Shown here: in pieces, positions 1 to 64,000 of the stretch
Numbering within the stretch: position 1 is the stretch's first letter
How the letters are laid out: each line of letters starts with the position of its first letter
Source: Cucumis sativus
Lineage: Eukaryota; Streptophyta; Magnoliopsida; Cucurbitales; Cucurbitaceae
Length of the DNA: 64,000 nt
Reading direction: 5' to 3'
Assembly (NCBI RefSeq): GCF_000004075.3
Contig: NC_026657.2
Coordinates: 9,548,001 to 9,612,000 of the forward strand
Notes under the pieces: generated by a model
Told to the model about the DNA's origin: nothing
Databases searched by the model: none
Seen by the model: the letters and a program-made list of their open reading frames with translations, nothing else
Position numbers and translations under genes: made by a program

Positions 1-1260
1 AGGAATTTTCCGGGACCTGGGTCTGGGTCCCCAACCAAAACCTTTTGAGTAGCATGGACGCTTATCCAAAACGATTTCGCAAATATCATCCTCAAAGAGT
101 GGCTGAGAACCGTCTGAGGTAGGCCAGGACTAAAGTTCCAGCATTTTCTCTGCAACAAATAAAAATTTATGTAAGTTCTAAATTGGAGAAGTATAAGTAC
201 ATAATTTAGGGAAAATCAAGTTCAAACTAACATGCGCATCTGCAACCGCCCGCGAAATGAATTCTCCACTTCGAGCGTGAGTTTCTCTGAATAATTCCAG
301 CGAATCGACTGGCAGACCTTGTTCTTTAGCGAGGTCATGCTGTCGTTGTAGCAATGACTTCGACCCACTACTATGATTGTAAGGTTGCTTCTGCCTAGCA
401 GCCTTGTTAGTCTGTGATTGCTCCTGCATGAAAATGTTTGTTAAAAGTATACACTCGCGTTAAGAAAATTAAGTAAAATAACACATATCATTAATGCAAT
501 TCATAGATCTTTACCTAAAATGCACGGGTCATGTAGTGATCACATAGGAAGTGTCAATCTCCCATACATCCCACCAATATGTTCGGTGGGTTGGCACGTT
601 TCTGTTCCAAATCGCTGTATCGTTTAAAATGTATGTGACAGTCGCCCCTGAACTCTTTAAAAGATGTGAGCATTTGATGCTCAACAAATCTAGTAAGTGC
701 TTGATTGTTGTAATCAAGCACGAAAAAGCGCTAAAAACGAAAAAAAAACTCACACATTAGCTTCATTAATATAATGATGTGTATGTCTCTATAGAAAAAC
801 TAATGCACTTTTGATTTTACCTGTAGATCGTCCTTGACGACTTCAATGTATTCTCTCCCAACATCAGCCCATTTAAGACAGTGGACTGGAAATGTATTCC
901 TCACACACACACCAATGATGTTGCTAAACCGTAGAGCATGTAGAGATATTGGCTTCTTCGTTCCTAGAGCTATGGTAATTGAAATTCTACCATTTTTCGG
1001 AACGCACCTCTCCAACTACAAGTTTCAAGACTGTTGACGTCTCCTGAGAGTCGAAGTGGGTTTAGACACATCTGCTGGAGAAATCAAGTCATGTTAAAAC
1101 AAATTGTGACTAAAAAAAATTGTTCGCACTTAACATCAAATGAATTAACACTCACTAGATGTGTCACCCACCGAGGACGTCGTTGGTCCTGTGTTGTTCA
1201 ACTTAATGCCAAACTGAAGAAATAGAGCATCTATGTCATAAAAAGTACTATTCGGGAATG
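1..1260 (-). mobile_element. CACTA (En/Spm) transposon protein remnant, Transposase_24-like, degenerate
   Basis: Read on the minus strand, separate open segments resemble in order the plant En/Spm-associated protein. About 1250-1150 gives a stretch with NSTFYDIDALF. About 1010-800 gives FSNIIGVCVRNTFPV and LKWADVGREYIEVV. About 740-540 gives NQALTRFVEHQML and GDCHIHFKRYSD. 429-240 gives SLELFRETHARSG, and 150-1 gives YSKGFGWGPRPR. The blocks lie in several frames with in-frame stops between them. Some gaps look like introns (an acceptor-like CAG near 155 on the minus strand) and others look like decay. This is the C-terminal part of a class II DNA transposon protein (PF03004-like family, recognised from memory). 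The remainder lies beyond the left edge or is lost. No terminal repeat of this copy is visible. Confidence 0.72.
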
Positions 1261-1356
1261 AAAACATCGTACCTATAGACATATGACCCAAAATTAATTA
1301 AACAAATATGAGTACATTAAATTGAATGCATAAAATAATGAAATGTGTGGATACAT

Positions 1357-1480
1357 CACTACAAGAAAATAAGTATTTTATGACGCACAACACAAACGTC
1401 GAGATCAAAGACGTCGAAAAAAAAAGCTTCTTCTGATGTCGTAGATACTCCGTCAAAAAAGGTTGACAAACTGCATAACC
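1357..1480 (+). mobile_element. CACTA-type terminal sequence, isolated end
   Basis: A CACTACAAGAAAA terminus begins at 1357 and is followed by short GACGTCGA-like subterminal motifs to about 1460. Read this way, the element body should extend to the right. It is therefore not the end of the minus-strand transposase remnant at 1-1260, which would need the reverse complement here. No partner end is recognised, so this is probably a truncated or non-autonomous element. Confidence 0.5.
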
Positions 1481-2880
1481 ATAATTAATTCTTAGTAGTT
1501 ATAACAAACAAAACTGTTAAGAAATAAACAATAAGACTCAGATTACTATTCTACCTCAAAAGTTGTCCTTTCATTTTTCTTTACCCCATTTCTCTTTCTC
1601 CTCCAAAACCTTATAACCTGTGTCCAATATATATTTGAATATGCAATAATTTCTCACCTAAGAATTAAGAGTGAGGGTTTTCTCATTAAGCAAGGAAGAA
1701 TATAATACAAGAGGTAATGTATAGAGAGTTTTAGTTATAAACTGCTCTTAATAAACTAACATAAAGTAATTATTATTTCAACTATACAACAGAATAGTTT
1801 TCTATTATTAACACACTAGAATACATTATACTTTGATCATTCTCATCATTTTTTATTTTATTTGGAGATACTATTTTGTTAAATATATATATACATCACT
1901 TTGTCTTTATTGATTTCAAATTTTAAAATTTGAAAACAAAAAAAAAGGTTTTTATTTTTGTCCAAATTTTTACATCGAAATGATAAAGGTCATGGTTAAA
2001 AAATGGGAAGAAAATGAATAAAAAAAAAATTAATTGAAAAATATCAAATGTGCTTTGAAGTTTTACATAATTTTACCTCATTATCTTGCCTACATGTTAT
2101 GGTTTTGTTCCTTTTTTTTTTCAAGTGTTAGACTTATCTGCAAAATCTATATAAATTCACATATTGAAGCAATGGATTTTTTTTTTTTAAAAAAATGTAA
2201 AGTGAGTCTAAATCATAAAATTGTTTATACTCGTTTGACAAAGTTTTTTTATAAATGTTTAAAAAATGTGTGATCAATAGTATAGGTTCAAACATTATAA
2301 GTATATGGAAGTTGAACGAAAGACTATAACATTTTTTAGTCCAACGATTGTTGGGATCAGATATACCAAAATGAGCTATTTGAAGTGTTGGAATCAGATA
2401 TACCAAAATGAACTATTTGAAGTATTGACCTCAAAGTTAGAAATTTGATTCAACTTTCACTCCCTGAATTGATTATAATATATTATAAGAAGGTGGTAGT
2501 TAATCAACTTATTTAATGATAGATGGTAGTTTAATTTGGTTTACTATTTGAAGCTCAAAATTGAACCTCAAAAGACTAAAGTTAAACAAAATATTAGAAC
2601 CTTCAATGGGCACGAAAGGATGGAACAAGAAATATGAGATAACATCAAAGCCCTCGCTAGCTTTTGGTGCAGTAGAGTAAATTTTTTATTCGAATTACAA
2701 TGCTAGTACTATAGTTTTAAATATCAACGCTCTTGTTTAATGTTGGGTCTATTGAAGCTTTTCTCTAGCCCTTTTTTCCTTGCTTCCTGTATTGACTTTT
2801 GAGTATTAATGGAGTAGAGATGATGAGGGTGTTAAGAGAGTGTCTATCTAATGGAGATATTTCGGTGCACCTATTGTATT
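1481..2880. other. AT-rich intergenic DNA
   Basis: This stretch has no convincing gene. It holds poly-A/T tracts and short open frames without family features. A short direct repeat with the core GATCAGATATACCAAAATGA recurs at about 2355 and 2393. The right end, from about 2870, grades into the promoter of the inhibitor pseudogene (TATAAA at 2904-2909). Confidence 0.6.
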
Positions 2881-2903
2881 AACATGTATTAACAAATATT
2901 GGC

Positions 2904-3498
2904 TATAAAATGAGACATTCCATTTGACCATCAAAACCAAAATCAAAATTAGAAGGATAGAAAGAGTTTGCAAATCCATACCTTATATATAACAAACAAA
3001 CCCTTCAGCCAATGGCTGAAGAACGAACCTGTTCACAGTAAGTTCATGCTACACTTATTTACATTAATCTATAACATGTATTTGATCAATTATCACAAAT
3101 ATTTTATGTTATAAGATTTGGCTTTGTTAATTAATTTGAAGTTTTGATTTTTTTTGTTGAATTATTTATGTAATTTAGGGGTTATATTCAATGAAAATGG
3201 TATCCTTTGATTGGATTATAGATGATATGTATGACAAAATTTAGCATAAGTATAATTCTTTAAATAGGAAAAATGGAATGACGAGAGTTTGTCTTTGGTA
3301 AAATTTTATGTTGCTGCTGCGATCATAGAAAAAGAAAATTTCGATGTGAAGGCTATCAAGATCCTAGCTGGTACTCCTAGAGTTCATAGTTTTGATGCTA
3401 CACAAGTTTGGGTTGATTGCAATATAGAAGACGTGGTTGTTCTAATCCCCTGGTTGGTTAGAAATTGGGTGATGTATAAGGTCAATCGTATATATTAA
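2904..3498 (+). pseudogene. Potato inhibitor I family pseudogene (copy A)
   Basis: A TATAAA box at 2904-2909 precedes an ATG at 3012. The first exon (3012 to about 3037, donor GTAAGT) has four extra bases relative to the 22-base first exon of its paralogues, which shifts the phase. The second exon starts near 3269 after an ATAG acceptor. In the ancestral frame the conserved Trp codon of the EWPE motif is TGA. One base is inserted shortly after it (TTTGGTAAAA against TTTGTAAAA in copy D), and one base is missing just before the normal stop (CCCTGGTT against CCCAAGGTT). The body is still recognisable: AAAIIEKENFDVKAIKILAG and QVWVDCNIEDVVV. It is a host gene copy that is very probably dead. It is closest in sequence to the intact copy at 21873. 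Confidence 0.85.
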
Positions 3499-3984
3499 TT
3501 CAAGAATGCCCTTCAATTGTACTGATCAAATATTTCAACTCGAATATTAAGTATTATCAAGTGTGTTTATTTATAATAAACGGTTGAATTAATTGTTCCA
3601 ATAAGCGTATCAACCAAGATCAAATTCTTAGATATTGTTCAAGTTTTATAAATTAGTTAACTAAGGAAAAGAGGTTGTGGCATAATTAAAGAGACACCTT
3701 TTTAAGTGATTTAGAAATTTTTATTAATTTTATATATTATCAATTTATGTTCGCGAATCATTTTCTTTTTTTATTTTGTTTTATATTTCTATCTTTTCCT
3801 AATCTCAATCTCCCTGGTCTTCTACTCCTCCCTTACTTTTCCGATTCTGTAAAATGTGTTAAAAAAATGGATTTGGCTTTAAATCTACTCCTACATAATC
3901 TTAATTAATTAAATGTACTCTTAAAAGTCGATAAGCTAAAGGTATTCCAAGATTATATTTAAATCCAAAAGAATTTTCTCTCAT

Positions 3985-4085
3985 CTCTTTCATTTCCCCG
4001 CTTCAAAGATGGTATCTCAACACCTTCACCGCCCTCGTCACAGCCACAACCCGAGGCAATAAAAGACCAGGGAGATAGGGAGAAG
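3985..4085. repeat. Conserved non-coding module, class I, after copy A
   Basis: This is a GC-richer block starting with CTTCAAAGATGGTATCTCAA, with CACCTTCACCGCCC and a CACAACCCGAGG core, then a purine-rich AATAAAAGACNAGGGAGATAG tail. Closely similar blocks occur at about 8470-8620, 11820-11975 and 20345-20510, always 3' of an inhibitor-gene position. It is best read as part of the duplicated unit. No conserved open frame was found. Confidence 0.7.
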
Positions 4086-4451
4086 AAAATAGATAAATAT
4101 AAAATCAAATGAATTTAGTTACCATCTTACATAGAAAACTAAAAAAAATATTTTTCTTTATTGTCTAATACTCTATCTCACAATATTATTCTTCAATAAT
4201 TTGTACCAGTTAGCGTGAGACCATATTATATCATCACCGAGTCAAAGAATGCTTATCTTTAATACGTACTTCAGATCATAATATATTTCAACATGATCAC
4301 TCAAAGATTGCATATCTTAATACGAACCTGCACGATTGTGAATCTGGAATCGACGGCCAGCCAGTCAGCCTCCGCGAAAGTCCGCAACATGGGCTGGCAA
4401 AGATGCCAAAGCAATTTTCGGATCAGGGTTGTGAAACTCACAAATATTGCC

Positions 4452-4457
4452 TATAAA
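4452..4457 (+). promoter_or_regulatory. TATA box of inhibitor copy B
   Basis: TATAAA lies in the context ATTGCCTATAAAACGG, about 100 bases before the ATG at 4556. The same box is at 12360-12365 for copy C and 21787-21792 for copy D, at a matching distance from the start codon. Confidence 0.7.
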
Positions 4458-4555
4458 ACGGCACATTTCCATTGCCTGTAAAATACCCAAATCAGAATTA
4501 AAAGGACAGCAAGAGTCTTCCAAATCCATACATATAATATACCCAACCTTCAACA

Positions 4556-5101
4556 ATGGCTGAAGAATCTGCTAGAGGTAAGTCCATTATATATATTCAC
4601 CCTATCAAATTGCTTTTTAATTTTTCAAAAATACTTGTTCCTAAGTAGTTTTAATTTCAAAACAATCTTGTTTTTGAGAAATTAGTTTAGATTTCGAATA
4701 AATATATGGTTTGTAAACTAAATGAAATTTTATCAACTATACAAGTATTGAAAGTCAAATGATATCAATTCAACACATAAAAACAATACCCCGATGCCTG
4801 TTTATGCAATTTGAGGTATATTCTACCAAAGGTTATACTTTGGTTGGATTTTAGATTATATCTATTTGCAAAATTTAACGTATAATCTATATATAATTCT
4901 TAAATAGAAAAAACTCAATGGCCAGAGCTTGTTGGCGTAGACTATTCTACTGCTGCTACGACAATAGAAACAGAGAATTCTCATGTGAAGGCTATCAAGT
5001 TTCTAGTTGGTAGTCCCATGTATCTGAATTTTGATCCTCGCCGAGTTCGGGTTGTTTGCGATACACAAGACAAGGTTGTTGAAATGCCCTACGTCGGTTA
5101 A
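4556..5101 (+). CDS. Potato inhibitor I family serine protease inhibitor (copy B)
   Basis: There are two exons, 4556-4577 and 4908-5101, joined in phase 1 (donor GTAAGT, acceptor TAAATAG). They give a 71-residue protein, the usual length for this small MEROPS I13 family, with no signal peptide. It starts MAEESAREKTQWPELVGVDY and ends VVEMPYVG. It keeps the WPELVG motif, the helix IETENSHVKAIK and the RV.V core strand after the binding loop. The loop reads GSPMYLNFDPRRV, so P1-P1' is predicted as Leu-Asn, suggesting chymotrypsin- or elastase-like targets (inference). The Cys pair of classical members (N-terminus and loop) is absent. A likely cytosolic or vacuolar defence protein. It lies in a tandem array with copy A upstream. 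The reading frame is intact. Confidence 0.88.
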
Positions 5102-5399
5102 AGATTGGGTGATGTGTATAAGGTGAATCATATGTATAATGTCTATGTCATTATGTCATTCCAATATTGTACTAATAAGCGGTATTTCTACTGTTTCAAC
5201 TCTTGTTTCAAGTGTGTTTATTTGTAATAAATTGTTGAATAAATTGTTCCAATAAACATCAACAAGGACCTATCTTTAGATATTGCTCATGCACGTATTA
5301 TATTCTTAATGTAAATTGTGGGCATTTCATCTAATCTATTGGTACGCCCACAAATAGAATTTAAATCTTAAAGCTTATCCCTTCCATTTCTTTCTTCAA

Positions 5400-5610
5400 T
5401 TCATGGGAGAGAAAAAGTTCACTTCAAAGATGGTTTTCCAATGGCTTTACCAACTTCGTCACCGCCACAACCCGAGGGCATCAGGTTACCGACTTTACTT
5501 CCCTTTCACTGTCTAACACATACACAATGACAAAAAATCCTCACTTCCCACGTTCGGATTTCCCCTCGAATGGCAAAGGCACGCAGTAAAAGATGAGGGA
5601 AAGGGAAAAA
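5400..5610. repeat. Conserved non-coding module, class II, after copy B
   Basis: This block lies 3' of copy B, with TTCCAATGGCTTTACCAAC, CGTCACCGCCACAACCCGAG, ACGACTTTACTTCCC-like and AACACATACACAATGAC motifs. The same block recurs at about 10150-10350 and 13330-13530. It shares the CACAACCCGAG core with the class I module but is otherwise distinct. It marks the end of the two-gene duplicon. Confidence 0.68.
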
Positions 5611-5719
5611 AGAGTTCAATGTAAAATAAAAAGAAAAGGATAATGGCACAGTTCCCATCTTAACATAAAATTTAAAATTCCTTTTCTTATTATCTAATAG
5701 TATATATCTCATAATATTA

Positions 5720-6784
5720 TAATATTATTTTTAGGGCGAATTTGTTAAGAGACAGAGTATGTGTCATATGTCACATTATTAAATTTTTTATTTTAATATT
5801 AATTTTGAAGTGTGTGAATTAAAAAATTTATATTAAATAATACTTTGCTTGTGTGCTGATTGTAACTTAGAGTTTGATTCTTACCAAAATCATAATTTAC
5901 AAGAAGAAAGAGAACATGATTTTTGGATTTATTGTATATGTGTTTTTCTTTCTTATATGTTCAAAAACATCCCATACCAAAAAATAAAAGTAATTATGTG
6001 AAGTTATTTAAAAAGTAAACTTTGTTTGACATTTTGCTTAACCTATAATCATTTTGGAAAAAACTGCGAAAAAGTGTATGAAATCGAGTGGTCATATTAA
6101 CTAGGAAGTTGAATAATGGATTATGGATATATGACAAACAAAATTATTGTTTGAGTAGCAAAAAAATGCATACAACCACACAGCTCAATCAACTTGTTTA
6201 ATTGTTTGGGTCATATATGTGTTTTTTAAATTTGGTTTTAGCTAAATGAGCAATTGTTTTTATACACATTCTCGTGTTCTATCTAACCATGGTAGTAAAC
6301 GGAGTAAAAACTCAAACAATCATTAACTTTATAATACTCCAAAAAAGTAAAATGTATTTATCCTTAGACCACATCATAAAAGCCATTAAATTTGTATTCA
6401 ATTCTGTTAAATTATGATCTTTTTATAAGCTTTGCTTCTAAGACCACGAAAATTTAGAGAAAGTTTTGTCTTTTATCCCATTAGAACTCAAATAACGGTG
6501 AAAATTAATGTGACCCTTCTAGCAAATTACCAAACAATAACATGTATGAACTAAATTAGTTAAATTCTAAGGTTGATAACCAATAACAGGTTGAAACACC
6601 CACGAGTCAAAGAGTATAAATGCCATGTGTTACGTTATACGTAATCTACGAAGGCTTATGAACTATTGGTTATCAACAACGAGGGTTGCCTAAGATCAAA
6701 GATATGGAGCACAACTTGGTAACTTGGAATTTTCAGATTAGGGTGTCCAACCTCTAGAATATTATTGTCTGTAAAATGAGACAT
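5720..6784 (+). repeat. Duplicated inhibitor 5'-flanking region (first copy)
   Basis: This roughly 1 kb segment is nearly the same as 10430-11400. Shared stretches include AACATGATTTTTGGATTTAT, GTAGCAAAAAAATGCATACA and AAAGAGTATAAATGCCATG. Parts also match the region before copy D (about 21100-21800). It ends in a degraded promoter (TGTAAAATGAGACAT where the paralogues have TATAAAATGAGACAT) and is then cut by the CACTA-like end at 6785. There is no coding sequence. Confidence 0.75.
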
Positions 6785-8040
6785 CACTACTACAAAATCT
6801 ACTTTACTTGACACTATGTACTTTTACATACTTGACATTTTTATTAAAAAAACGTCAAGTAATGATCATTTCAAAAGAAAAGCGTCAAGTATAGTTTAAA
6901 AAAAGGGAAACTTTCACGAAAGTTTTCAAACTATTTTACATTAGTTTTTACTTGACGTTTTTTTCGCGTCAAGTATAAGAGAGATTTTACTTGACGTTTT
7001 ATTCGCATCAAGTATAACGAACTTTTACTTGACGAGAACAAAATGTCAAGTATAACGAACTTTTACTTGACACGTTATACTTGACATGAACAAAACGTCA
7101 AATATAACGAACTTTTACTTGACGCGAACAAAACATCAAGTATAGTTTGAATACAGCAAAATTTCATGAAATTTTGAATTATTTTACGTTAGCTTTTACT
7201 TGACGTTTTTTTCCACGTCAAGTATAGTGCATAATTTACTTGACAGTCTTTTAGTGTCAAGTATAATGCAACTTTTACTTGACATCTTTTTCATGTCAAG
7301 TATAGTTAACATTTTTATTTTGTTAAGTATAAAAATATAAAAATACTTTTTATTTCTCTCTTTTAAATTTTTTTAGTTGGATTTCTACCAACGTTTATTT
7401 TAATTTATGGTCAAGTATCATGTGTGGATAAATATTTTAAACATTTGTCGACTTAATTTACGTGGCGAAAGATCCCACGCTTTTTAGACATATTTATGCC
7501 AACGTAATTTACGTGACGAAAGACTCTAAATTTTTTATATGAATTTATGATGACTCAAAATTTATACATATGACAACGAAAATAACATGAGCATATGTTT
7601 TTTTTTAAAAAAAATATAATTTCAGTTTTTTATGTTCTTTAAAAAAAAAACATAATCATTTTTTTATGTTTTTTTTTCTTTTTAACTTCTTCCTCATTTT
7701 TTACTTTTTCCCTCCAACATTTCCCTCCCACTTTCCTCACTCCCATACAACATTTCCCCCCAATTTGCCGCCTCCTCTTCTCACAGAACGCAACCCAACC
7801 ACTATCCTTCCGATTTCCCTCTTCCTCTTCTCACAACCTACCATCTGAACGCCGCCGCTACCCTTTCTCGATTTCCCTCTTCCTCTTATCGCAACCCACC
7901 ATCCAAATGTCGCCGCTATCCTCCCCATTTCCCTCTTCCTCTTCTCGCAACCCACCATTCGAACGTCGCTGCTACTTGCTACCATCTGAATGTCGCCGAA
8001 AGCCACTGCTATCTGCTAGCATCTGAACGTCGTTGGAGGC
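6785..8040 (+). mobile_element. CACTA-like element, left end with hairpin subterminal repeats; truncated
   Basis: CACTACTACAAAA begins at 6785, directly after the GAGACAT of an inhibitor promoter. From 6805 to about 7330 there are many ACTTGACG / CGTCAAGT units facing each other (for example ACTTGACG-T7-CGCGTCAAGT), typical of CACTA subterminal repeats. Beyond 7440 come TAATTTACGTGACGAAAGA repeats, then a C/T-rich imperfect tandem repeat at 7805-8030. No transposase coding sequence and no matching right terminus is visible. At about 8045 the sequence returns to inhibitor intron-like DNA (CATGCTACACTTATTTA, as at 3045). The element is therefore non-autonomous and has lost its right end, or was joined to other DNA by deletion. 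Confidence 0.65.
7805..8030. repeat. C/T-rich minisatellite, about 57-base unit, three to four imperfect copies
   Basis: Units begin near 7810, 7869 and 7926 with a partial one after. Each has a TTTCCCTCTTCCTCTTCTC core, then CGCAACCCACCAT, then a GAACGTCGCCGCTA-like part. Long open frames cross it on both strands only because of the repeat composition. They are not counted as genes. Confidence 0.7.
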
Positions 8041-8044
8041 CGCC

Positions 8045-8952
8045 ACTCATGCTACACTTATTTATATAACATGTATTTAATCAATTATCACAAGTAGTAC
8101 TTTCTTAGATATTACTCATGATCTATTCAGTAATTATTTAACCTTTCAAGTTCTATAAATTAGTTAAGTAACGAAAAAGAAGGTGTGGCATAATTAAAGA
8201 GACATTTTAAAGTGATTTAGAATTTTTATTAATTTTATATTATCAATTTATGTTGGCGAATCGTTTTCTTTTTTTTTTTATATTTCTATCTTTTCCTGAT
8301 CTCAATCTAACGGGTCTTCTACTCCTCTCTTACTTTTCCGATTCTTTAAAATGTGTTAAAAAAAATGAATTCGGCTTTAAATCTTAATTGATGTACTCTT
8401 GGAAGTAGACAAGCTAAAGGTATTCCAAGATTATATTTAAATTCAAAATAATTTTCTCTTTATCTCTTCCATTTCTCCACTTCAAAGATGGTATCTCAAC
8501 ACCTTCACCGCCCTTGTCACCGACACAACCCGAGGCAGTGGGTCAACAGCTTCACTGCCCATCTTTGGTTTTTCGTTTCTCAAGGCGAAGGCAATAAAAG
8601 ACGAGGGAGATAGACAGAAAAAAAATAGATAAATATAAAATCAAATCAACTTAGTTACCATCTTACACAGAAAACTAAAAAGTTCTACTTTATTATCTAA
8701 TTCTCCATCTCACTATATATTGTTCATTAATTATTTGTATAAATTAGCGTGACAACATATTATATCGTCATCGAGTCAAATAATGCTCATCTTAATACTT
8801 ACCTGCAGATCATTATATATTATAATATATTTCAACCTGATCACTCAAATAATGCATATCTGCAGATAATATATATTATAATACATATGGAACAGTGCGT
8901 TGATTTACGTATACTAAGAAGGATTGTGAATCTCGAATCTAGGGCCAGCTAG
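8045..8952 (+). repeat. Second inhibitor duplicon: 3' flank of lost copy A' and promoter of lost copy B'
   Basis: 8045-8100 matches the intron of copy A, and 8100-8740 matches the 3' flank of copy A at 3620-4200, including a class I module at about 8470-8620. 8741-8952 matches the upstream region of copies B and C (AATTAGCGTGA, GGATTGTGAATCT, GGCCAGC). Both genes that should sit here are gone. A' was lost to the CACTA-like element and an adjoining deletion. B' was replaced by the LTR-element fragment that starts about 8954. Confidence 0.75.
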
Positions 8953-8953
8953 G

Positions 8954-10150
8954 TGCAACGGACGTACTTGTCCAAAGTGTGTTTACCTATGGTCGTATGC
9001 TTTGATTAGTTCTAATTTATCTTGTCTTTATATCTTGTACATATAAGTCAATATTTTTGGGTGTGACGTTTTGGCATTTTCATATACAAGCCTACCGGAA
9101 CTGAAAATGTTCAAAATGTACTATAGGGGAGGCATACCTATTGAATCTCCGTTCAAGCCTTGTCGTACTCTTTGCAATCTATGCTTTCTGATTGCAATTG
9201 ACAGTCTTCAATGCTTGTTTTAACAACGTTTTCAATCAATTTAATCATATTTCACGTTTTCTAAAATATTTTTCTAAAAACGTGAGGGGAGGTTGAACCG
9301 TGTGTTAAAGTTGTCCGCGACTTGCGGATTTTGATCGACTGACTTGTTCGTCGAGTTAGAACAACTGCCGCATAATCGCTCACATCGTGTTTGAAGGGTT
9401 ATGATTGTGACAAGTGGTATCAGAGCCTAATTGGCTAGTTGAGAGTGCGAGACAGAAAGATGTCGGTGGCGAAACAATCTAGCAAGACCCATAATGAGCG
9501 ACTTATGGGAATCGAAGAGCAGATGCTCTACCTGGTGGAAGTTCCTGATTCCATTCGGTTTTTGGAACAGCGGCTTGAGGATATTGCCAAGAAGGCCGAT
9601 GGCATTGAAGCGGTGTCTGGTCGCATTGACAGACTATACATACAAGAGTTACTGACTAGAGTCGACACTCTGGAATCCCGAGTTATGAGAATGGGAAACG
9701 TTACCTACAGCGTGGGGACAATTCATTGGGCTCTATCACCCAGATGGAAGAACGAGTTATGGAGCTTGATAACTCGCAAAAGAACATGTTGGAGATTATC
9801 AACGGCATGACGGAGGATTTTCGAGCAACCCTCGATGTCGTGAGGAATGAGCTCACAGAGGTAAACACGGGAGTGAACCTTACTATGCGAGCATTAGCAA
9901 ACCAAGCTCCAGTTGGAGGAGCCATTCGTGTTGGCAGAATCAAGATTCTTGAGCCCAAGCCCTTTTGTGGGGCGAGAGATGTAAAGGCGTTGAAAAACTT
10001 CATCTTTGATGTTGAGCAGTATTTCAAGTCCACGAATACAGTTACTGAACAGGCCAAGGTGACATTGGCAACCATGCATCTGTCAGAAGATGCGAAGTTG
10101 TGATGGAGGTCCCGGTACATGGACATCCAAGAAGGGCGTTGCACAATGGT
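8954..10150 (+). mobile_element. Gypsy-type LTR retrotransposon fossil: LTR, primer-binding site and start of gag
   Basis: A terminal-repeat-like segment (about 8954-9412, beginning TG and ending CA) is followed by TGGTATCAGAGCC at 9415-9427, the usual primer-binding site for initiator tRNA-Met. A gag-like coding region follows to about 10120, with coiled-coil character and a KPFCGARDVKALKNFIFDVE motif typical of plant Ty3/Gypsy gag. Pol and the second LTR are absent. It is a broken fragment with about two reading-frame breaks in what remains. Its ends abut inhibitor duplicon DNA on both sides (promoter of B' at left, class II module at right). No age can be given because there is no LTR pair to compare. 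Confidence 0.75.
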
Positions 10151-11400
10151 CATCCAAGATGGTTTTCCAATGGCTTTACCAACCTCGTCATCGCCACAAC
10201 CCGAAGGCATCGGGTTAACGACTTTACTTCCCTTTCACTGTCTAACACATACACAATGACAAAAAATCCTCACTTCCTACGTTCGGATTTTCCTTCGAAT
10301 GGCAAAGGCACACAATAAAAAATGAGGGAAAGGGAAAAAAAAGAGTTAAATGTAAAATAAAAAGAAAAAGATAATGGCATAGTTCCCATCTTACATAATT
10401 TTAAGTTTTTTTTTTTTTTTTTTATCTAATAGTATATATCTTATTAAGAGCTCGTGCATATGTCACGTTATCGATTTTTATTTAATTTTAATATTAATTT
10501 TGAAGGATGAGAATTGAAATATATATTAAATAATATTTTACTTTAATAAATTCTTATGTGCTATTAATTTCTTATGTGCTTCACGCCATAGCCATAACCT
10601 CTAGGTTGAGAGTTTGATTCTTACCTAAATCAATAATTTACAATAAGAAAGAAAACATGATTTTTGGATTTATTCTATATGCGTTTTTCTTTCTTATATG
10701 TTCAGAACATCGCATACCAAAAAATGATTATGTGAAGTCATTTAAAAAGTAAACTTTCTTTGATATTTTGCTCAACTTATAATGATTTTGGAACCATGAA
10801 AAAGTGTATGAAATCGAGTGGTCATGTTAACTAGAAAGTTGAATAATGGATTATGGATATACGACAAACAAAATTATTGTTTGAGTAGCAAAAAAATGCA
10901 TACAACTACACAACTCAATCAACTTGATTAATTGATTTGGGTCATATATGTGTTATTTAAATTTGGTTTTAGCTAAATGAGCACTTGTTTTTATACACAT
11001 TTTCGTGTTCTATCTAACAATGATAGTAAACAGAGTAAAAACTCAAACAATCATTAACTTTATAATACTCCAAAAAAGTAAAATGTATTTATCCTTAGAC
11101 GACATCATAAAAGCCATTAAATTTGTATTCAATTCTGTTAAATTATGATCTTTTTATAAGCTTTTGCTTCCAAGACCACGAAAATTTAGAGAAAGTTTTG
11201 TCTTTTATCCCATCAGAACTCAAATAACGGTAAAAATTAATGTGACCCTTCTAGCAAATTACCAAACAATAACAGGTATGAACTAAATTAGTTAAATTCT
11301 AAGGTTGATAACCAATAACAGGTTGAAACACCCACGAGTCAAAGAGTATAAATGCCATGTGTTACGTTATACGTAATCTACGAAGGCTTATGAACTATTG
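10150..11400 (+). repeat. Class II module and duplicated 5'-flanking region (second copy)
   Basis: 10150-10430 matches 5440-5720 and 13340-13640. 10430-11400 matches 5740-6670 almost base for base, including AAAGAGTATAAATGCCATG. The promoter-like segment stops at about 11405 and the sequence jumps to the 3' flank type at about 11430. The inhibitor gene that should stand here has therefore been deleted. Confidence 0.75.
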
Positions 11401-11429
11401 GTTATATTTCCTTTACTTTCCTCCCGAAG

Positions 11430-12350
11430 TCCCCCTGAAGTTTTATAAATTAGTTAACTAACGAATAAGGGAAGCCCCTCAAGTTTTATAAATTAGTTAA
11501 CTAAGGAATAAGAAAAAGAGTGACGTAATTAAAGAGACACCTTTTTAAGTGATTTGGAAATTTTTATTAATTTTATATTATTAATTTATGTTGGCGAATC
11601 ATTTTCTTTTTTTATTTTGTTTTATATTTCCATCTTTTACTGATCTCAATCTCCCTGGTCTTCTACTCCTCTCTTACTTTTCCGATTCTGTAAAATGTGT
11701 TACAAAAATGGATTGGGCTTTAAATCTACTCCTACATAATCTTAATTAATGTACTCTTAGAAGTAGACAAGCTAAATGTATTCCAAGATTTAAATTCAAA
11801 AGAATTTTCTCTTATCTCTTCCATTTCTGATCCACTTCAAAGATAGTATCTCAACACCTTCACAGCCCTCGTCACCGCCACAACCCCAGGCAGTAGGTCA
11901 ACGGCTTCACTGCCTCTTTGGTTTTTCATTTCTCTCCAAGGCGAAGGCAATAAAAGACGAGGGAGATAGAGAGAAAAAAATAGATAAATATAAAATCAAA
12001 TGAAATTAGTTACCATCTCACAAACGTTATTCTTCAATTATTTGTATAAATTAGCGTGAGACCATATTATCTCATCACCCAATCAAAGAATGTTTATCTT
12101 AATACGTACCTGCAGATCATAATATATTATAATAAATTTCAACCTGATCACTCAAACAATAATGAATATCTCAATACGAATCTGCAGATAATATATTATA
12201 ATACATATAGAAGACTGCGTTAATTTAAGTAAACTAAGAAGGATTGTGAATCTGGAATCGACGGTCAGCCAGGCAGCCTCCGCAAAAGTCCACAACGTGA
12301 GCTGGGAAAGATGCCAAAGCAATTTTCGGATCAGGGTTTTGAAACTCACA
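11430..12350 (+). repeat. Third inhibitor duplicon 3' flank, class I module, and promoter of copy C
   Basis: AAGTTTTATAAATTAGTTAA occurs twice in tandem at about 11438 and 11480, a small local duplication at the deletion point. 11500-12050 matches 3660-4210, with the class I module at 11820-11975. 12050-12350 matches 4200-4440 and carries the promoter of copy C (TATAAA at 12360-12365). No other coding sequence is seen. Confidence 0.72.
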
Positions 12351-12462
12351 AATATTGCCTATAAAACGGCACATTTCCATTGCCTGTAAAATACCCAAAT
12401 CAGAATTAAAAGGACAGAAAGAGTCTTCCAAATTCATACATATAATATACCCAACCTTCAAC

Positions 12463-13009
12463 ATGGATGAAGAATTTGATACAAGTAAGTCCATTATAAA
12501 TACTCACCCTATCAAATTGCTTTTAATTTTTCAAAAATATTTGTTCCAAAGTTGTTTTAATTTCAAAACAATTTGTTTTTGAGTATTTTGTTTCGACTTC
12601 CATTAAATATATGGTCTGTAAACTAACATAAATTTGATCAACTATCACAAGTATTGGAAGTCAAATGATATCAATTCAATACACACCAAAACGATACCCC
12701 GATACCTGTTTATGCAATTTGAGTTATATTCTATCCAAGGGTATACTTTGGTTGGATTTTAGATTATATCTATTTGCAAAATTTAACATATAATCTATAT
12801 ATAATTCTTAAATAGGAAAATCTATATGGCCAGAGCTTGTTGGCGTAGACTTTTCTGCTGCTGCTAGGATAATAGAAACAGAGAATCCCAATGTGAAGGC
12901 TACCAAGATTCTAATCGGTAGTCCCGTGATTCTGAATTATGATCCTACCCGAGTTTGGGTTATTTGCAATACAGAAGATAAGGTTGTTGACATACCCCGC
13001 GTCGGTTAA
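12463..13009 (+). CDS. Potato inhibitor I family serine protease inhibitor (copy C)
   Basis: There are two exons, 12463-12484 and 12816-13009, with a phase 1 intron (donor GTAAGT, acceptor TAAATAG) and 71 residues. The protein starts MDEEFDTRKSIWPELVGVDF and continues with AAARIIETENPNVKATKI. The binding loop is GSPVILNYDPTRVWV, with predicted P1-P1' Leu-Asn. It ends VVDIPRVG. There is no signal peptide, and the classical Cys pair is missing; the single Cys lies in the later strand VICNTEDK. The gene, intron, promoter and 3' flank are close paralogues of copy B, consistent with segmental duplication. Expected role: inhibition of subtilisin- or chymotrypsin-type proteases of insects or microbes (family knowledge). 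Confidence 0.88.
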
Positions 13010-13329
13010 CGATTGGACGATGTGTATAAGGTGAATCATATGTATAATGTTTATGCATATGTCTAAGTGAATTATATGCTTAATCATGTCATTCCATCAT
13101 GGTACTAATAAGTGGAATTTCTACCATTTCAACTCTTGTTTTGAGTGTGTTTATTTGTAATAAATTGTTCCAATAAACATCAACAGAATTTAAATATTGT
13201 TCATGCAAGTTTTATAATCTTAATGTAAATTGTGGGCATCTCATTATGTTCTATTGGTACCCACAAACAGAAGTTAAATCCCAAAGGATTCTCTCTTATC
13301 TCTTCTATTTCTTTCTTCAATTCATTGGA

Positions 13330-13530
13330 GATAAAAAGTTCACTTCAAAGATGGTTTCTCCAATGGCTTTACCGACCTCGTCACCAGTAGAACCTGAGGG
13401 CACCGGGTTAACGACTTTACTTCCCTTTCACTATCTAACACATACACAATGACAAAAATCCTCACTTCCCACCTTCGGATTTTGCTCCCGTATAGCAAAG
13501 GCAGTAAAAGATGGGGGAGAGGGAGAAAAA
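13330..13530. repeat. Conserved non-coding module, class II, after copy C
   Basis: This is the third class II module, with the TTACCGACCTCGTCACC, GGGTTAACGACTTTACTTCC and CACATACACAATGAC blocks seen also at 5440 and 10160. It lies about 320 bases 3' of the stop of copy C, the same spacing as after copy B. Confidence 0.65.
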
Positions 13531-13639
13531 AAAGTTAAATATAAAATAAAAAGAAAAAGAAAATGACTTAGTTAATTCCCATCTTACAAAAAAATTATTA
13601 TTTTTTATTATCTAATAGTATATCTCAAACCATATTTTT

Positions 13640-16600
13640 ATTTATTAAACTACAAATTCACCCAAAAGCTTAAGCTCATGGTTGAAGGCAAATTTAAGAT
13701 CGTTAACTCATATAGCCTAAATTGTATATGATATTACCTGAGAAGTTTAATTTTCTAATAAATTTCACAAATGTCCTAAATGAGCCTCCATGTTACACAA
13801 GTGTATGATCCAAATTACTTTAATACTCATTTCTATTATTTAATTAATTTATAACAAATATCTGAAAAGAAAAAATCATGAGAAACGATTTTTGAAAGAA
13901 GTGGAAAACTATTTAATGTTTTTCTTGTGCGAAAACGATCATCTACTCATTTCAACGTGGGTTACAATTTTTACAGAGAACTTTTAGAGAGTTCGGAGGT
14001 GAAGAAAAAGACATTCGACGGCGGACAAATACAAAACTTCTCGGGTATAATACTTTAACATCGTAGGAGTCACTTCTCCTAGACCTTATACTCTTTTTGG
14101 TTACAAAGAGAAACTAAAAATAATCAGACTTGTAGTCATTTATTTTTATCCTACATATTTTTTAAAAAAAATAATATTAGTAATAATGACTAAACTTTTA
14201 TTTATTTATTTTAAAAAATGGTAAAAAAAAATTAGTAATAACATAATATCTGATTTTGATCGTTTTAGAAAATAAAAACAAATCCATTTATTTTAAATGA
14301 AATCTTTTAATATCAAAGAATTTATTTAGTTTTAAATAAAATATTTTAAAAAAAACATATTTCAACTCATTTTAGGAAAAAATACATTAATAAAATCTTT
14401 GACTTATTTTATATCATTTTTTAAAAAAATAAATTCAATTTTTTTAAAAAAAATCTTTTAATATCCATTTAATTTATTAATTAATTTTGCACAAAATTTC
14501 AAAATATCTCATTTAATTAAATTTATTTATTTTGGGAAAATGAAATTTATTTTATTAATATAATATCAAATTTTGATTTTTATTCTTATTATTTTTTCTA
14601 ATTTATGGTACACTTCCGGTCTATATACCTATACCTTTGTCATTTGGAAAATGGAAGGAAAAAAGTTCTTACAAAAAAAAAAATCTTTAGAGAAAAGTTG
14701 TTAAAAAAAATTGGGAGAATATGAAGAAAAGTTTTCTCTAAAATGTAGGTTTTTTTTTTATTCACTTCATTATGTTAGTATCTTTACCATTTTTTGTTTT
14801 GGTATTTTTTTTTATTTATCTTTACCAAATCAAATCTTGTGTTCAAATAAACTTTGTTAGAGGTTACATGTGGTAGAGTTTTACTCTCAAGGATTCGCAC
14901 CTCATCGACCAATAATTTTCTTTCGGATTTGATCTTTTTTGTTATCTTTTTTTTTTCGTTAAAGATAGAGAGAAAGAAAAAATTGTATAAGACTTTTTTT
15001 AATTTTTTTTGGCTTTCTTTTACTTTTACTTTTACTGTTATTTTTATAAAAAGAAGAAACCTTAGTTTTGTTCTTCTCCCTAAATGATAGAGAATTTTTA
15101 ACTCTCGATCTTTATTTTCATCTTTCTAAAAATATGGAGGGAAGGAATGAACAGTATCATCTTTCTAAAAATATGGAGGGAAGGAATGAACAATAGAGAA
15201 TTATGTAATTATTATAAATATATATATATATATATATATTATTGTTATGGTACTCATATTTATATTTATTGATGTCTTCTTTCTATTACTACTATAAGTC
15301 GTTGATATTCTTTTTATATTACTATTTATTCTCTATTAATTATCTTATTATTATTACTTTATATATATATATATATATATTTCTTTTCATTACTGCTTCT
15401 TTTTGTTTCTTTCCTTATTTTATTTACATGATTATGTTTTTCTTCCTTTTACTTATTCTCACTACTATCCTAATAATTATTGTTACAGGCACTTAAAAGC
15501 TAATTTTTTTTTTTTGTATTTTAAGTTTTTCAATGTTTTAAAATTATTCTAATTTAAAAGTCTCTATGTTTTTTTTTAAAAAAAAAACTCTTTGTTAATC
15601 ATTTAGCAAATTTTATCTAATGTTATAATTTTTTTTAATGTTTTTAAACTTTCAAAATTTAATCTAGAGTAGTTTCCTAAATGAATATTTTTTAATAACT
15701 TAACCATTTTCTTTAAATAAAATCCTACGATGAAATTTAGAAAATTTGGGAGTCCGATTTTCTAGATTTCTTGAAGTGATGAATCACTCCTGAAAGTCCA
15801 AGATATGATCCCAAGAAAAAATGAATTTAATCAATGTTTTAAAAAAAAATTAATCGAAGACTAACCTATGATAGATTTTGAGAAATTGTAATAATTCTCC
15901 ATTTTCTTAAAATGAGAAGTTTCTTTCAATATATAGTCTAATTAAAATATCTATTTCACTTATTTTTTGAGATTATTGCTTCAATATTGGAGTAATGAGG
16001 GGTAAAATAAGACATTAGTTTTAAAATAAATAAATAAAATATTTTCAATTCGAGGTTTGAAATTTGGTCATTGTTTTTCTAAATGGGTGTTGTAGAGTGC
16101 TAATATCTTATTTACACACAAATGAATTCGGAACTCAATTCTATTTTTCGCAGACCATTTTTTAAAAATTGTTTAACTTTATTTCGGTGTTCAATCACAC
16201 TGTAAAAATGATTGGTGACGACTCTTATTTTCTTTTAAAAAAAACTAACTCTTTTGAGGACGTCGACCGTTCTGCGTCGTCTCGGGCACGTGGTGACAAG
16301 ACTCTCTGCTATAAAAGTCTTCTTTAAATATCTTATCTCGATACAATGAAATCACTCGTAAAGATATCAAGAATTCTCATAAAATAAAGAATATAACAAA
16401 TTTACCTTCGTGCAGATTCTTCGCCAACAAAAATATAAACTTCTAAACAGAAGCTATGAAGAATAGATTGTTTAGAGAACTTTTGGTTTTGAAAGAGGGA
16501 AGAAAGTCTTTTCTTTGAAAAGAAGGGAAGGAGGTATTTATGATAAAATATTCCTAAATACGATCAAAATCTTTTATCTTGGTTTAAAGCATATTTGGTA

Positions 16601-16850
16601 TCTTTTCTTTAAATAAAAAGAGAACTAACTCCATATTTGTTAAAAAAAAATCAAACAAAATAAAAAATAGAAAAGACTCGAAACCAAGGAGAAAAATAAC
16701 AAAGAATGATTCGGAGATGATGAAAGGAAAAAGAAGTGAAATGGAGATTTGGATGAAGAAAAAAAGTGAAAAAGAAGAAGAAATTAAAGAAAACGGAGAG
16801 AGAGGAGATGGTGGAGGAAGGAAGAAGAAAGAGAATAATTTCTTTTTAAA
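13640..16850. other. AT-rich intergenic DNA without recognised genes
   Basis: Long A/T runs fill this stretch. It includes (TA)n microsatellites at about 15222-15240 and 15360-15380 and a perfect-looking 39-base tandem duplication (units starting 15118 and 15157, core AAAAATATGGAGGGAAGGAA). Around 16200-16310, a GGTGACGACTCTTATTT segment followed by a GC-richer GACGTCGACCGTTCTGCGTC stretch resembles non-coding DNA of LTR elements, but too little is left to classify it. No gene can be supported. Confidence 0.55.
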
Positions 16851-17226
16851 AAATAATCAAAAAGAAGATTGAAACGTGGCATCATAAAAATGGGTCACGT
16901 GGAAGGATGCAGGTGTAGGTGACACCCGCAAGCACCCAAGTTTTACTCTTTCGAAAAGAGGACAACGATTGGGTATAATCTTAATTCTTATTATAAAAAG
17001 CGTCAAAATAATTTCATCTTTTTTACTCCCTTCCTCCACGATCTTAAACGAAGAAACATGATTTTTGGATTTATTCTGCATGCCTTTTTTTTTCTTATAG
17101 GTTCAAAACATCCCCTACCAAAAACGATCTAAAGTCATTTCAAAAGTAAATTGGGTTGAAAGCTTAAATTGGGTTCACAAAATACAAAAGAGAAGAAGAG
17201 AAGGTTCTTCAACAGAAAACCCTCGC

Positions 17227-17229
<3 letters not shown>

Positions 17230-17262
<33 letters not shown>
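17230..17262. repeat. (TA)n microsatellite
   Basis: An uninterrupted run of about 15 TA dinucleotides. Other TA tracts stand at 15222-15240, 15360-15380, 21418-21437 and 42738-42766. Confidence 0.9.
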
Positions 17263-17264
<2 letters not shown>

Positions 17265-17399
17265 ATTGAATTAGTATCCAAATTTATAAAAAAAAGGGTG
17301 GGAGAAAAAACTTGATTCTATACTCGCTCACAATGGGCTATGCAATAATGGGCCATAAATCATAAGAATATGAGAAGAACTAAAGGTAATTGTAATGGA

Positions 17400-17660
17400 T
17401 GACCATTTAAGAAATAATAATTAAAGATATAGCAACAGTTAAAAAAATTTACAAATATAGTAAAACTATCGCTGATAGACTTGTATCGCAAACAGATTCG
17501 TATGATCTATAAGTGATAGACGAATATTTACAACATAGTCTATCGGTGATAGACCTCTATCATTGATAGAATTTGACAAATTTTGCTATATTTGCAATTT
17601 TTTTAAAATCTTGCTACATACTTAATTATTTTGAATTTAATTGCTAAATTTGCAACTATC
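17400..17660. repeat. GATAGAC-rich interspersed repeat
   Basis: This segment contains repeated GATAGACTTGTATC, CTATCGGTGATAGAC and CATTGATAGAATTTG motifs, framed by AATATAGTAAAACTATCGC and TTTGCTATATTTGCAAT. Related, more diverged stretches occur at about 42050-42230, 47930-48040, 56740-56870 and 62570-62860. The pattern fits a dispersed MITE-like or other short repeat. No terminal inverted repeat could be fixed by eye. Confidence 0.5.
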
Positions 17661-17664
17661 CCAA

Positions 17665-19970
17665 TAACTAATGGGTTGTCTTAACACCCCCTTGCAAACT
17701 AATGGTTGTTGCGTCAATAAGTGTGATTTTGTTCTTCAACTTGTGAAATGATGAAGTAGACAATGGTTTGGTAAGAATATATGCAACTTGTTGTGACGCT
17801 GGAAGATGACATACATAGATTTTCTTCTTTTGAACCAAATCCCAAACAAAGTAAATATCAAATTCAACATGTTTCGTTCTTGAGTGTAATATGGGATTAG
17901 CACTTACGTGAACTGCACTCAAATTATCACACCACACAATAGAAAGATGAGGTATAGTGATGCATGAGTCAAATAATAGAGAACGAATCCATACTAATTC
18001 AGTACCAAGTAAAGCAAGACATCTGTATTTAGCTTCAATACTAGATTTATATATAATGGACTGTTTCTTTGATCTCCAAGATACTAAATTGTTACCAAAG
18101 TAAACACAATAGTGTGATGTAGGCTTTCTATCATCAGGATCAGAAGCCCAATCGGCATCAACAAAACCAACAAGTGATAATTCATTAGTACGTCTAAGCC
18201 ATAAACCATGAGATAAAGCATCTTTGAGGTATCTTAGAATGTGATTTATGTGTTGTCAATGAGCAATTTTAGGAGAATACATAAATTGACATGCTTTATT
18301 CATACTATATGATATCTTAGGATGTGTAAGAGTAGTATATTGTAATGCACCAACAGTACTACGATACATATACACATCATGAAAGTCTTCACCTTGATGA
18401 ACAGAAAGTAATGGTTCACTTATCATTGGAGTTGAGATTGGTTTTGCCTCAATCATGTCTGTCTTCTACAACAGATCAGTAATGTATTTTGTTTGAGACA
18501 AAAACATACCTCCATTTGTAGGACATGATACTTCCACTCCAAGAAAATACCTAAGCGTCGCAAGGTCTTCAAGAGCAAAGTTACTATTAAAGACTTAATC
18601 AAATCATCCAAGATTTTATCAGAATTTTCCGTGATAATTAGATCATCAACATATACTAGAATATAACAACATGAAATAGGAGTTATTCTAATTAACATAG
18701 ATGAGTTAGCTTTGGATGTTCTGAAGCCTAAGGTATGTAAACTACATTTTAACTTTTCATACCATGTCTGAGGTGCTTGTTTTAGTGCATAGATAGCTTT
18801 CTTTAGATGACAAACCAGAGGATGATGTGTTTTTACTTCAAACCCATAAGGTTGATCCATATAAACATTTTCTTCTAATTCACCATGTAAAAATGTGTTA
18901 TTAACATCAAGTTGCTTTATATATCATCCATTCATAATAGCAATGGTTAGATGCATATGTATTGTAACTGGTTTCACAACAGGGTTAAATGTCTCATTGT
19001 AATCTATGTTCGGTGTTTGATGAAACCCTTTAGCAAATAATCGAGCTTTATATCTAGCAATTAACCCATCAAAGTTCATTTTGATTTTAAAAGCCCATTT
19101 GCAACCAACAATTTTTTTATTATCTTATTTGTGAGTGAGACTCCATGTGTTATTTTGTTTTAAAGCTTTAAATTCTTCTTCCATAGCTTTCCTCCATTGA
19201 GGATACTTTAAAGCGTGTTTAGCAGTAGTAGGTTCAATCAGAGTGAAAGTTTTAGGTTTATAAATATCACTTTTGCTTCGAGTTACCATTTGATGAGTAT
19301 TGAGATTTAAGGACTGATTTGTATTGGTGGAGTCATCTTGGGTCTGTGATGATATTTGTTCATCCTCATTGTCTCCTCTTGGTAATCCATCTCCATATTG
19401 TTCCTGACTTCCTGTTTCTAAGGGATACACAGCAGTAGAATTCAATTTATCATTGTGATCAGTAAATGTATCAGTGTGTTGCCTCTCTTCATTATGATTC
19501 ATTGTTGGCTTATGGACGATGGACTGGATTGGAGAAGCCAATACATTTTTTGTTGATAAAGTTTTACAATGAGATGAGAAAGATGCATATAGTGAAATGA
19601 ATTTTCATCAAATAGAACATGTTTGGATATGTAAATGCGGCCATCTTGAGAAAGACATTTATAACCTTTGTGGGATGAACTGTAGCCCAGGAAGGTACAT
19701 GGTGTGGATCTGTAAGATAGTTTGTGGAATTGATAAGGTCTGATGAAAGTATAACATTTACAACCTAAATTTTTTAGAGAATAGTTAGGTTTCTGACCAA
19801 ATAACTTCTCCAATGGACTAAGTTGATTAAAAATAGGTGTGGGTAGGCGATTGATAAGATACACGTCTAGAGAAAGCTTCATCCCAAAAAGTTAAAGGTA
19901 AAGTAACTTGAGAGAGAAGAGTAAGGCTCATGTCCATAATGTGTCTATGTCTTCTCTCAACTATTCCATT
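17665..19970 (-). mobile_element. Ty1/Copia LTR retrotransposon fossil, pol part only
   Basis: Read on the minus strand from about 19970 down to 17665, the sequence shows in order the end of the integrase region, the linker before reverse transcriptase, reverse transcriptase (LKKAIYALKQAPQTWYEKL and a YVDD box), and RNase H (MWCDNLSAVHVSANPILHSR, SRTKHVEFD, ILTKPLS). Gag, protease, the integrase core and both LTRs are not seen. The copy is clearly broken, with at least five reading-frame interruptions. It is an old fossil by the amount of decay, but without an LTR pair no date is possible. Its left neighbour is the GATAGAC repeat. At its right edge, inhibitor 3'-flank DNA resumes (TTTATTTGTAATAGACTGTT), so it lies in a former inhibitor copy. 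Confidence 0.85.
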
Positions 19971-20640
19971 TTCAAGTTTGTTTATTTGTAATAGACTGTT
20001 GAATTAATGGTTCCAATAATAATATCAACCAAGATCAATTCTTAGATATTGTTCGTGCAAGTGTCATCTTGATATATTCAATAATTATTTAGCCGTTCAA
20101 GTTCTAAAAATTAGGGGAAAATATATTTTCGGTCCTTAAAATATTAATCATCCCTGGTCTGCTACACCTCTCAATTACTCCTCTCTTACTTTTCCGATTC
20201 TGTAAAATGTGTTTTTTTTTTAAAAAAAAAGTTTGGCTCTAAATCTAGTCCTACATAATTTTAATTAATGTACTATTAGAATTAGACAAGGTAAAGGTAT
20301 TCCAAGATTTAAATTCAAAAGAATTTTCTCTTATGTCTTCCATTTCTGATCACACTTCAAAGATGGTATCTCAACACCTTCACCGCCACAACCCGAGACA
20401 GTGGGTCAACGGCTTCACTTTCCTTTAACAAAAGCAACAAAAATCCTCACTGCCCATCTTTGGGTTTTCCTCTCTCAAGGCCAAGGCAATAAAAGACGAG
20501 GGAGATAGAGGAAATATAAAATCAAATGAACTTAATTACAAAGAAAACTAAAAAAATCTAATTTATTATCTAATACTATATCTCACATTATTATTCTTCA
20601 ACTATTTGTATTAACTAGCGGAGGCCATATTTATTCATAT
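19971..20640 (+). repeat. Inhibitor 3' flank and class I module (fourth duplicon remnant)
   Basis: The segment matches 3565-4200 (TTGAATTAATGGTTCCAATA, CTCTCTTACTTTTCCGATTC, CTTCAAAGATGGTATCTCAA). It is what remains 3' of another lost inhibitor gene. The class I module is at about 20345-20510. Confidence 0.7.
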
Positions 20641-20959
20641 ATAACTTGATCGCACAACTGACTTTCAAAGCCTAAGAATGGGAGAAATGTAGGAAGGGAT
20701 AGAAAAGAAGAGAAGAAAAAAAGCAATAGCAAAAATACCTAATTGTGAGGGTTTAATGGGCGAATGAAGACAAAATGAATGGAAGATTTGAAAAAATTAC
20801 TGTACAATTGTTCTAAAATGCTACTGATTGTGATTACGCGTAGAACAAAATTGGTGTAACTAAAAAGGATAATGGATGGGTGTAACCTTGACTTTCTAAA
20901 AAACACTAAAAAAAATTCTACCACTTTTTATAAAAAGAAAAAGAGAAAAAAAACTTTTG

Positions 20960-21785
20960 TTTTAACAAGGATGTTGATATGCCTACTTTATCCACATACT
21001 TCAATGAATAACTTCTATCTGGATGTTTAAGTTTCTCCCATCTTCATTTTTACTTATATATCTATACTAAAAATGATTTTAATTTTTAATATTTTGCTAA
21101 ATTGATTGAAAAAGACACAAAAATATATACAAATAAAAATAAGTCATCATTTAGCTAGGAAGTTGTATAAACAAAGACATGACAAAAACATACATACCTA
21201 TAGTTCACGTAGCAAAAGGTGCATAATTACACAACCCAATCACGGTTAATTGTTTAGGTAGTATCTTAAGTAGCTAAATGACCACTCATTTTTATACATT
21301 TTTTTTTTTTTTTTGTTTCTCCTAACTATGCTAGTACACAAAACAAAAACTCTAACAAGCTTTGACTTTAATACTCCAAACCAAAAATGTATCTAAGCAT
21401 AAACATTGAAAAGCCATTAATATATATATATATATAAAGAACTGCATTTTTTTACAAACATGGATAGAAAGGCCACGAAAAAAACGTATGAAAAGTCTTG
21501 CCATTCTAGCAAAATAAACTACAAGTGGGAACTAAATTAGTTAATTATTCAAAGGATGAAACATCCCTGAATCAAAGAATGCTTATCTTAATATATACCT
21601 GCACATAATATATAATAATACATATTGGCCATTTGTAATAGACGTAATCTATGAAGGCTTATGCATTCGTAATCGCCGGCCAGTCACCGCTAAATCCACA
21701 ACGTGGGCTGCCAAAGATCAAAGATGCCTGACAACTTGGCGGCAACTTGGGATTTCCAGAGGCTTTCGAAGCTCTCAAATATTGG
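20960..21785 (+). promoter_or_regulatory. 5'-flanking region of inhibitor copy D
   Basis: This is a diverged relative of the duplicated flank at 5990-6780 (GCTAGGAAGTTG, GTAGCAAAAGGTGCATAA, CTACGAAGGCTTATG-like). It ends in GGCTATAAAATGAGACATTT with the TATA box at 21787-21792, about 85 bases before the ATG. Confidence 0.6.
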
Positions 21786-21872
21786 CTATAAAATGAGACA
21801 TTTCATTGGCCATCAAAACCCAAATTAAAATTAAAGAGTCTGCAAATCCATACATTTATACTAACCTTCAAT

Positions 21873-22279
21873 ATGGCTGAAGAATCTGCTCCAAGTAAGT
21901 TCATCCTATCAAAACGATCTTTTTTGAGAAACTAGTTTCGATTGAACGGTTTGTAAACTAACTTGAATTTGACTTTATTCAATTTGAAGTTTTGTATATT
22001 TTGTGTTTGTCAGAGGGTATACTTTGATTGGATTTTAGTTGATATCTATTGCAAAGTTTAACATAAATATATAATTCTTAAATAGGAAAAACTGAATGGC
22101 CAGAGCTTGTCTTTGTAAAATATTCTATTGCTGCTGCGATCATAGAAAAAGAGAATCCTGATGTGGAAGCTGTCAAGATTCTATCTGGTACACCTAGAAT
22201 TCTGAATTTTGATATCAATCGAGTTTGGGTTGATATCAATGTGGAAGAAGTAGTCGTGAAAAAGCCCAAGGTTGGTTAG
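21873..22279 (+). CDS. Potato inhibitor I family serine protease inhibitor (copy D)
   Basis: There are two exons, 21873-21894 and 22086-22279, with a phase 1 intron of 191 bases and 71 residues. The protein starts MAEESAPRKTEWPELVFVKY, then AAAIIEKENPDVEAVKILSG. The binding loop TPRILNFDINRVWV has predicted P1-P1' Leu-Asn, and the C-terminus is VVVKKPKVG. It contains no Cys at all, so the disulfide that ties the loop to the N-terminus in classical members is absent. It is the only intact gene of the copy A type; copy A at 3012 is its broken sister. The second residue after WPELV is Phe rather than Gly. Likely a cytosolic or vacuolar defence inhibitor (family knowledge). Confidence 0.88.
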
Positions 22280-22879
22280 AGACTGGATGATGTATAAGGT
22301 TAATCATATGTCAAATGCTTATTTATGTCCATCATCAATTGTACTAATAAGTGGTATTTCTACCATTTCAACTCATCGTTCCAATATTGTTATTATTATT
22401 AATTGTGCTGATATGTAATAAATTGTCAAATTAATTGTTACCATCATTGTCAACAAAGATCAATTCTTAGATACCGTCTACGCAAGTTTCATGATAATTA
22501 TTAATTGGTTTTCGAGTTTTCCAAATTAAGTTTGTAATCTCACAATAACGTAATTTAGGTCCCGTCTGGAGACCATTTTGTCGCCCATTTCCTATATATG
22601 GCTCACAATGATATACATCTTTCAGCTTATTTCCTATCTCTTAGGTAATTTTTGTATATCATTATTTATAATTTAGAGGTCTGGAATGAAATATTTTTCT
22701 TGTTATTCATATACGATGCTTTATTTGGAAATCAAGGCCCACCGTTTCCTCATCATTGTTTTCACGGACTCAAAGTTCCTTTACAAGCAAACCCAGAATA
22801 CGCTACCTTCTTATCAACCCCCGCTTAAAAGTCTTGAAATGACTGTCAGAAGTTAAAATTTTGCACTCAAATGCATTTG

Positions 22880-23700
22880 TAGGCACTAATGATTCCAAAC
22901 ACCTAAGTTTGCTCTGGCTTTGCTCTCTCAAAATGAAACCTACAAGAATTGGATCATCAAATTTATTTTAAATTTCACACTGTTGAACTTTTTCATGCAT
23001 GGAAAGAGTTGATGGGCCTTTCCGTTGCCTGGATCATCAGCACATAAGAGAAATTGTTAGGGAATATTGGACACATGTTAAACATATTGTCACGATCGCT
23101 CAAATCTCTCAACCCTCCTAATATGGGGGTAGGTGATTAGGGATGAAGCTATATAAAGAAGGCTTCAAGGTTGTGGAAGATGCACATGGAGGGATAAGAG
23201 GGATCCCAACGAACACTTCAATCACACTCATCCGTATCAACATATAGTTGAGGGATTTCATAGATGATAGTCTCCTCTATGAAGAGGGCTTGGTTCTGTA
23301 GTCAAGTTTCAGCGGGAAATCTGAGGTTCGTCAAGAGATATCTTGACGAGGGACTTCAACTGGTTGTTGGAGTGAAACCATCTACAGGCTTACCCAAGCA
23401 TAGTGTGAGGCAAGCTTGTTGCCTAGGGTCAATGCCATAGGGAGCGTGTATGTAAGAGTTTGTGTTTCCTTTTGTGTTCAATGACAGTGAGGAAGAAGAT
23501 AGTATAACGATAAACGGTCAAGGTTCAATTTGTTTTCGATGGTTTACAAATTTTTTGAATTATATTAGGAAATGGATTTGTAGCATTACCCAATCAACAA
23601 ATTGTCTGAAATCTATTCTTGAGACTTTTCATTGTCCTTTAGTCTTCGATGAGTTTATTTTGGACAATATTACAATACTTGTCTAATTTCTTCTTTAGAA
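22880..23700 (+). pseudogene. Partial, broken duplicate of the TRAF-like gene (exon 6 with flanking introns)
   Basis: 22895-22975 matches the intron before exon 6 of the TRAF-like gene (CTAAGTTTGCTCTGGCTTTG against CTAAGTTTTCGGTGGCTTTG at about 29255). 22998-23090 matches exon 6 itself: the frame reads ERVDGPFRCLDHQHIREIV against ERADRPFRCLDCQYRRELV. The similarity weakens through 23160 (GGGATGAAGCTATAT). It resumes at about 23600 (GAAATCTATTCTTGAGAC against GGAATCTATTCTTGAGAC at 29605). Some 350-400 bases in between have no counterpart. Because introns are kept, this is a DNA-level duplication and not a retrocopy. It cannot encode the domain. Confidence 0.75.
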
Positions 23701-24205
23701 CAGAAGAATACAGATTAACATAAACTAGATATCACAAAAAGTAAGAGGATATACGGAAATCATTCATCATAATATAATGGATATGAACAGGGGACCAAAT
23801 TATCTTCCAAGGAGGTAAATAAAACACTCGAAGCATTTTTAGATTAATGAACAAATATCTAATACACAAGCCCAAGCTTCTTTCGTAGCTTTATATAATT
23901 TACACTGCTTGTTGTGGCTAGATGGAGAGTTTCAAATCCATGAAATCTACATGCCATTTCATTGTTTCCATGAAGGAAAACTTCCATCGGTTCTAAAAGA
24001 TAATCAACCGGGTTACATTCCCTAATCCAACTAAAACTATATGCCTAAGTCATACACATTAAGTCCATGTGAGAGTGATTTACGCTGTAAATGATATGAT
24101 ATATTGAAAGCTCAGAACAGTGTGTTGAACAAACAAGGATATATACACAATTTTAAATTAAACAAGGAAGCAAAAGGGTTACCTCGTACACCAGTGTTTT
24201 CCTTC
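23700..24205. other. Intergenic DNA, 3' side of the FHA gene
   Basis: AT-rich sequence holding the presumed 3' untranslated region of the minus-strand FHA gene. No coding feature is supported. Confidence 0.5.
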
Positions 24206-24207
24206 CA

Positions 24208-25428
24208 CTAATCTCCTTGGCAATTCTCAATCTTCTGCTGAACAACATACTCCTGTACTTGTTTAGATTTAATTTTCATGCCAGAAATTACCTCTTCGGT
24301 TGCATCAATAATTTGTCTAGGCAAATGAGTCTCCAAATAATCAAACCAATCTCCAAGTGTCATCTTCTTCAAATCCGGCGCCTTCTCAGCCTTACAAAGG
24401 AAGTCCTCATCATGTGAAGCTCGCCCATCAGCAACCTCTTCGCAACCTTCTGAAATGATACACACATCTTGGTTTTCATCTCGATCACAAACCTCTTGAG
24501 GGCTCGACCCACTGCATCTTGCGTCAACATTAGCATTTTTCTTACCTTCTCCCACGTCAACAGGTTTATTTCCTCCTAAGCTCTTCTCCTCGACGTTTTC
24601 AATATGTTCCAATTTGATAACTGTACTGCTATCCAATGGTGGCTCATTCTGCAATTTCTTCCTTCCCCTAGTTCCTGCTCTCGTCTTCTTTGCCTCAGCC
24701 TTTACTTCACCACCCACATGTGGGACGATCTCGAGAACTGAATTTGTGGCCAAAGACACAGTGTTCTTCGTTCTCCTGGTACTTCTTGTAGCAATTTTTG
24801 GGCCGGGTTCGTTTACCGCAATGTTTACATTCCCTGACTCTCTTCCCACATCTATTTTGTCCTCAGTTTTCTTGCAATCCGGTACTTGGCTATCAATTTC
24901 ATCTTTCAAGCCCCTGCCCTTTCTCGACCTTAAACATCTTCCACTCTCTACCATCGCGTCATTACATCCCCCAACTACGCTATCCTCTTCCACAACCTTT
25001 CTTCTACGACCCCGAGTTCCGGCAACTGACCCCACAACATCGGAACTTGTACACTTCTCGACAGCTTTACGCCTAGGGTTTCGCCTTGACCGAGGCTCTT
25101 CATTACTGTTTATTCTAACAAAAATCGAAGTCAACTCACCGCATTTAATGGTGTCACCATCGTGTAAAGCGAATGCATCGTGTGGAGGAAGCTTGATATC
25201 GTTAACGAATGTGCCATTTGAAGAATCGAGGTCCCGAAGCATCCAGTTGCCTGATACGGACTCGGATTCGATAGAGAGGTGCTTGGTGGAGATCCCTGCG
25301 TCTTTGATGGCGACAGAATTACCCCGAACGATGCGACCGATCCGAATCGTGGCTCCGGGTGGAAAATCTAGTGTTTCGCCCTCGCGAGGGCCTTTAACGA
25401 TGATGAGAGTAATTGAAGAGGATTCCAT
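24208..25428 (-). CDS. FHA-domain protein (At4g14490-like), 406 aa
   Basis: A single uninterrupted frame reads from the ATG at 25428 to TAG at 24210. The frame is open further upstream to 25635, but MESSSITLIIVKGPREGE is where homology to FHA proteins starts, so this Met is preferred. The FHA domain covers about residues 6-100. It has the phosphothreonine-binding signature G31-R32, S47, H50 and N71-G72-T73 (IGR, STKHL, DSSNGTFVND). A long polar middle part follows, with basic RGRRRK, TRGRKK-type clusters (AT-hook- or NLS-like), suggesting nuclear location. A conserved-looking C-terminal helix region (LGDWFDYLETHLPRQIIDA) ends the protein. FHA domains bind phospho-Thr partners; the specific partner is unknown. 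It is head-to-head with the TRAF-like gene. Confidence 0.85.
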   Translation of the reverse strand: MESSSITLIIVKGPREGETLDFPPGATIRIGRIVRGNSVAIKDAGISTKHLSIESESVSGNWMLRDLDSSNGTFVNDIKLPPHDAFALHDGDTIKCGELTSIFVRINSNEEPRSRRNPRRKAVEKCTSSDVVGSVAGTRGRRRKVVEEDSVVGGCNDAMVESGRCLRSRKGRGLKDEIDSQVPDCKKTEDKIDVGRESGNVNIAVNEPGPKIATRSTRRTKNTVSLATNSVLEIVPHVGGEVKAEAKKTRAGTRGRKKLQNEPPLDSSTVIKLEHIENVEEKSLGGNKPVDVGEGKKNANVDARCSGSSPQEVCDRDENQDVCIISEGCEEVADGRASHDEDFLCKAEKAPDLKKMTLGDWFDYLETHLPRQIIDATEEVISGMKIKSKQVQEYVVQQKIENCQGD

Positions 25429-26140
25429 TGAGAGGAAGTAAAGAGATGAGTCGGAATTTCGAATTCTGAGGATTGGATTGACGATTGTAAGATGGGGAGA
25501 GTGGGAATTGAATCGTGAAAGACGGCGTTCCTCAGTTTGAAGTTTTGTTTCCCTCCACAACTCCACTTGTAGTCTATTTGGGCGCGGTGTTTGAATAGAA
25601 AGATAATACTCTATCGAGCCCATAATCCAACCCAATTGAGCCCAAGATAACTAAAGGCCCATAATCAGAAAACCCTAATAGGAACAAAGCCGCCCAAATA
25701 AAAAGTGAAGAAAAGTGGGTTTCACTTCAGAAAGTCCACTCCACAAATGTGCAAACCCACATCCTTTTTCTCTTCGCCCTTCACCGACCCTTATTTAGGA
25801 ACTGCATCCGCCACCCTAATTTATCAATAATTATGATTAATTAATAATATTCCTCTTTCTTTTCTTTTTATTTATTTTCTCTCTAATTAACAAAAACCAA
25901 CCAGTAACCTATTCCTAAACAACGAATCGTTTATTTTTCTTTTTTAAAAAACTCCCAATCTCCTAATTACTTTTCGTTTTCTATTAAAATAAAATTAAAA
26001 ATATTATATATAAACTCACATTTAATTAATTACCCTAATTCATAAGGGAAAAAAAAACCAATAATTACTTATATAAATATATATTTAATTTATTAAAGCC
26101 GATTTTTTATTTTTTATTTTTTATTTTTATTTTTGGGTTC
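25429..26140. promoter_or_regulatory. Divergent promoter region between the FHA and TRAF-like genes
   Basis: The intergenic sequence between the FHA start (minus) and the probable TRAF-like 5' exon (plus, about 26130) is about 700 bases. It is AT-rich with CT-rich tracts (about 26140-26290) typical of plant 5' leaders. Both genes presumably draw on it; no specific box was assigned. Confidence 0.45.
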
Positions 26141-27111
26141 GGCTCTCTCTATCTCTATTCTCTTCTCTTCCTTTGCTGCTCTCTTGTTGTTCTTCCTTCG
26201 ACCTTCTTCCCTTCTTTTTCTATTTCTCTAATTCTTTTTTCCGTCTCTGTCTTCTTCCTTTTTCTCTCCCACAATACACTCTCAGCTTCCATTGCCCTTT
26301 CTCCAACCTCCGCCAGTTCTTCAAGGTTTGTATGCTCAGTTGATCTGCACGATGTCGTAACGAATATCGCCCATTTGGATTTTCCTTTTTTTCCCCCAAT
26401 TTCTTTCTCTCTTCCTGTAGGGTTTTAATTTGATCGGGGTTTTTGCTCCGGATTCCCTATCTGCGATCATCGCCTTTAATATGGGTTGTTACTTCCTTCG
26501 CGTTCTGGGTTTATGTTTTTTTTTTTTCTTTTTTTGTCTGCGGCTATCCTATTTCTTGAGGTTTTGATTGATGCATTTTCTATCCCTCTCGAGGGATTGT
26601 TTTTCTTTTGAGATTCGTGTCTCGCTTAATTCCTGATTATCTTTCCGAATCTTTTGACTTTTACACTCTAATGGTCTCTCGTTTATGTCAGATAGGTTTT
26701 TTTTTCTTTTTTCTTTTTTTTTTTCTTTTTTTTCTTTTCATTTTGGTCTACACAGCTGTTACAAGTTGGGCATGTTTGGTTTCATTTGAAATTAACAATT
26801 ATGGGAAACGATTATGATTTTTTGGAATTTGCATTGGTTGAAGGACGGAAAAACTGATATCAGTTTTATACAATACAGTCTATTCCTTTTCAATTTTTAA
26901 TGAATGACCAGCTATATCAATTTTACATTCATTACATCTATTATGTATTGGTGTCTAATTGGTTTATATTGGGAAAGGTTTAACTCTATATGTTAATTTT
27001 CCTTGCTTTTTTGTTGCCTGGTTTTGACCTTTTTGGTGTGTTTTGCATCATTTAGTGAGAGGAGAGGAGAGGAGCTGATTCTGAACAAAGGTAATTTTTT
27101 TTGAGAGGAAG
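26140..27111 (+). other. 5' untranslated exon(s) and leader intron of the TRAF-like gene
   Basis: A CT-rich leader about 26140-26325 ends at a donor-like TCAAG|GTTTGT (26326). An acceptor-like TTTAG ends at 27055, followed by GAGAGGAGAGGAGAGGAGCTG and the ATG at 27112. A leader intron of about 730 bases is inferred; the transcription start is not determined. Confidence 0.5.
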
Positions 27112-30100
27112 ATGGCTGGTGTTGTTAGTGAAGATGCTGTAGGGGTGAGGTCTGTGGAGAGTTTTGCAAATGGGCATCACAGTCAGTCTGGCGAAGCATT
27201 GGCTGAATGGAGGTCTTCTGAACAAGTGGAAAATGGAACACCATCAACTTCACCACCATACTGGGATACTGATGACGATGACGATGATGCTGGTATGCTT
27301 GATCTTTTTTTCCTTTCCATACTTCCGTATTTGTGTTCTTAGGGTGTTTTCGCTGGCAATTACATTTTTCTAGAAGCGCTTAAGCAAGCTGGAATTAAAT
27401 CATAGAACAGGGAGGACATTTTTTAGGAAAAATATGTAAAATATTGTGGGCTTTTTAAACTCCTAAAGATGCCTCAATGGATTTTGACAATTCTAATCTG
27501 CATGAAAATGCGATTTTGACAATACTAATCTGCATGAAAGTGCTCCAACTGGTCTTTCATGTCAGTCATGTACATGACCTAAACCTGAGGTTGGCTTATA
27601 GTTATTGGTGTGAAATTGGAAATTTTAACTGGGGTGGTGGATTATTTTATTACACCTTTATTTTTTTAATATTTATTTCATGTCTCATGCTCTCTAATGA
27701 TGGCTGTTCTGGGTCTATTGGATCTATCACTTGTCTTTGTACTATGAAAATGTACTTATCTTCCTATTTTATATCTTTGTAGGACCAAAACCTTCAGATT
27801 TGTATGGAAAACATACATGGAAGATAGAGAAATTTTCTCAACTTAACAAACGAGAACTTCGAAGTGATGCTTTTGAGGTTGGGGGCTACAAATGGTACGT
27901 GGATGGGTATATCTGTGAAATAAATTCTGTCCCTTCTAATATGTTCTAACATTTTTTTATCTGCTTGTTTTTATGCCTCATGAATTTTTCCATGAAATTC
28001 CAAGCCAATATCTTTGAGTCTTTCTGCTTACATGATGGGTTTTATCCTTTCTGGAATTATCTTTTACTCTGGAATGATGTATTGATATTTATCTTCAATT
28101 ATGGATTTATGTTCTGTCTTAGTTTCTCTTTCTGGTGTTCAATCTGACTACTTTGATAGCAGTAGTGGAAATCGTTCCTGAAAACTAAGAACTGTTTTGG
28201 TAGGGGTTATTGATGAGGAAATGTTGATGTTCAGGTTTTTCATTTTCTTTTTTATTTTTTTCTACATGCTCATTTCTTCCACATGATAATGGTTGGGGAT
28301 TGATCCATTAGTATTTTCAAAATTGCCTATGCATTTTTTCTTATTTCTTGTAGGAATTAGGATCATGAATTATTTTGAAACGTAGGTTTTGATAAGCTGA
28401 AGAATCTTGTTGCAGGTACATTTTAATTTATCCTCAGGGGTGTGATGTCTGCAATCATCTCTCCCTGTTTCTTTGTGTCGCAAATCATGACAAACTCCTT
28501 CCAGGTACTAACCTGTTTAAACTGTATTTATCAAGTACTACCCTTGTTTTTAAGTTGATTAATCGCTGTTGAAATTTTTTCTTGCAAGATAGGTTGGAGC
28601 CATTTTGCACAATTTACAATAGCAGTGGTGAATAAGGATCCAAAGAAATCAAAATATTCTGGTTAGTTTTGTTAACATTGCTTTTCAAGTTCTTGTTACA
28701 ACTGAGCATAACTTGTGAAATAAATTTTTTTGTACAGATACGTTACATCGGTTCTGGAAGAAAGAACACGACTGGGGATGGAAAAAATTCATGGAGCTTT
28801 CAAAAGTGTTAGATGGTTTTATTGATGCTGACACTCTCATAATTAAGGCACAAGTTCAAGTGATTAGGTACTTTCTGATCAAAATTTATAATCCTTGATT
28901 GCTGATATACTCTAGCAATTTCTGTGTAATGATCTATTTTTCTCGTTTGTTGGTTTGTCATGTTATGTTTCCATTTGTAATTATTGAACTTGACCCTTCT
29001 GTTTTATCAATGGAGTTTTGACTGGCTCAATGTCCGTGTCCATGAATTATTCAAAATGAAGAAGTCTTATCTCTATGAATGTATTTTAGGCTACCTTCTT
29101 ATTACCAGCACACTTGATATTTTCATCTGTTCAGTTACTTAAATGAATTTGTTAACTTATTTATTTAATTTTTTAAATTCGGGAAGACTGAAACTGCATT
29201 GTGTGCTGGTTTTTTGTCTAAACCCTAAACAGGCCTCAGTTTGGTGGGGATGTCTAAGTTTTCGGTGGCTTTGCTTTTTCAAAAGGAAACCTATGAGTAT
29301 TAAGTTCTCAATTATGTTTGGAATTTCATGCTTTTGAATTTTGTCTTGCAGGGAGAGAGCTGACCGGCCTTTTCGTTGCCTTGATTGTCAGTATAGGAGA
29401 GAACTTGTTAGGGTATATTTGACTAATGTTGAGCAGATATGTCGGCGTTTTGTGGAGGAGAGAAGAAGCAAGCTGGGGAAGCTGATAGAGGATAAAGCTA
29501 GATGGTCAAGGTAGTATTTGTTCTCCATGGATTATCAACTTTCCAGTTTCCAAATCATATGATGAAAAATGATTGGCGGTACCCTCTAGTAAGCGTAGTG
29601 TCTGGAATCTATTCTTGAGACCTTTCATTACTCTTGGATCTTCTATGGGCTCTTTTTCTTAAGAAAAAATTCCCAAAAGCAGTAACAACTGATTAATATA
29701 TAAACCAGGGATCTTCAAGGAATCAGAAACAAGGCAGCTTTTACATAAGAAAGGAATAGAAAACTGAAACGATAATACACTGGAAGATTTACATTATCAT
29801 TTAACTTATTAATCCATGCTTAAAAGAATATATTGGTGGAAAAAGTCCAATCTAGCAGCAGTTCAAATGAATTTTATTAAACCAGGATTTGAATTCTTAT
29901 TTTTTGACCTTCTAAAAGGAAGAAAAGAGCCCTCTTTGTTTTTGTTAATTTAGTTCTCCTGGAGCAGCATTGGCTGGCAGGAAATAGCCTCTCTTTTCTT
30001 GAAGGTCAGATCTCAATGGAAATATGATGATATCTCATTGATCTTGTGAAAAGGAGGAAGTATTGGATTAGATCTTTGTTACTTGTTCCTTTACTTTGGC

Positions 30101-33100
30101 CTAGTGTAATACTTGTCTTCAAGCTGCTAACGTCAATTAGGGTCCCACCCCTCTGTAAGGGGCTTCTTTGTGCAAATTATCTTTCATATGGAGATTCTTA
30201 AGATGAGGAAGAGATCTTCTGGAGGCGCTTGGTGGAGGTGTTTCTCTGGGCTATTGGTTGGAAAAGAATGAAAGAACCTTTTAAAGATATGTTTTCCACT
30301 GCACTTAGATTTCTGACAAAATCATTTTGTGTTTCTAGACGATATAGTCTCTCTCAGAGCTTTTGGGAGACCTTCTGGAAAGGGGAAAAACGGAAAGAAA
30401 AGAAGAAAATATCTTAATTAGAAATCTTTCACCAAAGTTTCTGAGAAGTTTTTATGACAAAACTTCCTCGGTCATACAAATAGAAGTGTTTCCATGGCCC
30501 TTTATATCTCTGTGTGTGTGTGTTTTGCAAATAGAAGTGTAGCATATCCACATCATTATTGTTATTCTTATCATCATTGCCATTGACATTGGCTTTTTAA
30601 ACAACTATCATTTTTATTTGTTACAGTTTCCGGGCTTTCTGGTTGGGAATTGACCAGAATGCTAGGCGGCGCATGTCTAGGGAAAAGACAGATGCAATTC
30701 TAAAAGTTGTTGTAAAACACTTCTTTATAGAGAAGGAGGTGACGTCTACTTTAGTGATGGACTCATTATACAGTGGATTGAAGGCTCTCGAAGGACATAC
30801 CAAGAGTAAAAAAGGGAAAGCAAAACTATTAGATACTGAAGAGATAACAGCTCCAATAGTTCACATAGAGAAAGACACCTTCGTTTTGGTGGATGATGTT
30901 CTATTGCTGCTTGAGAGGGCTGCTGTGGAACCATTACCACCGAAAGATGAGAAGGGTCCTCAAAATCGTACTAAGGTGAGTGCCTGATTAATAATTTAAG
31001 GGGGAAGAAAGATTGTTTGATGGGAAGTGTTAACTATGGATAGGTCTGGGGTAAGAGTAAGCTATTAACCAGTTATTTGATTTCTTTGTTACCTAATTTT
31101 ATGACAACAACGCTTAAATTATCTGTGATAACACACTTGTGGGCTGAATTGTCAATAGGCACCCCACTTCGGGACAGACGTACAATTCTTTTTAGCATTG
31201 ATTTCATTATCAGTTATGAACAAGTTTTCTAAATTCATAATTTGTATACCTAGTAATGTTGGAGTTGGTTGTAAAAATCATGAACTCTTGTCTGCAGGAT
31301 GGTAGCTCTGGAGAAGACTTCAATAAAGATTCCATTGAACGCGACGAAAGGCGGCTTACCGAATTGGGACGTAGGACTGTGGAAATATTTGTCCTTGCCC
31401 ATATATTTAGGTATTGTGTTTTTATAATCTCTCTGAAAAGCCGGTAAATTTTCTAGTTGGGAAGCTTCTACTCTTGAACTTTTTTTGTAAGCGTGCATAA
31501 TATTTTTCTTTTGCTTCATTTAACAAACGTGATACTGAGGTCAAATAGTACACACTTATTCTTGTCAGTCGTATTATGGATATCTTGTTTCAACTAATTT
31601 ACTAGCCAGGTTCAATGATGTCATAGGTTTCCACAATCTCTTCTGGTACCTTTACTTGTCATTGGAGATGATATTCTTCAATTATTGTGCTGTTTTTGTC
31701 TGCGAAGGATTTTCTATAGCAGAGGCCATAACTTGCCATGATTATTATAAAGCTTTGACAAAAAGTGTTGGTATTTGTGGCATGTTTTCTCGAAAAAAGT
31801 TTATGTTACACAAGTCTCTTTCTTAAGTTTATTGAGACAGGAAGCTTTCTACATGATTCTCAGTTTCTCACATCAAATATGATTCAATTGCTAACTGGAT
31901 GTTGAATGGTATATTTATTTTCTCTCTTTACTCACAGCAGTAAAGTTGAAGTTGCCTATCAGGAGGCTATTGCATTGAAGAGGCAAGAGGAACTCATTCG
32001 TGAAGAAGAGGCAGCATGGCAGGCTGAAAGTGAACAAAAGGCTAGGCGATTAGCTTCAGAAAAGGATAAGAAATCAAAGAAAAAACAGGTGCTACATTGA
32101 TTGAATTATTAACTTCCTCTTTTTTTCCCTTCATTCTCTTTCTTCCTACATCATCTCATCTTGTTATCAAATAATTTACTCACCATGTTAGGTCATTTCT
32201 TTCAACAGGCTAAACAAAAACGTAACAACCGCAAAAGTAAGGATAAAGGGAGAGAAGAGAAGGCAAATTTGACTGCGCTGATCAGGGAACAAGTAAATCC
32301 TAGCAATGGGAAGGAGGAAGACACCATTGTGGATGAGGTGCAGGCCGTGGTTGAGAAGTCTGACTTGCCCGAGGGTGTGTCTGATGTCTCTGATTCTGTT
32401 GAAGGCGCTAGCGAATTACTTCAGCCTGATTCAGAGGACAGAGATGCCAGTCCTGTCAATTGGGACACTGACACATCAGAAGTTCATCCCTTAATGGAGG
32501 CGTGTAGCAGTGGCATTAGCAGTCTTTCTTCCGCCCAAACACCTTTATCTGACAAGAAGAGCTTGTCTGTTATGGATGATAGCTCTTCTACGTGTTCTAC
32601 TGATTCTGTTCCATCAGTAGTAATGAACGGCCCTTATAAGGAGAATTCTTTTCACAACTATAAGAAGCAAAAATCACCTAGCGGGTAAGTGATCAAACTA
32701 TATTTCTTTGAAAGTGCATCTGGGATATAAAGTGATTTGCATCTCTGATTTTGTAGTGGAAAGAATCAGCAGAAAGATGCAGCTTATGATCGGAACAGTT
32801 GTGCCAACGAGATGGATAATCAGTCATCAGAGCTTCCAGCTGACATAGAGGACCAAAGTGATGTTTGTGGTAGTAATAAGTCTAAAGAGTCTGATCCTGT
32901 GGCCATTAATCATTTCCTTCGGGGTAAAATAAAAAGGGTTGAACAGCAGGGAGTTAAGAAGGTGCTCATCTAATCAGTTTCATATGCATAAATGTTTTGA
33001 ATAAAACGAAAGAGTTTCAAAGTAAAAAGAAAAAGGGAAAAAAATCTGAAAAGAAGAGCGTCAGTAGATGTTGCCAACTTCTGGTTGCATTCATTTATTT

Positions 33101-34738
33101 ATTATCGACATAGTTTGCTATTTTACCTTTTCATTTTGATCCGTCAGAAATCTCATTAGCCTTCCACTTTTTCTTTAGACTAACATCTTAATACTAGTAT
33201 GTTTCATTGGCTTCAAGTATGGACTATATCAGTCTTAGAGTTTTAAAACAGACTCTGTATATGTATAAATCATATTTCATGTATGTTACTTGAATATTTA
33301 TAAAATCATTTATGTCAAAATTAGGTGTCCATTTTAACTTTTAGTTTGTTCATTGTGATAGGAAGAAAAGGTCGTTTCATTGCCAAAAGAGCGAAGTTCT
33401 AAAAACCAGGTTGATATGGAAAGGATACTTAGAGATGCATCAACAGCTGTGCCATCCTCCCTTCAGAATCACCAGGATCATATGCCACCAACTGTTGAAC
33501 AGAAGTCAAGCAATCAGAGTGTTGCTGCTGTTGATTCCATTCCAATTAAAGTATCATCGTCAACTAGTGGACATCAGATGGAGAAGACTGTGCCTGTAGT
33601 TACCTCATCCCATGTTGTTAGTGCAGTAAAAGCAGAGGCTCAGAAGTCTACAATTCCAAAACCAACTGAAAAGGCTTCGGCACAGCAAGCTCCTATGATG
33701 TCAAGGCCTTCTAGTGCGCCTCTAATTCCTGGTCCAAGAGCTACAGCACCTGTTGTTAATGTAGTCCATACATCCCCATTGCTTGCCCGTTCAGTGAGTG
33801 CAGCTGGTCGGTTGGGTCCAGACCCTGCTCCAGCCACACATAGTTATGCTCCCCAGTCCTATAGAAACGCCATAATGGGCAACCATGTGGCTCCGAGCAC
33901 TGCTGGATATGTTCACCTGAGCACCTCAACTTCAGGCGCCAGTCCATCAACTGCCTTCTCTTTGGCATCTGCTATGGTTTCTTCACCCATGTATGTACCA
34001 CACAACTCTGAGAGGTTAGATCCAAATGCTGTTAGATCTAGTTATCCTTTCAGCATGGTAACTCGAGATGTCTTACCGAACAGTCCCCAGTGGGTTGAGG
34101 GTTCACAAAGGGAAGCTGTTAGGAGCATGCACTACAATTCTCCCCTTCTCAATGATGTTCAAGATTTATACAAGAAGCCGATTCGTGGCTCAACCCCTGA
34201 TGTTCTATCTGCAGAGTTCCCGGCCTGTACGTCTGGTCGCCAGCTCCAAGGTTTTGCAGAGGAGTTCCCGCACCTCGATATAATTAACGACCTCCTTGAT
34301 GATGAAAATATTGTTGGGATTTCTGCCAGAGACAACTCAATGTTCCAGTCTCTGGGAAATGGACCTACTCTGTTGAACCGGCAGTTCTCACTACCGGGTG
34401 ATATGGGTGGGATGGCTGGCGATGTAGGGTCTTCAACAAGCTCTTGCAGGTTTGAGCGCACACGGAGTTATCATGATGGCGGTTTTCATCGGGGATATAC
34501 ATCTTCCATCAGTCATTACGAACCAACCATGGATTTTATTCCACCATCCAGTCAACAGCAACACTTAAACGGCCAGATCGATGGGTTGGTTCCAAATTGG
34601 CGAGCAACGTCTGATCTCTCTCTACTTGGGACAAGAACTTTAGACTTCGATGGTTACCAATATCTGAATGCAGAATATTCAAATATGGCACACGGGATGA
34701 ACGGCTACAACGTCTTTCGACCTTCAGATGGGCATTGA
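27112..34738 (+). CDS. MATH/TRAF-like protein, TRAF homolog 1a/1b (MUSE13/14) type, 1135 aa
   Basis: Twelve coding exons: 27112-27292, 27783-27894, 28416-28504, 28593-28661, 28738-28867, 29352-29510, 30627-30975, 31298-31410, 31941-32088, 32209-32684, 32757-32961, 33362-34738. All junctions are GT-AG and phases sum to 1136 codons. An acidic stretch (DTDDDDDDAG) precedes the MATH domain, about residues 61-193 (LYGKHTWKIEKFSQLNKREL, GYKWYILIYPQGCDVCNHLS, KKEHDWGWKKFMEL). A basic coiled coil at about 405-475 (RQEELIREEEAAWQAESEQK) and a long Ser/Pro-rich tail follow. Near the C-terminus is EEFPHLDIINDLLDDE. In Arabidopsis, MUSE13/14 act in the cytosol with the SCF-CPR1 ubiquitin ligase to limit NLR immune receptor levels, and also in autophagy (family knowledge). 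Exon 9 has a CAGCAG tandem acceptor. Confidence 0.92.
31938..31940 (+). promoter_or_regulatory. NAGNAG tandem splice acceptor, exon 9 of the TRAF-like gene
   Basis: The intron ends CTCACAGCAG at 31931-31940. Splicing at 31937 or at 31940 keeps the frame and differs by one Ser (AG|C AGT AAA against AG|T AAA), so two proteins differing by one residue just before the coiled coil are possible. Confidence 0.6.
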
Positions 34739-35500
34739 TTAAGACAAGAAACAATGATGGATGGAATTTGCGTTCCCCTGCCTTAGAGTTAGTGGGTACT
34801 GTCCACTGTAATAACGTACCAGGAAGTTGTTGGGGTCTTGGATTTGGAGTGGGGTTGTAATCCTTCTCATAAGAAAAACAATTTGTAAAGAGTGTCTTCT
34901 TCGCCTTCTCTTTGCTTAGCCTTTAATGCAAAATTTAGTCTTATCTTTGAGGTTTTTAATTATTTTCACGTTTCAGAGTTTCCTCTGCTTATTTAGTAGT
35001 TATTGGTTAAAAGCATACTGCGTATACAACAATACCCTTATTCCACACCACTGCTAAATAGAGCTCAACTACTTTTCTTTACTATTTCTTTTCCATCCAT
35101 TCAATAATATTACCATTCTGTGCAATTAATTCAAAAACAAACTAATATTTAATCTAAATCCCATTTGCTAAAGCAAGCAAAACAAAGTTCTTCCCTTTTG
35201 ACTTTCTCTTTTTGTCTGCTTTTCCCTTTGCTGGAAACTTCCTCGCATGAACCCAATTTAGAAAATCAATAACTTTCTTATAATGCTACACATCATGGCT
35301 GATACATACATATCTCTTGAACTCCTCTAGTTTTCAAATAGATAGACTGATTGAAAAAACAAATTATCAAAAGAAATTTCCAGTTTAAAAAAAAAAAATT
35401 CCACTATGAGTTGTTAGGAGAGGATGCATTCAATTATGTCGAGGCTTTGGTCAAAACCTTGCAGCTTATAGAATAATCCAAAAGTTGACACTGTTCCTTT
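34739..35500. other. 3' untranslated region of the TRAF-like gene and intergenic DNA
   Basis: About 200 bases after the stop look like a 3' untranslated region (to about 34940, TGCAAAATTTAGTC). The remainder is AT-rich. A TATA-like ACTATAAATATC at about 35504-35515 belongs to the next gene. Confidence 0.5.
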
Positions 35501-35606
35501 TTACTATAAATATCATTGTAATCTCATCAACAAAATCAAACATTTTCTTTCATTAAACTTGTCGAAAAGGAAAGAAAAAAAACAGAAACAAAAGGTGGCA
35601 AGAAAT

Positions 35607-35921
35607 ATGAAATTTCTCCATACAGCTCTAGCAATGGCTATCCTTCTTCTTCTTTTGCAGCTTCAGCCAAATTTAGCTGGTAGGACTCTGCATGAGAAGC
35701 CACCAATGGTGAGAAGAATGGAGCTGAACCTGAAGCTGCAGTCTCTTCAGAGAGTCAGCGTACCGCCCTCTGGCCCTTCCGGTTGCACCTTCATTCCTGG
35801 CACCAACGGCCCCGGATGTCCTCTGAAAGAGAGGCACTATGTTGCCAACCATTCCACTCAGCGTCCTAGCACTCACCGACGCTATGCTGCCCCTGCTCGT
35901 GTCGTGCAGAATCTGGTCTGA
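35607..35921 (+). CDS. Small secreted peptide precursor (104 aa), function unknown
   Basis: An intronless frame runs from ATG 35607 to TGA 35921, with a TATA-like box about 95 bases upstream. The N-terminus MKFLHTALAMAILLLLLQLQ is a clear signal peptide, with likely cleavage near NLAG|R. The middle is basic (MVRRMELNLKLQSLQ). A Pro/Gly/Cys core follows (VPPSGPSGCTFIPG, then TNGPGCPLKERHY) with exactly two Cys. The tail is basic. The PPSGPS string resembles the cores of IDA and PIP signalling peptides, but here it is internal, followed by a Cys-flanked segment, so membership is not claimed. It could be a precursor of an apoplastic peptide signal or a small Cys-bearing defence peptide. An upstream in-frame TTG is not a likely start. 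Confidence 0.7.
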   Translation: MKFLHTALAMAILLLLLQLQPNLAGRTLHEKPPMVRRMELNLKLQSLQRVSVPPSGPSGCTFIPGTNGPGCPLKERHYVANHSTQRPSTHRRYAAPARVVQNLV

Positions 35922-36039
35922 AGTTTTGATATTCATCTTTTTCCTACTTCCATTCATAATCCAGAAGAGTTGGATTATTTTGGCCCTTGGATACTTGGAA
36001 GCTAGAAAGGCAGTTGCACGTTTTGTAACATATTGAATT

Positions 36040-37790
36040 CATTGCAATATTGTTTTGTTATTTGTGTCCTTATTTGTAAATAATGTAGTAAAAGCCCAAA
36101 ATGGCAAAGTCCCCAATGTCTATGGAAATTGAATTATATCGTTTCAACTAAAAATAAAAAGTCACTTATATGACAAGCATTTAAACGTTCCATCTACATC
36201 AAAATTATTCTGTCATTTGTGTCCTTGTCAATGTAACTAATGTACTTGTCAAAATGCCAAAATCTCTATGTTCATATGTACTTGAATCATGTTGTTTCAA
36301 TAACTCAAAATGAAAAGCCAGTATTGTGCAACTCCAAAAGATATTGAACTAACACACACACACACGTCGCACACACACACATATATATATTACAGTATAA
36401 TTCCATTTTTTTGTATAATAATCAATTTGAATGAATGTTTGGAAGTTAGGAAACTGGAGAGAAATTACAAGGAATGTTTTGAATTAATTAATATGTAAAT
36501 AAGATGTTTGAATTGAATTTCATTGGGGGGTTGGAGATTAAGAGTCAGCAAATGGAAAACACATATGGGGTTTGAAATAGAGAATTACGTATTGGAATTG
36601 TAAAGTTTGGTTATTTTAGGCAGAAGAAAAGATATTGGTGCAGCCTTCCATGCAATTTTGAAGTGCAGCATTATTATTATTATTATTACTTTGGGCAACA
36701 CACAATATTATTTATTAGTTTTTGGATATAAAAAGTTTATCCTTTTGGAAATTTTGTGTGCAAGTTCATGCGTGTACGCATTCATCCTGCTTGTTTATGC
36801 TCACAAATTCTATTTAAATGTATATACCTTTGGACTTTGGAGTTTCTAATTCTCACTATTTAATTTTCTGTTCACTAATCAGTTTTTACCATTTGATCAG
36901 TTTTTGTTTGAAGAATAAAACGTTAAAAGAAGTCTTATTTTTAGTTAAACAAATGTGTCACGTTTAAGAACTGTTGAGAATTGGAAATAATTTATATATT
37001 TTGGTCCATCAAATATTCAAATTGTGATATATTCATCTTTAAGGTTTGAAAAAATCATTCAATTTTAATTTTATTATTCTGGCTTTGACATGATTAAGTA
37101 GGTATGTTTATTATATGATTAGGTGTATATCTTTTTTTTTTCTCCCTTTTTTTAATATTTTACTTCTTTTGACTCATAAATTTTTAATTAAATAAACATA
37201 TCAAGTAGGTGACTTCAATGTGTTACACTGAATATTTTATAGGTGACCTCTTCCCTAAAATAAAAATTTATTGAATAATATTCTCTAAATCTAAAATAAC
37301 TACACTATCAAACATCAAACCTTTATGATACAAGACACACGAATATAATTCAATAATGAGTCATCAATAAACTTCCATCGTAAATATAAAAATGTTACGT
37401 AAGGATAAACTCTTTTTTTCTCTTTTAAAGAATAGATGTTATTTTAATTTTAAAGTTGCTCTAAGATATCAACAATTGGATGTACAAGTCATATACTAAT
37501 TATTCTTGAACTTAAGAGAAAAACGTAGTTAAATCACTTTCAACCCTACACAGTAAGATATCAATTAAATATACCTCAACTTCTTTAGTTTAACCATATA
37601 TGAGATTGTACATCCAGACGAAATTAAAATATTAACAAGTTGAAAATTCATAGAAGGAAAGGGATGGAAGTGGAGTTTAAAGGTTTATTTTATTTAGTAA
37701 TTGGAGTGATGTAGATCCACACAAGCTAAGTGATTTCATTCTTCATGTGAAACGTCAATCATAGAATTGTGTGAATTTATGTTGTGAAAT
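36040..37790. other. Intergenic DNA
   Basis: AT-rich DNA with an (AC)n/(TA)n microsatellite at about 36352-36390 and an ATT triplet run at about 36670. Two stretches around 36050-36130 and 36200-36300 look like diverged copies of each other (ATTTGTGTCCTT, AATGTA, ATGGCAAAGTC/ATGCCAAAATC, TTGTTTCAA). No gene was recognised. Confidence 0.5.
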
Positions 37791-37802
37791 TGGGCTTAGG
37801 CC

Positions 37803-38300
37803 TTAGCCAACCATAGGTGGGCTTGCAACAAGTCCGTTCTTCTTGACCCAAACCCGAACCCGATTGCATCGAAAGTCCTTCGTCACCGGAGTTCCCACCT
37901 CTAAGACCACCGCTCTTACGTTCGGATTCTCCCTCTCGATGATGGCCTTCGCAACTGACCCTCCAACTCCCACCAGCTGCGGCCATGACCTTTTTCCTGT
38001 TCACCCAACGCCACGCCTCACCTCAATTCACAATCTTAATTAAATGCTCTATTAACACACATCATATCAAATTGCACTTAAATCTCACAAAACTTCTATC
38101 TCAAGAAAAAAAAAACTCCACTAGGTTAACATTATAGCTAGATTTCGTTTATCAATCCTTAAGTATGTTTTTAATTATAAAAACTAAAATGAATCAAGTT
38201 AAAACCATACGAGTATTTATAAACCAAAATTAAACAGAAACACAGAATAGAGGAAGAGAGAGAGAGTTATGAAGTTATATTTACCCTTGCATTCAGACAT
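37803..38300 (-). CDS. Potato inhibitor I family protease inhibitor, predicted trypsin type (copy E)
   Basis: Minus strand, two exons: 38285-38300 (MSECK, donor GGTAAAT) and 37803-37996, with a phase 1 intron of 288 bases and 69 residues. The protein reads MSECKGKRSWPQLVGVGGSV, then AKAIIERENPNVRAVVLEVG. The loop TPVTKDFRCNRVRVWV has predicted P1-P1' Lys-Asp, the only basic P1 of the cluster, pointing to trypsin-like targets (inference from the P1 rule). Cys4 and the loop Cys are both present, as in classical members with a disulfide. The codon use is more GC-rich than in its neighbours. A TATAAATATATA box lies at 38378-38367. The first exon is too short to be found by simple frame scanning. 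Confidence 0.88.
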
Positions 38301-39935
38301 CTTTTTTTACTCTTAGAGTATGTGTTTTGGTGTTTCCTCTGCATGAGAATTGGAAGATCATGAGGCTATATATTTATACTTGTTTGGTAGTAGCTAGTGG
38401 GTATAGCTTCAATTTTCATAGCCTTTAAAACATAATATCAATTTTCATACCCACTCTTACTTATGAGTCAACAGCTTCTTGTTGTTGTTCAAGGCCTTCC
38501 ACATTTGTCACTCATAGCAAGTCTAATTAAAAAATTTAATTGAATTATATTCAAATAGACACATCACAGTCTTTATCGACATATTCTGAAATATATTTAT
38601 ACCGATAGAAATCTAAAATAATTTGAATATTTTTGTGTTAGAAGTAAAAGGAATTAGTAGGTTATTACTAAATTCAATCCATTAAATTTGATGGTATTCT
38701 AGAATATAATGCTTAGTTAAAATTAAATGTAGTAGAAATAAGAATGAAATTATTATTTATTTATTTGTAGGAGATTATTATCTGATACAATTTGAATTAT
38801 GTATTATTTATTTGACCTAAATTTTGACTATTTTGCTTTTTTGGAAGAAAATATAATTTAGAGTTCTTTATCCTTATCTTTAAAAGCGGTGAAGTGTAGT
38901 GGTACATATATATTCTTAATTTTCGGATGACTACAAATTTTGGGCCATTCAATATTTTGTTGTTTGAATTCAAAGATTTTGACAAAATATCCCATTGAAT
39001 CGTATTGTATATGACAAATAAATATTGTTGTCAATTTCAAATTTAGGGTTTGATTTTCTGCTTTCCCATGCCCCTAAATCAAGTTTGTAATCGACAAACT
39101 CAAACTTTGCCGACAATCATAATTAATACATAACTAAATAATCAACTTTTCTTTTCACATTGTTCATACATGTCTTATATATCCTCGTCTGAATATAAGT
39201 ACTATATATACTAACACAAACTTAGTTCAACTAACATTTTGTTTATATCGAAAGACAAGAGATCCTAAATTTAAATTTCACACCCCATACTATATATATT
39301 ATAGTACCTCTTTTACAGAAAAATGTAAGTACAACCATATGAGCTATGATGATCTAGATATTAATATTTATGATTATTTACCGTATTTTTCCTTTATTAG
39401 AATGTGAATGGTTAGTTTTAAAAACAAAACCTAAACTATCCGTTTTTAAAAATAATAGTTTATTTTCATATATTACACAGTAATATTTTACTCAATTCAT
39501 TTGTAATATATGAAAATAAACTATTATTTGTATTTATGTTTAGTTAGAGTATGATATTTTGTAAATTTTCTTTTTAATATGCTATATTATTTGAGAAGAA
39601 GCTCATTTTAAAAACTAAGTTATATTGTTACTCTTAGAACTTAACTAATTTTTTTTAAAAAGAGAGAGAGAAAAGCTAAATTAAGTTGATTTAAAAAAAC
39701 AAAATTTTGAAGCGTAAAACAAGAAGAAAAGAATATGAATCAAAACAGACTCTTCAGTACACAAAGGAAGAAAGAAGCAGCTACCAGACATTGTGTAAGT
39801 GTTAGAACAAAACAAAGCTAACTTTAGAAACTACGGTGGTGTCCGGCCAGCCGGACCGGCCGGCAATTGGATTCAAATTTAAAACCCAAAAGTACGAATA
39901 TACCAATAAGTGAAACCACACATCTTCCAATAATT
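38301..39935. other. Intergenic DNA between inhibitor copies E and F
   Basis: AT-rich, with the promoter of copy E at its left (about 38310-38450) and of copy F at its right. About 39475-39535 contains a near repeat of CATATATTACA / AAATAAACTATTATTT in opposite arrangement. CGGCCAGCCGGACCGGCCGG at about 39845-39865 is a short GC-rich palindrome-like patch just before the copy F promoter. No gene is seen. Confidence 0.5.
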
Positions 39936-40027
39936 ACTATAAAAACTCACTCCCCTCTTTAAGTTTTTCAATCCACATTACACTCACTGGTCACTAATTA
40001 ATATAACCTTCATTCCCAAGTCCCAAC

Positions 40028-40328
40028 ATGCCAAACTCATGCAAAGGTATATAATTATCTTTTAAAAAAGTTTAGCTTCTTTCTCTTTATCTTAATGGTT
40101 AGTTTTTGTTTGTTTGATGTGTGACACACAGGAAAGAGCTCATGGCCAGAGCTTGTTAATGCTCCAGGAGAAATTGCAGTCAAAATTATAGAGAAGGAAA
40201 ACAGTTCGGTTAAAGCCATTATTGTTGAAGAAGGATCTTCTGTTGTCACCAACTTCGAGTGTGGTCGAGTTTTTGTTTTCATCCACAAGAAGTCCAATAT
40301 GGTTACTAAGACCCCGCACATTGGCTAA
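40028..40328 (+). CDS. Potato inhibitor I family protease inhibitor (copy F)
   Basis: Two exons, 40028-40046 and 40132-40328, around a very short intron (85 bases); phase 1, 71 residues. The protein starts MPNSCKGKSSWPELVNAPGE, then IAVKIIEKENSSVKAIIVEE. The loop is GSSVVTNFECGRVFVFI. Aligned without gaps to its neighbours, P1-P1' is Thr-Asn, and the usual Arg before the loop Cys is Glu. The Asn at the P1' position resembles the left-hand group (LNF). The Cys pair is kept. TATAAAAA is at 39938. The intact frame indicates a working gene with an unusual binding loop. Confidence 0.88.
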
Positions 40329-40339
40329 TTGTATTGGCT

Positions 40340-42733
40340 AATTGTATCGCTATTGTATGCTTTATAAATTTATCCTCTAGTATTTCTATTTTCTTTAGTT
40401 ATTCAGTTAATTAAATCGATGATTCATGAATCAATGAATAGCTTCACACTAATTTGCTTTTCATTTTACGTTCAATAGAAGTGTCTGCACTATGTCATGT
40501 ATCTATGTGGTTTTCTATGACATTATCATGTATTGATTTATACAACTTTGGTTCTCTAGTTGTTTATTTTATTAGTTATTTGATTTATTGTTTCAAGGTC
40601 TTCCATTTAAAATAAATAAATAATAATAAATCTTTTAGTGCTTGATACAAACAACTAGATATATAAATTTTAATCATAATTCATGATAGTTTGAATGGGA
40701 GACATATCTTTTAAAATTGCAACCTTAATCATATTTGTAATTATTTGAGTTTTTTTTTTTTTTTTTAAGATTTTGTTTCCTTTATTTCCATGTTATTAAT
40801 TTTAATTCATTGTTTAATTCAAATTTACTTTATAAATTTTTATTAGTTTAAATACATAATAATGCTATTATGTACACATATGAACTACATATTAAAATAA
40901 CATTTATTTATTTCTTAATACTTTGAAAAAATTTCAAATTTGGTTCATGTACTTTTATTTTTATTGAAATTGATTAATTAATAATAATTATAATAATAAT
41001 AATAGTTTTCTTGAAAAAAGAAACATAAAGAATTATAGTAAAAATGTTATTAATTAGGCAATAATTTTTTGTGTAAAAAAAGCCAACAATAAACTAGCTA
41101 GCATTAGAACTAAACGTAAGAATTAATTAAAATTAGCATTCAGATTAAAATTCAATAAATGTAATTTAAACCTAACATGTAATTAATTATATGGGGAAAG
41201 ATGAAGATGTGTGGAAAGAATATATCGTGGTTAAGATCTTAAGAAATATCGACAATACTGGAGCATGTGGATTTGAAATTTAGAGAAAAACAAATTTGAA
41301 TTCAACTATTTTGATCAAAAAGCCATTTTCTCTGTTCCAATTTTCTCTTTGATACAACAGTTCTAAAGAATGTGTACTCTTTCTATTTTTCTTTTTCTTC
41401 TGCAAATTCTAAACATATTTGTTTAGATGATATATAAAATTAAATTTATGAACCAAACAATAATTTAAGAATATTGATATAAATCATGAAACTATATTAG
41501 TCTAACCAATATAATTTGATGCCTAGCATGAAGGTGTATAACTTAACGTACCAATGGAATTTTGAAAATGGAAAAAAGCAATATTTGAAATTTGACTAAA
41601 ATTTCGAACACTTTTATTGGTAAGAAACGTGAAATATAAAACTGAGATAAGTTAAGCTCAAAACTTAAAAAAAAAAAAGTAAAAACAATTTCAGGTCCAA
41701 TTTTCATCCTTCCCTTGTTTACTTTGAAGAAATTTTCATGATTATCTTTATTAATTTAAGATTTTTGAGGTAGGGTAAACAATATTATTTGTGAAATGTG
41801 TATATTATTAGAAATGCATATGGAAATTAATATGCATTAAAATATTAATTATCTTAAATAACATGTAGATTATGGAAAATATATATTATGAATAAAAAAT
41901 CTATCATTGAGATCAATATGAACATATATAGTTTCTAGCAAGCTAGGAATTTTATGACCTGTGGTCACTAAAAAATTTAGAACTTTAACGAATATGTGTT
42001 GAATTGAAAGAAAAAAAGAGATAGGTTGCAAATATATGAATTTAATTTAAATATAAAAACATTTTTTAAAATTATAAATATAGTAAAATTTGTTATTATA
42101 ATTAAATATATAATTATTGATAGACTATATTATAAATATTGATCTATTATCCTTAAGATTATAAAAAGGCTACATCGATAGATTTTGCAATATTTATTAA
42201 GAACGTTATTATTTATTTGATTATTATATTTAAATTTGTTATTTATTGTAATAACCTAAAAAATAAAAAACCACTTTAAGCCACATAGAAGGTGTAAAAT
42301 TACTTGTAGCCATGGAATCTAAATTCAATTCAACTATTTTGACAAAAACAACCCTTTCGTGTTTTGACTTTTTACTTGATCCATACAATTTTAGTTAATT
42401 ACTTTGCATACAATAAAAAATTTTAAAATGCCAAAACAAGAATGTTCATTCTTCCCTTTCTTAAAAAAAAAATAAAATAAAATAAAAAAGAAACACAGTT
42501 CAACCACGTAATTAAGTCTGCTAATAAATGTGTATAAGAGTAGGGCAAAATTTTCTCATCTAATTAGCTTAATAAAAAAACAATAAGTTAATGGTAATTA
42601 ATGTTATATGTGTTTAAATTTGTAAATTTAAATAACATTCTTAAAACGATATTTTTTTAAAGAAATTGTTGGGAATTGGAATAACAATGGTTAGGCGACC
42701 GACTGGGGCATTCAAATAGGTGTGTTTAATGAT

Positions 42734-42769
<36 letters not shown>

Positions 42770-43255
42770 GAAATTATCAAAATGACAAAGTTTACACTTC
42801 GTGACATAGTGGAGTTTTGTCCTTCCATAGGTTTTTGCCGATGTATTATTCATACAAAAAGAAATCTTTAGAAATTATTAGGATAACTACGTACTTTAAA
42901 AATTTTCAACAAATATTTCTTCTAAGAAATAATAATACACTTAAAATATATAAAATTATTACAACACTTTCAAATACAAAAACCATGTCAAAATTTTAGA
43001 TTATAATGGACATTAATTTTGTTATTTATTAGTTTGAAATTTTGGAGGCAAGAAAATAACCAAAATTAGTTAAGAATAAATAGAGAGGGTGGACAAAAAC
43101 TTAAAATTGAAGATATAGAAGTAAATTTTGAATAATGTTAGTATTACATCACATAGGTTAGCCATAAGCTCTCTCTATATTGTTTTTACGTGGGATAGAA
43201 GATATGATTTATCGCACAAAAGTCAAATTAAATCAGCCAAATAAATCAAACCCAA
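40340..43255. other. AT-rich intergenic DNA
   Basis: There is no gene evidence. About 42050-42230 is a diverged copy of the GATAGAC-type repeat (TATAGTAAAATTTGTTAT, ATTGATAGACTATATTA). A (TA)n tract lies at 42738-42766. The AT content is very high throughout. The promoter of copy G starts near 43200. Confidence 0.55.
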
Positions 43256-43366
43256 CCTCTCTATATAAACCCACTTCCCCCATACAAAAAATATCACAAG
43301 AGTTTTCCAAACAGATCATAAAGAGAGGAAAAAAGTTTCCAAAGAAAAAACTCTATCAAGCTAAAG

Positions 43367-44232
43367 ATGTCTACAACATGCAAAGGTACGTGATGAGTAA
43401 ATAACATCATTATTGCCCTCGATTTTTTTAAATTAGGCTTATGAACGTCATTTTTATCTTTTGTTCACTTTTCATTTCTATAATACTTGTGAAAATTCAA
43501 GTTTAGACTTGAAAGAGACTAATTTTCAAGATAATTGTTTTTGTTTTTCAAAGTTTGACTAGGAACCATTAAACTACTTTTCAAAAAATATACAAAAACC
43601 ATAATATAAAATTTAGAATGAAAATTGAACAAACACGTAACTTCACTAGCTTAAAACTAAAATTAAGCTAAAAACAAAATCTCTAAAACTATGTTTAGCG
43701 ATCGTTTGGATTTTTTATTTTATATTATTGAAAAGCATGTCTATTAACTCTTCTTCCACCTTTTAATTTCTTGTTTTGTTATCTGTTTTAATAATTAAAA
43801 AAAAACCAAACTATAACTTTCAAAAAAATTAACTTTTAAAAATAGGTAAAGATGATCATAAATACAACAATAATATTAAGTAACATACCCAAAAAAAATG
43901 TATATATTAACAAAATATTATATTCAACTTTTAAGATATATATTGTTAAAATATAGAGACGTAACATTTTAATTTGGATTATAATTTTTTTTGGATAATG
44001 TAAACATTTGAGTTTTATGTGTTTGAAATTTTTAGGGAAGAGTTCATGGCCAGAGTTGGTTGGTAAGGCAGGAAAAGAAGCAGAGAAGATAATTGAGAAA
44101 GAGAATCCATCGGTGGATGCTGTTATTGTTGATGAAGGTTCAGTGGTGACTCAAGACTTTAGGTGCGACAGGGTTTGGGTTTGGGTGGATTCTAAAACAT
44201 CCATTGTCACTAGGACTCCTTTCATTGGTTAA
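43367..44232 (+). CDS. Potato inhibitor I family protease inhibitor (copy G)
   Basis: Two exons, 43367-43385 and 44036-44232, phase 1, with the longest intron of the family here (650 bases) and 71 residues. The protein starts MSTTCKGKSSWPELVGKAGK, then EAEKIIEKENPSVDAVIVDE. The loop GSVVTQDFRCDRVWVWV has predicted P1-P1' Gln-Asp. It ends TRTPFIG. The Cys pair is present. TATATAAA lies at 43262-43269, about 100 bases before the ATG. It is highly similar to copy I at 49007, in particular the whole loop and the DRVWVWVD strand. Confidence 0.9.
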
Positions 44233-44239
44233 ATTAAAT

Positions 44240-44970
44240 ATATATATGTTTTAAATTATGTTTTCATTTCAATATTATTACTCAAATGCCAATTCATGTT
44301 TGTTCCTACCACATGAATAATATTATTTCAATAAGGTGTTTGTAATCTTTTCTTTTCAAAGATGCCTGTACTGATATAATGTACTACTTGTGTTTGTCGT
44401 AATAAAAATATTTGTTATGTGTTATGGTACTTTCATTTACCTTTTATTATATTTAATTATTATTTTACGATGTATAATTAATTTCAACTTCATTTTTTAT
44501 TTAATTGATGACATATATAAGAAAATTATTAGACGTCATATACATACATATATATATAATTAATTAATTAATTAATGTGATTTATTGTTTTTTATAGGGT
44601 TGAATGAATGTGGGAGAAAATCCAAAAGTAGTTTGAATATTTATTCAATGGTTTATTGGAGATCTCTTTAACAAATATTATTATTATCAGACAAATACAT
44701 AGATTGGCATGCATGCAATTAGGAAAAATATCCCAAAGAAAAAAATCTTAACTAGGGCACGGATGTCCATCGTTGAATATTATAATTCAAAGACAACAAT
44801 TAATTTTGTGTGTACGTCTAATTGAATTAAGTTTTGGATAATGGATTGAGCTAAGGGAGGAATATATATTAGGTACAATTTTTTTAAAAAAATGTAATTG
44901 TTAAGAACAATTAATCAAATCTGAAATTCTATTTCTTTTATTTTTTTTCATATATAAAATATGTTGAAAA
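44240..44970. other. 3' flank of copy G and intergenic DNA
   Basis: AT-rich, with an ATTA tetranucleotide run (TAATTAATTAATTAATTAAT) at about 44555-44575. No coding feature is seen. Confidence 0.5.
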
Positions 44971-44984
44971 AAATAGGCACATAC

Positions 44985-45535
44985 CCAGACTCGATACTTC
45001 AATGTCTTTTCATCCTTTGCTTAATTACATCAAGCAGCTACTTATAGTGCCAAGACGGCGTGACTGCACGAGGCGAAGGCTAGCATCACAATGAATTTCT
45101 TTGCTAGCTCCACGGCCATGCCGACATCCTAACTCGACACACAGACTTAAAGTCAAGGCCTATGCGGTCCGCAGCCGAGTTGAAAGATACATGGGGTTGC
45201 TTAACAGTCATATGATAGACCACCCTATAGGCGAAAACATCCACTGTTAAGCAGTCTAACCGGAATCCTTTCGAAAACTCGACAGCTCCGGGGATGAAAT
45301 ATGCGAGAACACAAAGAGGTCCAAAGCGAAGAGTATTCAAGATCAGATCAGAAAGAAGAAGAAGAAGATAGAGATTATCTTATATTGTTTTCTTATTGTT
45401 TCTTAACCGGAGGCGTTAAACTGCATGCGGCAAGGAATCTCCCCCGGAGCCTTCGGAGGGAGCGCAAGTCTGTAGGCGAAGTCCGAACTACGAAAAAGGC
45501 CTATCCTTCTCCGCCATCTTTTTTTGTCTCGAAAT
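44985..45535. other. GC-rich island, possible organellar (mitochondrial) DNA insert
   Basis: From about 44985 to 45535 the base composition rises sharply against the AT-rich surroundings. Word use (ATGCGGTCCGCAGCCGAG, CCCCCGGAGCCTTCGGAGG, GAGCGCAAGTCTGTAGGCG) recalls plant mitochondrial intergenic DNA. Open frames of about 80-100 codons exist on both strands but match no family known to me. It is read as a candidate nuclear mitochondrial insert. Alternatives are a transposon fragment or an unknown gene remnant. Confidence 0.4.
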
Positions 45536-45539
45536 GGAG

Positions 45540-46300
45540 TGTTTTAGTGATTTACGCTACTAATTTAAAATATTATATATGGATGGATGTAAAATTCTTT
45601 GCAAGTGATTGAACAAAGAAAATTATATTAGAACTATTTTGACCGGTAAAACCCTTTTATATTTTGAACATTTCACTTGCAATGAACAATTTTAATACTC
45701 TACATAAAAGAAACTTTTTCTCTCTGTTCCATTTTTCTAATACTAGTTCCCCATTGTGTCTATACAAATTGTGTACTTTCTTTGTTACATGTTTTTTTAT
45801 CATATTCATTAAGTGTGAACATGTTGTTTGTAGCAGTAGCTTGGAGAATATCCATAGTTGTTCATCCCCACGTTATTTTGAAACCTATTGCGGCAAATCT
45901 CACGTCCACTAAAGAGGAGATCTCTGTCAAAGTCGAACATGGCTTATCCTATTAATTTCATATTTGTATCTTTAATCATTTTTAATATCCATTTTCAACT
46001 AGTAAAAAATTTCAATAATATATCACAACATATATAGAGCAGTCTAGGTTACATCAAACCACATGCTTCCCACTTTATTACCATACAAATATAAAATTTG
46101 AAAAAATTATTTTTTATTCAATAAATTAAATATCACATGGCGACATATCATTGGATGCCGCTTGAGACGATGACCAAACATATGTAGCTTGGGAGGATGC
46201 ATAGAAAATGAGTCCATCCAATTGTACTACATTTTTTCCATATATATACATATGTATATTCAAAGAAAGCCAAAGTCAATATTTTTTAAGGGTACGTAGG
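45540..46300. other. Intergenic DNA
   Basis: AT-rich. There is no gene evidence. The right end merges into the promoter-like region of the orphan first exon. Confidence 0.5.
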
Positions 46301-46309
46301 TGGATTGGT

Positions 46310-46462
46310 TCACTTTCTAAATATCTTACTTGAATATAAAGAGAGAACAAAATAATAAATTAAATCCCAAGTCTTATGAAACCCCACTTCTCCATGTGAG
46401 AGAGACCATACCAAAGTTGAAGGAAAGGAAAAAACAAAAAATGTCTGAAGAATGCAAAGGGT
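46310..46462 (+). pseudogene. Orphan first exon of an inhibitor gene
   Basis: ATGTCTGAAGAATGCAAAGG at 46441-46460, followed by GTAAAC, reads MSEECK and matches the first exons of copies E and G. The leader before it (CCCACTTCTCCATG, GAAAGGAAAAAACAAAA) resembles that of copy G (CCCACTTCCCCCAT). The next inhibitor second exon downstream in this orientation belongs to copy I more than 2.7 kb away, which has its own first exon. The intervening gene is on the other strand. The second exon appears lost, so this is a gene relic. Confidence 0.6.
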
Positions 46463-46861
46463 AAACAATGCGAAAACAATAGGATAATTTGGTATAGATA
46501 TCATACAATCAAATATTGACCTTGAAGTTGGTTGAACATTACAAACATATTAATTTGTGGATGGTACACAAAAGGTATGTTTTAAGTTCTTCATGGTCAA
46601 TCTATTGAAAAGGATGTCGAAAAAGTTAGTATGTGTTTCAATAATGTATACAAAGTAAAGTATTGGTTTTTTTTTCTTTTCAATTTATATTGTCGTAATG
46701 ATAATTGATAAATACTAAAATTATGAAAATAATTTAGATTTTCCATCAATAAAATCTTAGTAATTGATGAATTTAGAAAAGTAATAATAATAATAATTAA
46801 GGAGAGATGGAGAAAAAGAGAGAGATTCATAATATTGTTAAAGGGGTATTATTAAAATTAA

Positions 46862-47425
46862 TTAACCAATAATGGGAATTCTAGTAACAAAGCCATGTTT
46901 ATTAACCCAAACCCAAACCCTATTACAATTATAATCAGCAGTAACAAAAGTGGTTCCTTCCTGGACAACCTTAGCATTTACCCATGGAACCTCTCTCTCT
47001 ATCGTTTCCTCCGCCACCTTTCCATGTTTTCCGATCAGCTCCGGCCATGAGGTTTTACCTTATAATTTTCATCACAACAACAGATTAAACTTAAAACAAA
47101 ACAGATAACTAGGGCTGCGTTTGATCACTCCATTGCATCTTTTTTAAATATGACAGTAAAATTCTTAACCAAATCCAAATAAACACAAACAAGTTTTTAA
47201 AATTATATTTTTTATTTTTTAAATTTGATTTGGTTTTTAAACCAGGATAGATAAGAAAGAAAGAAAGAAAAATAAAAAGTGGAAGTAGTGTTTAAAAACA
47301 AAAACCAAAAGCCAAAATAGTTACTAAAGAAGACATGGTGTAAGAAAGGTGCACATTGCATATATACTATTTATATAACATATAGTTAGTATGAAGAGCA
47401 TTTATTTACCATCACAGAGAGACAT
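46862..47425 (-). CDS. Potato inhibitor I family protease inhibitor (copy H)
   Basis: Minus strand, two exons: 47410-47425 (MSLCD, donor GTAAAT) and 46862-47058, phase 1, with a 351-base intron and 70 residues. The protein starts MSLCDGKTSWPELIGKHGKV, then AEETIEREVPWVNAKVVQEG. The loop TTFVTADYNCNRVWVWV has predicted P1-P1' Ala-Asp, and the loop lead-in is one residue longer than in copies E and G. It ends TRIPIIG. The Cys pair is present. The upstream region shares GATCATGAGGCTAT and an AT-rich TATA-like box (about 47496-47508) with copy E, which is also on the minus strand. Ala at P1 suggests elastase- or subtilisin-like targets (inference). Confidence 0.87.
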
Positions 47426-47439
47426 CCTTGATTATGTGC

Positions 47440-48900
47440 AGCTGCCTTCGGTGAAATGAACCGTAGTGGAGTAGAGGAAGAAGATGATCATGAGGCTATT
47501 TATTTATGTTATTCAAGTTTCGTGTCTTTGGATTCTATTTTATTTTTTTTCCTTGTGTTGTGTGGAATTTAACTTTTTCACGTTTGTTGCCTAAACTTTA
47601 TTCATCTTAAATTAATCTAGGCATCTTGAGATGGACAATGATTTGATTAGGTTTAAAATCGTCACTAAAGATCCATTTTTTTTAACTGGTATTAAACATA
47701 TGTGTTCTTTTTTTTTTCCAGTGAGGTCTTATACTCTCCACTTTTCTATCTATACAAAAAGTAATTAGCTCAAAATTATTTTTTAAAATAAAAATGCATT
47801 TTATTAAATTACACTTATATATGCGTGTCTAACATAGATGAGTGTTTTCTAAGAAAACACTCAAAATTTTCTTCTTTAGGAATATGCAAAATTATTATTA
47901 AGGATAAAATTACTAACAACATTTACAAAATTAACCAAATTTCAAATTCTATTATTAATAGACTTTTGTTAATGTTTTTCTATACTCTAATAGATATTCA
48001 TTGATAAAAATCTATATTAAATACTGATAGAATATAAAATGAAAAGAATGCACCCAAGTTTTTATTATTTATTATAGTTATTATTATCAAATGGAAACAA
48101 ATAATCTACCTAATACCAAAGAGATTTATTTATTTATTTTTGATGAAGTGTACTAAATAGTTTATATGGCAAAAGAAAGAAAAAAATGTAATGTATGTGG
48201 TTTTTCTAAAAAAACCAACCCATCATAATTTAATAGTTTAGTATACACTTCATCCACAACCCCGTCAGCATCTACAAGATAAATTAAATTCATTTCCTTA
48301 TTTAGAAAATCGTTTCTTAAACTAAAAGTTTCTTTGACACGTCAGATATTTAATTATTTTGTACTTCAACAATATATTAATTAGTGTTGACATCATGGAT
48401 TTTTATTTGAAGATAGTCCATCATGATTACTATTATTATTCATAACCTATGACACGTTATCTTAATTAGTCAATAATACGAGCAATTTTGTCCATTTTCA
48501 CACTCTAATATAGATTACATTACCATAGAATTATAATTTTGTTCTTATAACACAAACTCTATCAACAATAATTAATTCTAATTAATTAGTTATATTATAA
48601 TAACAAAGAAGATAATAAAATACATAATGTTACTGTTGTTAGGCTAAATAGGAATGACAGTGCTACGGAATGTCATTCTCAAGTATAAAAGCTTTAACTT
48701 TTCTAAATTTTTATGATTAATGTTGTTGATTTCATATATATATTTTCTACAAACTAAACATTCTTAATTAATTAATTAATCAAAAATCAAAAGATGAGGT
48801 TTCCAAAATGTCAAAGATACCCTTATCCTCCATTATTATATTCTTCTTTGCTTTGAATTGATAAATTACACCAAAGTCAAATAAACTACAAACCCAAGTA
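47440..48900. other. Intergenic DNA between copies H and I
   Basis: AT-rich. About 47930-48040 is a weak copy of the GATAGA-type repeat (ATTAATAGACTTTTG, ATTGATAAAAATCTATA). There is no gene evidence. The promoter of copy I occupies the right end (TATATAAAT at about 48920). Confidence 0.5.
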
Positions 48901-49006
48901 ATCTCAAAATCTCCACATTTATATAAATCCATCATTTCCCTAACCAATACCCCCATCATACACAGCTTTAATAACCTCTCTGGTTATTAAATAATTCAAA
49001 CCAAAG

Positions 49007-49429
49007 ATGTCCATCGATTGCAAAGGTACGAAAGTCAGACTTGTTGTTTCATAGTTGCTTTTAGTTATTTGTGTGAGTTTTATCTATACATTTTGTTTCT
49101 CATCAGAAATTTTTATAACAAATAGGACATGTTTAATTATATTTTGAAGATGGAAGGGGAGGTAATTTTATTTTATTTTCCTTACTCAAATGGTTAATTA
49201 ATTATTTATTTGTTCATTGGCCATTAATACAGGTAAGAGCTCTTGGCCTGAGTTGGTTGGAGTTTCGGGTAACATTGCTGAAAAGATTATCGAAAAAGAG
49301 AACTGTTATGTTAACGCGATCATTGTTGAACAAGGAAAATTTGTTACACAAGATTTCAGGTGTGATAGGGTTTGGGTTTGGGTGGATAAACACACCCATA
49401 TTGTTATTAAGACTCCCATAATTGGTTAA
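49007..49429 (+). CDS. Potato inhibitor I family protease inhibitor (copy I)
   Basis: Two exons, 49007-49025 and 49233-49429, with a phase 1 intron of 207 bases and 71 residues. The protein starts MSIDCKGKSSWPELVGVSGN, then IAEKIIEKENCYVNAIIVEQ. The loop GKFVTQDFRCDRVWVWV has predicted P1-P1' Gln-Asp, the same as copy G. It ends IKTPIIG. It keeps the classical Cys pair and has a third Cys in the helix-strand turn (ENCYV). It is the last inhibitor before the ureidoglycolate amidohydrolase gene, the position of the Arabidopsis inhibitor UPI relative to UAH (from memory). Confidence 0.9.
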
Positions 49430-49439
49430 GTTATATATA

Positions 49440-50058
49440 ACTAATGAGACGTATATATATGTCTCTCAATTAAACGATAAATATTATTAAAATAAGAAAG
49501 AAAAATGTACTTTCCTTATGTTTGTGTAATGTAATAATTTGTGTCTGAATATATATATTTGTTTTCTCTATCTGCATGAACTATGAATTTGTTCTTGCAA
49601 TCTATTCAATTCGTTTGACTTTGTTGAATGGTTGGTCTTTTGATATAAGAAATAATAACAACAGTAATAAATACCTTTTCATGAAGATTTGAATTTTGTT
49701 GTACAAGCACCATTAATATAAATGGAAAAAAAAATCAAAATAATTGATTCAACGTTTAGATAATGGACTCTTAACCTACGAAGGTGAGCTACCCATAACA
49801 TTGCGATCCAAAATTTTCCATCTACGAAGAAGATTTGATGCACTAAACGCAAAATTAAAAGAGAAATTTAAAAGGGAAGAAAAAAGCATTCATCGGACCA
49901 ATGAAGGTGCAGTGTCACATCACAGGAAGTATATTCGAATCGAAAAAGCGAGCGTCGATTTTGCACTATCCAGATAGCAAGTCACGGCTCACGGGCCCCT
50001 TTGGTCGTTTATCTCTTCGATTCAATTCGCTTTCTCTCCCCCACAATCATCACTCACC
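49440..50058. other. Intergenic DNA and upstream region of the UAH gene
   Basis: No separate gene is supported. An ATG at 49901 opens a frame that runs past the UAH start codon to 50131 in another frame. Depending on the transcription start, it could act as an overlapping upstream frame. The final 80 bases are CT-rich, as in plant leaders. Confidence 0.45.
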
Positions 50059-53000
50059 ATGCTTCCATTGCTGCAGCTCGTCGCCCTCCTCCTTCATTTC
50101 ATCTTCATTTCATCTTTTTCAGCAGCCTTAGCTCATAATCATGATGACCCAACAATCAGAACCATGGAGGCTTTTTCCGGGTACCCAGTTCACGAACCTT
50201 CCTCACATGGCTTCTCAACCCCCATTACTTCTCTGTCCGTCGATGCTGACACCTTAGTGAAACAGGTATGGAAACTACAGGGTTTTTATCGGTTGTAATT
50301 ATATGTCAGCTTAATGAGTCCATTTCGAGGGGTTCTGATTACTTGTCTTGTGGATTTGGGTATTTAGATTGAGGAGCTTTCTACTTTCTCGGATTCACCA
50401 GCCCCATCAGTTACAAGGATTCTTTACACTGAGAAGGATGTATTGGCACGAAGGTATGGACTCTGTGAAATGTCTATTTAGCTAATTTTGTATCTGACCC
50501 ATTTTTACATTTATTGTAGAGAGAACATTTCCGCTAGGTGAACTCTATTTGGTATACTTTTGTCCATTGTTTCTCAAATGTAGAAGCTTGGTGTATATGT
50601 TGATTAATGGTGTCTATTTTTAAAGATGATGCATGTATGTGTGCTTGTTAGCTAATTGGAAGATCACATTTCATGCATTACGGCTAATATTGAATTTCCA
50701 TCACAAATCCCAGAATCTCATGTTATTCTTACCTTGATCTTTGGTGAACCTATTTTGCATTTCTCATATCCAGCATGTAACTGCACTAATGAACAGGATT
50801 CAAAGTTCTCTCTCCAAATATATTCAAGATTGATGGGAATGTGCTGTGTACACTCATTTGAGAAAAATGCAACGGTGATGGGTTTGTTTTATTGTATGCT
50901 TTGCCCTTACTGGCTTAGTCTCCTTGCAGGTTTGTCAAAAGCTTAATGGGACTCTCTGGTCTCTCTGTTCGAGAGGATGCCGTTGGTAACATATTTGGTA
51001 GATGGTGAGTGAATCTGCAGTAGTCACCCATGTCATTTTGTAGTATCATGGATACGATCAATGTTGTCAAAAGGATTTAGTCTTATTTTTGTAGGTTTGA
51101 TGGATTATTTTCTTGTTTAGGGATGGTTCTGAACCAGACCTTCCCGCCGTTGCCACAGGTTCTCATGCTGATGCAATTCCATTCTCTGGGAAGTATGATG
51201 GAGTTGTTGGTGTTTTAGGTGCTTTAGAAGCCATCAACGTCTTGAAAAGGTTAGCTACCTTTAAAAAAGTTCTGAGGGTTTTTAAAACTACAGGTTTGGT
51301 TGTTACCAAGGACAAGAGAGTAGAGCTTTGAAGAACTGAGTTCTCATTCTCAAGTTATTAAAAATGCATCGATTTCTTTTTAGTCCTGACTTACAAATAA
51401 CTTGTGCTTCAACTCCAAAATTATTCACTGGTATTAAAGAAGAATGTGGAAAGACAATAGTAAAATAAATAGTCAAATACTGACGATTATAATAAAATCT
51501 TTGTAGTTTTCTAAGTGTTGAGTTAGATTTTTGCAGGTCCGGGTTTAAACCTAAGAGGTCTCTGGAAATTATCTTCTTCACCTCTGAGGAACCTACACGC
51601 TTTGGAATCAGCTGCTTGGGTAGGTGAGAATCATTACCAATTCAATCCTGTTAACTAAAAATGAAGATTGTATTCAAATAGCAATCTTCTACTCATTTTC
51701 ACTTTCTTTTGTTCGTAGCCGCTTGTTGGCAGGGAGTGATGCACTTGCTAAAGCCTTGGAAACAACTGTTGATGGTCAGAATATATCTTTTATCAGTGCT
51801 GCTAGTTCTGCTGGCTACTTAACCGATCCAGCTCAGATATCAACTGTGTTTTTAAAGAAAGGAAGTTACTCTGCTTTCCTTGAATTGCACATAGAGCAAG
51901 GTCCCATTCTGGAGGAAGAAGGTATGTCCTTTTGGTTTTAGCTCCTAAAATCATCTGATTTATGTTACATCACATATGTGATAGGATACCTCCTAACAAG
52001 AACACACTCAAGAACACATAGAAAACTTAAGAACACTGAAGTATGGAAATATATGGAGATTTTGGCATAATATCATATGAAAAGTAACAAGGCATCAATT
52101 AGCCTTTCAAGAGGGCTAGGCTCTCCCAAATTCTCCAAGGAAAATCCAACAAAATTCTATTCCACCCTAGCCATACTCACTCCCACTATTTATAACCGAA
52201 AAACCTAATAAACTTAATGTCTAACCACTAGAATACCCTTTACTACAATCATACTAATATTCTTAGTACATCTCTAACTAGGACTCACAGTAGGATTTAT
52301 AAGGTAGGTACATCTTTAGAAATTTCGAATTCTCATGAGTAACATTAAGCTTCAATCCAGGTATATCAATAGGAGTTGTGACTGCGATTGCAGCCCCTGC
52401 TAGTCTGAAGGTTGAGTTTGAAGGCACTGGTGGCCATGCTGGTGCTGTACTGATGCCATATAGGTGATGAATTGTATGGAGATCAATATTTCTTATCCAG
52501 ACTAATTATAATGCCTACACATCATTATACTAAACTGTATGTTGAAGAGTTCCCAACCACTTGTATTATTTTTCTCTTTAAATTTGAATATTCTTTCGTT
52601 CATTCCAAAGTCTTCAACAATAGAAGGGGTTTGTTTCTTTTACCGCCCAAGAGCCGTGCTATTATTTAACCAATTTGACAATGAAAATTTTGATGCAAGC
52701 AGAAATGACGCTGGACTTGCAGCAGCTGAGCTAGCACTTGCAGTTGAGAAGCATGTATTGGACTCTGGATCCATCGACACTGTTGGTACCGTTGGTAATT
52801 CTTCTTAACCAGGATTGAATTATTTCATGTCATAGCATACTGTATCTATCCACCTGGCAAAACATGCCATTCACAACTTTCATGTTATACTACGTGTTGC
52901 AAAACTTGATATTGATTAAAACTTCTTTACAAGGTATCTTGGAGCTTCATCCTGGAGCAATCAACAGCATCCCAAGCAAATCACATCTGGAAATAGGTTG

Positions 53001-54067
53001 ATGTTTTGCTGTAACGCTTAATAATTGGTCATTTTAAGCCATATGATGATTGTATATTTTATTTTCATTTTAGTTCTCTTCTCTGATAAACAGACACTAG
53101 AGACATTGATGAAGAGCGTAGAAACATAGTACTTAAGAAGATTCACGAATCTGCCAATGAAATAGCTAAAAGGCGACGGGTCAAACTATCTGAATTCAAA
53201 ATTATAAACCAGGATCCGCCAGCACATTCTGATAAATCAATTATAGAGGCTATGGTTTCAGCAGCAAAAGATCTCAATCTCACACACAAACTGATGATTA
53301 GTAGAGCATACCATGATTCACTGTTTATGGCCAGGTAACAGAGTTTTGATATCAATTCTTTAAGAACATAATTTTTAGTTTCTCAGGGTCCTATAATCTG
53401 AAAAGCACATTTATTCTAAATGATATTGATTCTGAAGGTGGAAGTACCTTCTTGATTATTTTTAAGGGTGCAATTTAGACTGAAAAATTGAAGAATATAA
53501 TTTCTAATTCAAACTGAATACATTAGTTCAAGGTCTAGAGAAAGTTACGTAGAAGAGATTAAAATAACACTCTTCCTTATTTTTTCATCTAAATGCTTAG
53601 TAATGAATTTTGAATACTTAGCTTCAACAGATTCACAGTTTGTTTTGAGATATACTTCTGTCTCCTTAAGCAATTCAGAAGATTAACGGGCAGAGTGTTT
53701 TTTTTTATGTGGTAATGTCTCTTTCTCCCAATGGAACTCAATGCTGAATTTGCATTTGCACTATCTCGCAGGGTGTCCCCAATGGGTATGATTTTCATTC
53801 CTTGCTATAAAGGTATTAATCTACTTTGTAATTCTTTAGTAAGCACAATTTCTAGTTTATCATTTTCAAGTTAGTGGCAGATAACACTTTCCAAACCATC
53901 TCGCCCTTATTAGTTGAGCTCGTGCCATCAAGAAATTTTGAGCCTAATTTCATGCTACTACTTTTGCAGGGTACAGCCACAAGCCAGAAGAATTCGCCTC
54001 TCTTAAGGATATGTCAAACGGAGTCAAGGTATTGGCCCTTACCCTTGCCAAATTGTCGCTGCAGTGA
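50059..54067 (+). CDS. UAH: Ureidoglycolate amidohydrolase, 474 aa
   Basis: Twelve exons: 50059-50265, 50368-50453, 50930-51004, 51121-51249, 51537-51623, 51719-51921, 52361-52463, 52703-52794, 52934-52996, 53094-53334, 53772-53812, 53970-54067. Phases sum to 475 codons, close to the Arabidopsis enzyme (about 476 aa). The signal peptide MLPLLQLVALLLHFIFISSF directs it to the ER. It is an M20-type amidohydrolase with likely Mn ligands H138 (GSHADAIP), D149 (KYDGVVG), E183/E184 (FTSEEPTRF), H252 (LELHIEQG) and H446 (YSHKPEE). It hydrolyses ureidoglycolate to glyoxylate, ammonia and CO2, the last step of purine-ring nitrogen recovery (family knowledge). UAH is preferred over allantoate amidohydrolase because long blocks such as APASLKVEFEG and RAYHDSLFMAR match the remembered UAH sequence. 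Confidence 0.93.
51935..52340. mobile_element. Possible LTR-type insertion in UAH intron 6
   Basis: Intron 6 contains about 400 bases with different word use, including GAACACACTCAAGAACACA, CTCTCCCAAATTCTCCAAGG and ACTCACTCCCACTATTTATA. This pattern resembles the terminal repeats of plant Copia elements read on the opposite strand (a promoter-like TATTTATA and repeated ACAAGAACAC). No primer-binding site or coding part is present. It is a fragment or solo terminal repeat at best. Confidence 0.35.
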
Positions 54068-54763
54068 AATCCTTATTCCCAATTCCTGTAAAATTTGATC
54101 TGTCTGAAATATACTTCATTTCAAGTCTTCAATTTATAATCGAGCCCTGTCCTTGTGAATTAGTTTACAATAAAGTTTGAATCTTTCTCTCATTACTGAA
54201 CTTGCATATTGACGCTTTGTGGGTGACTTCAAAATCAGATGATTAGTGTGATTTCAAATTGAATATAATTAGTGTGTTAATTGAATATAATTGAAAATTA
54301 GTGTGTGATTGCAATAGAGAGAGACCAGGGATCAGGATGTTTATCCAATTTTGTATGCAATTAGAAGTTGGTAATTCAATTACAAAGAAAGCTTCTCTAC
54401 GTCCAATCCTTAAGAATCTCATTGGGAGAAAAAAAGGAACTCCTCTCTTTAGGTTCTATTAGAATTGAATCTGCATCGACAGAAAGATCTGCAATTCAGT
54501 CTCCTATTTCCTAGCAGATCTCTAATCTCTTATAGAAACTATGGGCAAAGTAGGCAAACAAGAAGTAAATCCAGATCCGAGAATGATACTACACTACTAA
54601 CAAAATTTGTTTCAAGAATCTTCACTTGTTGGAGCAGTCGAAATGTTCTTGATCTTTTCTGCGTTTACCAATGCAATCTCAATCTAGGAAAACAGATAAA
54701 AGAATACATCATTAAGCCAAAGAAACGTCCAAAAATTGCACAATAAATCAGACATAGTTTCTA
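54068..54763. other. Convergent 3' regions of UAH and the Alba gene
   Basis: It presumably holds both 3' untranslated regions. A short internal repetition, TTAGTGTG(A/T) with TTGAATATAATT, occurs at 54243-54305. A frame at 54465-54746 shows no family features. Confidence 0.5.
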
Positions 54764-55452
54764 TTAATAAGCAGTGACCTTAGGTTTCATAACCAGCTTG
54801 CCATTTTCCCCATTCTTCAAACTGACAGAAGATATCATCAACTCTGCAGAAATTTCCAAATAATAAATCATGTTTAGAGAGTGCCTTATTCCCATAAAAA
54901 ATAAAAATAAAAAACAAATTAAAATGGCCAATAGGTTCGAACAAATTTCTTACTCTTTTGAAATGCCAACCCATTCCTCTTCAGAATCTCGGCGATCGTC
55001 ACTACAGTAGGTATAGCTGTACAATGAACGAATGAATGGAACTCATCCCAGTTATGAACATCCAACTACAAACCAATTATGAAAAAAAAAAAAAGGATTC
55101 AAGAACTCATACCCATTCCTAATGCAGAAAGCTCAACTTCATTGTACTGCTTAATGTGCCTCTGCAACATATGAAAACATCAAAGCAATCATGATTTGGA
55201 AACCTTAACAAAGAAGTTGATTCAACAGAAGATCTTCAGGAATAAGAATACCTTAGAAAGATTGTAGTAGTAAAAGAAGGGCTTCTTGACATTGGAAACC
55301 TGAATTTGATTCCTCTTCTTCTTGAACTCGGTCAAAACAGCAATCTCCTTAACCTCACTATCAGGGGCAGCGACGAGGAGCCTTTCTTCCTCATTTCGGA
55401 TTTCATTCTTGACCTCAGGGGCGGCTTCTGAAACGACCATGCCTGAATCCAT
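54764..55452 (-). CDS. Alba-domain nucleic-acid-binding protein (At2g34160-like), 130 aa
   Basis: Minus strand, four exons: 55252-55452, 55113-55161, 54954-55016, 54764-54843. All junctions are GT-AG, with 131 codons including the stop. The first about 45 residues are acidic and variable. The Alba domain follows at about 48-125: NQIQVSNVKKPFFYYYNLSK, RHIKQYNEVELSALGMAIPT, VVTIAEILKRNGLAF, then KLMISSVSLKN and KPKVTAY at the end. The run QYNEVELSALG is diagnostic for plant Alba proteins. The C-terminus stops soon after the last strand and lacks the acidic tail of At2g34160-type relatives. Plant Alba proteins bind RNA or RNA-DNA hybrids (R-loops) in nucleus and cytoplasm (family knowledge). It is convergent with UAH. 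Confidence 0.9.
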
Positions 55453-55459
55453 TGCCTAA

Positions 55460-58400
55460 TCTCAAAGAAGGAAGGAAAAGATTCTACTTCTAATTGTGAA
55501 CTTTGATAAACTGAATCGAACTGCAGGAGTAATTTATAAAGAATGTGAAGGAATCAGAAGCTGGCGGAGACAATTTTTGTTACGGCGGAGACGTTTGAGC
55601 GGTTAAGGTATCAACGGTTTCGTTTAGCAGCCGTTCACCGGCAGTTACTGCGTTTTCCGGTGACGGGTGTGCCCCTTAAGAAATGAAAGCGATGGAAAAT
55701 TAATTCAGGATTAAACCATGGTTACGATAAATATAAATTAACTTCTGGTTTAACAATGGTTTTCTTTAATTGTTTAGAGGGTTTTACACTTTTACTTTCC
55801 ATATTATATGAATATCGAATAGTGAAGATATATTTGAGCCGTTGTCTTGCCTGTAACTATTTTAATAGATGTGACATCTGTTTTGCAACTAGTGGGATCT
55901 AGAGCATAGATAATAAAAATATATTTAAACGAACAATCATATTACACGTTTTTTTATCTCATTACAACTATTTAGATGGAGCGATTGCATGACAAAGTAA
56001 TATATATCTATGTGTATTTTGATGATTTCAAACACATATATGAAATTCATGATCGAAGAATGGATATATATTTGAATAAACAATCACGTTTTCTAACATT
56101 TTAAGCTATATGATTAGAGAGTAAAATGTAAAATATAGGAAGAATATTATTATAAGATTAGTTTGAACGTGAGAAATGATATGGCCTTTCAATATCAAAG
56201 AGTAGGGTCCCATTGATGTTTTTTTGTTATGCTTTTGTTTGGGATAGGATTTTTCTTTTTCCATGATTACGTTACGCCTCATTATGAAAAATCTTTTGAA
56301 GCTAAAGAAGAAAAAGGGATTTCCATAAGAGCGTAAAGTGCCCTGCTTCTTCAACTCTCTCTTTTTTTTTCCCAATTAATCAGCTCAACATGTCTTTTCA
56401 AACATTTTGATTTGATCATACACTTATTGGTTGAGACACATTCCGATATTGATGTTCGGTTAGCATCTTTTAGTTACTTTCACTTCAATAGCTTAAAACA
56501 ATAATGTCATATTCTTGTCAATACGAGTGTAATTCAATTGATCCGGTGATTTAGTTATACTCTTTGACTCCAGGAATCATAGGTTTAGAATCTCTTAACA
56601 TTATAAACAATGATAGATTTCGATTGATGTTGACTAGTCGAGTTTTAGAGAAAGTTTTATATACATTTTTAAACTAAGAATTTAAAAAGGAAATTGTCAC
56701 AAAAGTTTTATAAAAATTATTGATGATTAAAATAGTTGATTTTAAATATAGCAAAAATATTACTAATAGTTGTTATTAATCACGAATAGACTACTCTCAT
56801 CTTTCACTAATATACTTATATCACTGACAAAATTTTGTCATTTACAATAATTTCTCAAGATCTTAAAATAATAATGTTATTTACTTATATTTTATCATAA
56901 TTTATAGAAAAAAACTTTTTGCAAAATCGTTCATGTAATCAAATATAAACTTCATATAAAAACCACTACAAAGAACAAAAAAAGAACACATTACCCTGTT
57001 ATTTTTAGCTACCTGTTTTAAAAATAATCCGTTTGTCTCTTCATAGCACTTCTACTAAAAATAAGTCTTCAAAGAAAAGTATATATATAAATGAGGATCA
57101 AGATTAATTTTAAGAACCCTAAACCCTAAACAAAGTCATAAACTCAAGTTAATTAGTGACATAAATTCAAGCTTTTTATGGCCCACAAACTTTATAAATT
57201 AAAAACCATAAAAGATAATCATAAGGCAAAATATGTCCTAAATAATTAAAAATATATATTGTTGAGAAGAGATGAAATGGTGAATGGTGATACCAAACTT
57301 ATTGAGAATGCCATTAAATGGCACAGTTCACTTTTTGTACCAAAAATAAGCTTCATTGACAAAATCAAACATTATTGTTTCAATGCAAAGCTTCTGAAAA
57401 TTGCAAACAGTGGCATGTGGGATTATTTATTTAGCCTTAACTTAATAATTAGGTGACTATAATAAGGTCTTGTTCTTTACCACAATATTACACCCAATCC
57501 ATCCTCTATTTATACCACTTTTCATTATCCTTTAATTTTGATAGAGATGGTTTTTAATTTCCTCACCAAACTGATCTATTTCACTGTTTTTCAATTATTT
57601 TAGTGTTTATTAATTCTGAATTTGATGACTGGATTATTATCTATTTTTCTTTATCTTCCCATATATTTATAAACATATATCCACCAATAATGAAAAAAAA
57701 AAAATAACATATCAAATTTGAATACAAATTCAAATGTTTCAAGATAAGAAAGTAGAAACAAATATGATTTTAAGAAACCAAAGGTTTATCCAACCGAATA
57801 ACTAGAATGGTCAAATTTTATTTGTATTTTCAGAATTTGGGTTTGAACAATTGATCATACATGTGTTACCTTAGGAATAAAGATACGAAAATCAATGTAA
57901 AATGAGACCGAATAGTTACCCAAAGAAGTAAACATAATCAGTAAACCTAATCTCTGAAGCAATGTTGATTCTTTGATTGAGTTGATTCACAATGAAAAAT
58001 TTAGTTTAGATCTAGTGAATTAATTTAGAAAAGAGCTCATACTAAACTCTATAGATCTCATGCACTTTTTAGTGATTCGTGTTCACACAATTATATTAAT
58101 AATAATAATGAAAAGAATTAAGTAGATCTCATAATATTAAATAACAATAATAAACTATATATCAAAAGGCTGTAAAAATAGAAGCTCCTTGATTCTTTTT
58201 CAAGTACAAAGAGAGAGACAAGAGCAATTTTTTCTTTTTTTCTTTTTTCTTTTTGGGTTATGATAAAAGTGATTGTCTTATTAACCTTAAGAGAAGAAAC
58301 ACAAGCAAAGACACAATTGAAGTAGTTAATTCATTGCTTTAGAGTGAGTGCTTGTTTTGTGTGTGAAAAGCTGAGATTTGTTTAAACTCTTTTCTCTCCC
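55460..58400. other. AT-rich intergenic DNA
   Basis: It contains the promoter of the Alba gene at its left. About 56740-56870 is a diverged GATAGAC-type repeat (TATAGCAAAAATATTACTAA, CACGAATAGACTA, ACAAAATTTTGTCATTTACA). Small frames at 56106-56375 and 57259-57456 show no family features and are not called. No other gene was recognised. Confidence 0.5.
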
Positions 58401-58407
58401 TTTCACC

Positions 58408-58430
58408 TATATATATAAGAAGGCCCCATC

Positions 58431-58461
<31 letters not shown>

Positions 58462-58465
58462 TTCT
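58408..58465 (+). promoter_or_regulatory. Probable core promoter and CT-rich start region of the MIR166 transcript
   Basis: CCTATATATATAAGAAGGCCCC contains a TATA box at about 58410-58420. It is followed by CACAAACTC and a (CT)n run at about 58436-58462. This arrangement is common at transcription starts of plant MIR genes. The mature miR166 lies about 190 bases downstream. Confidence 0.55.
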
Positions 58466-58549
58466 ATGCATGGCCATCCTCACTGCAAATATCAAATAGC
58501 TAGTTTCAATATCTTTCTCTCTTTTTCTCTTCCTCTTCGTGTTGAAATT

Positions 58550-58646
58550 GTTGAGGGGAATGCTGTCTGGTTCGAGACCGTTTGTTGGATATCGTCGTTG
58601 TTTCCATGATGGGAACGATCTCGGACCAGGCTTCATTCCCCCCAAC
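58550..58646 (+). ncRNA. MIR166: MIR166 microRNA precursor
   Basis: The mature miR166 is at 58621-58641: it begins TCGGACCAGG and ends CATTCCCC, 21 bases identical to the conserved plant miR166. The star strand is at about 58557-58577 (GGAATGCTGTCTGGTTCGAG). The arms pair GGGGAATG with CATTCCCC and CTGG with CCAG, with the usual small internal bulge (CTG opposite CTT) and G-U pairs. The base of the stem closes with GTTG against CAAC. The loop of about 43 bases is CG-mixed. miR166 cuts mRNAs of class III HD-ZIP transcription factors and sets leaf polarity, meristem and vascular pattern (family knowledge). A minus-strand open frame of 80 codons across it is a shadow. Confidence 0.95.
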
Positions 58647-58699
58647 TCGAAGTTTCATCAATACAAGGGGCAATGTTGATCTTTTTTTGATAATTATGG

Positions 58700-61640
58700 G
58701 TATGTAATGTGTAAAGGCTTTTCTAATTTGTGATAATTTTTTACTATATATTTTCTAAATTTATCAGCTTTTTGCTTTATCTTTGCCTTCAAGTTGGAGA
58801 AACCCACAATGCGTGTTAGGTGTGGATCCATTTTAATTCCTCTTGTTTTGTTGGTCTTTCTTTAAGCCATTATTGATTTTATGGAACAAGGAAATGAAAA
58901 CCCCAAATTTTGTTTTTAAAGAAGAGATCAGAAGGATATTCTAATTAAGATCAGTTTTGTGTTTTTTCAAAAACTTCCTTTTTTTTTTTTTTTTTTTATC
59001 TTAAGTTAACAAACAAACTAGATTAGAAAGTTTGGAAAAACATAACTGAAAAAGATGTTATAATTTTAAAAAAAGAATAACTTATGGGGGAATATTGATC
59101 ATCTTTTGTGCGTTGAAATGTTGCTTCCAAATAAATTAGCTTTGCTTGCAGAGAGTTACAAAGAATAATATCAGCTGATCATATGAGGAAGAAGAGGAAG
59201 CTTTGAGGACCCCTTTCACTTTATGTTGCATGAGAGAGAGATAGACAGAAAGAAAGTTTTGTTTTTTTTTTTTTTTAATTTTAGAAATAGGCAATCAAAG
59301 TAGAGGTTTGAATTCAATTTTATCCTTTATTGGTTTATAAGCTCAAGACTATCATGATAGCCCATTTTGCTTGGTTTCTTGCTCACTCGCCACTTTCTTA
59401 AACACCCCCTTGTGGGTCAGATTTGGGCTTCAAAATCTTCCATTTCTATATATTGTGGTTCTCTTTTAATTTTCTTGCCTCATAATTACTACCCTTTGGA
59501 TCTTGAAATGGACATCATCCTCATCTATTATTTCTAAGTTTAATTCTTTTAGAGACGTCTCAACTAATTACCATTTCATATATGTAAGTATATGCTTCCC
59601 AGATGTGAGGAGAGAAATGGTAGAATTTACCGCTTCTTGGTGGTGCACAATTTAAGTTTGAAATTATAGTCTTTCAAAGCTTTTCAACAATGGAAGGCTA
59701 TTATTCATTTGTCTTCTTGTCTTCTTGCCCTTTTACGTTGTTTTCTTTTGATTATATATAATCACATGTACTTTCTTATTATATATATATGTGACACTTG
59801 AAAATATTCATATGTTAAAACAAGGTTTAATTTTTTCACAAGTAAGATCATTTTGTCACAATAATACGTGGTGAAGAATATTGACTAAATTTCTCTAACC
59901 GTGAACTTATTATATAAGTTTTATATCAAGTGAACACAACTATATATGTACATTATGACTTTTTTTTTTCTTTTTTTGCTAGCTAGTGATTTTGTGAATT
60001 TTGTGATAGAAATACAAAAGAAGTTGGGCACTAAGACCATTTTAATTATGAGTTGGAGAAATGTAAATATATGTAGTGGTCCAAAAACACTCTTTCTCCA
60101 TACCATTTTAAGAAATCCAATAAAACTTCTATCTCAAGATTACTCATGATTTTCTTACCACAAAAAGAAAAGTTTCTTTTTTTCTTTGTTAATTATATCT
60201 TGAATGAGGGATTCATAAATCTCCAACACCGTGGTTCACTAGTTATGCAATGGTTGAATAGAGAATGATCGGTTTGAAGTGAGATAATTGATTATATGGA
60301 TGAAGGTCAATGATGCAACCTCTACAAACTTTCATCAACATCAGTGAAATGGTATTTGAAAAAAGAGAAAAAAAAAAAGTCTCTAAAAGAAAGCTTTGAA
60401 GAAAATGTTGATGAAATAAGCAAATGTAAGTTCTAAAAAAAGGGAGTGAAAAAGGTTTTAATTGAAAGAAATTTGAGAGAGGTGGAAAAGGAAGCCAACT
60501 ATATACTTCATTAATTCTTCTTGGCTACATATTATTATTTTTTCTATAAGTTGGTTTTTGCGTTTTGCATATTAATTTACTGATATTTTGTTTTTTTTAA
60601 AAAAATAAAATAAAATGGGCATACATGGGATTCTCAATATAGGTAGGGGAATAGAAACCTCTATGTACTTTCATAATTCTCTTAGAGGTCAAAAAGAATG
60701 AAGGGAGAAAGAGATGAGAAGTATATAGTTCCATTTGCTCTCTCTCTCTGATAATAATAATAAAAAAAAAGGCATTATTTGGGAATTCCTTCTCAAAAAA
60801 ATAGGAAATGGGTTTCTTTTCCCCCAAACACTCCTTTCTGTGGGATGCTTTAAATTTTCCTTTTTCTTTTCTTTTTTTTCATGATTTGACCAACTTGAAA
60901 ATTCTCACTAAAAGCATTCTCATTCAACATGGAAAATTTCAAGACAAAAGCTTAGAAAAGATTGTTTTAAAGAATGGGTTGGAAAGAAAGAAGAAAGAAA
61001 GATTGGGATTTTATATGTTAGGCATCAAAACAAAAAATAAATATAATTTGGAATTTGCCCATTGAAAAGGTTCATGGGGGAGACAACTTGTTCTTTTAGG
61101 TCTTTATGTATGCTTTGAAGAAAGATTATTCTTTTTAATTATGAAGAAATATATGCCAAAGAAGAGTAAGGTAGATTTGTAAGGAGAGTTTTCTTATTTT
61201 CAAATTTCTAATCGATATATGTTTTGTGTAAGAGAATGTATATAATATATTCAAAAAATAATCAAGTTGATTACCACTTTGAGAGCTGCAAACACCTCGA
61301 TATGATCACCAATGTTACGTAACCACGTATGAGTGTTAGAGGAAGGACACTAGAAATAACTTTATTCGACATTGAAAACCATTAAAAGGGAAAAGTAAAC
61401 AATTTTCAAAAGAAAAACTCCACATTACTTACCTAGTTAAACTATACATTGCAGGGACAACTATGTGTATGATGAGAAAGAGGACGCTTCTTTGCATGTA
61501 TAAGTAGTTTGTCTCTCCCTACTAACTTTCATTTTCCCTTTCTTTTCACTTTTTTTTGTTGATTATAGAAGAATTAAGAAACCTTCAAGTTTCTTCTCAT
61601 TTACTTTCTTCAATCTGTTTCTTTCTAGATTTTTTATTGA
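58700..61640. other. Region downstream of MIR166, mostly non-coding
   Basis: The pri-miRNA probably extends some hundred bases to the right. Poly-T/A tracts lie at 58979-58998 and 59260-59277. Small open frames (59946-60149, 60808-61065) show no family features. No other gene can be supported. Confidence 0.5.
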
Positions 61641-61674
61641 TGGTTTTTTTTTCTTTTTTGTAGAAGGTGGTGAG

Positions 61675-61850
61675 ATGATGAAGATGATGAAGAGGAAGAA
61701 GATAAGAATAACACACAAAATTTTTTAAGTGGTTCGACAAATATAACTACATCTACTGTTCTTTTAGGAGCAAGATGTGTTATTCTATGTTCAGTGTATT
61801 TTCAAATGAATGATACAAGATATTTATAACCTTTTACCCTTAAACACTCG
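61675..61850. mobile_element. Possible Copia-type terminal-repeat fragment
   Basis: TAACACACAAAATTTTTTAA, GTGGTTCGACAAATATAAC and CAAGATATTTATAACC occur in the order seen in many plant Copia terminal repeats. It is short and unpaired, with no coding part. Confidence 0.3.
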
Positions 61851-61859
61851 TTAAAAAAG

Positions 61860-63480
61860 AAGTTAAGAGCAGATGTTCTAACTAATTTGTTAAGGTTTCT
61901 ACACCATAGTTTATGTACTACTTTAAGTATTAGAGTGAACAAAAAGCACAACACTACATTGATAGAAAGTGGCTATCACATCGGTTAGGATTTAGGGAAT
62001 AAGACCAAGCCAAAGAAGTGTATAAACAAGCCTACGAAGAACCATAACAACCATGTAAAGTGTACATTGGGAAAAAATTTCTTTTTCAACTTAATTATAT
62101 ATACTAAAATTTTAATTTTTCACGATAAATGGGATCAAAATTGAATGTGGTGGATTTTTTTTTTAGAAATTCTTATAGATCGGAAAAAAATAAAACTATT
62201 GACAAAATATAGCAATAAAAAATGGTAAGAAGAATTTAATAGATTTTGATATATTTTATAATTAGTTTTAATTTTTTTATCATATTTAAAAATATTTTTT
62301 TTCCTTTTTATAGAATAAACTATGCATTTAATACTTTCTCAAATAAAAAATTAATTATAAAATTACTCCTAACCCAACAAGTAAATGTAATAAGATATTA
62401 GAAAATTATAGCAAAAAAAACACAATCAAACAAATAATCCAACTAGTAAATGTATATAGAAAATATTGAGCAAGCACCTTGTAATTTTTTTAGAAATGAA
62501 AGAATTGAACGTGTAGCATCGCTAATAATAATAACAACTGATAGTACATTTCTCATATTAAAAAAGTATTAATAGAAACTATCAACGATATCGATTAATA
62601 TAGCTGCTATGCTGATAGTAAGTAATAGTACATTTTTCAAATAAAAAACTATCATCGATAACACTACTAATAGCAGTTATCAATGATAACAAATTTCTCA
62701 AATTGAAAGTTGTCGCTGATAACTTTTAGTGATAGAAACTAATAGTGCATTCCTGAGATTGAAGTATATTACTGTAGTTGATAACACATTTCTTAAATTA
62801 AAATCTATGACTGATAGCAACAATTAGTGATATCATTCACAATAATTATCATTTTTTTTTTGGGCTAGGTGTGAGTAAAATATTTTGTTGTCAATTTATG
62901 TATTACATATGCAATTACTTTATCTTTATATGTAATTTATGTGTTGTATATGCATTTATATACACAAATAATCTAAGCCTAACAACAAATAGATTTAATA
63001 TTAAAGTGTGGTAGTCAAAACTCAACAATAATACGTCAAAATCACGATAATTAAACAAAAAAATCAAAGTAACCCAATTGATGTAAATAATTTATTATCA
63101 ACTTCAAAGTGAGGTTAATCCTCAAATCTTTTATTGTCAAGAAAATTAAAAAACCAGAATAAAATGTAATTCATAATAGAACTCCAAACTTTATTTATTT
63201 ATTTAAAAAAAGACTAAGATTGTAATTTTGTTCATTTTGCATTGAAAGGCCTGCACTACACAAAAGTGCATGAAACCTGGACTTTAGGCCCAATACGGCC
63301 CAAGAAGTTAAAAATCTACCCCACGTGTGAAAACTATCTCAACTTAACCATGTTCCTTTACAAAACCCACCACGCGCTACTCATCACCGTATACATCACA
63401 AGTCCAATCACTATAAAAAATATTCAAACTAATCAACGATTATAATATCGCCACGTCCTACAAACAAATTGCCGACCTGA
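61860..63480. other. AT-rich intergenic DNA with a GATAG-type repeat
   Basis: About 62515-62860 contains repeated ACTATCAACGATATC, GCTGATAGTAAGTAATAGT, ACTATCATCGATAAC and TTGTCGCTGATAAC motifs, a further relative of the GATAGAC repeats. About 63400-63530 appears to be the upstream and leader region of the final gene, with a (CT)n run at about 63512-63529. No other gene was recognised. Confidence 0.5.
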
Positions 63481-63704
63481 CACGTCATTTCTCTCTAACT
63501 TTTCATCCTCTTTCTCTCTCTCTCTCTCTGAATGCGAATTCCTTCGGGAATCTGTCTCGCAGAGGGCAGAACCTGGTGGAATTCGATCACTTAGAGATAA
63601 TCAAAGAAGAAGACGGATTGTAGGATTTCATTATTAGTTTTGGATGTAGTGCTTCTCATTCCATTCCAACCGTTTTGGAATTCGTCTCATCTTCTTGTCT
63701 GGAA

Positions 63705-64000
63705 ATGGAAGAAACTTTCTTCGATCTTGTGGAGTTTCTCAAGAAGCCCTCAATCGCCGAAACATTTGTCGACATTTTGCTATGTGCAGTTCCGATCTGG
63801 CTTGCTGTTATGATTGGCCTCGTTATCGGTTGGTCCTGGCGTCCTCGTTGGACTGGATTGGTTTTCCTTGGCTTTCGGAGTAAGTTTAGATTGTTGTGGA
63901 CTGCTCCTCCTGGATTTGGAGCTCGGCGCCTTTGGTTGGCCTTCACGGCTTTATCTGCCTTCTCAGTTTGCCGTACTCTTTGGTCCAATTTTTATGGGAA
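63705..64000 (+). CDS. Plant membrane protein of unknown function, 5' part, cut by the window end
   Basis: ATG at 63705 opens a frame that continues to the last base (98 codons seen), starting MEETFFDLVEFLKKPSIAET. One strong membrane segment is at about residues 22-43 (FVDILLCAVPIWLAVMIGLV). A second hydrophobic stretch is at about 74-90 (ARRLWLAFTALSAFSVCRTL), with WSWRPRW, GFR and APPGFGARRLW between. The leader upstream is CT-rich, as in expressed plant genes. No known domain is recognised. The composition and absence of stops favour a real first exon. The 3' part lies outside the window. Confidence 0.75.
   Translation, partial: MEETFFDLVEFLKKPSIAETFVDILLCAVPIWLAVMIGLVIGWSWRPRWTGLVFLGFRSKFRLLWTAPPGFGARRLWLAFTALSAFSVCRTLWSNFYG

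Follow-up and report, generated by a model that had tools for sequence, protein, structure and literature searches.

A tandem array of potato inhibitor I genes in Cucumis sativus with intact, broken and missing gene copies

Layout of the array

The window analysed here, 64,000 nt of Cucumis sativus DNA (assembly GCF_000004075.3, contig NC_026657.2, positions 9,548,001-9,612,000, forward strand; all coordinates are relative to the window), carries between 2.8 and 22.5 kb a row of small inhibitor genes and gene remnants that recur together with their surroundings. Nearly all repeat matches share the order flank F, A gene, class I module, B gene and class II module (Table 1), and the roughly four F-A-I-B-II units lie in one orientation. 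There are five A and four B positions, and three of these nine hold an intact gene (B1, B3 and A5); A3 and B4 contain no gene sequence and are placed from the order alone. The first-pass annotation had put the flank at the end of the unit, after the class II module. The collinear order stands, but F belongs 5' of A, because the sequence at 21.24-21.80 kb continues into A5, and the natural unit is F-A-I-B-II. A1 forms the left edge of the array, and upstream of it no F sequence was found. The partial fourth unit proposed near 20-22 kb is borne out by its class I module, to which an F remnant (17.05-17.15 kb) and a scrap of A 3'UTR can be added. The F5-A5 pair that ends the array is separate and older, with K2P distances of 0.24-0.54, above those of the unit 1-4 set.

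Table 1. Features of the inhibitor array in order of position
Feature	Position	Strand	Evidence or remark
A1, disrupted inhibitor gene	2892-3640	+	matches A5 21776-22473; start 3012, exon 2 from 3268
Class I module, unit 1	3641-4320	+	self-comparison, alignment
B1 proximal promoter and 5'UTR	4404-4555	+	98.0% to that of B3 (3/151 differ); TATA-like CTATAAAA at 4451
B1 gene, intact, 71 aa	4556-5101; exons 4556-4577, 4908-5101	+	PF00280 E=8.7e-20
Class II module, unit 1	5424-5712	+	self-comparison, alignment
Flank F2	5745-6673	+	left part 40/311 bases differ from F3, right part 17/597
A2 promoter remnant	6672-6784	+	74% to 21694-21801, upstream of A5
CACTA-type transposon end at expected A2 exon 1	6785-8047	+	terminal CACTACTACAAAA, subterminal ACTTGAC repeats
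A2 intron stub (8048-8097) and 3' flank	8048-8147	+	42/43 aligned bases as in A1 intron
Class I module, unit 2	8148-8952	+	alignment
Gypsy-type fragment at B2	8953-10152	+	PBS-like TGGTATCAGAGC at 9415, gag-like frame
Class II module, unit 2	10153-10442	+	alignment
Flank F3	10445-11405	+	self-comparison
A3 deletion junction, short filler and small direct duplication	11406-11479	+	A3 position from order
Class I module, unit 3	11480-12242	+	alignment
B3 gene, intact, 71 aa	12463-13009; exons 12463-12484, 12816-13009	+	PF00280 E=6.6e-20
Class II module, unit 3	13345-13628	+	alignment
Flank F4 remnant	17051-17150	+	84-87% to F2/F3, E down to 5e-23
Copia pol fragment, truncated at A4 remnant	17668-19967	-	RVT_2 E=5e-20 and 2.2e-13; SH3_retrovirus E=3.1e-20
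A4 remnant, 3'UTR only	19968-20067	+	88.6% to 3553-3640, E=1.3e-24; abuts Copia pol fragment
Class I module, unit 4	20176-20632	+	core K2P 0.114-0.132 to units 1-3
Old flank F5 and A5 promoter	21240-21801	+	self-comparison, alignment
A5 gene, intact, 71 aa	21873-22279; exons 21873-21894, 22086-22279	+	PF00280 E=2.9e-16; CMTI-V 1tin E=4.7e-13

Self-comparison of 2.8-22.5 kb gave 36 repeat matches with 11,640 aligned bases, and none in any of 50 dinucleotide-preserving shuffles of the same segment. The other 41.5 kb of the window hold one repeat match, which joins two further inhibitor exons, and positions 1-2880 hold none. The diagonals are parallel and collinear: 3639-5729 pairs with 11479-13646 (in two pieces), 3638-4317 with 8145-8861, 5424-6673 with 10153-11405 and 8146-8953 with 11479-12273, and further matches reach 20.2-20.6 kb and 21.3-22.5 kb. 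Of the 36 matches, two or more are internal to the CACTA-type piece and hence are not unit repeats. The diagonals include noncoding flanks and are of similar divergence, with F non-uniform. Over ranges close to those that the first-pass annotation proposed to compare, F2 and F3 (5745-6673 and 10445-11405) share 93.7% identity over 908 aligned bases, and B with its flanks (4335-5300 and 12243-13220) shares 90.0% over 944. Similarity is not confined to the exons, since the B1/B3 intron (91.8%) and class I (91.0%) are more alike than exon 2 (84.5%). Structured RNA was sought in the well-conserved F by scanning the whole window at Rfam gathering scores, and none was found in the array; the sole Rfam match of the window is MIR166 at 58.5 kb.

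Across the modules of units 1-3 K2P distances range from 0.07 to 0.15. The class I copies are roughly equidistant (0.116, 0.098 and 0.098; the three pairings have 28, 24 and 29 sites), B1 and B3 differ by 0.107 and F2 and F3 by 0.066, while for class II (0.091, 0.153 and 0.141) units 1 and 2 are grouped by 24 sites against 9 and 11. Units 1-3 are thus similarly diverged, which argues for duplication of whole units as the first-pass annotation had proposed. Within F the right part differs by 2.8% and the left part by 12.9% (p=2e-8, which is optimistic because the border at 6077 was picked after the sliding identities had been seen). This unevenness, together with the class II grouping against a star-like class I, points to later exchange or to stepwise duplication mixed in. 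A detailed order of duplication, in which ungapped families had joined units 1 and 3 by class I and units 1 and 2 by class II, was dropped once the gapped class I proved star-like. Likewise, a much greater age of unit 4 (K2P 0.24-0.27 over the whole class I module) was an artefact of the poorly alignable stretch 20060-20175. Class I and class II are diverged homologues that are collinear with the genes, each downstream of A or B, and therefore the two-gene unit probably arose when a unit with a single gene was duplicated at an earlier time.

Fates of the A and B positions

A1 had been described as point-mutated. The gene is indeed disrupted and TGG has become TGA in the ancestral frame, but small indels contribute as well: exon 1 carries a 4-bp difference, 1 bp has been inserted, and there is a 1-bp gap near the C-terminus. 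Its open stretch 3298-3456 still matches PF00280 (E=2.2e-6). At A2 the claimed replacement by a CACTA-like end holds as far as the end is present; a promoter remnant and an intron stub flank it. The deletion of one A gene is seen as the A3 junction with its filler, and the survivor at 21.87 kb is A5. B1 and B3 survive as stated, and the B2 position holds a Gypsy-type piece instead of a gene; between the unit-4 class I module and F5 there is no B or class II match, and no trace of B4 was detected. Because B1 and B3 are intact and the lesions at B2 and B4 differ, the B losses post-date the duplication and are distinct from each other. The claim of independent losses thus stands for B. For A it does not, since no exon is left at A2, A3 or A4 for comparison with A1, and the A gene of the ancestral unit may already have been dead before duplication.

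The piece at A2, which we take to be of CACTA (En/Spm) type, has one exact end with subterminal repeats; its forward 13-mer has three other matches in the window at up to two mismatches, and no opposite, reverse end occurs in the window at this threshold. The Gypsy-type fragment gives a weak Ty3_capsid match (E=0.0026, under the Pfam cut-off), and none of the Pfam families matches its other frame, 9460-9810. The two ends of the Copia pol fragment are presumably integrase and RNase H, and the frame 17668-18255 had no Pfam match. Inverted terminal repeats that would make the segment 13.65-17.03 kb a single element are absent from the 25 longest pairs out of 125, and self-BLAST detected no direct repeat there with a length of at least 60 bases. 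These 25 pairs are mostly AT-rich, and one is part of a MITE-like element at 17.4 kb.

Inhibitor proteins and the divergence of B1 and B3

By profile match, the products of the A and B genes belong to the potato inhibitor I family (PF00280, MEROPS I13), scoring 60.3 bits for A5, 71.6 for B1, 72.0 for B3 and 28.6 for the A1 fragment against a curated cut-off of 24.5. In a tree of 12 proteins they form a single group (support 100/100). The predicted structure of the B1 exon 2 domain (pLDDT 91) has the CI-2/BGIT-type alpha/beta fold, and among the matches listed (50 of 234) it resembles 1vbw (TMq 0.96), 9blj (0.94) and 2ci2 (0.92). The Arg of the post-loop RV motif steadies the reactive loop; R45-V46 is present in all eight intact proteins of the window, with Gln in the disrupted A1. 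Thr at P2 and Asp or Glu at P1' are usual in this loop but not obligatory. The array proteins have neither (Ile-Leu-Asn in A5 and B3, Tyr-Leu-Asn in B1), while Thr and Asp are found in four of five neighbouring genes and Val-Thr-Asn in the fifth, at 40.1 kb. A Cys pair as in CMTI-V, N-terminal and in the loop, is present in all five neighbours and absent from A5, B1 and B3. We assume that the Leu occupies P1, and the predicted targets of these putative canonical-loop serine protease inhibitors are therefore chymotrypsin- or subtilisin-like proteases. A role in defence would follow from family membership.

B1 and B3 differ at 32 nonsynonymous and 3 synonymous positions (dN 0.226, dS 0.064). dN thus exceeds dS by a factor of 3.6 and is roughly double the divergence of noncoding sequence, above that of introns and flanks. 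Nonsynonymous sites have changed more than synonymous (one-sided p=0.017) and noncoding sites (one-sided p=5e-4), synonymous and noncoding sites show no difference from each other (p=0.47), and in neutral simulations (5000 runs each way) three or fewer synonymous changes arose with P=0.0052-0.0056. The promoters are nearly identical (p=1.5e-4, optimistic since the range 4404-4555 was picked after the sliding identities had been seen). The P1 Leu is common to both proteins and the changes are spread over their whole length. This pattern, read from a single pair of 71-codon genes, suggests diversifying selection on the protein with P1 left unchanged.

The excess might instead stem from a relaxation of constraint, from chance or from conversion by another paralogue. 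The genes are small with 35 changes in total, the pair was tested only after a sliding window had flagged the exon as less similar, and other gene pairs have dN/dS near 1 or lower (B1-A5 0.99, B3-A5 0.81). Relaxation, however, would raise dN only up to dS, chance has to contend with the rarity of so few synonymous changes (about 0.5% of the neutral runs), and conversion from a diverged paralogue should have imported synonymous change as well. We take this alternative seriously, though on balance we doubt it. It is a tentative and rather unlikely idea that the array yields a lineage of inhibitors lacking the loop disulphide whose duplicated genes keep promoter and P1 Leu, with selection reshaping everything else in the protein, P2, P3 and a large part of the scaffold included. 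If it were true, residues other than P1 would adjust specificity or target contact, or the proteins would be shifting to a new partner.

Origin of the array and comparison with known systems

We favour, at a probability of roughly 0.88 for the joint account, a local tandem array of potato inhibitor I genes shaped by whole-unit duplication, varied gene lesions, exchange and protein-level selection on B1 and B3. The F-A-I-B-II unit is present in about four copies beside the older F-A5, and the similar divergence of units 1-4 is what whole-unit duplication over a short time would give; the copies probably multiplied via unequal exchange between repeats. Some later sequence exchange may have followed, because the right part of F is far more similar than the left. 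The A and B positions now show different lesions: small indels, a deletion flanking a CACTA-type end, fragments of Gypsy and Copia type, or plain absence. Selection on the protein would have pushed B1 and B3 apart with the proximal promoter unchanged.

The imperfect inverted arms of class I (3770-3824 and 4060-4113, 78-80% complementary) could mark class I and II as a MITE-like mobile repeat that was inserted independently beside inhibitor genes, the unit being accidental. We consider this very unlikely: the order is constant between units, class I and II occupy the same site downstream of A and B, homology extends beyond the genes and their introns into UTRs and flank F, and outside the array class I has only one AT-rich 33-base match within the 64 kb (E=0.007). 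Units 1 and 2 are alike in length and order, as if alternative haplotypes had been placed end to end in the assembly. Such an artefact is hardly credible even for part of the repeat, as divergence of about 10%, unit-specific insertions and a mosaic of similarity are unlike two alleles. Duplication followed by loss of some copies and survival of others agrees with the birth-and-death turnover that the first-pass annotation saw here.

Birth-and-death evolution of inhibitor families is well known, and this array is a further example. One locus here records growth and decay of a family, with genes that are alive, indel-broken, cut by a DNA transposon, replaced by a retroelement or deleted. The substitution pattern of B1 and B3 beside a near-identical promoter is a new observation on this locus, and the contrast of conserved promoter and fast-changing exon makes adaptive divergence directly testable using relatives. 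Among the papers listed in literature searches, no title or abstract opening describes this array, although a description may exist in print.

The array proteins share family profile, fold and a length of about 70 aa with CMTI-V from Cucurbita maxima (1tin), BGIT from bitter gourd (1vbw) and HPI from Hevea (9blj). CMTI-V has an N-terminal and a loop Cys and Thr-Lys-Asp, whereas the A and B proteins lack both Cys and carry Leu-Asn at P1-P1' with Ile or Tyr at P2; in the stretch compared, HPI has a loop without Cys, as they do. In tomato the potato inhibitor I cluster SlPI32-SlPI45 expanded via tandem duplication (PMC7017114); the available part of that paper lists genes, while here units with dead positions are seen at module level. 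The Pin-I family of C. sativus has expanded to 21 members, for which the accessible portion of the survey gives gene counts and a tree without locus structure (PMC4189545). Potato type II inhibitors, according to the part of the study at hand, were duplicated and underwent diversifying selection at P1 with a constrained Cys scaffold (PMC2259423). In B1 and B3, by contrast, the P1 Leu is constant and the changes are protein-wide.

The inhibitor array and its repeat order

The genes in the window mark it as plant DNA. Between 2.9 and 22.5 kb it holds four copies of a two-exon potato inhibitor I gene, the broken A1 and the intact B1, B3 and A5 (digits give the unit or position along the array). 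The intact genes each encode 71 residues and match PF00280, the potato inhibitor I family profile, in Pfam profile searches (E = 8.7e-20 for B1, 6.6e-20 for B3 and 2.9e-16 for A5). The nearest solved structure is pumpkin CMTI-V (1tin, E = 4.7e-13) for A5, and DCHP and Hevea HPI for B1. The structure predicted for the domain that exon 2 of B1 encodes (mean pLDDT 91) matches bitter gourd trypsin inhibitor 1vbw (TMq 0.96). Alignment to CMTI-V places Leu at the reactive-loop position P1 in B1, B3 and A5.

Self-BLAST of the window gave collinear repeats here, which we read as units of flank (F), A gene, class I module, B gene and class II module (Table). The repeat matches number 36, with two or more falling inside a CACTA-type piece, and 50/50 shuffles contained none. 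The first-pass annotation had proposed the order A gene, class I, B gene, class II, flank for a tandem two-gene inhibitor duplicon, and that order is correct. To it we add, in unit 4, remnants of F, identified on ~100 bases, and of A, and a separate age for A5. A source was sought for the AT-rich stretch before the F4 remnant, and none was found.

Features of the window and composition of the repeat units
Feature	Position	Strand	Remarks
Ptta/En/Spm-type plant transposase fragment	178-429	-	PF03004 E=6.8e-13; window's left edge
Unit 1			A1, class I, B1, class II; F absent before A1
Unit 2			F2, A2 remnant, class I, Gypsy-type piece at B position, class II
Unit 3			F3, A missing, class I, B3, class II
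AT-rich stretch	13650-17030		~3.4 kb; between unit 3 class II and F4 remnant
Unit 4, F4 remnant	17.05-17.15 kb
MITE-like element	17405-17641		61-nt arms, 77% complementary
Unit 4, A4 3'UTR scrap	19.97-20.07 kb		followed by class I; B and class II missing
Array end, after unit 4			F5, then A5
Long open frame with FHA domain	24208-25650	-	PF00498 E=2.7e-15; adjoins array
Potato inhibitor I gene, exon 2	37806-37994	-	P1 Lys by alignment
Potato inhibitor I gene, exon 2	40134-40325		P1 Thr by alignment
Relative of the MITE-like element	42068-42163		72%
Potato inhibitor I gene, exon 2	44038-44229		P1 Gln by alignment
Potato inhibitor I gene, exon 2	46868-47056	-	P1 Ala by alignment
Potato inhibitor I gene, exon 2	49235-49426		P1 Gln by alignment
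MIR166 microRNA precursor	58550-58646	+	84.1 bits

Class I and class II are themselves homologous (for example 4001-4056 against 5422-5477, 80%; 8552-8733 against 13462-13647, 68%, by self-BLAST). They occupy equivalent positions downstream of A and B, and the gene homology reaches the modules. In the simplest reading, an older one-gene unit would have duplicated to give A and B, and the A+B unit would then have been duplicated itself.

Age of the units and probable exchange between them

Among units 1-3 the class I modules are about equidistant (K2P 0.116, 0.098 and 0.098); the three ways of pairing them are backed by 28, 24 and 29 sites. B1-B3 stands at 0.107. The class I core of unit 4 lies at 0.114-0.132 from the other units and the A4 scrap at 0.111 from A1 (9/87 bases differ). 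The A1-A5 distance is 0.303 for the gene and 0.237 within the A4-scrap stretch, and F2-F5 gives 0.48-0.54, depending on the range taken. These distances place the origin of units 1-4 in a single period and show A5 to be older.

Strictly simple unit duplication is countered by two observations. F2 and F3 (K2P 0.066) differ at 40/311 bases in the left part and 17/597 in the right (Fisher 2e-8, for a border picked after the fact), and class II (K2P among units 1-3 0.091, 0.153 and 0.141) groups units 1 and 2 by 24 sites versus 9 and 11. The right part of F (6077-6673 against 10807-11405) is 97.2% identical and the adjoining left part 87.1%, which suggests recent sequence exchange; the right parts are this alike though the A genes adjoining both copies are lost. 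The uneven divergence of F and class II most likely stems from subsequent exchange among the repeats.

Gene losses and transposon pieces

Compared with A5, exon 1 of A1 carries a 4-bp addition, exon 2 shows a 1-bp insertion as well as a 1-bp gap, and TGA stands at the family's Trp codon of WPEL; exon 2 retains one open frame, into which the annotated exon 1 does not read. A2 keeps promoter and intron stub on either side of a CACTA-type end, whose second end was searched for and not found. A3 is absent, the joint holding short filler, and the A4 scrap, a 3'UTR, is all that is left of A4, at the point where a Copia pol fragment breaks off. The piece that occupies the B2 position has a gag-like frame and a site resembling a primer-binding site. 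Its single Pfam match is a weak one that misses the cut-off (E 0.0026) and a Pfam search of its other frame gave no match; the Gypsy label is therefore a probable one, based on these sequence features. No trace of B4 was found in the array.

The survival of intact B1 and B3 shows that the B losses came after the duplication. The independence of losses proposed in the first-pass annotation thus holds for the B positions, whereas for the A positions it cannot be shown. Given the lesions at A2, A4 and B2, three losses are tied to the transposon pieces that adjoin them (CACTA-, Copia- and Gypsy-type). Judging by the frames present, both the Gypsy-type and the Copia-type piece seem to be truncated, and insertion with later deletion, or capture during break repair, would fit as a route.

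Probable selection on B1 and B3 and place among known inhibitors

B1 is separated from B3 by 32 nonsynonymous and 3 synonymous changes (dN 0.226, dS 0.064), the residues at P2 and P3 being unlike as well, and dN exceeds dS in 99.65% of bootstraps (2000 drawn, undefined ones dropped). Their exons have diverged more than noncoding sequence (35/216 against 166/1756, two-sided p = 0.004). Divergence at nonsynonymous sites is higher than at synonymous sites (one-sided p = 0.017, with rounded site counts) and higher than in noncoding sequence once the promoter window is left out (one-sided p = 5e-4). Between synonymous sites and noncoding sequence there is no difference (p = 0.47). In neutral simulation, 0.52-0.56% of 5000 runs gave three or fewer synonymous changes. 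The promoter window (4404-4555, before the start codon), selected after the fact, differs at 3/151 bases against 163/1605 elsewhere. With dN/dS of 0.99 for B1-A5 and 0.81 for B3-A5, the signal is therefore confined to the young pair B1-B3 among the three pairs tested.

Five more genes of the family, Cys-containing and with open frames, lie on both strands at 37.8-49.4 kb. A 12-protein tree puts the A/B genes together (support 100/100) and pairs the 37.8 kb gene with CMTI-V (90/90, below the tool's firm-support mark), a pairing that hints at a cucurbit. The array is a clear fresh case of a known kind, because a cucumber Pin-I family of 21 members (PMC4189545), a tandem group of potato inhibitor I genes in tomato (PMC7017114) and, for potato type II inhibitors, positive selection at P1 among duplicated plant inhibitors (PMC2259423) are already reported. 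Less usual is that the A/B genes, as read from their sequences, lack the Cys pair, carry Leu-Asn at P1-P1' and have their divergence spread over positions other than P1. In the potato type II family selection is reported to act at P1, whereas B1 and B3 diverge outside it.
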